Shown: in pieces, positions 1 to 25,022 of the stretch
Layout: each line of letters opens with the position of its first letter
Position numbering within the stretch: position 1 is the first letter of the stretch
Source: a virus
Strand: one strand, 5' to 3'
IMG/VR virus record: IMGVR_UViG_3300032294_000107
Location: 1 to 25,022 of that record
DNA length: 25,022 bases
Made by a program: the position numbers and the translations under genes
Notes under the pieces: generated by a model
Database searches by the model: none
Told to the model about the DNA's origin: nothing
Seen by the model: the letters and a program-made list of their open reading frames with translations, nothing else

Positions 1-430
1 CCATCAACGCACCGCGACCACCACCAAACGCACCTGCACGGGTCAGTGCCGTGCGGTTCTGAAGATTCTGAATCTGTGCCTGCCGACGAGCCTCATCAAT
101 CTGCGGGTTGAGCGCCGCTTCAAGGTAGGGGTTCATCAGTCGGCTGGCATCCTCCGCAGTGAATTGTTGTGGCGTGAACGCCTTCATCTGCTCGGTCGGG
201 ATGGTCAGTCCTGCGATGCCTTGAAATGCAGTCTCCTGTACGGGAGATGCACCGGCAGTCAGGGGGCCTTGGAAGGCTTGGTAATCTTGCCCGGCCAGTG
301 CTTGGCCACGGCCAAGCATCTCGGTGACGTATGGGCCTGCCCAGTTGGAGAGCGAGGATTCAGTGCCCGTTTGCTGGCCCACGCCAGTTGTAGCAGAGGC
401 AGCGGTGGTAGTGGTAGGTGCGGTGGCCAT
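1..430 (-). CDS. Conserved phage virion-associated protein, 3' end beyond window
   Basis: An ATG at 430 opens a frame that runs without a stop to the left edge, giving about 143 residues of a longer protein. A Shine-Dalgarno-like GAGGT lies about 7 bases upstream, and the previous gene stops only 8 bases before this start. The N-terminus is Thr/Ala-rich. It is followed by SNWAGPYVTEMLGRGQAL, a Gln/Pro-rich stretch, and near the edge a charged helix reading NPQIDEARRQAQIQNLQNRT followed by a Gly/Arg-rich turn. I recognise this pattern from uncharacterised proteins in late operons of environmental phages. No enzymatic motif is visible. Its place downstream of the giant ejection-type gene suggests a virion-associated or ejected role, which is inference. 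The gene is real with high confidence; the function is unknown. Confidence 0.75.
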   Translation of the reverse strand, partial: MATAPTTTTAASATTGVGQQTGTESSLSNWAGPYVTEMLGRGQALAGQDYQAFQGPLTAGASPVQETAFQGIAGLTIPTEQMKAFTPQQFTAEDASRLMNPYLEAALNPQIDEARRQAQIQNLQNRTALTRAGAFGGGRGALM

Positions 431-438
431 GTGTTACC

Positions 439-1422
439 TCATGCGGGCATAAATTTGTCGGGGTTGACCTGCTTGCCCTGCTTGGCCGTTCCGGTGCGTG
501 CTTTGCGCAGCCTGTCCATCATGGAATACAGGCGCTGCGCCCCGGCCTCGGAGTTCCCGTTGCCAAGGTGGCTCACAACGTCAGCAGGAATCACAAACTC
601 GCCGTGGCTCAACCGGGCCTCCTGTTTTCCATCAATTCGTGCTGGAATTTTATCAGCCATGCCATCTGTTGCGCCACCTAAATATCGACCTTGCGCCAGT
701 GCAGTGATACCTCCCGTCGCGTATTGGGGTACGGGTTTATCCTGAATGACACCTGATGCTGGGCGACCTTCACGGACGTTGGATGACTCCTCACCCTTCT
801 TCGCTGCTTCCGCAGTAGGGTCGGGACGGGCTTGGCGTGCGGGGTTGGCACGGTTGAGGGCTTCCAAGCCTGCGGCTTCTTCGCGTGCAGCAACACGTGC
901 GGTCTCAGCGGCTTCGCCCGGGGCGGCGTACTTCATCTGGGAGAAGTAGCGTTGGCCACCACTGCCGGGTCGGCGGTCAGGATCGTAGGTGCCGGGCGCG
1001 GCTTCACGCACCGCCTCATACTTAGGGATACCGCCTTGGTAGCCTACTTTGTCTTGGGGGCGGTTGGATTGGTAGAGGCCGTACAAGCCACCTGCGGCAG
1101 CGGCCACGTTGCGCCAATCGGTCTTGCCGTCTTTGGTAAACGCACCCTTGAGGGCATTGAACGCCGAAGTGCCAAGCCGGGACAGTAGGTTGCCAACGTC
1201 GAAACCGCCACCCCCGGTGTACCCGGTATCGGTAGACGGGGTAGACCCGATGATGTTGCCATCCAAGTCCATGATGAGGGTAGACCCGTCATCGAAGACC
1301 TGCGTGCGGGTGTAGTCCCCGATGGTGCCCGTACCGGACGTGTTGTCCAAAGGGCCTTGCAGTTGACCTACATCGCCCGTGTCGATGTACTCACCAGTGA
1401 TTTCGTCGTAGTAACCTGCCAT
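439..1422 (-). CDS. Conserved virion-associated protein with C-terminal DGMADKIPA/GEFVIPADVV domain
   Basis: This is a 327-residue protein. I chose the ATG at 1422 over a TTG two codons upstream because GAGGGG sits six bases before the ATG. The giant gene stops at 1425, just upstream. The N-terminal third is acidic and Gly/Thr-rich (GYYDEITGEYIDTGD). A short hydrophobic Ala/Gly segment follows, then a charged Ala/Glu/Arg-rich helix-prone middle. The last ~90 residues form the conserved part: YATGGITALAQGRYLGG, TDGMADKIPARIDGKQEARL, HGEFVIPADVVSHLGNG and a closing basic helix ending NPDKFMPA. I recognise this C-terminal module from proteins next to internal virion genes in short-tailed environmental phages, but know of no proven function. 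It carries the Tyr-Ala-x-Gly-Gly motif found in several neighbours. An ejected or head-internal role is inference from position. Confidence 0.8.
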   Translation of the reverse strand: MAGYYDEITGEYIDTGDVGQLQGPLDNTSGTGTIGDYTRTQVFDDGSTLIMDLDGNIIGSTPSTDTGYTGGGGFDVGNLLSRLGTSAFNALKGAFTKDGKTDWRNVAAAAGGLYGLYQSNRPQDKVGYQGGIPKYEAVREAAPGTYDPDRRPGSGGQRYFSQMKYAAPGEAAETARVAAREEAAGLEALNRANPARQARPDPTAEAAKKGEESSNVREGRPASGVIQDKPVPQYATGGITALAQGRYLGGATDGMADKIPARIDGKQEARLSHGEFVIPADVVSHLGNGNSEAGAQRLYSMMDRLRKARTGTAKQGKQVNPDKFMPA

Positions 1423-1424
1423 CT

Positions 1425-4400
1425 TCAACCCCTCAAAATTTTGAGCAATTCATCATTCACATCATCCATTTCGCCACGAACTGCACCGCCCTGTGCGTAG
1501 GGAGTAACAAACATCTGTTGTTGCGACGGATTGGCAAAAATGCTGCTCCAGTCATAAATGTACCCAATCTTGGCTGGATCGGCTGCTTTTACAGTAACTT
1601 GTTGCCCTCCAGCATCCCCAGACTGCCCCAGCATCTGCATCATGGTGTTCAGGTTGCCCAGACGCTGGGTCTTGAGCGCCGCCTGCTCGTTGGCTGCACG
1701 GGTGCGTGCTGCCTCATCCATGACCAGACGTTGGGTGGTACCAATCTCGCCAAAAATACCCGTTGGTGCCCACTTGGAACCCGGTGCGGGAAGGAACTTG
1801 AACGGTTGGTTCGGATCGGGCTGGCCCAAATCAGGCTGATTGGGGTCTGGGATATACCCCGGCTGCTGCGAGCGCAGCACGGTCTCAATGGCAATCTTGT
1901 CCTTCTGGTCGATTACCTTGTCGCCGTTGTAGTCCAGATTCGGGTCATAGGCACCCTGAGTCTCCAGCAGGTTGATGATGGCATCGAGGTCTTGCTGGGT
2001 GGCAGGTGTAGCCTTCTGGCCAACCGTGGTCTGAAGATCGCCGATCTTGGTGCCAAGACGCTGCTCGGTGTCGGAGATGGCCCGAGTGAGGGCTTCATCC
2101 CGGGCGATACCGGCTTTCTCGTACTCGGCTGCGCGGTCAAGGACTTCTTGCTTGGCCGTTGAGATGTCACCCTTCAGGGTGGCCTCGGTCTGACCAATCT
2201 TAGTCAGGATGTCGTCACGCGTGGTACCAAGTTGAGCAGCAACGTCGTCAACGGCGCGGCCAAGGGCCTCATCTCGGGAGATGCCAGCCTTCTCGTAGTC
2301 GGCCATGCGGTTGAGGATGTTGGTCTCAACATTCCCCAGCGCGGTCGCCATCTCCTCCTTGGCACCCTCGATCTCCTCAGACAAGCCGGTCTTGACCAAA
2401 CCCAACTCTTTGAGGATGGCGTCCTGCGACTCCGTGATCTTGGTGCCGAGGCTGGTCTCGACGTTGCCCACCTGAGTCTTCAGGTTGGCTTCCGTAGTGC
2501 CAATCTGCTTGAGCAGTTCGTCCTTGGTCGTGCCGAGGTTAGACGCCACATCACCGATGGCCTTGGACAGTGCCTCGTCGCGTGCGATACCCGCCTTCTC
2601 GTACTCAGCCATCTTGGTGTAGATGGCCGACTCGGCGTTCTTCAGTTGCGTCGAAAGATCACCAATCTGTTTGCCCAGTGCATCCGACGTGTCTTTGAGT
2701 TTGGTAGTGAAGTCAGCACCGAGGTCGGCGATCTTCACGCCAACATCTTTGAGCGCAAGTTCTGTGGCCTCTTGGTAGGTCTTACCCTGATCCATGAGTT
2801 CCTTGACCTTGGTGTCGAACGCAGTCTTCTGGTCGCCCAGTGCGGTCGTCAGCGTGGTCTGCACGTCACCGATCTTGGTGGTCAGGTCTTCCTGAACCTT
2901 GGTCAGCGCTTCGCTGTTACCCTTGACCGCCGCATCCAGCGCGGCCTTGAAGTCTTTGGAGACACCTGCTGAGGAGTCATCCACGATCTTCTGCACCTGT
3001 GCTTCGGTCAGCCCTGCGGCCTTGAGGTCAGCAATCGCCTTGTCGATGTCGCCAAAGCGACTCGTGTTGCCTTTCTGGGCGTCGCTGATAGCCGTCAGCA
3101 GTGCGTCCTTGGTGGCCCCAACCTCAGAAGATACCTTGCTGATGTCCACGCCGAGGTCGGACAACTGCGCGTTGAAGTCACGCTTGACGGTATCAATCGC
3201 GTCCAGCACTTCCTTGCTTGCAGTGCCTCCGGTGCCATCAGCCAGTGCGTCCAGTTGCTCGATGATCGAGTTGTACCGGGCGGTCGGGATGTAGGCTTCG
3301 GCCTTGCCAGCCAACTCCGATTCAGAGTACTGCCCAACGAACTTCTTGATGTCGTCCGCAGTGGGCTTCTTCAGCCCCAGCAACTCATACGCGGCTTTGA
3401 CTTCGCCCTCATCGACCATGCGGGGGTCAACATACGTACCGATGGCCGCAGCCTGCTGGGACTCATTGACCTGCCCAACGAACCGATTGACTTCGGCATC
3501 GGTCGGCTTGTACCCGAGGTCGGTGAGGTACTTGCGTGCCTCCTCAGCCGTGACTTGCCGGGGGTTCACATAGTCGCCAACAGCCTTGGTCTGATCGGCC
3601 TCAGCCTTGCTACCCACAAACGAACGAATCTCGTCTGCGGATGCGGTATACCCCCGCGACGTGAAGAACGACTTGGCCTCGTCGTAGTTGGTGGCCAACG
3701 GATCGAACTGTGCACGTGCAGCGGCAACCCCAGAGGCTTCGTCCTTCTGCCCGGCCAACTGTGCAGCCTGTTCATCAGTAATGGTGTAGCCTTCGGCAGC
3801 GGCAGCGGCCTTGACCTCACCCACATCCAGTACGCGAGGATCGACATACTGTTCAACCGCTCCAGCCAGATTGATGTTGGACGTTGCGCCAGTAAGGGCC
3901 TTCACATCAGCGTCGGTGTAGGCGAAGTCAGTGCGCTTGCCCAGTGCAGCCTCGGCCTCGGCGCTGCTGGTGTAGGACGCGTCAAACTTGGTGTTGAGCA
4001 GGTTGGCTTGCGTCACGTTGTCGGCCACACCCAGTTTGCTCAACTCAGAGGCAGCGGTCGCAGCGTTCGGCGCGTTGTTGATGGTGTTGGCCACCGTGGG
4101 ATTGGCCAGCAGAGCGTTGGAGATCACGTCGCCCGTGCGGGAACCAGCGTAGGCACCGCCAGCAATCGGGCCACCAGCAATCGCGCCGAAGGCGGCAGCG
4201 GCGGTGATGTTCCCAGCCACATCGCGGTTGGGGTCGAGTTTGTAGAGTTGGCCTTCGAGGAACGCTTGGATCACGCCTTCTTCGCCAGCCTCGGCCACAC
4301 CTTCCTTGATGGCAATCTTGGTGCCCGTCTTGGCAAAGTCGCCCAGCGATTGCAAGGCGTCGCCCAGTCCAGTGCCGGTTCTACCCAGCAGGGCCTTCTC

Positions 4401-6980
4401 GACGGCGGCACCGCCCACACCCATCGACACAGCAGTTGTACCGGCGGCAACCAGCGCACTGCGCTGTGCGATGTCAAGAGCAATCTTGTCAGCGTCAGCC
4501 GCAGACTTACCGGCTTTGATGGCCGTGGCGTAGGCTTCATCGTAGGCGCTCTTGGCAGAACCACCAGCAGACTCGATGATGTCCGTGGTCATGGCAGCAC
4601 TCAGGCCCGCACCTGCGCCGATCCGCGCAGCGACGGCTTCACCATACTTGAGGGCCAGCGTGGCACCCTTGGCACCTGCGGAGGCTACGCCACCGATCAG
4701 CAGCGGTGCAATTTCCTGCACGCCTTCGACACCGACGTACTCGGCCAAGAACTCCAGCGGGGCAGACTTGAACGCCCCATAGATGGCCTTGAGCGTGCCA
4801 CCCACACCCTTGGCGTCGCCGATCATTGACTGCATGTTCTTGATCGCGGCTTGGTACTCAGCGGTGTTTCCGGCCTTACCAATACCTTGCAGTGCATCGG
4901 CGAACTTACCCAGTGCAGTGTTCTTTGGGGCGTACCCGGCCAGCACGGAGATACCGTTGATGGACTCAAGGAAACCACCACCGGCTTTGATGACGTTGGC
5001 AGCGGTGTTGATGATGGTCGAGTTGCCGGTGCTCTTGGCCCAGTTGATAGTCGCCTTGGCAGCGTTGATGAAATACGAACCGAACGTCTTGTCGGTCTTC
5101 GGGTCTTGCTCCGCCGCGACCATCAACCGTTCGACATCGGAAGGCTGACGTTCCCGCACCCCGCTGACAATGATCGTCGGGAGTACATACACCATCTCCC
5201 CAGTAACGGGGTCAAAGCGTGACTTTCCTTGGCCGGTGTCTTTGTAGACCCAAACTGTGTTGCCATCTTTGGTGACATCTGAAGACGCAACACCCCGATT
5301 GACTTCATCCGGTGTGGCATACCGGAACCCGTCAATCATGTTGTATTTGCCGGGGGGTGGTAGTTTCCAACCGCCGTATATAAAGTCCGTGTTGACCTTG
5401 TACCCGTTCTGCGCAGACACCGGCAGCAGTTTGTCGGCCCCACCTGCATCCTTGACGAGTTGTGCCCCAGTGACGTTGTTGAGCGCCCCGAAGTTCTTGC
5501 CATAGTTCGCGTTGAGTCTTTCAACAATCTGAGCCTTATCGGCAGACGCAAGTTGGTTTACCGTAACGCCCTTGGCTGCGGCAACCTCGCCAATGATTCG
5601 GTTTCTTTCCGAAGCAATATACGGCTCTGCGGCCTTGTCGTTGGTAGCCAGCCCTTTGAACATACCTGTGGACAGGTAGTGTTCGTACACGTCAACATCG
5701 GCACCGAGGTTGTTGATCTCTCGATACTGCGCGGCGTTAAAGTTGGGATCAAGGGCGCTGACAAACGCTTGGTTGGAGTTGTCGGTAAACGTGCCGACAT
5801 TCTTGCCCAGCGCGGTGGACGCATCTTGCAGCGTCTTGCTGGCATCAGTAAATGTTTTTTCGAGCGGGGTGTACGCGGCCTTCAGTTCATCCAGTTTGGT
5901 CTTGTAGGTGTCCAACGTACCCTTGTTGTCTTCCCAATACTTGTTGTACTTGGTGACGTACTCATCCGCAGCCTTGGCAGCGGCGTTGACATTCTCAACG
6001 TATGCGTTAGCGCCTTCGGTATCCCCAGCGTCAACTTTGGCTTGCCAGATGGCTTTCTTATCGTTGTAGTCCTTGACCAACCGCTCATGCTCCGTCCCCA
6101 TGCCTTTGACGGTGTTGACGATGGCGTTGTACTTGTCGGCGTAGTAGGTCTGCGACTCGTAGTTAGACTGGATGGCGTTTTGGGCGTCCTGCGCAGCGGC
6201 GTATTTGGCCTGCGTGGCCGCAACATCTTTTTTCAACTGTTCACGGGCAATTCCGTCGAACAGGTTCTTGGCTAGGATGTCCGCAGACTTATTGATGAGC
6301 GCCCGTTGAGCGGCTTCTCCGACGTTCTTGTTTTGAAGGGCCGCAGTGAGCGCACCAGACAGAGTGCCAGTGACCAGTTGAACCACATCCTTGTTGGCCG
6401 TGTCTGCCAACACCGTGGACGAGCCGGGGATCGACTTGATGGCACTGTCCAGAATGCCGGTAGAAGTAATCAGAGATTGCGCTACCGCTGAGGGGACGTT
6501 GCCCCCAGTGACTGCTGCACGTGCCGTGGCTGTAACCGCAGCCTGCACAGGTTTGGGTAGGTCTTTGAACCCCGGGATGTTGCCGAGCACCGCGCCTGCG
6601 GAAGACGCAAAACCCGCGATAGCCCCGGTCTCAAGGTCTTGGCCGCGCACCACGGCTTGCGCAACGCCTGATGCGACGTTACCGACAATCGTACCAGCGA
6701 GCGTACTCCCCGTGGCTGACGCCACGGACGTACCCACAACATCTCCGACGTAGCCGCCCACGTAGGTGGCCACACCACCTACCACGGCTGACTTTAAGAC
6801 ATCTGAGACGCTACCCCCCTGCGCGGCGGTGATCGTGCCTGCAATGATACCGGTACCGATGGCGGTAGCAGCGGCGGTTGAAACAGTTGCACCAATCAGC
6901 GTGGCGGCAACCGCCGTACCAATGGTCGCAGCAACACCCGTAGCGGCGGCAGCAACAAGGACGACTGCGGCTACAGGCAT
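1425..6980 (-). CDS. Giant internal virion / DNA-ejection-type protein (1851 aa)
   Basis: This is by far the largest gene in the window. Residues 1-130 are a long Ala/Gly/Val/Thr-rich hydrophobic region with few charges, able to insert in or cross membranes. Residues ~240-400 are charged and helical, rich in Lys, Tyr and Asn. A second Ala/Gly-rich hydrophobic stretch lies around 750-960. About four degenerate 46-residue repeats (~1040-1240) carry YVDPR and FVGQ signatures. A long coiled coil (~1270-1660) holds three copies of YEKAGI(A/S)RDEAL. An EF-hand-like loop is at 1683-1694, and the C-terminus has PYAQGGAVRG and an acidic tail. The size, hydrophobic plus coiled-coil layout and place after the nozzle gene resemble ejected proteins of short-tailed phages. 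No lytic transglycosylase motif was seen. A tape-measure role is the alternative, less likely without tail-tube genes. Start: ATG two bases after the previous stop, with TTGGAG upstream. Confidence 0.8.
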   Translation of the reverse strand: MPVAAVVLVAAAATGVAATIGTAVAATLIGATVSTAAATAIGTGIIAGTITAAQGGSVSDVLKSAVVGGVATYVGGYVGDVVGTSVASATGSTLAGTIVGNVASGVAQAVVRGQDLETGAIAGFASSAGAVLGNIPGFKDLPKPVQAAVTATARAAVTGGNVPSAVAQSLITSTGILDSAIKSIPGSSTVLADTANKDVVQLVTGTLSGALTAALQNKNVGEAAQRALINKSADILAKNLFDGIAREQLKKDVAATQAKYAAAQDAQNAIQSNYESQTYYADKYNAIVNTVKGMGTEHERLVKDYNDKKAIWQAKVDAGDTEGANAYVENVNAAAKAADEYVTKYNKYWEDNKGTLDTYKTKLDELKAAYTPLEKTFTDASKTLQDASTALGKNVGTFTDNSNQAFVSALDPNFNAAQYREINNLGADVDVYEHYLSTGMFKGLATNDKAAEPYIASERNRIIGEVAAAKGVTVNQLASADKAQIVERLNANYGKNFGALNNVTGAQLVKDAGGADKLLPVSAQNGYKVNTDFIYGGWKLPPPGKYNMIDGFRYATPDEVNRGVASSDVTKDGNTVWVYKDTGQGKSRFDPVTGEMVYVLPTIIVSGVRERQPSDVERLMVAAEQDPKTDKTFGSYFINAAKATINWAKSTGNSTIINTAANVIKAGGGFLESINGISVLAGYAPKNTALGKFADALQGIGKAGNTAEYQAAIKNMQSMIGDAKGVGGTLKAIYGAFKSAPLEFLAEYVGVEGVQEIAPLLIGGVASAGAKGATLALKYGEAVAARIGAGAGLSAAMTTDIIESAGGSAKSAYDEAYATAIKAGKSAADADKIALDIAQRSALVAAGTTAVSMGVGGAAVEKALLGRTGTGLGDALQSLGDFAKTGTKIAIKEGVAEAGEEGVIQAFLEGQLYKLDPNRDVAGNITAAAAFGAIAGGPIAGGAYAGSRTGDVISNALLANPTVANTINNAPNAATAASELSKLGVADNVTQANLLNTKFDASYTSSAEAEAALGKRTDFAYTDADVKALTGATSNINLAGAVEQYVDPRVLDVGEVKAAAAAEGYTITDEQAAQLAGQKDEASGVAAARAQFDPLATNYDEAKSFFTSRGYTASADEIRSFVGSKAEADQTKAVGDYVNPRQVTAEEARKYLTDLGYKPTDAEVNRFVGQVNESQQAAAIGTYVDPRMVDEGEVKAAYELLGLKKPTADDIKKFVGQYSESELAGKAEAYIPTARYNSIIEQLDALADGTGGTASKEVLDAIDTVKRDFNAQLSDLGVDISKVSSEVGATKDALLTAISDAQKGNTSRFGDIDKAIADLKAAGLTEAQVQKIVDDSSAGVSKDFKAALDAAVKGNSEALTKVQEDLTTKIGDVQTTLTTALGDQKTAFDTKVKELMDQGKTYQEATELALKDVGVKIADLGADFTTKLKDTSDALGKQIGDLSTQLKNAESAIYTKMAEYEKAGIARDEALSKAIGDVASNLGTTKDELLKQIGTTEANLKTQVGNVETSLGTKITESQDAILKELGLVKTGLSEEIEGAKEEMATALGNVETNILNRMADYEKAGISRDEALGRAVDDVAAQLGTTRDDILTKIGQTEATLKGDISTAKQEVLDRAAEYEKAGIARDEALTRAISDTEQRLGTKIGDLQTTVGQKATPATQQDLDAIINLLETQGAYDPNLDYNGDKVIDQKDKIAIETVLRSQQPGYIPDPNQPDLGQPDPNQPFKFLPAPGSKWAPTGIFGEIGTTQRLVMDEAARTRAANEQAALKTQRLGNLNTMMQMLGQSGDAGGQQVTVKAADPAKIGYIYDWSSIFANPSQQQMFVTPYAQGGAVRGEMDDVNDELLKILRG
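1899..1934 (-). other. EF-hand / dockerin-like calcium-binding loop in the giant protein
   Basis: Residues 1683-1694 read DYNGDKVIDQKD. This places Asp1, Asn3, Asp5, Ile8, Asp9 and Asp12 as in a 12-residue EF-hand loop, with a helix-like KIAIETVL stretch after it. Glycine, usual at position 6, is replaced by Lys, but Gly4 is present as in dockerin loops. Calcium binding is inferred from the motif alone. A single loop without a paired second hand may be structural rather than regulatory. Confidence 0.55.
2060..2620 (-). repeat. Three copies of a YEKAGI-RDEAL coiled-coil repeat
   Basis: Within the giant gene, the residue string YEKAGI(A/S)RDEAL occurs three times. The matching DNA lies near 2096-2130, 2269-2305 and 2576-2612. 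Each copy is followed by a helix of the form AI.D....LGT, and two continue into TT(K/R)D(E/D)(I/L)L..IG.TEA.LK. Copy spacing is unequal (about 170 and 307 bases), so this is a modular coiled-coil duplication rather than a strict tandem array. Codons for the core differ at synonymous sites, so the copies are not recent. Confidence 0.75.
3265..3870 (-). repeat. Four degenerate ~46-residue repeats in the giant protein
   Basis: Four consecutive units each contain a (Y/F)(V/D)(D/N)P(R/L) start, an acidic helix with (G/A)EVKAA or similar, a GYT/GYK/GLK turn with T(D/A)(A/D)E or similar, and an FVGQ/FVGS/LAGQ end. For example, one unit has YVNPRQVTAEEARKYL and then KPTDAEVNRFVGQ. The units correspond to residues ~1040-1240. 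They look like small helical bundles in tandem. I know similar repeats from large virion proteins of environmental phages, but not a demonstrated role. Confidence 0.7.
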
Positions 6981-6981
6981 T

Positions 6982-7422
6982 TCAGAACTCCAAGTAGTAG
7001 GCGGTGTAAGTCTTGCCGTCTTCGGGCATCGTCACTTGCCGTTTCTGGAACGGCAGGCGCGACCGCTTGGCCACCATCTCGTATCGGTTGTCGTCGGCGT
7101 AGGTGTACGCCACTCGGACGCCGATGCCTTTGAGGTACTGCACCAGCATGACGAAGTTCTTGGCCAGCGAGGAGACAGTCTCATCGACCGCCATGGTGTG
7201 CACCTCCACCATGCGCTTGCCCTTGACCATTACGAGGAACAAGGTATTCCCTAAGTGCACAAGACGGATGCCGTCCTTCTGCACAAGAGCGGCCAGCCCA
7301 CTGAGCATGCGGTTGGTTTCTTCCTCGTTTCCTCCCGTCTGTTGACGGAAGTACTCCGTGGCGATGCGCATGATCTCTTTGCCTTCGTCCTCTGCCACTG
7401 CGTATTTATCTTTATCAGCCAT
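6982..7422 (-). CDS. Conserved phage protein of unknown function (146 aa)
   Basis: This 146-residue soluble protein starts at an ATG six bases after a GGAG. Its stop lies one base before the giant gene's start, so the two are probably translationally coupled. The N-terminal ~45 residues are acidic and helical (EDEGKEIMRIATEYFRQQ). The rest alternates strands and helices: RLVHLGNTLFLVMVKGKRM, VEVHTMAVD, a helix SLAKNFVMLVQYLKGIG, then VRVAYTYADD and YTAYYLEF. That strand-helix-strand pattern, with a central helix after VHTMAVDE, is reminiscent of a degenerate GNAT acetyltransferase fold as in some T7-type virion proteins. I see no acetyl-CoA loop (R/Q-x-x-G-x-G/A), so enzymatic activity is not supported. 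Its place between nozzle-like and giant proteins suggests a virion or ejection accessory. Confidence 0.75.
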   Translation of the reverse strand: MADKDKYAVAEDEGKEIMRIATEYFRQQTGGNEEETNRMLSGLAALVQKDGIRLVHLGNTLFLVMVKGKRMVEVHTMAVDETVSSLAKNFVMLVQYLKGIGVRVAYTYADDNRYEMVAKRSRLPFQKRQVTMPEDGKTYTAYYLEF

Positions 7423-7432
7423 TGTGTTCTCC

Positions 7433-8089
7433 TTACACCGCGCTCACAAACGTAAGTGTAGCGACAACAGAGGGAATTGAGGGCATTGCGAACGGGGTTG
7501 TTTGTGCGGGGTAGGCTTCCATCGCAACCGCAGTGTTGTTTACCGCAGCAAACAACTTCACAAAATCCCCGGGGGCAAGTTGCACGTAAAAATTCGCCGC
7601 TGCAATGGCGTGGCCGTCTACAGAACCGTGCCGAGACACAACGGAAAACTGACTCGCCGTCCCAACCGCATCGGTGTCGTTGACCCTTAGCCAAATCCAA
7701 GCGTCGTGTATCTGAGAATCTGTGTTGCGCCACTGCACGCTGAACTGATAGTTGTAGATGCCACCCACCTCGATACCAATACCGTTCGTCCCATCGTTGG
7801 TACATGCGGACAGATAGTCGTTCTGGTCGAACGTGATCTCAGTAGCCGTATTGGCGGTAAACGTCCTATCCGTTGTACGCTGAATTGAGGCGTAGGGAAA
7901 GTACAGGTTGGAACCGCCCGGCGCAACGTCTGCCAACGGAGGGCTGATCAGCGCATTGAAGGACTGCGTGAGGCGGTTGTAGAACAGCCGCTGGACGTTG
8001 TTGAGTTGATCTTGGTACGGACGGTCATACTGCTCCCGCGCCTGCGGGAGGGCAGGCGGCGCGATCTTCTGGAGCAGCGGTGCGCTCAT
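7433..8089 (-). CDS. Virion structural protein, N-terminal helix plus jelly-roll-like domain
   Basis: This is a 218-residue protein whose ATG overlaps the stop of the upstream 701-residue gene (ATGA). Residues ~15-50 (REQYDRPYQDQLNNVQRLFY) form a charged amphipathic helix, a likely anchor. From ~65 onward the sequence is beta-rich with alternating hydrophobic and polar residues: TFTANTATEITFDQN, IYNYQFSVQWRN, DAWIWLRVN, NFYVQLAPGDFVKLFAAVNN. The 'Y.FS.QW.N' and 'W.RVN' strands and the 'L.PGD.V.L' turn resemble TNF/C1q-like jelly-roll domains common in phage tail or head-surface proteins. That is a fold guess from the strand pattern. No catalytic motif is seen. Position after the nozzle-like gene suggests a tail-tip or small fibre component. 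Confidence 0.75.
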   Translation of the reverse strand: MSAPLLQKIAPPALPQAREQYDRPYQDQLNNVQRLFYNRLTQSFNALISPPLADVAPGGSNLYFPYASIQRTTDRTFTANTATEITFDQNDYLSACTNDGTNGIGIEVGGIYNYQFSVQWRNTDSQIHDAWIWLRVNDTDAVGTASQFSVVSRHGSVDGHAIAAANFYVQLAPGDFVKLFAAVNNTAVAMEAYPAQTTPFAMPSIPSVVATLTFVSAV

Positions 8090-10191
8090 CGACGACCATC
8101 CGCACGCATGTCAATACGGGCAGAACCCATCTGCCACGTCACACCCAAATCGGTGGACTCCACCTTCATGGCCATCTGACGCCCACGAATACGGGTGAAA
8201 ATCTGCCCAGTGAACTGCTCGACCGGCAGCACCGCAGTGCGCGTCACTGACGCAAAACTGTCGTTGGCCACCGAGTGGTTGGCGTTCGTCGCGGTGTTCA
8301 CCGAGTACCCAGAACCCGAGTTCTTCAAGGGCAGCAGGTACATCGTCACGTTGGGGTTTGCAGCCGTGGAGTTGGCGAACGTGATGTCGGGCAGCACGCG
8401 CCAGACGAACATGAAGTTGTGGCCATCGTCGAGGTCAAATTCAGATGACGTGATGTAGGACGTGATGGCGGCAGGAGTACCGTTCAGGTTGTCATCCAGC
8501 CCTTCCTCATGGTTCACGAGGTTGTTCACGTAGGTCGCAGCCAGCGGGTAGTTGCGCAGGCCCGAATCGAGCCATGCAGTGCGTGCCATCTGCCCGTAGT
8601 ACCAAATGTCCTCCATGTAGTTGTAGACCGCATAGCGATCCACCATGGTGGAGTTAGCCGAGCAATAGAACCACCAGATTTCGTGAAAGCCCTCGCTCGT
8701 GCCAGCGAACACCTGCGGGTACTGCGAAGTGTTGATGTCCTCAAAGATGTAACGGCGGATGTCGCAACGCAGGGCCTGCGTACGACCGTCGTACTTGTAG
8801 AACTTGTCCTTGCCCATCCAGTACGACACGCCATTGGCGAACGCCACGGCGTTCTGGCCAACCAATGAGATGTTGTCGCCCACCAACTGAGCGCCCCACA
8901 CAATCGGGGCACCAACGTACTGAAGCGAGTACAGGGCCGCATCCGTCCACACCAGAATTTCCTGACGGGACTGAATGGCCGTGATGATCTCAGAGCCCCG
9001 TGACAGCCGCAGGAAGCCTGCTTGGTTGGTCGATGCGGGAGTCCAGTTATACGGGTCTTCCTGATCGCACCAGCGGATCAACATGGGGTCAAACGTGGCC
9101 GAGCCGTAGTCGTTGCACCCGAAGGCGAACACAAAGCGGTTGATGTCCGAGATGAGCAGGTAGTTCTGCTCCAGCGGCACGTCCGTAGCCCCGCCAAAGT
9201 CATTGAGCAGGTATGCGTTGGATGAGATGCGACAGGTGCCGGTCGCAGCAACCGTGACTTGGATAAGCGCCCCATTCGGCGTCGCTGAGATGTTGAACGA
9301 GGTACCCGAGGGGTTGCGCACGTAGTAGGTTTGCCCGGCAGTGATGCCCGCAGGCATCGTAGCCCCAGACTCGGGGAAGAAGCGCAGCGGCGTGCCTTCA
9401 GGGTACTCAGCAGCGGTCGTGATCACGGTGGGGTTGGCCACCGTGGCAGAGAACGTGTTGGGGCTGAATCCCGAGGACGCATCCCAGTAGTAGATGCCAC
9501 CGCCGCGAGGGCCAAAGATCAGGTCTTCACCAAAGTTGCCTTGGCTCCACAGACGGATGGCGTCAGTGGACGGCTGGCCGATACCCCACGTGCCAGAGCC
9601 CCAAGGGCCTGCGCCCCATCCGACCAGCGGCACGACGAACGCCGGGCCGACGTTGATCTGGTAGACGGCTTGGACAGTACCACCCACGCCAGCCCCGCTG
9701 GCCGAAGCGTTGGTACCCACGTCGATGGTGTACTTGTTGGTGCCCGAGATGGTCAGTTCGTACTGGCCGTAGATAGTCACGCCGTTGACGGTCACCGAAG
9801 GGTAGAACGACACAAAGTCGCCGTCGATGTAGCCACCGTTGGCGTCGGTCACTTCCACGATTGGAGAGCCGCTGAAGGTCTCAAACGGATTGGTCAGCGT
9901 CACATGATCGCGGTATGGCGTGATGTCGTTGTACGCACCGCCCGACTCAAGATAGAACTTGAGGTTGGTGCCCACGCCGATCAGGTTCACAGAACCCAGC
10001 GTGACCCAGTTCCACAGCGAGCGGCAGATGCCAAGGAACGTAGTGCTCGAAATGCGCTGCCAGCCGCCGATCTTCTCGGGCGTGCCTTGACGGAAGCGAA
10101 TCTTGTCGCAGTCGTACCAGCCCCCTTCATTGGTGTACCGCGTGTTCTCGCGGTTGACCCCGGGCTTGAGCGCGATCTTCTTCAGTGGCAT
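8086..10191 (-). CDS. Large tail protein, probable nozzle / tail-tip component (701 aa)
   Basis: This 701-residue, Trp/Tyr-rich, beta-dominated protein has a conserved N-terminus: GVNRENTRYTNEGGWYDCDK followed by IRFRQGTPEKIGGW. Such proteins occur widely in late operons of environmental short-tailed phages. The body reads like a beta-propeller or nozzle. It has repeated SLWNWVTLGSVNLIGVGTN-type strands, several IWWFY/YYWD aromatic clusters, and a middle segment with FGCNDYGS and WCDQEDPYNW. P22 gp10 and T7 gp12 nozzle proteins are the functional analogues I have in mind. The assignment rests on size, strand content and position, not on a proven family match. It begins one base after the endolysin stop, with GAGG upstream. 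No transmembrane segment or enzyme motif is apparent. Confidence 0.75.
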   Translation of the reverse strand: MPLKKIALKPGVNRENTRYTNEGGWYDCDKIRFRQGTPEKIGGWQRISSTTFLGICRSLWNWVTLGSVNLIGVGTNLKFYLESGGAYNDITPYRDHVTLTNPFETFSGSPIVEVTDANGGYIDGDFVSFYPSVTVNGVTIYGQYELTISGTNKYTIDVGTNASASGAGVGGTVQAVYQINVGPAFVVPLVGWGAGPWGSGTWGIGQPSTDAIRLWSQGNFGEDLIFGPRGGGIYYWDASSGFSPNTFSATVANPTVITTAAEYPEGTPLRFFPESGATMPAGITAGQTYYVRNPSGTSFNISATPNGALIQVTVAATGTCRISSNAYLLNDFGGATDVPLEQNYLLISDINRFVFAFGCNDYGSATFDPMLIRWCDQEDPYNWTPASTNQAGFLRLSRGSEIITAIQSRQEILVWTDAALYSLQYVGAPIVWGAQLVGDNISLVGQNAVAFANGVSYWMGKDKFYKYDGRTQALRCDIRRYIFEDINTSQYPQVFAGTSEGFHEIWWFYCSANSTMVDRYAVYNYMEDIWYYGQMARTAWLDSGLRNYPLAATYVNNLVNHEEGLDDNLNGTPAAITSYITSSEFDLDDGHNFMFVWRVLPDITFANSTAANPNVTMYLLPLKNSGSGYSVNTATNANHSVANDSFASVTRTAVLPVEQFTGQIFTRIRGRQMAMKVESTDLGVTWQMGSARIDMRADGRR

Positions 10192-10192
10192 G

Positions 10193-10558
10193 TCAGGTCA
10201 CCCTCGCCCACTCAGGTTTGCCAACGCCTCGGCTGAAGTGCGGCGTATCCACCAACTTCTTACCGTTGCCACCCCAAGAGTTCAGGGGGTTCAACGACTC
10301 CCAGTACGCACCCAGCGGTGCGAGGGCGTTCTTGTCGTAGACCAACTTGCCGTCTTTGAAGAAGTTGAAGTCCACAGCGAGGCGCTTGAGGTGCAGCGAG
10401 TTCATCGTCTGGCTGCGCCCGGTCTTCATGTAGATTTCCTGCTGCTCAGGCGTGCGATACAACTCCCCTGCGGTCAGGGTAAAGCCAAGACTCGTGGCGT
10501 GCTGCACGAGTTTGCACATGTCCAGAAGGAATGCGGCTTGTTCGGCAACCATGCTCAT
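10193..10558 (-). CDS. Endolysin, M15-type L-alanyl-D-glutamate peptidase
   Basis: This 121-residue single-domain enzyme should cut the L-Ala-D-Glu peptide bond of peptidoglycan at lysis. Metal ligands of the VanY/M15 fold are all visible. His56 and Asp63 lie in SLHLKRLAVDFN (the S-x-H-x6-D motif) and His107 in DTPHF. Asp104 of that second motif is the expected catalytic base. The substrate-side ELYRTPEQQEIY stretch (residues 32-43) is also typical. Length matches compact phage M15 endolysins. There is no signal peptide or wall-binding domain, so it should need a holin. The adjacent upstream gene is a three-helix holin whose stop overlaps this ATG (ATGA). AGGAG lies six bases before the start. 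Confidence in function is high. Confidence 0.9.
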   Translation of the reverse strand: MSMVAEQAAFLLDMCKLVQHATSLGFTLTAGELYRTPEQQEIYMKTGRSQTMNSLHLKRLAVDFNFFKDGKLVYDKNALAPLGAYWESLNPLNSWGGNGKKLVDTPHFSRGVGKPEWARVT

Positions 10559-11061
10559 TTGTTGCTCCTCATCTCAGCGATCTTCTCAATGGTGCGGCCA
10601 CCGAAGTAGGCACCCATGATGAGCATGCCCCACTGCCCCAGCAGGGACACATAGGACTCGTTGGCGTTGTATCCGAACGCCGACATCATGGAGAACAGGA
10701 AGTACCCGGCGAAGATGGCAATCAGGCTCATGGGCCGCACGTTCTTGGACAGCCAAGAGTCGGAGGTCATGTCGGCCTTCCAGCGATCCGAGATGTTGTT
10801 GTTCTCGTTCTGGATGGCAGATGCGAACATCTGAAGTTCGTCGAGGCCGAGGCGCTTCTCCTCGATGCGCAAGCGCAGGAGTTCTTCCTCGTGATCCATC
10901 TCATACTGGCGGAGTTTGACGGTATCCTCGGCAGACAGCGGCTGGTCAAGTTTGACGCCGGTCTTCTCCTCGACCCAATCCTTGCCCTTGGCGAGGACGG
11001 CGTTGCCGATGAGAGAAAGCCCTTGCGTGAGGAGCGGTGCGAGTAACGCAGGAATCGGCAT
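10555..11061 (-). CDS. Three-transmembrane holin (GTA-type, 3TM family)
   Basis: The 168-residue membrane protein should permeabilise the inner membrane so that the endolysin reaches the wall. The layout is an N-terminal hydrophobic helix (residues ~4-24), a long charged helix (~45-85, EEELLRLRIEEKRLGLDELQ), then two further hydrophobic helices (~111-130 and ~138-155) and a basic tail. The signature WLSKNVRPMSLIAI and the LLGQWGMLIMGAYFGGRTIE end match the 'holin of 3TMs' family known from gene transfer agents and many phages. I prefer the ATG at 11061 over an in-frame GTG at 11067, because AGGAG is five bases upstream of the ATG and would overlap the GTG. It directly precedes the endolysin. 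Confidence 0.88.
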   Translation of the reverse strand: MPIPALLAPLLTQGLSLIGNAVLAKGKDWVEEKTGVKLDQPLSAEDTVKLRQYEMDHEEELLRLRIEEKRLGLDELQMFASAIQNENNNISDRWKADMTSDSWLSKNVRPMSLIAIFAGYFLFSMMSAFGYNANESYVSLLGQWGMLIMGAYFGGRTIEKIAEMRSNK

Positions 11062-11063
11062 GG

Positions 11064-11480
11064 TCACTCCTTTGAGGTGGTCACGATGTCGTCGCCCTTG
11101 GTCACGGTGACGCGCCCTTCGGTCACGTCCACCTTCATGGGCGGCTCTTTGCGGTCGAGTTTGTCGAGGCGTTCGATCAAGTTCTTGATCACCTCAAACT
11201 CAGGTTTTTCTTGCTTGGGCGTCGCTCCCGCGATCCCGTTGAGCATGCTGATGAGGGCGGTGAGTGCTGCACCCAGTAGCCCCATCACGGCGGCGATTTT
11301 TTCGTTCTCCAGAACGACGGAGGCCGTCACCCCAATCACCACGATGAGTGTGATGTAGAACAGGCCGTGCTTCCCGATTGCCTTACCTGCCACCTCCTTA
11401 GCGGGGGCGTTGGCTTCAAGCCGCTGAATTTCAGTCTTGGCTTGAAGTTTGAGTAGTTCAATTTCGGTCGGCTCGGCCAT
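11064..11480 (-). CDS. Small two-helix membrane protein of the lysis cassette
   Basis: This 138-residue protein has a charged N-terminal coiled coil (residues ~5-30, ELLKLQAKTEIQRLEA) and two hydrophobic segments: ~40-57 (LFYITLIVVIGVTASVVL) and ~62-82 (IAAVMGLLGAALTALISML). The cytoplasmic-type tail has IKNLIERLDKLDRKEPPM and a Thr/Val-rich end. Start choice: the ATG at 11480 has AGGAG six bases upstream, whereas an in-frame ATG at 11486 lies directly against that same AGGAG. It sits just upstream of the three-helix holin, so a second holin, antiholin or holin regulator is possible. I do not recognise a named family, so the role is inferred only from topology and position. Confidence 0.75.
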   Translation of the reverse strand: MAEPTEIELLKLQAKTEIQRLEANAPAKEVAGKAIGKHGLFYITLIVVIGVTASVVLENEKIAAVMGLLGAALTALISMLNGIAGATPKQEKPEFEVIKNLIERLDKLDRKEPPMKVDVTEGRVTVTKGDDIVTTSKE

Positions 11481-11489
11481 GCTCATCTC

Positions 11490-11702
11490 CTATGCAACGC
11501 CCCCAAACAGTGGAGGCAACGTCGTGACTTGGATCGCCACGCTCTGCTTGAGATTCAATGGCTTCCCGCAGTCAGCGCATGTGTCAGCCTCAAGTTCAGC
11601 AGCGTCCAAGTCATACCCACAATGGGCGCAAACGGCTTCAACTTCGTGAGCCGGTTCAATCGTGCCATCAGGCAGCGTCTTGGGCGGGTGCGCTTGCTTC
11701 AT
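11490..11702 (-). CDS. Small zinc-ribbon-like protein (70 aa)
   Basis: The protein has 70 residues. Cys25-x2-Cys28 (CAHCGYD) and Cys42-x2-Cys45 (CADCGKP), separated by an acidic helix, make a compact C4 zinc-ribbon pattern. The C-terminus (AIQVTTLPPLFGG) is hydrophobic but too short and Pro-rich for a membrane helix. The start overlaps the end of the upstream gene by 35 bases in another frame. A weak GGATGTGAAG precedes it. The Cys spacing supports metal binding; everything else is unknown. It could be a small regulator or virion assembly factor. It lies between the tail appendage genes and the membrane proteins of the lysis cassette, with no recognisable partner. Confidence 0.65.
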   Translation of the reverse strand: MKQAHPPKTLPDGTIEPAHEVEAVCAHCGYDLDAAELEADTCADCGKPLNLKQSVAIQVTTLPPLFGGVA

Positions 11703-11862
11703 TCTTCACATCCGGTACGGGCAGTTGCGGAATGGCTTGCTCACGGATCGCCTGCACAAGGTCGGCTACCTGCTCAAACGGCATCTTGCCCAGTGCGCTC
11801 ATGATGAAGTTCACGGCGGGCAGGGGCAGTTTGAGGGTGATGTTCACGTTCTGATCGTTCAT
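11668..11862 (-). CDS. Small conserved phage protein of unknown function (64 aa)
   Basis: This 64-residue protein starts at an ATG with GGAGT five bases upstream, and it is the first gene after a possible terminator hairpin. The sequence opens with a short strand (VNITLKLPLPAVNFIMSALG) and continues into an amphipathic helix (PFEQVADLVQAIREQAIPQL) with an Ala-rich tail. I have seen similar 'strand, then ALGK.PF..V..L...IR.Q' small proteins near tail fibre genes of environmental phages, without function. The amphipathic pattern suggests a small dimeric helical protein. It overlaps the next gene by 35 bases. Gene status is well supported by the ribosome binding site and conserved pattern; the role is not assignable. 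Confidence 0.65.
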   Translation of the reverse strand: MNDQNVNITLKLPLPAVNFIMSALGKMPFEQVADLVQAIREQAIPQLPVPDVKNEASAPAQDAA

Positions 11863-11872
11863 GGATTACTCC

Positions 11873-11903
11873 AAAAATGCAGCCGCTGGAATCGGGCAGC
11901 GGC
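11873..11903 (-). terminator. Possible Rho-independent terminator between tail and lysis genes
   Basis: On the minus strand a 7-base-pair GC-rich stem (GCCGCTG / CAGCGGC at 11882-11903, 8-base loop) is followed after TGCA by TTTTT. It lies in the 56-base gap between the DUF7936-type gene and the 64-residue gene. The U-run is short and four bases off the stem, so it may be only partial or may serve as an mRNA-stabilising hairpin. Confidence 0.45.
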
Positions 11904-11918
11904 GAAACCCGTCAAACA

Positions 11919-12263
11919 TTATGCAGCAGGAGCGGCCCACGGCAAAGGGGGTTGAATCACAGGCGGGTTGATTTGGTTGTCAATCTGCGCTTGCACGCTG
12001 GCTTCGGTTGCGGCCTTGTCTACGCCATTGGCCCAGCACCAGCCCAGCACCTGATCTTGAGTCAGTTGGTCGTAGGGCGTGAAGGGCTCACCAGAGGTGT
12101 AAGTGAACGAGCAGGTGCCATAAGAAGTGCCTACGTACTCCACGCTGTTTGCGGTCTGAGCGCCGTTGCAGCGCCAGCCAGCGGTGATCACCGTCTCAGG
12201 TGGGTTTGCGGTTGTAGGAGTGGTTTGCATCCACTCGATGATCCAAGTGATTTGTGCGGTCAT
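11919..12263 (-). CDS. DUF7936-type tail-associated protein
   Basis: This 114-residue protein lies directly downstream of the tail fibre. The N-terminus ITWIIEWMQTTP is followed by beta-rich sequence (ETVITAGWRCNGAQ, YGTCSFTYTSGEPFTPYDQL), then an LTQDQVLGWCWANG segment and an Ala/Gln helix ending INPPVIQPPLPW. The order 'W.I..M...P', 'V....W', 'F.PY..LT.DQV.GW', 'I..Q..P....PPLPW' is what I know from the DUF7936-like small proteins found beside tail fibres in many marine and freshwater phages. Function is unproven; chaperoning or capping of fibres is a plausible guess from position. Two paired cysteines (CNG, GTC) are present. AAGGA lies upstream of the ATG. Confidence 0.75.
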   Translation of the reverse strand: MTAQITWIIEWMQTTPTTANPPETVITAGWRCNGAQTANSVEYVGTSYGTCSFTYTSGEPFTPYDQLTQDQVLGWCWANGVDKAATEASVQAQIDNQINPPVIQPPLPWAAPAA

Positions 12264-12281
12264 GATTTTTCCTTTCAGTGA

Positions 12282-15200
12282 TTAAAGATTTGCGGCATCC
12301 AAGCGCGCCTTGAGTGATTCAATGATTGCTTGCTGTTCTTGCATGGCCTTGACCAGCATAGGAACAAACACGCTGTACTTTACATTTTTTGTGGTTGTAC
12401 CTGCCATTTCCTCGCCGTTGATAACATCAGGGCTTTCGTAAATCATTCCGGGGAAGATTTCTTCCAACTCTTGCGCAATAACACCCAACTTATCGGGCGC
12501 AGATTTGGCATCAGCTTTCAGCGAGTATTTGATAATACGGACTCGGCACAGGTCTTCAAGATACCCACGGGCATCCTCAATGTTCTCTTTAATTTTGATG
12601 TCGGAGATCGTCCCATATGTGCCCGTTACGTTAAAACAAGAACCGCCTTGAGTGACGTTAAACCTTGGGCCTACCAACGTCGAGCCAGAGCCTGAATAGA
12701 CAGTAAATGCGTTAGCGGCATTTCCACCAATACCACCAAACCCGTCACCACCACCACCACCAGTACGCTCCAACAACAACTGAACATCAGCACCGCTTTC
12801 TCTAAAACAGTTATAGCCTGCGACCGGGGTTGTCGTAGTCCCCACCAGCAAGTTACCGTTGGTGTCAATACGTACGACCTCAGCATTGCCCACTTGGAAG
12901 ATGTGGTTGTTGCTGCTGGCGCTATAAGTTGCGTTGTATGTGATTCCACTTGATGTCTGTGTAAGGATCAGCCGCTTGTTGTCCCCAGTGGATGTCTCAT
13001 AGATTTGCAAGCCGATACCCGCAGCGCCGTACATGTCCAACTTGTACGCTGGTGCAAGCACACCAAGACCAAGGTTGCCACTGGGATTAAGCAGCATTTG
13101 CGCATTGCCGCTTGCCGCGTTTGTGCGGAAACCCATAGCACCAGTAGCGTTGGAAAATAAGATACCGTTTGTGCCGCCAATGTCTTGACTACCCTGCTGA
13201 CTTTGGATCAGCAAGTTGCCTTGGTTGGTCTGCTGGAAACGAGCAAGGTCTGCCGTTGCTCCATCAGCCCCAAGAGTGTGAATAAGAGCGTTAGGCGAAC
13301 CCGTCCTAATACCAAGGTTGCCTGCGGTTGTGAGTCGCATTTTCTCGGTTCGAGCGCTATTGTTGCCAGTGGCAAAAATAGTTTGGAAAGCGGCGATATA
13401 GCCATCACCTCCCGCTGTTGTGTACATAACAAGTTGCGTTCCCGGATCACTGCCGCCGCCAGCACGAACGTAACCGCTATCTACGTTAAGGTATCCAGTC
13501 CCAGCAATATCGACGTTGCCCGTTGAGCCAATCGTCATCCGTGTAGTACCAACAGTCTGAAGTTGCAGACTTTGGGCGCTCTGGTTTGCACCGATGAACG
13601 CTTGGCCACCAGAAGTCACACCCATCTCAAGGCGCTTGCTTCCACCTGTCGTCGTCTCCTCAATGCGAATAGTTGGGGCAGCGGCGTTGACTTGTAGGGC
13701 TGTGGCCGGGCTACCCGTGCCAATACCGACAAGGCCAGTCGGCGAGATTCTCATCCGCTCGGTCGGAGTAGTTCCGTCACTGCCGTTATAAAAAACAATC
13801 GAGTTATTTGTTCCCAAAGCAACAATATCAAATTGATTGTTGCTAGTACCAATGCCGTGGTACGAGGTCGCTGAACCGTTGGCGTATGTCACTACGGACG
13901 GATTAGCCGCCGATGCAGAAATCACTGAAGTGATAATTCGATTCGAGAACCCAGTGGGCGTGGTTGTAGTACCTACCAGCAGATTGCCGTTTGGGGTAAC
14001 CCGTGCCCGCTCCACCGAAGCACTTGGCGAAGAACCAGACGATCCTCCGGGGGCTGTGAAGATTGCGACATAACTGCTGCCAGTGCCGCCACCATCGCCA
14101 CCTTTCAGCAGCAGGTTGGAGCCGGGCTGGTTAGTACCAGCAGCGTCTGAAGCCTTGACGACGCCGCTGCCGTTGCCGCCAACTGGGCCAACTACAAAGT
14201 CACCGCCCGATGTAAATCGCCCGCGCTCGACCCACGAACTGGATGTATATGTCGCAAAAAGCAGGTCGTTCGTAACGGAACCGCCCGGAATAGCATTACC
14301 AATCGAACTTGCCGCCGTGGCAGCGGCATCTTTCCAGAACTGAATGACAGCGCCAGATGCGGTGGTGTTCAACCTCAGTTCAGTCGTGCCGACGAGATGC
14401 ACCTTGGCCTGAGGCGTATTTGTGCCGAGGCCCAGCCCCGTGAGGTCGAGCCGCATCTGCTCGGCAGGTGTAGAACCGATACCCCAAATGAAAGCGCCGC
14501 TCGCGTTTTGCACGTTCTGCACCATCCGTGTAGCAGCAGTGCTTAAAAACGGAACGCCTGCTCCAATCGTGCCAAACGTACCAGCGGCAGAACCAAACAC
14601 ACCAAGACCAATAGATGTCCCAGCGTCGTTACTTGCCGTGAGGTTAAAAACCTGTGCCGTAGACGAAGTGGTTTTGAAATTACCCGAAGCAGACGCTGAC
14701 GCGCTTGCGGTCAGCGTCGTCCCATCAAACGTCAGCGCAGACCCCGCAGTAGCCTGTTTGCTACCGTTGAGGTACACCACACCGTTCGCAGTGCCACCAG
14801 AGAAGACCACACCCGAAGTGACCGACAGCGAATTGACCGTAAGGGTCGTGCCGTCAAAGGTCATGTCGGCGTCGTCAGTAAACTGTCCACCCGTGGTCAG
14901 GTAGGGGACGCGACCAGAAGTGCCGTTGCTCCAAACAAGTTTGGGTACGCTCACAGAGCCCGTTCCGTTCGGGGTCAGCGTAATGTTGCCGTTCGTGCCC
15001 TGAGCGATCTGGATGGTGCCGCTGTTGGTACCCCCGTTGGTCGTCAGGTTCAGGTTGCCCGTACCGTTGGTGGTCAGGGTCACGTCGGTGTTGGCGTCGC
15101 CAATTCGCACCGTGTCAGCATCGAGTTGCACGTCGCCCGTGCCGTCAGGGACGATGGCGATGTTGCCGTTGGCCCCATTGTTGATGGTGATCGTGCCCGA

Positions 15201-16118
15201 CGTGGTTCCACTGTTGGTGGACAGAATCAGGTTGGCTGCGCCACCAGTCGTCACAGTCAGCGCACCAGCGCCGTTGGAGGTCAGGGTCACCGCAGCGGCG
15301 GAGTCGCCCACACGCACCGTGTCGGCGTCCAGTTGCACATCGCCAGTCCCGTTGGGAGCGATGACGACGTTGCCGTTGGTGTCGGTCGAGGACAGGGTGT
15401 TGCCGTCAAGCCGCAGGTTGTCCACGTTGATGATGGTGGCCGCAGTCGATGCGCCAATCGACACGCCGTCGATGGTGCCGCCGTTGATGTCCACCAAGGC
15501 GAGGTACGCAGTACCGTCGATGTAGACATCTTTCCACGAGTTGGCCGTAGAGCCCAGATCACGAGCGTTGTCCGTCGATGGCAGCAGGTCAGTGTTGAAC
15601 CGTGCCGTGGCGGTGATGGTGTCCGAAGTGGCGTTGCCCAGCGTGGTGTTGCCGTTGATCGTGGCGTTGCCGTCCACGGTCAGGTTGCCGGTGACTCGGC
15701 CATCAACGATGGTGGTCACACAGGCATTGACGTTGGTGCCGTCGCAGAACAGGAACGCGGTGTTGCCAGAGGCCACAGCCACGCCAGTACCAGCAGAGGT
15801 CTTCAGCGTGATGGCGTACGAGGTGTCGTTCTTGAGGACGTAGAGTTTGCTGGAGGCCGGGCAGACGATCTCGCCTGCGGCAGTGAGGCCCGCGCCGTTC
15901 TGGGCAACCAGCATGGCACAACGCGATTCAGAGGTCGTGCCGTTGGCCGTGGTCAGGGTATGAGAGTTCCCCGTCCAAGTACTGATGGTGGCAAGACCAG
16001 CGATGGCCTGCTCGACCATCGACGTGATGTTGTCGTTTACGACATCCCCCCACGTGCCCGACAACTCGCCGGTAACCGGCAGGGCCAGTTTGAGGATTGG
16101 AGTGTACTGAGTAGTCAT
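12282..16118 (-). CDS. Tail fibre with C-terminal peptidase S74 chaperone domain (1278 aa)
   Basis: A likely receptor-binding fibre. The N-terminal ~45 residues (LALPVTGELSGTWGDVVNDN) match a virion-attachment segment common in environmental phage fibres. A beta-rich shaft follows, with DLGSTANSWKDVYIDGTAYL (a typical fibre motif), then copies of GTGDVQLDADTVR spaced 69 residues apart and GTITINNGANGN-type units. The distal part carries many MRI/MRL..G..GIGT repeats and two GNLLVGTTTTP copies. The last 107 residues are an intramolecular chaperone (S74): SDIKIKENIED with Ser1172 as the expected self-cleavage residue, LGVIAQELEEIFPGM, and a terminal coiled coil. The chaperone should trimerise the fibre and cut itself off. 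GC drops from about 63% in the 5' half to about 40-48% in sampled rows of the 3' half, suggesting exchange of the receptor-binding part. Confidence 0.9.
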   Translation of the reverse strand: MTTQYTPILKLALPVTGELSGTWGDVVNDNITSMVEQAIAGLATISTWTGNSHTLTTANGTTSESRCAMLVAQNGAGLTAAGEIVCPASSKLYVLKNDTSYAITLKTSAGTGVAVASGNTAFLFCDGTNVNACVTTIVDGRVTGNLTVDGNATINGNTTLGNATSDTITATARFNTDLLPSTDNARDLGSTANSWKDVYIDGTAYLALVDINGGTIDGVSIGASTAATIINVDNLRLDGNTLSSTDTNGNVVIAPNGTGDVQLDADTVRVGDSAAAVTLTSNGAGALTVTTGGAANLILSTNSGTTSGTITINNGANGNIAIVPDGTGDVQLDADTVRIGDANTDVTLTTNGTGNLNLTTNGGTNSGTIQIAQGTNGNITLTPNGTGSVSVPKLVWSNGTSGRVPYLTTGGQFTDDADMTFDGTTLTVNSLSVTSGVVFSGGTANGVVYLNGSKQATAGSALTFDGTTLTASASASASGNFKTTSSTAQVFNLTASNDAGTSIGLGVFGSAAGTFGTIGAGVPFLSTAATRMVQNVQNASGAFIWGIGSTPAEQMRLDLTGLGLGTNTPQAKVHLVGTTELRLNTTASGAVIQFWKDAAATAASSIGNAIPGGSVTNDLLFATYTSSSWVERGRFTSGGDFVVGPVGGNGSGVVKASDAAGTNQPGSNLLLKGGDGGGTGSSYVAIFTAPGGSSGSSPSASVERARVTPNGNLLVGTTTTPTGFSNRIITSVISASAANPSVVTYANGSATSYHGIGTSNNQFDIVALGTNNSIVFYNGSDGTTPTERMRISPTGLVGIGTGSPATALQVNAAAPTIRIEETTTGGSKRLEMGVTSGGQAFIGANQSAQSLQLQTVGTTRMTIGSTGNVDIAGTGYLNVDSGYVRAGGGSDPGTQLVMYTTAGGDGYIAAFQTIFATGNNSARTEKMRLTTAGNLGIRTGSPNALIHTLGADGATADLARFQQTNQGNLLIQSQQGSQDIGGTNGILFSNATGAMGFRTNAASGNAQMLLNPSGNLGLGVLAPAYKLDMYGAAGIGLQIYETSTGDNKRLILTQTSSGITYNATYSASSNNHIFQVGNAEVVRIDTNGNLLVGTTTTPVAGYNCFRESGADVQLLLERTGGGGGDGFGGIGGNAANAFTVYSGSGSTLVGPRFNVTQGGSCFNVTGTYGTISDIKIKENIEDARGYLEDLCRVRIIKYSLKADAKSAPDKLGVIAQELEEIFPGMIYESPDVINGEEMAGTTTKNVKYSVFVPMLVKAMQEQQAIIESLKARLDAANL
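12285..12605 (-). other. Peptidase S74 intramolecular chaperone domain
   Basis: Residues 1172-1278 of the fibre. The domain begins with Ser1172-Asp followed by a Lys-rich KIKENIED helix, as in endosialidase-type chaperones, where cleavage occurs just before the Ser. GVIAQELEEIFP is the conserved core. The C-terminal QEQQAIIESLKARLD forms the closing coiled coil. Cleavage would release a 107-residue fragment of about 12 kDa. Presence of the motif is seen in the sequence; actual cleavage is inferred. Confidence 0.85.
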
Positions 16119-16129
16119 CTACTGTCCTT

Positions 16130-17032
16130 TCATGTGACAACTTCTTGCCAGCCCGCTGTTTGCGTATCACTCACGACATTCCAGTTGGATGTCTGAGTAT
16201 CGTTGACATTTTGCCAGTTTGCGTTCTGTCCGTCATCAATTTGGCCCCAAACATTCACATCGCCAATCAAACCAGTTGCTTGGACGCCCGTCGGCAGGGC
16301 AGTGGCCCCACCCGTGGCGACCACATCGCCCAACTGCATGGTGCCAGAAACACCCGTGACGGAGACGACGATGGACAGGGAGAACGAAACTTGGCCAATG
16401 GCTCCGGTCGCCTCCACCCCGGTGGGGAAGACGTTGGCCGTGCCAGTGACATTGACGGTGCCCACTGCACCTGTTGCGGAGACCCCGGTCGGGTAGACGT
16501 TGGCCTCGGCGATGACCACCACGGTGCCCACAGCACCAGTGGCAGCAAGCCCGGTGACCGGGACATTGGCGTCCGCAGTGACCTGAACGGTGCCCAGTTG
16601 GGTTGTACCAAAGACGCCCGTGACCTGCACGATGGCGTCGGCCTGAACCACGACGGTTCCGACCTGCCCGACGGCTTGGAGTCCCGAGGGGTAGACGTTC
16701 GCATCGCCAGTGACCTGAACGGCCCCGATGAAGCCGTCAGCCTGTACCCCAGTGGGATAGACGTTGGCCTCAGCGATGACCACCACGGTGCCAATGGCAC
16801 CCGTAGCGGAGACCCCAGTGGGGAAGACGTTGGCGTCTGCCTGAACGAGGACAGAACCAACCTGACCCGTAGCCTCAAGGCCCGACGGGTAGACGTTTGC
16901 ATCAGCGGTGACGGCGACGGTACCAACCGCGCCTGTACCCGTGACATTTGAATGGCCGACACCCCACCCTTGGTCGCCCCAAGCAACGCCTGAAGCGCCC
17001 CAACCTTCAAAGGCTACCTTTGCATCAGCCAC
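16130..17032 (-). CDS. Tandem-repeat virion protein, probable tail appendage (300 aa)
   Basis: Ten perfect-length 22-residue units (residues 31-250) and a half unit make up most of this protein. The consensus is ATGAxGTVVVxADANVYPTGV: two short strands, a conserved Asn-Val, and a Pro-Thr-Gly turn. Regular strand-turn units of this kind would stack as a beta-solenoid or small beta domains. The N-terminus is Trp/Gly-rich (FEGWGASGVAWGDQGWG). The C-terminus has a second short repeat, NWQNVNDTQTSNWNVVSDTQ. I recognise GTV.V.ADANV.PTGV repeats from marine phage tail proteins of unproven role. The start is GTG at 17032 with a GGTGAG just upstream. It sits immediately before the main fibre gene, so a fibre-associated appendage is likely. 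Confidence 0.82.
   Translation of the reverse strand: MADAKVAFEGWGASGVAWGDQGWGVGHSNVTGTGAVGTVAVTADANVYPSGLEATGQVGSVLVQADANVFPTGVSATGAIGTVVVIAEANVYPTGVQADGFIGAVQVTGDANVYPSGLQAVGQVGTVVVQADAIVQVTGVFGTTQLGTVQVTADANVPVTGLAATGAVGTVVVIAEANVYPTGVSATGAVGTVNVTGTANVFPTGVEATGAIGQVSFSLSIVVSVTGVSGTMQLGDVVATGGATALPTGVQATGLIGDVNVWGQIDDGQNANWQNVNDTQTSNWNVVSDTQTAGWQEVVT
16247..16942 (-). repeat. 10.5 tandem 66-bp units with 264-bp higher-order period
   Basis: The 22-residue units repeat without a single length change. Units 3, 4, 5 and 6 best match units 7, 8, 9 and 10 respectively, which means a four-unit block was duplicated. The DNA supports this: 16497-16528 and 16761-16792, exactly 264 bases apart, differ at one position in 32. 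Other units are diverged, so the base array is older than the block duplication. Confidence 0.85.
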
Positions 17033-17042
17033 CTACTCACCA

Positions 17043-17477
17043 TCAAGCGATGCGCAGGATCGCGTTGGATGCGTCTGCGGCGGGGAACTGGATGGTGAAG
17101 TTGCCAGCGGTAGATGTCTTGTCGCCACCGAAGTCCAGCACAGCAACCGCAGGGTTGGTCGTGCCGTTGGCCAGATAGATCAACGCGCCACGCGCAGTGA
17201 TCGTGGCGGTGCTCCATGTGACATCCGAGAAGTCGATGAACGCCGTGGTGCCGCTGGAAGTGGGCACCTGACTGATCGTCAGAGCCTGTCCACCTGCGCT
17301 GTACCCGGTTCCGGTCACTTCGTTGGACGTGGTGTACGCGGTCGTGGCGGCGCTCAGAGTGGCCGACGACGTGTACAACGCGATCTTGAAGGTTTGAGTC
17401 GTGCCAGTGCCAAAGTCGAAGTCCCCATCGAGGATACCGACCTTGAACGAAGTGCACATTGCTTGCGTGATTGCCAT
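17043..17477 (-). CDS. Conserved phage virion protein (MCTSFK family, 144 aa)
   Basis: This 144-residue beta-rich protein has the conserved opening AITQAMCTSFKVGILDG. This is followed by TFKIALYTSSATLSAATTAY, a TGTGYSAGGQALT turn, ITARGALIYLANGT and a C-terminal strand region ending AILRIA. I recognise this family as one of the most common small structural proteins in environmental phages, usually near adaptor and tail genes and without named function. The even spread of short strands and lack of helices fits a jelly-roll or tail-surface domain. An ideal TTAAGGAG lies seven bases upstream of the ATG and overlaps the stop of the preceding adaptor gene. No metal-binding or catalytic motif is visible. 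Confidence 0.8.
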   Translation of the reverse strand: MAITQAMCTSFKVGILDGDFDFGTGTTQTFKIALYTSSATLSAATTAYTTSNEVTGTGYSAGGQALTISQVPTSSGTTAFIDFSDVTWSTATITARGALIYLANGTTNPAVAVLDFGGDKTSTAGNFTIQFPAADASNAILRIA

Positions 17478-17488
17478 GAGAATTCTCC

Positions 17489-18124
17489 TTAACTGACAGG
17501 GATACGGACTTGCCCAGAGCGATACGCATCCTGACGCAGTTTGCCGTCGCCCAGATTTTTCAACAGACCAATGGCCTGCACATACAGCCGCTCGTAGAGG
17601 GCCACCATGTCCTGCTCACCCTTCATGAAGCGAATGGCTTCAACCAGTGCACCATTGAGGAGAGCAGAATCAAACTCGTTGCCAAGCCACGTGGTTCCCG
17701 CCGTGACGATGGACTCAGGGTAGTAGCCGTAATGCAATTCGGCGCTGTAGGCCAGATCAGGAGTGGGGCCAAGGATGAACGCGGAGTCGTCGAAGTTGGC
17801 GTAGTGCTTTGGGCGACCACGTGATGCCAAGTTGTTCTTTGGGTACGCCTCACGGATGAAGTTCACGTCCTTGTTCAGAAGGTAGTGATATTCACCACTT
17901 GCGTCAATCACCGCCAGCGAGTAGCAGTACAAGAAGTCAGACGGAATCTGAAGGTACGCGTTGCCAATCGACATCGAGCCCGTCACGTTCTTGCGCAACG
18001 CAGGAATCTGCACCGTGTTGTAAATCTTCTGCTCGGCCTGTTGCGTGAACATGGCGAGTTCCGTCGATGAGAACTCGTTCTCACAGATGTCTTGGATGTT
18101 GACGCACAACTCGGTGTAGTTCAT
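17489..18124 (-). CDS. Head-to-tail adaptor protein (SU10 adaptor-like)
   Basis: A 211-residue, helix-rich protein. The N-terminus has YTELCVNIQDICENEFSSTE and LAMFTQQAEQKIYNTVQIPA, followed by a small beta domain with ALRKNVTGSMSIGNAYLQIP and SDFLYCYSLAVIDASGEYHY. A final helical region reads LLNGALVEAIRFMKGEQDMV and ALYERLYVQAIGLLKN. This helix, beta insert, helix order, with 'IP.DFL...S' in the middle, is what I know from adaptor proteins that sit below the portal ring in SU10-type and related short-tailed phages. It would bridge the portal to the nozzle. The AGAGGT ribosome site is well placed. A P22 gp4-like role is the alternative, but the 236-residue gene upstream fits that better. Confidence 0.75.
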   Translation of the reverse strand: MNYTELCVNIQDICENEFSSTELAMFTQQAEQKIYNTVQIPALRKNVTGSMSIGNAYLQIPSDFLYCYSLAVIDASGEYHYLLNKDVNFIREAYPKNNLASRGRPKHYANFDDSAFILGPTPDLAYSAELHYGYYPESIVTAGTTWLGNEFDSALLNGALVEAIRFMKGEQDMVALYERLYVQAIGLLKNLGDGKLRQDAYRSGQVRIPVS

Positions 18125-18133
18125 GGCTACCTC

Positions 18134-18328
18134 TTAGGCCATCGGGCCTCGACTCGTCACGCCTTTGGTGGCCGCGCCAGCGCCGCGCATCTTGATGCCG
18201 CTGGTCTTGATCTCGGGGTACGGATCAGCCCGCTTGTTCCCGGCGACCGTGCGGGTGTTCTTCAGGTCTTCCTTGACCGATTCAACACCGGCCTCGGCCA
18301 TCTTGAATGGTTTGATCTTGCCAGCCAT
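18134..18328 (-). CDS. Small basic phage protein (64 aa)
   Basis: This 64-residue protein is rich in Lys, Gly and Ala: KIKPFKMAEAGVESVKEDLK, then KRADPYPEIKTSGIKMRGAG and an Ala/Gly/Thr tail. It has no hydrophobic core long enough for a membrane helix and no cysteines. AAAGGAG six bases upstream of the ATG is an ideal ribosome binding site, and the flanking genes leave 9-11 base gaps, so it is translated. I recall similar 'IKTSGIKMRG.GAATKG' endings in environmental phage proteins next to adaptor genes. The basic, disordered-looking character resembles the small-protein cassette further upstream. Function is unknown. A virion-associated or nucleic-acid-contacting peptide is possible. Confidence 0.7.
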   Translation of the reverse strand: MAGKIKPFKMAEAGVESVKEDLKNTRTVAGNKRADPYPEIKTSGIKMRGAGAATKGVTSRGPMA

Positions 18329-18339
18329 ACTCGACTCCT

Positions 18340-18729
18340 TTACGTTGTCACTACCGTTACTGTACCAACTTGTCCTTGAGCAACCAAGTTATTTGGTGTC
18401 AAGCCAGCATCATAACTACGCGAACCACCCACAGGGTTCCATCCCCATTGAATGTTTCTACTTCCTTCACCAATCGAGCCATCTGCTAACAGGCCAGACT
18501 GCACGTAGGTGTTGTCCGGGCGCGGGTTGCGCAGAGCCTGCGGATCATCCACAGGATACATGCCCAACTGCAACTGCGGTTGGTCAGGCTCCCAGCACTC
18601 CTTGCACACCAACATGTTGACCTGCTTGGTCTTGATGACCAGCGTGCGCAACTCGCGCAGGCGAAAGCGAAACCCGCATCGGTCGCAGATCGCAATGGCG
18701 ATCTTGGCTGACGCGTACCGATTGCCCAT
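18340..18729 (-). CDS. C4 zinc-type phage protein with Gly-rich C-terminus (129 aa)
   Basis: Cys15-x2-Cys18 (CDRCGFRFRL) and Cys42-x2-Cys45 (CKECWEPD) make a zinc-finger-like N-terminal half. A conserved YPVDDPQALRNPRPD segment follows. The C-terminal third is Gly/Ser/Asn-rich and ends in AQGQVGTVTVVTT, which resembles one unit of the 22-residue repeats in the 300-residue protein nearby. This Cys pattern plus DDPQALRNPRPD is a familiar but unnamed phage family, usually found beside connector genes. The ATG overlaps the stop of the upstream connector gene (TGATG). Two readings are possible: a virion protein with a structural zinc site, or a small DNA-contacting factor. A hand-read drop in GC toward the 3' end hints at a grafted tail. 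Confidence 0.75.
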   Translation of the reverse strand: MGNRYASAKIAIAICDRCGFRFRLRELRTLVIKTKQVNMLVCKECWEPDQPQLQLGMYPVDDPQALRNPRPDNTYVQSGLLADGSIGEGSRNIQWGWNPVGGSRSYDAGLTPNNLVAQGQVGTVTVVTT

Positions 18730-19439
18730 CAGCCGCCTCCGATGTACGAGCGACGGGGCACAAAGCGCACCGACGCCTTCTCACGATCTTCTCCTGCGGC
18801 CAGATCAAACTGCTCCTCGTACGCGGCCTTGAGCATGGGCACACGTTCGGCCAGTTCAGGCACCTTCATGGCGATGTGATAGGCCAGCCCAGCGGTCAGC
18901 GCGGGTAGGAAGCGGAAGTTGGCGTCGGCGGTCTCAACACCCGCGCCTGCGTCCTGAATACGGCGCATGCGCCAGTACTTGAAGACGTAGTAGGGATTGT
19001 TGATCGTGCCCTGATCGGGTACCGGCCAGACGACAATCTTAGGGTTATCCCGCAGGCGGCGAACCCACACTTGGATGGGGCGGGCCTGCTGGAGTTTGTT
19101 GGGGATGGTGGCGTAGGTAGAAACACTGATACGCGTGATGGCCAGATCGGCCTGCGTGGAGACGTTGCCTTCACCTGTGCGGATCACGTGATCCAGCAGG
19201 TCGATGGTGTCCGCAGGAAGATCGTACTCTGCGATACCTTGTCCAAGGTTGACTGACCCCTCGTCAATCGTCCACATGTTGATGCCACGGTTCTGCCACT
19301 CGATGGTCATCAAGTTCATGGAGCGACGAGCAGTGCGCAGGTCATAGCCTGTGCGCATCTCGCGGCCAGCCCGCTCCCACGCCTCCTCGGCGATCTCAGT
19401 GAATTCGAGATTGAAGTCGGTCGTGCCCGAAGTCGTCAT
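18729..19439 (-). CDS. Tail accessory / connector protein (P22 gp4-like)
   Basis: This 236-residue helical protein has the N-terminal stretches FNLEFTEIAEEAWERAGREM, TGYDLRTARRSMNLMTIEWQ and NRGINMWTID. This '(E)IAEEAWERAG.E.....L..ARRSLN....EW.NRG.N.W' pattern is what I know from the P22 tail accessory factor group (gp4-like), which binds under the portal and seals packaged DNA. A beta insert (EYDLPADTIDLLDHVI, IQVWVRRLRDNPKIVVWPVP) and a C-terminal helix (ALTAGLAYHIAMKVPELAER) complete the fold. The ATG overlaps the TAA of the previous gene (TAATG). With the 211-residue adaptor two genes downstream it would make a two-tier connector. P22 gp4 also has muramidase activity; I cannot assess that here. 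Confidence 0.78.
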   Translation of the reverse strand: MTTSGTTDFNLEFTEIAEEAWERAGREMRTGYDLRTARRSMNLMTIEWQNRGINMWTIDEGSVNLGQGIAEYDLPADTIDLLDHVIRTGEGNVSTQADLAITRISVSTYATIPNKLQQARPIQVWVRRLRDNPKIVVWPVPDQGTINNPYYVFKYWRMRRIQDAGAGVETADANFRFLPALTAGLAYHIAMKVPELAERVPMLKAAYEEQFDLAAGEDREKASVRFVPRRSYIGGG

Positions 19440-19672
19440 TACCTGTACCCCGCTGTCTTCTTGGCGATGTTCTTTGGCTGGGCAACGAACTGTTTGCCCT
19501 TGGCTTTGCCAGCACGCTTGGCGCGGGTTGTGGCGGCGTACTCGGCGGGACTGAGTGCCTTGATGGCTGCGTCAGGCAAATATCGCTCCCCCGTCTTGCT
19601 CGACGGCTTACCGGACTTGGTACGCCATTTCTGGTCTGTCCAGTCCTTGAGCGATTTCTGCGGTGACTTCAA
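19439..19672 (-). CDS. DUF5872-type small basic protein
   Basis: The conserved core is LKSPQKSLKDWTDQKWRTKS, GKPSSKTGERYLPDAAIKAL, SPAEYAATTRAKRAGKAKGK and QFVAQPKNIAKKTAGYR. I recognise this as the DUF5872 family, found in many phages and giant viruses. It is very basic and has no known function. Start is uncertain. A TTG at 19672, overlapping the previous stop (ATTGA) with a G-rich run upstream, gives 77 residues and covers exactly the conserved core. The only in-frame ATG (19738) would add 22 non-conserved residues and overlap the neighbour by 70 bases. The stop overlaps the next gene's ATG. Binding to nucleic acid is plausible from charge only. Confidence 0.78.
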   Translation of the reverse strand: MKSPQKSLKDWTDQKWRTKSGKPSSKTGERYLPDAAIKALSPAEYAATTRAKRAGKAKGKQFVAQPKNIAKKTAGYR

Positions 19673-20001
19673 TCTCGGTACCCCCCGCCCTTTTCCTTGT
19701 ACTGCTTGGCCAGCAACTGCGCCTTGCGGGCGCTCCATTGCCCTGCCCCAGTGCCCTGCACGGCCTGCCCCTTGATCTTCTCAAAGAGCGACTTACGCAT
19801 GCCCGGCTTGGTGTAGTTCCCGGCCTCGTTGACCTTGGACTTGACAGCCCCGCCTTCCGCGTACATGGTGAACTCGTCGCCGTCCTTGCGGCGCTTGGTC
19901 ACGCCGTTGTCGTTGAACTTGTCACCGTCCTTGCGGCGCATGGTTTTGCCGCCCGGCATCTTGCTGGGCATGATGGCTCCCATACCCCGACTGGCCATCA
20001 T
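19669..20001 (-). CDS. Small Lys/Gly-rich phage protein with YAEGG motif (110 aa)
   Basis: The N-terminus is Met/Gly/Lys-rich (MMASRGMGAIMPSKMPGGK). Two copies of RRKDGD(K/E)F follow about 15 residues apart, then MYAEGGAVKSKVNEAGNYTK. The C-terminal part reads MRKSLFEKIKGQAVQGTGAG and QWSARKAQLLAKQYKEKGGG, a conserved pattern in environmental phage small proteins ('W.ARKAQ.LAK.YK..GGGY'). The ATG overlaps the preceding stop (ATGA). High positive charge and low hydrophobicity suggest a disordered, possibly virion-packaged or nucleic-acid-associated protein. It shares the Tyr-Ala-x-Gly-Gly signature with three other proteins in this window. Gene status is firm; function unknown. Confidence 0.75.
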   Translation of the reverse strand: MMASRGMGAIMPSKMPGGKTMRRKDGDKFNDNGVTKRRKDGDEFTMYAEGGAVKSKVNEAGNYTKPGMRKSLFEKIKGQAVQGTGAGQWSARKAQLLAKQYKEKGGGYRD

Positions 20002-20261
20002 ACGAAGGTACCTTTCGTCTTGCCACGCTTGGCAACGCCGTCTGCACGCTTGGAAGCGGAACCCACAGACCCGCCCGTCTTAAACCCCGTGGAGGCAGCA
20101 GGAGCGGCATTACGAGCGGCCATGCGGCTGCGAAAAATGCGACTACCTGAGCCCGTGGGCGCGGGTGCAGATGCGGGTGCAGCGGCAGGCACGGACGATT
20201 TGGCCGTATTGATTGCAGTGGTCGCTGCGTTAGTCATACCCTTGATGGCTTTCCCAAACAT
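19998..20261 (-). CDS. Small basic protein with C-terminal RADGVAKRGKTKG signature (87 aa)
   Basis: I start this gene at the ATG at 20261 because AGGAGG lies five bases upstream. An open frame extends 26 codons further, but it would overlap the neighbour and has no ribosome site. The protein begins MFGKAIKGMTNAATTAINTA, passes through an Ala/Pro-rich linker, then an Arg/Ala helix (GSRIFRSRMAARNAA). It ends KTGGSVGSASKRADGVAKRG followed by KTKGTFV. That ending is nearly the same as in the two genes upstream, so the C-termini form a paralogous signature set. I know the RADGIA(K/Q)(K/R)GKT(K/R)G ending from other environmental phages, always unexplained. A targeting or packaging tag is a hypothesis only. 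Confidence 0.75.
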   Translation of the reverse strand: MFGKAIKGMTNAATTAINTAKSSVPAAAPASAPAPTGSGSRIFRSRMAARNAAPAASTGFKTGGSVGSASKRADGVAKRGKTKGTFV

Positions 20262-20271
20262 ACCGACCTCC

Positions 20272-20559
20272 TCAGTACATCTTGCAGTTGGTCTTACCCT
20301 TCTTGGCAATACCGTCTGCGCGTGCGGAAACAGAGCCACCCTTCTTCATGCCGGGCACTTTGGGCGGCATCTTCTGAGGGGCTTTCTTCTGCATGTCGGC
20401 CTTGGCCATGCCACGACCTTCACGCTTCATCATGGGGCTCTCAGGAGGCATGCCACGCATCGGGCGCTTGGGTGCGGGCGTAACAGAGCCACCATCGGGT
20501 TCCATGGGAGGCTGACCCATTTCGGCGGTGTAGATACCGCCCTCGGCGTATTTTTTCAT
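20272..20559 (-). CDS. Small Met/Lys/Pro-rich protein with YAEGG and ADGIAKKGKT motifs (95 aa)
   Basis: The start is the ATG at 20559, which overlaps the previous stop (TGATG) and has AGGCGGG nearby upstream. A GTG two codons earlier is possible. It opens MKKYAEGGIYTAEMGQPPME. A Pro/Met/Arg-rich middle follows (PKRPMRGMPPESPMMKREGR). The end reads MKKGGSVSARADGIAKKGKT and then a short NCKMY. It thus carries both recurring signatures of this window: YA-x-GG at the N-terminus and ADGIAKKGKT at the C-terminus. No membrane helix or fold is apparent, and most of it is probably disordered. Function is unknown. The neighbouring small basic genes suggest a shared job in the virion or on DNA. Confidence 0.72.
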   Translation of the reverse strand: MKKYAEGGIYTAEMGQPPMEPDGGSVTPAPKRPMRGMPPESPMMKREGRGMAKADMQKKAPQKMPPKVPGMKKGGSVSARADGIAKKGKTNCKMY

Positions 20560-20939
20560 CAGCACATCCCGCCTTTCTTGTACATGCCGCCACCGGCCAT
20601 CTTGACTTCTTTGCCTTTGGTCTTGCCCTTCTTGGCGACGCCATCAGCGGCCTTGTGGCCAGCGGCCAGACCACCAGATGCCATCTTGACCTTGCCACCA
20701 GCCTTCAGGCCAGCGTGGGCCTTGGATGCGGGCTTTGCGGCATGCTTGGCCAGCGCGGCAGGCATACCCTTCATGTCTTTCGTTGCCATAGTGTCACCAC
20801 CTTTCATGAACTTGCGGCCCTTGTCGGCCTTCGTGAACTCTTGCCCCACGGACTGCGGGACGCCTGCCTTCTTGGCGAACGACGGATTGTTGGCCACCGC
20901 CGCCATGAAATTGTGCTGCTTCTTGCTAGTTGAGGGCAC
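20559..20939 (-). CDS. Small basic phage protein, KKQHNFMAAVA family (126 aa)
   Basis: This gene has a GTG start at 20939, supported by AAGGAG seven bases upstream. It overlaps the previous gene's end by 14 bases. The N-terminal ~45 residues are the conserved part: STSKKQHNFMAAVANNPSFA, KKAGVPQSVGQEFTKADKGR, KFMKGG. This segment is frequent in environmental phages without a named function. The C-terminal 70 residues are Lys/Gly/Ala-rich with KAGGKVKMASGGLAAGHKAA, DGVAKKGKTKGKEVKMAGGG and a terminal MYKKGGMC. Two GG-rich 'KMA.GG' copies flank the ADGVAKKGKTKG signature. The net charge is strongly positive. It could be a DNA-associated virion protein; this is inference from composition alone. 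Confidence 0.78.
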   Translation of the reverse strand: MPSTSKKQHNFMAAVANNPSFAKKAGVPQSVGQEFTKADKGRKFMKGGDTMATKDMKGMPAALAKHAAKPASKAHAGLKAGGKVKMASGGLAAGHKAADGVAKKGKTKGKEVKMAGGGMYKKGGMC

Positions 20940-21174
20940 TTCGATGCTCCTTGATCAACGCGTCAATCTTGTTGTCGAGGCGATCCAAGCGATCCATGAC
21001 CCGTGCGAAGTCGTGATGTACGTCGGCACGTGTGATGTACTCCTTGGCCATCTCCTCGCGTGTGCGATTGAGCAAGATTTGCAGTCGCTTGACTTCCTCC
21101 CAATGCGTCCTCAGCGCCCACAAAATGAGCGCCGAGACGAAGGAGAGGACTGTGTTCCATACCATCAGTTCCAT
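20926..21174 (-). CDS. Small membrane-anchored coiled-coil protein (82 aa)
   Basis: The first ~20 residues form a hydrophobic helix (MVWNTVLSFVSALILWALRT). A long charged helix to the end follows: HWEEVKRLQILLNRTREEMA, then HHDFARVMDRLDRLDNKIDA. This one-pass membrane anchor with cytoplasmic coiled coil occurs in many phage operons and is sometimes called holin- or spanin-like. No lipobox or second membrane segment is present, so a spanin label is not supported. The start (ATG at 21174, or ATG three codons later) lacks a strong ribosome site and probably depends on coupling to the preceding gene, which stops one base upstream. The role is unknown; a lysis accessory is possible although the holin-endolysin pair is 10 kb away. 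Confidence 0.7.
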   Translation of the reverse strand: MELMVWNTVLSFVSALILWALRTHWEEVKRLQILLNRTREEMAKEYITRADVHHDFARVMDRLDRLDNKIDALIKEHRSALN

Positions 21175-21175
21175 A

Positions 21176-21436
21176 TCAACAGTTCCATGCCCTCAGTGAC
21201 TTGTTGATACGCGAGTTCGGGTCTTTCTTGGTCTTCTCCGATGTCAACTTCTCCTTCATCCCAGACATACGGGCGCAGAAGGACGCACGGCGTCCTTTGG
21301 CTTCTTTCGTCTTGGGGTTTGGAGCGGGCGGCTTCAGATTCATGCCCTGCTTCTTCGCAGAGGCGCGACCTTTGGCGTTGAGACCCCCCTTTGGGTCTTT
21401 GCCTTCCGACCGTTGCCATGCTGGAGACTTAGCCAT
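21176..21436 (-). CDS. DUF6321-type phage protein (86 aa)
   Basis: The layout is clear: SPAWQRSEGKDPKGGLNAKG (residues 4-23), RASAKKQGMNLKPPAPNPKT (24-43), SFCARMSGMKEKLTSEKTKK (52-71) and DPNSRINKSLRAWNC at the end. I recognise this as the DUF6321 family, widespread in tailed phages of marine and freshwater bacteria, including larger myoviruses. No function is known. The family is short, basic and highly conserved. The ATG lies 8 bases inside the end of the preceding gene. Conserved Trp7, Cys54, Trp84 and Cys86 may shape a small core. Confidence is high in the family, none in the role. Confidence 0.85.
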   Translation of the reverse strand: MAKSPAWQRSEGKDPKGGLNAKGRASAKKQGMNLKPPAPNPKTKEAKGRRASFCARMSGMKEKLTSEKTKKDPNSRINKSLRAWNC

Positions 21437-21710
21437 AGAAGACCGTGATCGAACTCACGTTCGTCACGTCCACATACACATCGGTCTCGAACAACACTCC
21501 CTCTGCTGGGATGGCGACGTTAAAAATCTCCGCCAGAGCGGGGGTGTTGATCTCGATTTTGGTCGTGCCACCGGAGCCGCCATCTTTCAGCACAACCGAC
21601 CCTGCACTTGCGGAGCAGGTGATGGTCATCGCTTTGATGCGAGCCCGGGCACTTACGAGAGTGCCGTCAGAGGTGCGCGTGGCACTTCTGACATCGGTTT
21701 GAACTGTCAT
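21429..21710 (-). CDS. Small conserved structural-type protein (93 aa)
   Basis: This 93-residue all-beta protein includes TRTSDGTLVSARARIKAMTI, SASAGSVVLKDGGSGGTTKI, IPAEGVLFETDVYVDVTNVS and a terminal SITVFYG. It reads as a compact beta sandwich of the type seen in many phage small head or tail surface proteins (DGG.GG..K.....PA...G....IP..G..F....YV.V.......YG). The ATG has CGGAGG six bases upstream. It follows the 177-residue structural gene by 12 bases. I recognise this pattern from environmental phages, where it is annotated only as hypothetical. A minor virion component is the best guess, based on composition and neighbours. Confidence 0.72.
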   Translation of the reverse strand: MTVQTDVRSATRTSDGTLVSARARIKAMTITCSASAGSVVLKDGGSGGTTKIEINTPALAEIFNVAIPAEGVLFETDVYVDVTNVSSITVFYG

Positions 21711-21722
21711 GGCGACCTCCGA

Positions 21723-22256
21723 TTAGGCGTCAGCGAACGGAGTGGCCACAGAACCCGAGCCCAGCAAGATGCCGGTCACGAAGTACTTGTTGGCGTCAAC
21801 GGCGGTGATCTCGATCCACGAGCCAGCGATGCCGCCAGTGGTAGAGCCATCAAGGTTGATCACGTCGTTCGACGCTGCGGGGGCGAAGCCAGAAACGGCA
21901 CCGCTGGAATCGGTGTCCACCATCAGCAACGAGCCGACAAACTTGTCAGTGCCATTGGTCTTGATAGCCACGGCAGTTGCCGAGGTCTCGATGAACACAC
22001 GGTAGGTTGCACCGAGGTTGTTCAGGGTGTTGGGGTCAGCGCCCGGGCCAGAGGTCACCGGGTCAGCGGTAGCCACGATGGCGGGCAGAGTGATGATCAG
22101 CGTTGCGTCGTTGGTGCGCAGGGTGCGACCAGCGTAGTTGGCAACGTCCAGAGTCAGCGTGTTGGTGCCGTTGGCGACCTCAACAATGGTGTTGGGGCCT
22201 TGGGTGTAGAAGCCACCCAGCGAACGAACCGGGCCTTGAAAAGTAGTGCGAGCCAT
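21723..22256 (-). CDS. Virion structural protein, probable head-surface component (177 aa)
   Basis: This 177-residue beta-rich protein is rich in Thr, Ala, Gly and Val. Its opening is ARTTFQGPVRSLGGFYTQGP. Later strands include TLRTNDATLIITLPAIVATA, ATYRVFIETSATAVAIKTNG, TDKFVGSLLMVDTD and SWIEITAVDANKYFVTGILL. The 'F.GPVRSL.GF' start followed by such strands is common in environmental phage genes next to the capsid gene. Decoration or head-spike use is plausible but unproven. It is the first gene after the capsid terminator, with TGAGGA six bases upstream of the ATG, so it may depend on read-through or its own promoter. Confidence 0.72.
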   Translation of the reverse strand: MARTTFQGPVRSLGGFYTQGPNTIVEVANGTNTLTLDVANYAGRTLRTNDATLIITLPAIVATADPVTSGPGADPNTLNNLGATYRVFIETSATAVAIKTNGTDKFVGSLLMVDTDSSGAVSGFAPAASNDVINLDGSTTGGIAGSWIEITAVDANKYFVTGILLGSGSVATPFADA

Positions 22257-22360
22257 GATTTCCTCACATGCGAGTTATGGTGTGTTCGTCTGCATGTCGT
22301 CAGCCGGGCCTGTCAAACACACCGGAATTTCCCGGTTTGTCTCAAATATACACGATCCGT
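22257..22360 (-). promoter_or_regulatory. Non-coding leader after the capsid terminator, with inverted repeat
   Basis: This is most of the longest gap in the window (22257-22397). It holds no plausible reading frame. On the plus strand, ACCGG at 22321-22325 pairs with CCGGT at 22332-22336 across a six-base loop; with one mismatch the pairing extends to about 22317-22340. On the minus strand a TTGACA (22316-22311) is present, but I find no -10 element at a suitable distance, so a sigma70 promoter is not supported. The inverted repeat could be a transcript hairpin or protein-binding site. TGAGGAAATC just before 22256 is the ribosome site of the next gene. Confidence 0.4.
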
Positions 22361-22390
22361 CAAAAAAGAAAAGGGGCCGAAGCCCCTTTT
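22361..22390 (-). terminator. Rho-independent terminator downstream of the capsid gene
   Basis: On the minus strand a perfect 9-base-pair stem (AAAAGGGGC / GCCCCTTTT, 22369-22390) is capped by a TTCG tetraloop. It is followed by CTTTTTTG (22368-22361). It begins 7 bases after the capsid stop codon. This is a textbook intrinsic terminator and the strongest transcription signal in the window. Partial read-through to the tail genes must occur unless a promoter lies just downstream. Confidence 0.9.
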
Positions 22391-22397
22391 CATCTCA

Positions 22398-23306
22398 TCA
22401 CGCGCCGGGAGAACCGAACGCGCCCAGAGGATCAGACACACCGAACGAATAACGCTCGCGGGCCTTGTAGCGGCTGTTGCCGGTGTCGAAGTCAGCGTCC
22501 ATACCCGTTTGCATCGGGGTACGCACGAAGTGCTTCAGACCGTTAGGCACATCGGTCAGCAGGAACCATGCGTTGGTATCGGTCAAGTAGTGGTTGACCG
22601 TATAGCCTTCGGGGATGGAACCCATCGACTTCAGGGCGTTGATGTCGTTGTCGGCGGTGGAGACACGCAGTTCGGTCTTCAGCAGACGCTCGGCCACGAA
22701 CTGGAGGCTGGGAGGCACAACCAGTTTGCGGGGCTTGGCGGCAATCAGAAGACTGCGTTCGTCCGTCCAACCAGCGATCTGGATAACGGCGGCTTCCAGA
22801 GAAGTCTCGTTCAGATCGGCTGCAACGGTGGGGCGGTTGCTGTTGGTGCCACCAGAGACCAGCGGGTGGTCGGTAGCAAACAGGGTCTTGCCGTCACCGT
22901 AGGTGGGGCCACCAGTGAAGCCTTGGTTCAGGATCGCAGCGGCCTTCACCTGCTTGGTGTAGGCCATGGCACGAGCAAGCGCCTTGGTGTAGCGGCTGGA
23001 CAGAGAGTCGTACAGGTTGTCCTCGATGGCTTCTTCAGTCAGCGAGAAACCCATAGCGATGGTCTCGTGCACGTAGCGTGCAGTCCATGCTTCTTGGGCG
23101 TTGTCGTATGCCAGCGCAGAACCTTCGTTCTTCACAGGCGCGGCGCTGAAGCCGGAGAGTTTCGTCTCCTCCTCAAACGAACGCTCGGAACTCTCTTGTT
23201 CAAAGATTTCCTTGTGTTCTTCGCCGTATTTCTTGTACTCCAGACCAAACAGCGCGTTAAGGCCGGGCAGGAGTTCTTTCAGTAGTTGGGCACGAGAAAT
23301 TGCCAT
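22398..23306 (-). CDS. Major capsid protein (HK97-fold type)
   Basis: This 302-residue protein begins AISRAQLLKELLPGLNALFG and LEYKKYGEEHKEIFEQESSE, an N-terminal helix pair. Then come ETKLSGFSAAPVKNEGSALA, QEAWTARYVHETIAMGFSLT and EEAIEDNLYDSLSSRYTKAL with ARAMAYTKQVKAAAILN. The long helix with EEAIED....L....ARA....K...AA.ILN is the typical spine helix of HK97-like major head subunits (Mu gpT-like group). The later TDERSLLIAAKPRKLVVPPS and LLKTELRVSTADNDINALKS segments give the A-domain pattern. The length is normal for a capsid without large insertions. A strong TAAGGAG ribosome site and a strong terminator right after the gene fit high expression. The scaffold-like gene lies two genes upstream. 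No capsid protease is in this window. Confidence 0.88.
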   Translation of the reverse strand: MAISRAQLLKELLPGLNALFGLEYKKYGEEHKEIFEQESSERSFEEETKLSGFSAAPVKNEGSALAYDNAQEAWTARYVHETIAMGFSLTEEAIEDNLYDSLSSRYTKALARAMAYTKQVKAAAILNQGFTGGPTYGDGKTLFATDHPLVSGGTNSNRPTVAADLNETSLEAAVIQIAGWTDERSLLIAAKPRKLVVPPSLQFVAERLLKTELRVSTADNDINALKSMGSIPEGYTVNHYLTDTNAWFLLTDVPNGLKHFVRTPMQTGMDADFDTGNSRYKARERYSFGVSDPLGAFGSPGA

Positions 23307-23317
23307 GATCTAACTCC

Positions 23318-23974
23318 TTAGACGCCGGTCGGGTTGTTGTACATGTGGCCACCGTTCCATGCGACGACGTTAGGCGTACCTTCGGTCAGCGTGATGTACG
23401 GAGCGTTGAACTTGCAGATGAATTCGCAGAACTCACCAGAAGCGTTTGCGGTGTCGGGGACACCTGCCACGATGCGGATGGGGAGAGATGCAGTAGCAGC
23501 GGCGGTGGAGCCGTTGATACCCACAGCGGAATCGCCAGTGGTGGTGGAACCGGAGTTCTGCACCAGAGCGACGTTGTTGCCGATCACGGTTTGGCCGTAG
23601 AAGGCGACGGTGGTGCCCGAAGACACAGCGGCGACCTTGAACAGAATATCGGGATCGTCAGCCACGATGGCTTGCGCGTCAGAAGCGACAGTGCTGGCGG
23701 GCCAGTACTGGGCGAAGACGGGCTGCTTCGTGGAGGGGTTGGTGTAGGTGCAGCCAAGGAAGATGCCAGCAACGCCGTTGGATGCAACGGTGGTCGTGCC
23801 AGTGTCCTTCTCAACAGTACCGTCGCTCACCAGTTTGACCACATCGCCGTAGAAGATGTTGGTGGCGTAGCCACTTGCGATCTTCATGTAGCGGGTCGAA
23901 CCAGCGAACACCTGACCGCCAATTAGATTGGTCGGTTGCAAGCCGTACGGCTTGTCAATGGTGGGGTAAGCCAT
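23318..23974 (-). CDS. Virion structural protein upstream of the capsid gene, probable head decoration (218 aa)
   Basis: This 218-residue beta-rich protein opens PTIDKPYGLQPTNLIGGQVF, followed by STRYMKIASGYATNIFYGDV and VKLVSDGTVEKDTG. The middle has GVAGIFLGCTYTNPSTKQPV and FAQYWPASTVASDAQAIVAD. Its DDPDILFKVAA stretch, GN.....NSGSTTTGDS turn and final FICKFNAPYITLTEG are a pattern I know from abundant head-surface proteins of environmental phages ('GL.P......G.Y.G....Y.I..GY.T.I..GD.V', 'DDP...F.'). Decoration or cement function is inferred from the adjacent capsid gene. GGAG lies seven bases before the ATG, and the 11-base gap to the capsid gene means shared transcription. Confidence 0.75.
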   Translation of the reverse strand: MAYPTIDKPYGLQPTNLIGGQVFAGSTRYMKIASGYATNIFYGDVVKLVSDGTVEKDTGTTTVASNGVAGIFLGCTYTNPSTKQPVFAQYWPASTVASDAQAIVADDPDILFKVAAVSSGTTVAFYGQTVIGNNVALVQNSGSTTTGDSAVGINGSTAAATASLPIRIVAGVPDTANASGEFCEFICKFNAPYITLTEGTPNVVAWNGGHMYNNPTGV

Positions 23975-23991
23975 GTTTTGACTCCAAAAAA

Positions 23992-24441
23992 TTAGGTTCC
24001 TCGACCGAAAGTGACCTTCGTTTTGCGCTCATTGAAAAGCGGCATGCGAGGATCATTTTCGCGCATGAGACTGTGGTCAACCGACTGAATCTGAGCACTT
24101 GCTTCCTGACGGAAGAAGTCGTTCCGGTCTTCGACCAACTCTTTGGGTGCTTTGCAGAGCAGGAGACCACCAATCAGGATGTTGTCTTTGAAGCGGTCGT
24201 TTTCGACGCCAGCCACAAAGATTTCCGGGTGATCAGATGCCTTGACGGGTTCCCAGCCCTCACGAAGTTTGAGGGAGACGTTCATGGGGTCAGACTCACC
24301 GCGAGTGCTGACGCGAACCCAGTGGAATTCGTAGCCCTCCTCGGGATGAGGAGTAGGCAGCGTATCTGGACGAATCCAGTTGCGCTTGCGGGCCGTTTTT
24401 TCACGGGTTTCCAGTTCTCGGTTCAGTCTGTTCTCAGCCAT
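23992..24441 (-). CDS. Conserved phage head-operon protein of unknown function (149 aa)
   Basis: This 149-residue soluble, charged protein opens RLNRELETREKTARKRNWIR, followed by PDTLPTPHPEEGYEFHWVRV and MNVSLKLREGWEPVKASDHP. The middle has RFKDNILIGGLLLCKAPKEL and EDRNDFFRQEASAQIQSVDH. The end is basic (NERKTKVTFGRG). 'W.RP..LP.P....Y.F.WVR', 'NV...LREGWEPV...DHPE' and 'I..GGL.LCK.P.E' are well conserved in proteins that lie between scaffold and capsid genes of environmental podoviruses, never with a named role. TGAGGA precedes the ATG, which overlaps the upstream stop by 8 bases. Involvement in head assembly is inferred from that position only. Confidence 0.8.
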   Translation of the reverse strand: MAENRLNRELETREKTARKRNWIRPDTLPTPHPEEGYEFHWVRVSTRGESDPMNVSLKLREGWEPVKASDHPEIFVAGVENDRFKDNILIGGLLLCKAPKELVEDRNDFFRQEASAQIQSVDHSLMRENDPRMPLFNERKTKVTFGRGT

Positions 24442-25022
24442 TTTGTTTCCTCATTTCCATAGCAACCTGTTTGGCGTATTCTTCCAGCGGCACACCAAGC
24501 CGTTTGGCCAATGCCACCTGCGTTTGCGTCAGCACGATCTTCTTGGGCGCAGTGCTACGTGTTGCCGGTGCCACGACGTTCGTCTTTCGACGAGGCTTCG
24601 TTTCCTCTGGTTCGTCGTCCTCAACGTCATCGAAGGCGTCTGGGAAGACTTGTCGCATACGAGCATCAATCTTCTCGTAGTACTCGTCAGAGCGAGGGTT
24701 AATACCCTGTTTGACCAATTTCTGATGCAACCCCAGCGCGAAACTGGTCATCTCATCGTCTGGCCCAAACCATGTATTGGCTTTCTGCCACTGCACGGCC
24801 CGGTCATCGACTGCTGGGGCGGTTACTTGAGTTTGTACCTCAGTTTCATCCGGTTGTAAAGCGGGTAGTTTGAGATTGTTTACTCGGTCAGACTTCAGTT
24901 TTGCAGCAGTCAGTTCTTCTTGCGCTGCAACAACGGCATCCGACTCGCCTGCGTCGTAGGCGGCTTTGAACTTGGACTTGGCTTCCTCCAACTCGCGCTC
25001 GGCCATCTTCTTGGCCTGCTCC
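24434..25022 (-). CDS. Scaffold-like head assembly protein, 5' end beyond window
   Basis: The frame is open to the right edge, so the N-terminus is missing. The ATG at 25006 lacks a good ribosome site and is preceded by in-frame codons for EQAKK, so it is probably internal. The visible ~195 residues start as a charged coiled coil (AERELEEAKSKFKAAYDAGE, VVAAQEELTAAKLKSD). An acidic linker and AVQWQKANTWFGPDDEMTSF, ALGLHQKLVKQGINPRSDEY and YEKIDARMRQVFPDAF follow, then an Asp/Glu-rich segment and a basic helical tail. Coiled coil, high charge, and an acidic-to-basic end upstream of the capsid gene are typical of scaffolds. The WF....MT.FAL..H..L module is familiar from environmental phage scaffold-position proteins. 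A capsid-binding C-terminal helix is likely. Confidence 0.7.
   Translation of the reverse strand, partial: EQAKKMAERELEEAKSKFKAAYDAGESDAVVAAQEELTAAKLKSDRVNNLKLPALQPDETEVQTQVTAPAVDDRAVQWQKANTWFGPDDEMTSFALGLHQKLVKQGINPRSDEYYEKIDARMRQVFPDAFDDVEDDEPEETKPRRKTNVVAPATRSTAPKKIVLTQTQVALAKRLGVPLEEYAKQVAMEMRKQNG

Follow-up and report, generated by a model that had tools for sequence, protein, structure and literature searches.

Motif-bearing proteins of the window

The window is the whole 25,022-nucleotide stretch of viral DNA that was analyzed (IMG/VR record IMGVR_UViG_3300032294_000107). Four of its proteins carry a Tyr-Ala-x-Gly-Gly sequence (Table 1). The four copies lie at the coordinates given in the preliminary description; all are in frame on the minus strand, in convincing open reading frames. 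Their codons differ from copy to copy, which rules out a repeat at the level of the DNA.

Table 1. Motif copies, carrier proteins and neighboring cassette proteins in the window
Feature	Position	Strand	Remark
327-residue protein	442..1422	-	Related proteins fill this gene slot in near-complete relatives
C-terminal module past the motif, RYLGGATDGMADKIPA...LSHGEFVIPADVV	442..705	-	By eye like the C-terminal element in tape-measure proteins, lambda gpH among them
YATGGI	706..723	-	70 homologues: Y 0.51, A 0.93, G 1.00, G 1.00, I/L 0.95
1851-residue protein	1428..6980	-	Large, repetitive, virion region
C-terminal tag YAQGGAVRGEMDDVNDELLKILRG	1428..1499	-	Motif plus short predicted helix
YAQGGAV	1479-1499	-	Within the C-terminal tag of the 1851-residue protein
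Basic cassette protein (phrog_14910)	19442..19672	-	Without motif
110-residue cassette protein	19672..20001	-	Leader, YAEGG and basic module (phrog_17747)
Post-joint module KSKVNEAGNYTKP...GGGYRD	19672..19842	-	Whole stand-alone protein in HTVC034P and MEP402
YAEGGAV joint	19843..19863	-	GG in 122/122 homologues
Leader MASRGMGAI..SKMP..RRKDGDEFT	19864..20001	-	Relatives have it fused to different modules or almost by itself
87-residue cassette protein	20001..20261	-	C-terminus KTGGSV..SKRADGVAKRGKTKG, degenerate relative without YA
95-residue cassette protein	20275..20559	-	N-terminal motif, C-terminal KKGGSVSARADGIAKKGKT
YAEGGI	20533..20550	-	Poorly conserved position
126-residue cassette protein	20562..20939	-	N-terminal SKKQHNFMAA module, then GG joints
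MASGG	20670..20684	-	Fifth [YFM]AxGG of the window
FMKGG	20796..20810	-	Closes the SKKQHNF module; several relatives read FAKGG here
DUF6321 protein (PF19846)	21179..21436	-	Head of the cassette, without motif

The preliminary description named unconserved positions in homologues as grounds for refutation; the motif keeps its position in homologues of three of the four proteins. The exception is the 95-residue protein, the weakest of the four cases, although relatives G001, G002 and G005 have YADGG or FADGG at the position of its motif. A tblastn search with this protein against cultured phages gave no match, and the literature on DUF6321, on Pag-Yong1 and on small basic virion proteins yielded nothing.

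The modular construction is clearest in the 110-residue protein. A single leader with YAEGG at its end occurs in fusion with four unrelated C-terminal modules; it also occurs unfused, the motif then being followed by a tail of only 6 residues. Three of the partner modules are found elsewhere as proteins that begin at the position of YAxGG. In the predicted structure of the 110-residue protein, the motif falls in a stretch with pLDDT below 50, and the module behind it is modeled as two helices. The Ala is replaced by Lys in about 31% of the homologues. In HTVC034P and MEP402 the module is encoded without leader or motif, and the motif is therefore not needed for the role of the module in these phages.

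The 1851-residue protein is probably tape-measure-like or internal, judging from its position and length. Its homologues retain P-[YF]-A-x-G-G-x-V in all 18 cases. In this gene slot, [YFM]AxGG together with a short C-terminal helix (DELLKILRG-like) closes about ten dissimilar bodies, which were clustered under strict settings since their low-complexity repeats merge them otherwise. The joints are of several types, being located between leader and module in the basic cassette, between body and short C-terminal helix in the 1851-residue slot, and between body and GEFV module in the 327-residue slot.

Definition and enrichment of the motif

The preliminary description gave the motif as Tyr-Ala-x-Gly-Gly followed by Ala or Ile. 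The YAxGG core stands, but the residue following GG is unconstrained, and Met at the first position is as strong as Tyr or Phe. The core is therefore restated as the five residues [YFM]-A-x-G-G. Lys often precedes it, and Val is often found two residues past GG. The degenerate relatives listed earlier (KGGSV, KAGGKV) belong to a looser class.

The recurrence proposed in that description is real and far exceeds what composition predicts. With shuffles that preserve the composition of each protein, 0.15 copies are expected in the window compared to the 4 observed, and none of 5000 within-protein shuffles produced 4. GG alone is not enriched over the whole window, the surplus being confined to the YAxGG context. 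On the structural strand of nine near-complete relatives, [YF]A.GG occurs 53 times (8.6 expected from shuffles) and MA.GG 21 times (3.5 expected); on the opposite strand the counts are 1 (1.7 expected) and 0, respectively. In a scan of all ab.GG pairs, YA.GG and MA.GG rank at the top once Gly runs are set aside. Widening the spacing by one residue removes most of the [YF]A.GG surplus (19 observed, 11.7 expected), and [DEST]A.GG is not enriched in the scan of the relatives (34 observed, 36 expected). Equal frequency in non-virion genes, which would have spoken against the proposal, is not seen in the cultured Planktothrix phage Pag-Yong1 either, with 3 motifs in the structural block and 0 in 68 non-structural genes. 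Motif proteins of Pag-Yong1 are UMO75986 (51312-52238), UMO76003 (61467-62351) and UMO76005 (63319-64920).

Gly/Ala-rich disordered proteins could yield YAxGG by accident, and the cassette proteins are indeed rich in Gly, Ala, Lys and Met. This explanation is already refuted by the shuffles and by the conservation among homologues, GG being invariant in those of three of the four proteins, and we give it practically no weight. The motif is strongly enriched on the structural strand, is conserved in homologues, and sits where a conserved module meets a part that varies or can be exchanged.

Distribution among virion proteins

With glycine runs filtered out of the list as artefacts, most carriers belong to the small basic cassette or to a block that contains peptidoglycan hydrolases, polyvalent proteins and tape-measure-like proteins. 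Shell and fiber proteins are not carriers, and the sole case in the shell or neck is the C-terminus of the portal in relative G010. Two members of the carrier block, one with an SLT domain and the other polyvalent and LPD39/DarB-like, are of types that are known to be packaged and ejected. In one relative the motif is placed immediately ahead of a transglycosylase (SLT) domain, and in a family of about 590 residues it is found in tandem repeats. A polyvalent-type protein with HExxH, 2.0-2.7 thousand residues long, is encoded by each of the nine near-complete relatives. The ALARGG and FARGG sequences in the polyvalent protein of about 2 thousand residues appear to be embedded in helices and were excluded from the support.

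The gene position of the small cassette proteins suggests that they are packaged as well. The motif is almost confined to small basic, probably ejected virion proteins. The ejection proteins of P22 do not contain [YFM]AxGG, which rules it out as a general signal for ejection.

Resemblance to tape-measure proteins

In the family of the 327-residue protein, GG is present in all 70 homologues, and GG, GE and V are invariant in the alignment, where [FY]AxGG is followed by GE[FV]V within about 40 residues. The order in the 327-residue protein, YATGG and then IPA...GEFV, is the same as that in lambda gpH (853 residues), which has FATGG at residues 733-737 and YATGG at residues 778-782. Seven diverse tape-measure proteins have the same layout, with [FY]-[AS]-x-GG ahead of GE[FV]V. 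In lambda-type C-termini the motif is often repeated after this element.

By eye, the C-terminal module of the 327-residue protein resembles that of gpH, with no significant match in searches. The protein has no Pfam or PHROG match, tape-measure families included, and PDB profile searches with this module and a second one found nothing. For the C-terminal module, AlphaFold2 gave no usable model (mean pLDDT 55, pTM 0.22). There are also differences from gpH, as the size and neighbors of the 327-residue protein are not those of a tape-measure protein. The cassette carriers, unlike the lambda-type C-termini, lack the GEFV element. Bacterial genomes scanned for prophages with the 327-residue profile gave only three metagenome-assembled contigs, with no clear host.

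Possible functions of the motif

The motif appears to be an undescribed tag for docking or processing. Our tentative preference, which falls somewhat short of an even chance, is that [YFM]-A-x-G-G is a short linear motif at the protein level, the docking element of probably packaged or ejected proteins in this phage group. It would be exposed and disordered, and it would be recognized by a conserved component of the head, portal or tail lumen. The proteins that have to be loaded into the particle and exit by the portal or tail channel would in this way share one tag, and module shuffling at the joint could give new cargo the tag in a single step. Tape-measure proteins likewise exit through the tail, and they also bear the motif. 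The motif-free module in HTVC034P and MEP402, the Lys substitution of the Ala, the P22 proteins and the poorly conserved copy in the 95-residue protein argue against docking. That the motif is a widespread address tag, read by a conserved component of the portal or tail channel and marking for threading out the small basic proteins that are packaged, the ejection proteins of podophages and the tape-measure proteins of siphophages and myophages, is improbable.

The motif could instead be a structural joint, a turn or flexible hinge between modules that was spread by cassette recombination and by descent of tape-measure C-termini, a reused linker with no reader. We consider this possible though rather doubtful. 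It agrees with the location of the motif, mostly at module edges and in the low-confidence stretch of the 110-residue model, and with the occurrence of the same modules both fused and stand-alone; the shared leaders show that the recurrence is due in part to common descent. A plain linker, however, needs no Tyr, Phe or Met followed by Ala at a set spacing, as the [DEST]A.GG counts illustrate. Nor does it account for a motif that is retained with nothing to link, or for one near the extreme C-terminus of dissimilar bodies. Cleavage at GG while the head or tail matures, with a protease of the phage or of its host parting leader from module, is unlikely in our estimate. Adenovirus, T4 and phiKZ-type proteases cut at motifs of their own, and the pattern of conserved residues before GG and free ones after it is like non-prime-side recognition. 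The stand-alone forms of three modules start at the would-be cut, and the tandem repeats and the HExxH-containing protein of the near-complete relatives are also compatible with processing. On the other hand, Peptidase_C48 (PF02902, Ulp1-type/clan CE) and the S78 prohead protease (PF04586), the two families searched, are above the cut-off (curated for C48) in 0 of 18 relatives. Several carriers have Pro straight after GG, where most endoproteases reject it, and in P22 gp7, from which host OpdA removes 20 residues, the end is not at GG. The tape-measure proteins of lambda and T5 do undergo cleavage, but the T5 cut falls after R1127 and is not described as a GG site (PMC10038345).

The preliminary description had suggested a shared packaging, ejection or processing tag. 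This suggestion is partly supported: the identity of the carriers, the small basic cassette and the ejection block, fits it, and the protease searches and the P22 proteins lend it no support. To our knowledge, the choice of the proteins that enter the head and leave it with the DNA is understood for T4 and a small number of other phages. If five residues predicted cargo in a wide range of uncultured phages, cargo proteins could be recognized from sequence, and one leader joined at the motif to several unrelated modules is a clear anatomy even if the mechanism is a joint or cleavage. New here are the marking of module joints by the motif, the C-terminal tag shared by about ten bodies, and the counterpart beside GEFV in gpH and other tape-measure proteins.

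Comparison with known systems

The T4 capsid-targeting sequence is one short sequence common to otherwise unrelated internal virion proteins. The present motif is common to several unrelated families, whose location in the virion may be internal. The T4 sequence is N-terminal and is cut by the phage protease at a Glu site, whereas YAxGG is found at joints and C-termini in varying positions, in relatives without a detected S78 protease. Adenain/ASFV/Ulp1-type GG-X sites have a hydrophobic residue before GG and occur in small basic core-type proteins. In YAxGG the hydrophobic residue is one position farther from GG and Ala is required, with no C48-type protease detected. PMC10052503 cites targeting by propeptides in T4.

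Y-A-x-GG-Y also resembles the GG motif of kelch repeats, and a PDB search with gpH gave weak matches to designed SAKe propellers. Kelch repeats were rejected, as the spacing and sequences of the carriers give no sign of 50-residue units (approximately) in tandem, and the low-confidence models contain no propeller.

The phiKZ-type head propeptides, cleaved by gp175/gp245, are N-terminal parts that can be removed from head proteins of modular build. The phiKZ-type cleavage site ends in Glu rather than GG. The likeness extends to the SKKQHNF module, which is common to the window and phiKZ (74% over 43 residues): PHIKZ165.1 is a stand-alone form of this module, 58 residues long and without the motif.

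Occurrence of the motif

[YFM]AxGG is a real, conserved and apparently previously undescribed motif with a clear anatomy. Its four copies in the window, reported in a preliminary description, are confirmed at the positions given there, in four separate minus-strand genes. The expected number of [YF]A.GG[AIV] from composition is 0.15, and none of 5000 within-protein shuffles reached the four observed. The GG pair per se is not enriched across the window as a whole, and the excess resides in the context around it. Codon usage differs between the copies, so it is the peptide that is under selection or shared by descent.

Genes were called in eight near-complete relatives and the cultured Planktothrix phage Pag-Yong1 with a simple codon-usage caller. 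On the capsid-gene strand, 53 [YF]A.GG (8.6 expected) and 21 MA.GG (3.5 expected) were observed, counts that are not independent events because related genomes are included; on the opposite strand the numbers are 1 (1.7 expected) and 0 (0.9 expected). YA.GG and MA.GG come directly behind GG.GG in a ranking of the 400 ab.GG patterns. A spacing wider by one residue, [YFM]A..GG, gives 19 (11.7 expected), and [DEST]A.GG occurs 34 times (36 expected). The family counts of 13 and 11 are single-linkage clusters, which may break up diverged orthologues; counted cautiously, there are about eight motif-bearing gene slots. In Pag-Yong1 taken by itself, the 34 structural genes hold three [YF]A.GG[AIV], against 0.19 expected, and the 68 others hold none.

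Features of the window, in gene order, and of related genomes
Feature	Position	Remarks
Scaffold end
Mu gpT-like capsid protein		PF10124
DUF6321	21179-21436	PF19846; start of the cassette of small basic genes
126-aa protein	20562..20939	cassette; SKKQHNFMAAVANNPSFAKKAGVPQSVGQEF module, residues 1-43
95-aa protein	20275..20559 (-)	cassette; motif
110-aa protein	19672..20001 (-)	cassette; motif
Neck proteins
Fibre		similarity to tail-fibre families
Holin and endolysin matches
701-aa protein		match to virion structural proteins
1851-aa protein	1428..6980 (-)	motif
327-aa protein	442..1422 (-)	motif
Other: recurring C-terminal peptides	18137-18328, 20001-20559	cassette
Other: 300-aa protein	16133-17032	degenerate ~20-residue repeats (ANVYPTGVxATGAVGTVxVxA)
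Relative G010: portal	36654-39212	ends in MAHGGQVHNQKLEHAEMDRIAKLLQGNRE
Relative L253: polyvalent-type protein	13495-19635	HExxH
Pag-Yong1 (OL906435): large polyvalent protein	3-8321	two HExxH motifs

Conservation and carriers

Conservation of position among homologues holds for three of the copies, with GG invariant in the 327-aa (n=70), 1851-aa (n=18) and 110-aa (n=122) families, and is poor for the N-terminal copy of the 95-aa protein. The first two positions are Y.51 and A.93 in the 327-aa family, [YF] 1.0 and A 1.0 in the 1851-aa family, and Y.89 and A.68 (K.31) in the 110-aa family. Across 180 non-redundant sites, all of them selected to have A and GG, the consensus reads [K/G]-[YMF]-A-x-G-G-x-[V/A/T].

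With glycine runs excluded, the carriers are cassette proteins, the slot of the 1851-aa protein, the 327-aa family, a ~590-aa family with tandem copies (MAAGGIVGYADGGAVGYAGGG), a 784-aa protein in which a transglycosylase (SLT) domain begins at the motif, and a few singletons. They do not include the terminase, capsid or scaffold. The portal carries it in one genome only; the end of the G010 portal resembles the C-terminal tag of ejection-block proteins elsewhere. Proteins of the slot just before the 327-aa gene end in [YFM]AxGG-x(2-20)-[DE]xL[LIM]x[IL]L[RK], and the 150 residues preceding this tag form about a dozen groups with no detectable mutual similarity. As the tagged proteins are positional equivalents, the slot may hold one fast-evolving protein with a single constrained end, rather than independent gains.

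An LPD39/DarB-like polyvalent protein carrying HExxH closes the motif-bearing block. Hydrolase and polyvalent proteins of such types are packaged and ejected, and by analogy those of this phage probably are too. Polyvalent-type proteins of 2.0-2.7 kaa with HExxH lie immediately downstream of the block in L253 and, as equivalents, in the other near-complete relatives; the LPD39 and DarB-like region is found in relative G001.

Module joints and possible function

The leader MASRGMGAI..SKMP..RRKDGDEFT-YAEGG is followed by KSKVNEAGNYTKP... in 81 distinct forms, and is also joined to GLYANIHAKRKRIAAGSG..., to EVWDKARPKGLG...AGRPYPNLVDNMR or to EVWDKPNPKKKST, or ends in TAKGKK alone. Elsewhere each of the first three modules makes up a whole protein or begins one, in HTVC034P and MEP402 (MAKRKSTVNKAGNYTKP...), in HTVC168P and S-RIP2 (MAKRGLYANI...) and in Pag-Yong1 (MAKVPWKRPAPKGIRP...). 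The 126-aa protein contains the SKKQHNF module, which stands alone in phiKZ and BUCT555. The motif is thus located at the borders of exchangeable modules.

The motif is tentatively read as docking a partner. It could instead be a structural joint, a somewhat doubtful assignment; a plain linker is at odds with the strict residue choice and with retention of the motif where nothing is linked (leader plus TAKGKK). In the model of the 110-aa protein, the motif is in a low-confidence stretch preceding two helices; that of the 327-aa protein is too poor for use. A processing site is unlikely, as C48 and S78 proteases were not found in 18 relatives and proline follows GG in several carriers. The small remainder falls to another or a chance origin.

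Two such sequences, FATGG and YATGG, flank the GEFV element of the lambda tape-measure protein gpH. Tape-measure proteins from phages of Arthrobacter, Mannheimia, Acinetobacter, Vibrio, Pseudomonas, Klebsiella and Escherichia share this layout, their second position being A or S; these seven proteins were picked as gpH relatives and therefore show conservation, not independent recurrence. The lambda and T5 tape-measure proteins undergo cleavage, in T5 after R1127 (PMC10038345).

Gene order and other short modules

The 25-kb record is probably a fragment, and its gene order is similar to the structural half of Pag-Yong1. In PHROGs, several longer phage proteins (141-928 aa) have DUF6321 as their C-terminal module, which makes it a mobile end module in its own right. 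The short cassette C-terminal peptides RGAGAATKGxxxRGPMA and SxRADGxAxKGKTKG each recur on several proteins in relatives. The SKKQHNFMAAVANNPSFAKKAGVPQSVGQEF module shares 74% identity over 43 residues with phiKZ PHIKZ165.1. It recurs in many jumbo phages, some of which have it at the N-terminus of proteins annotated as virion structural.
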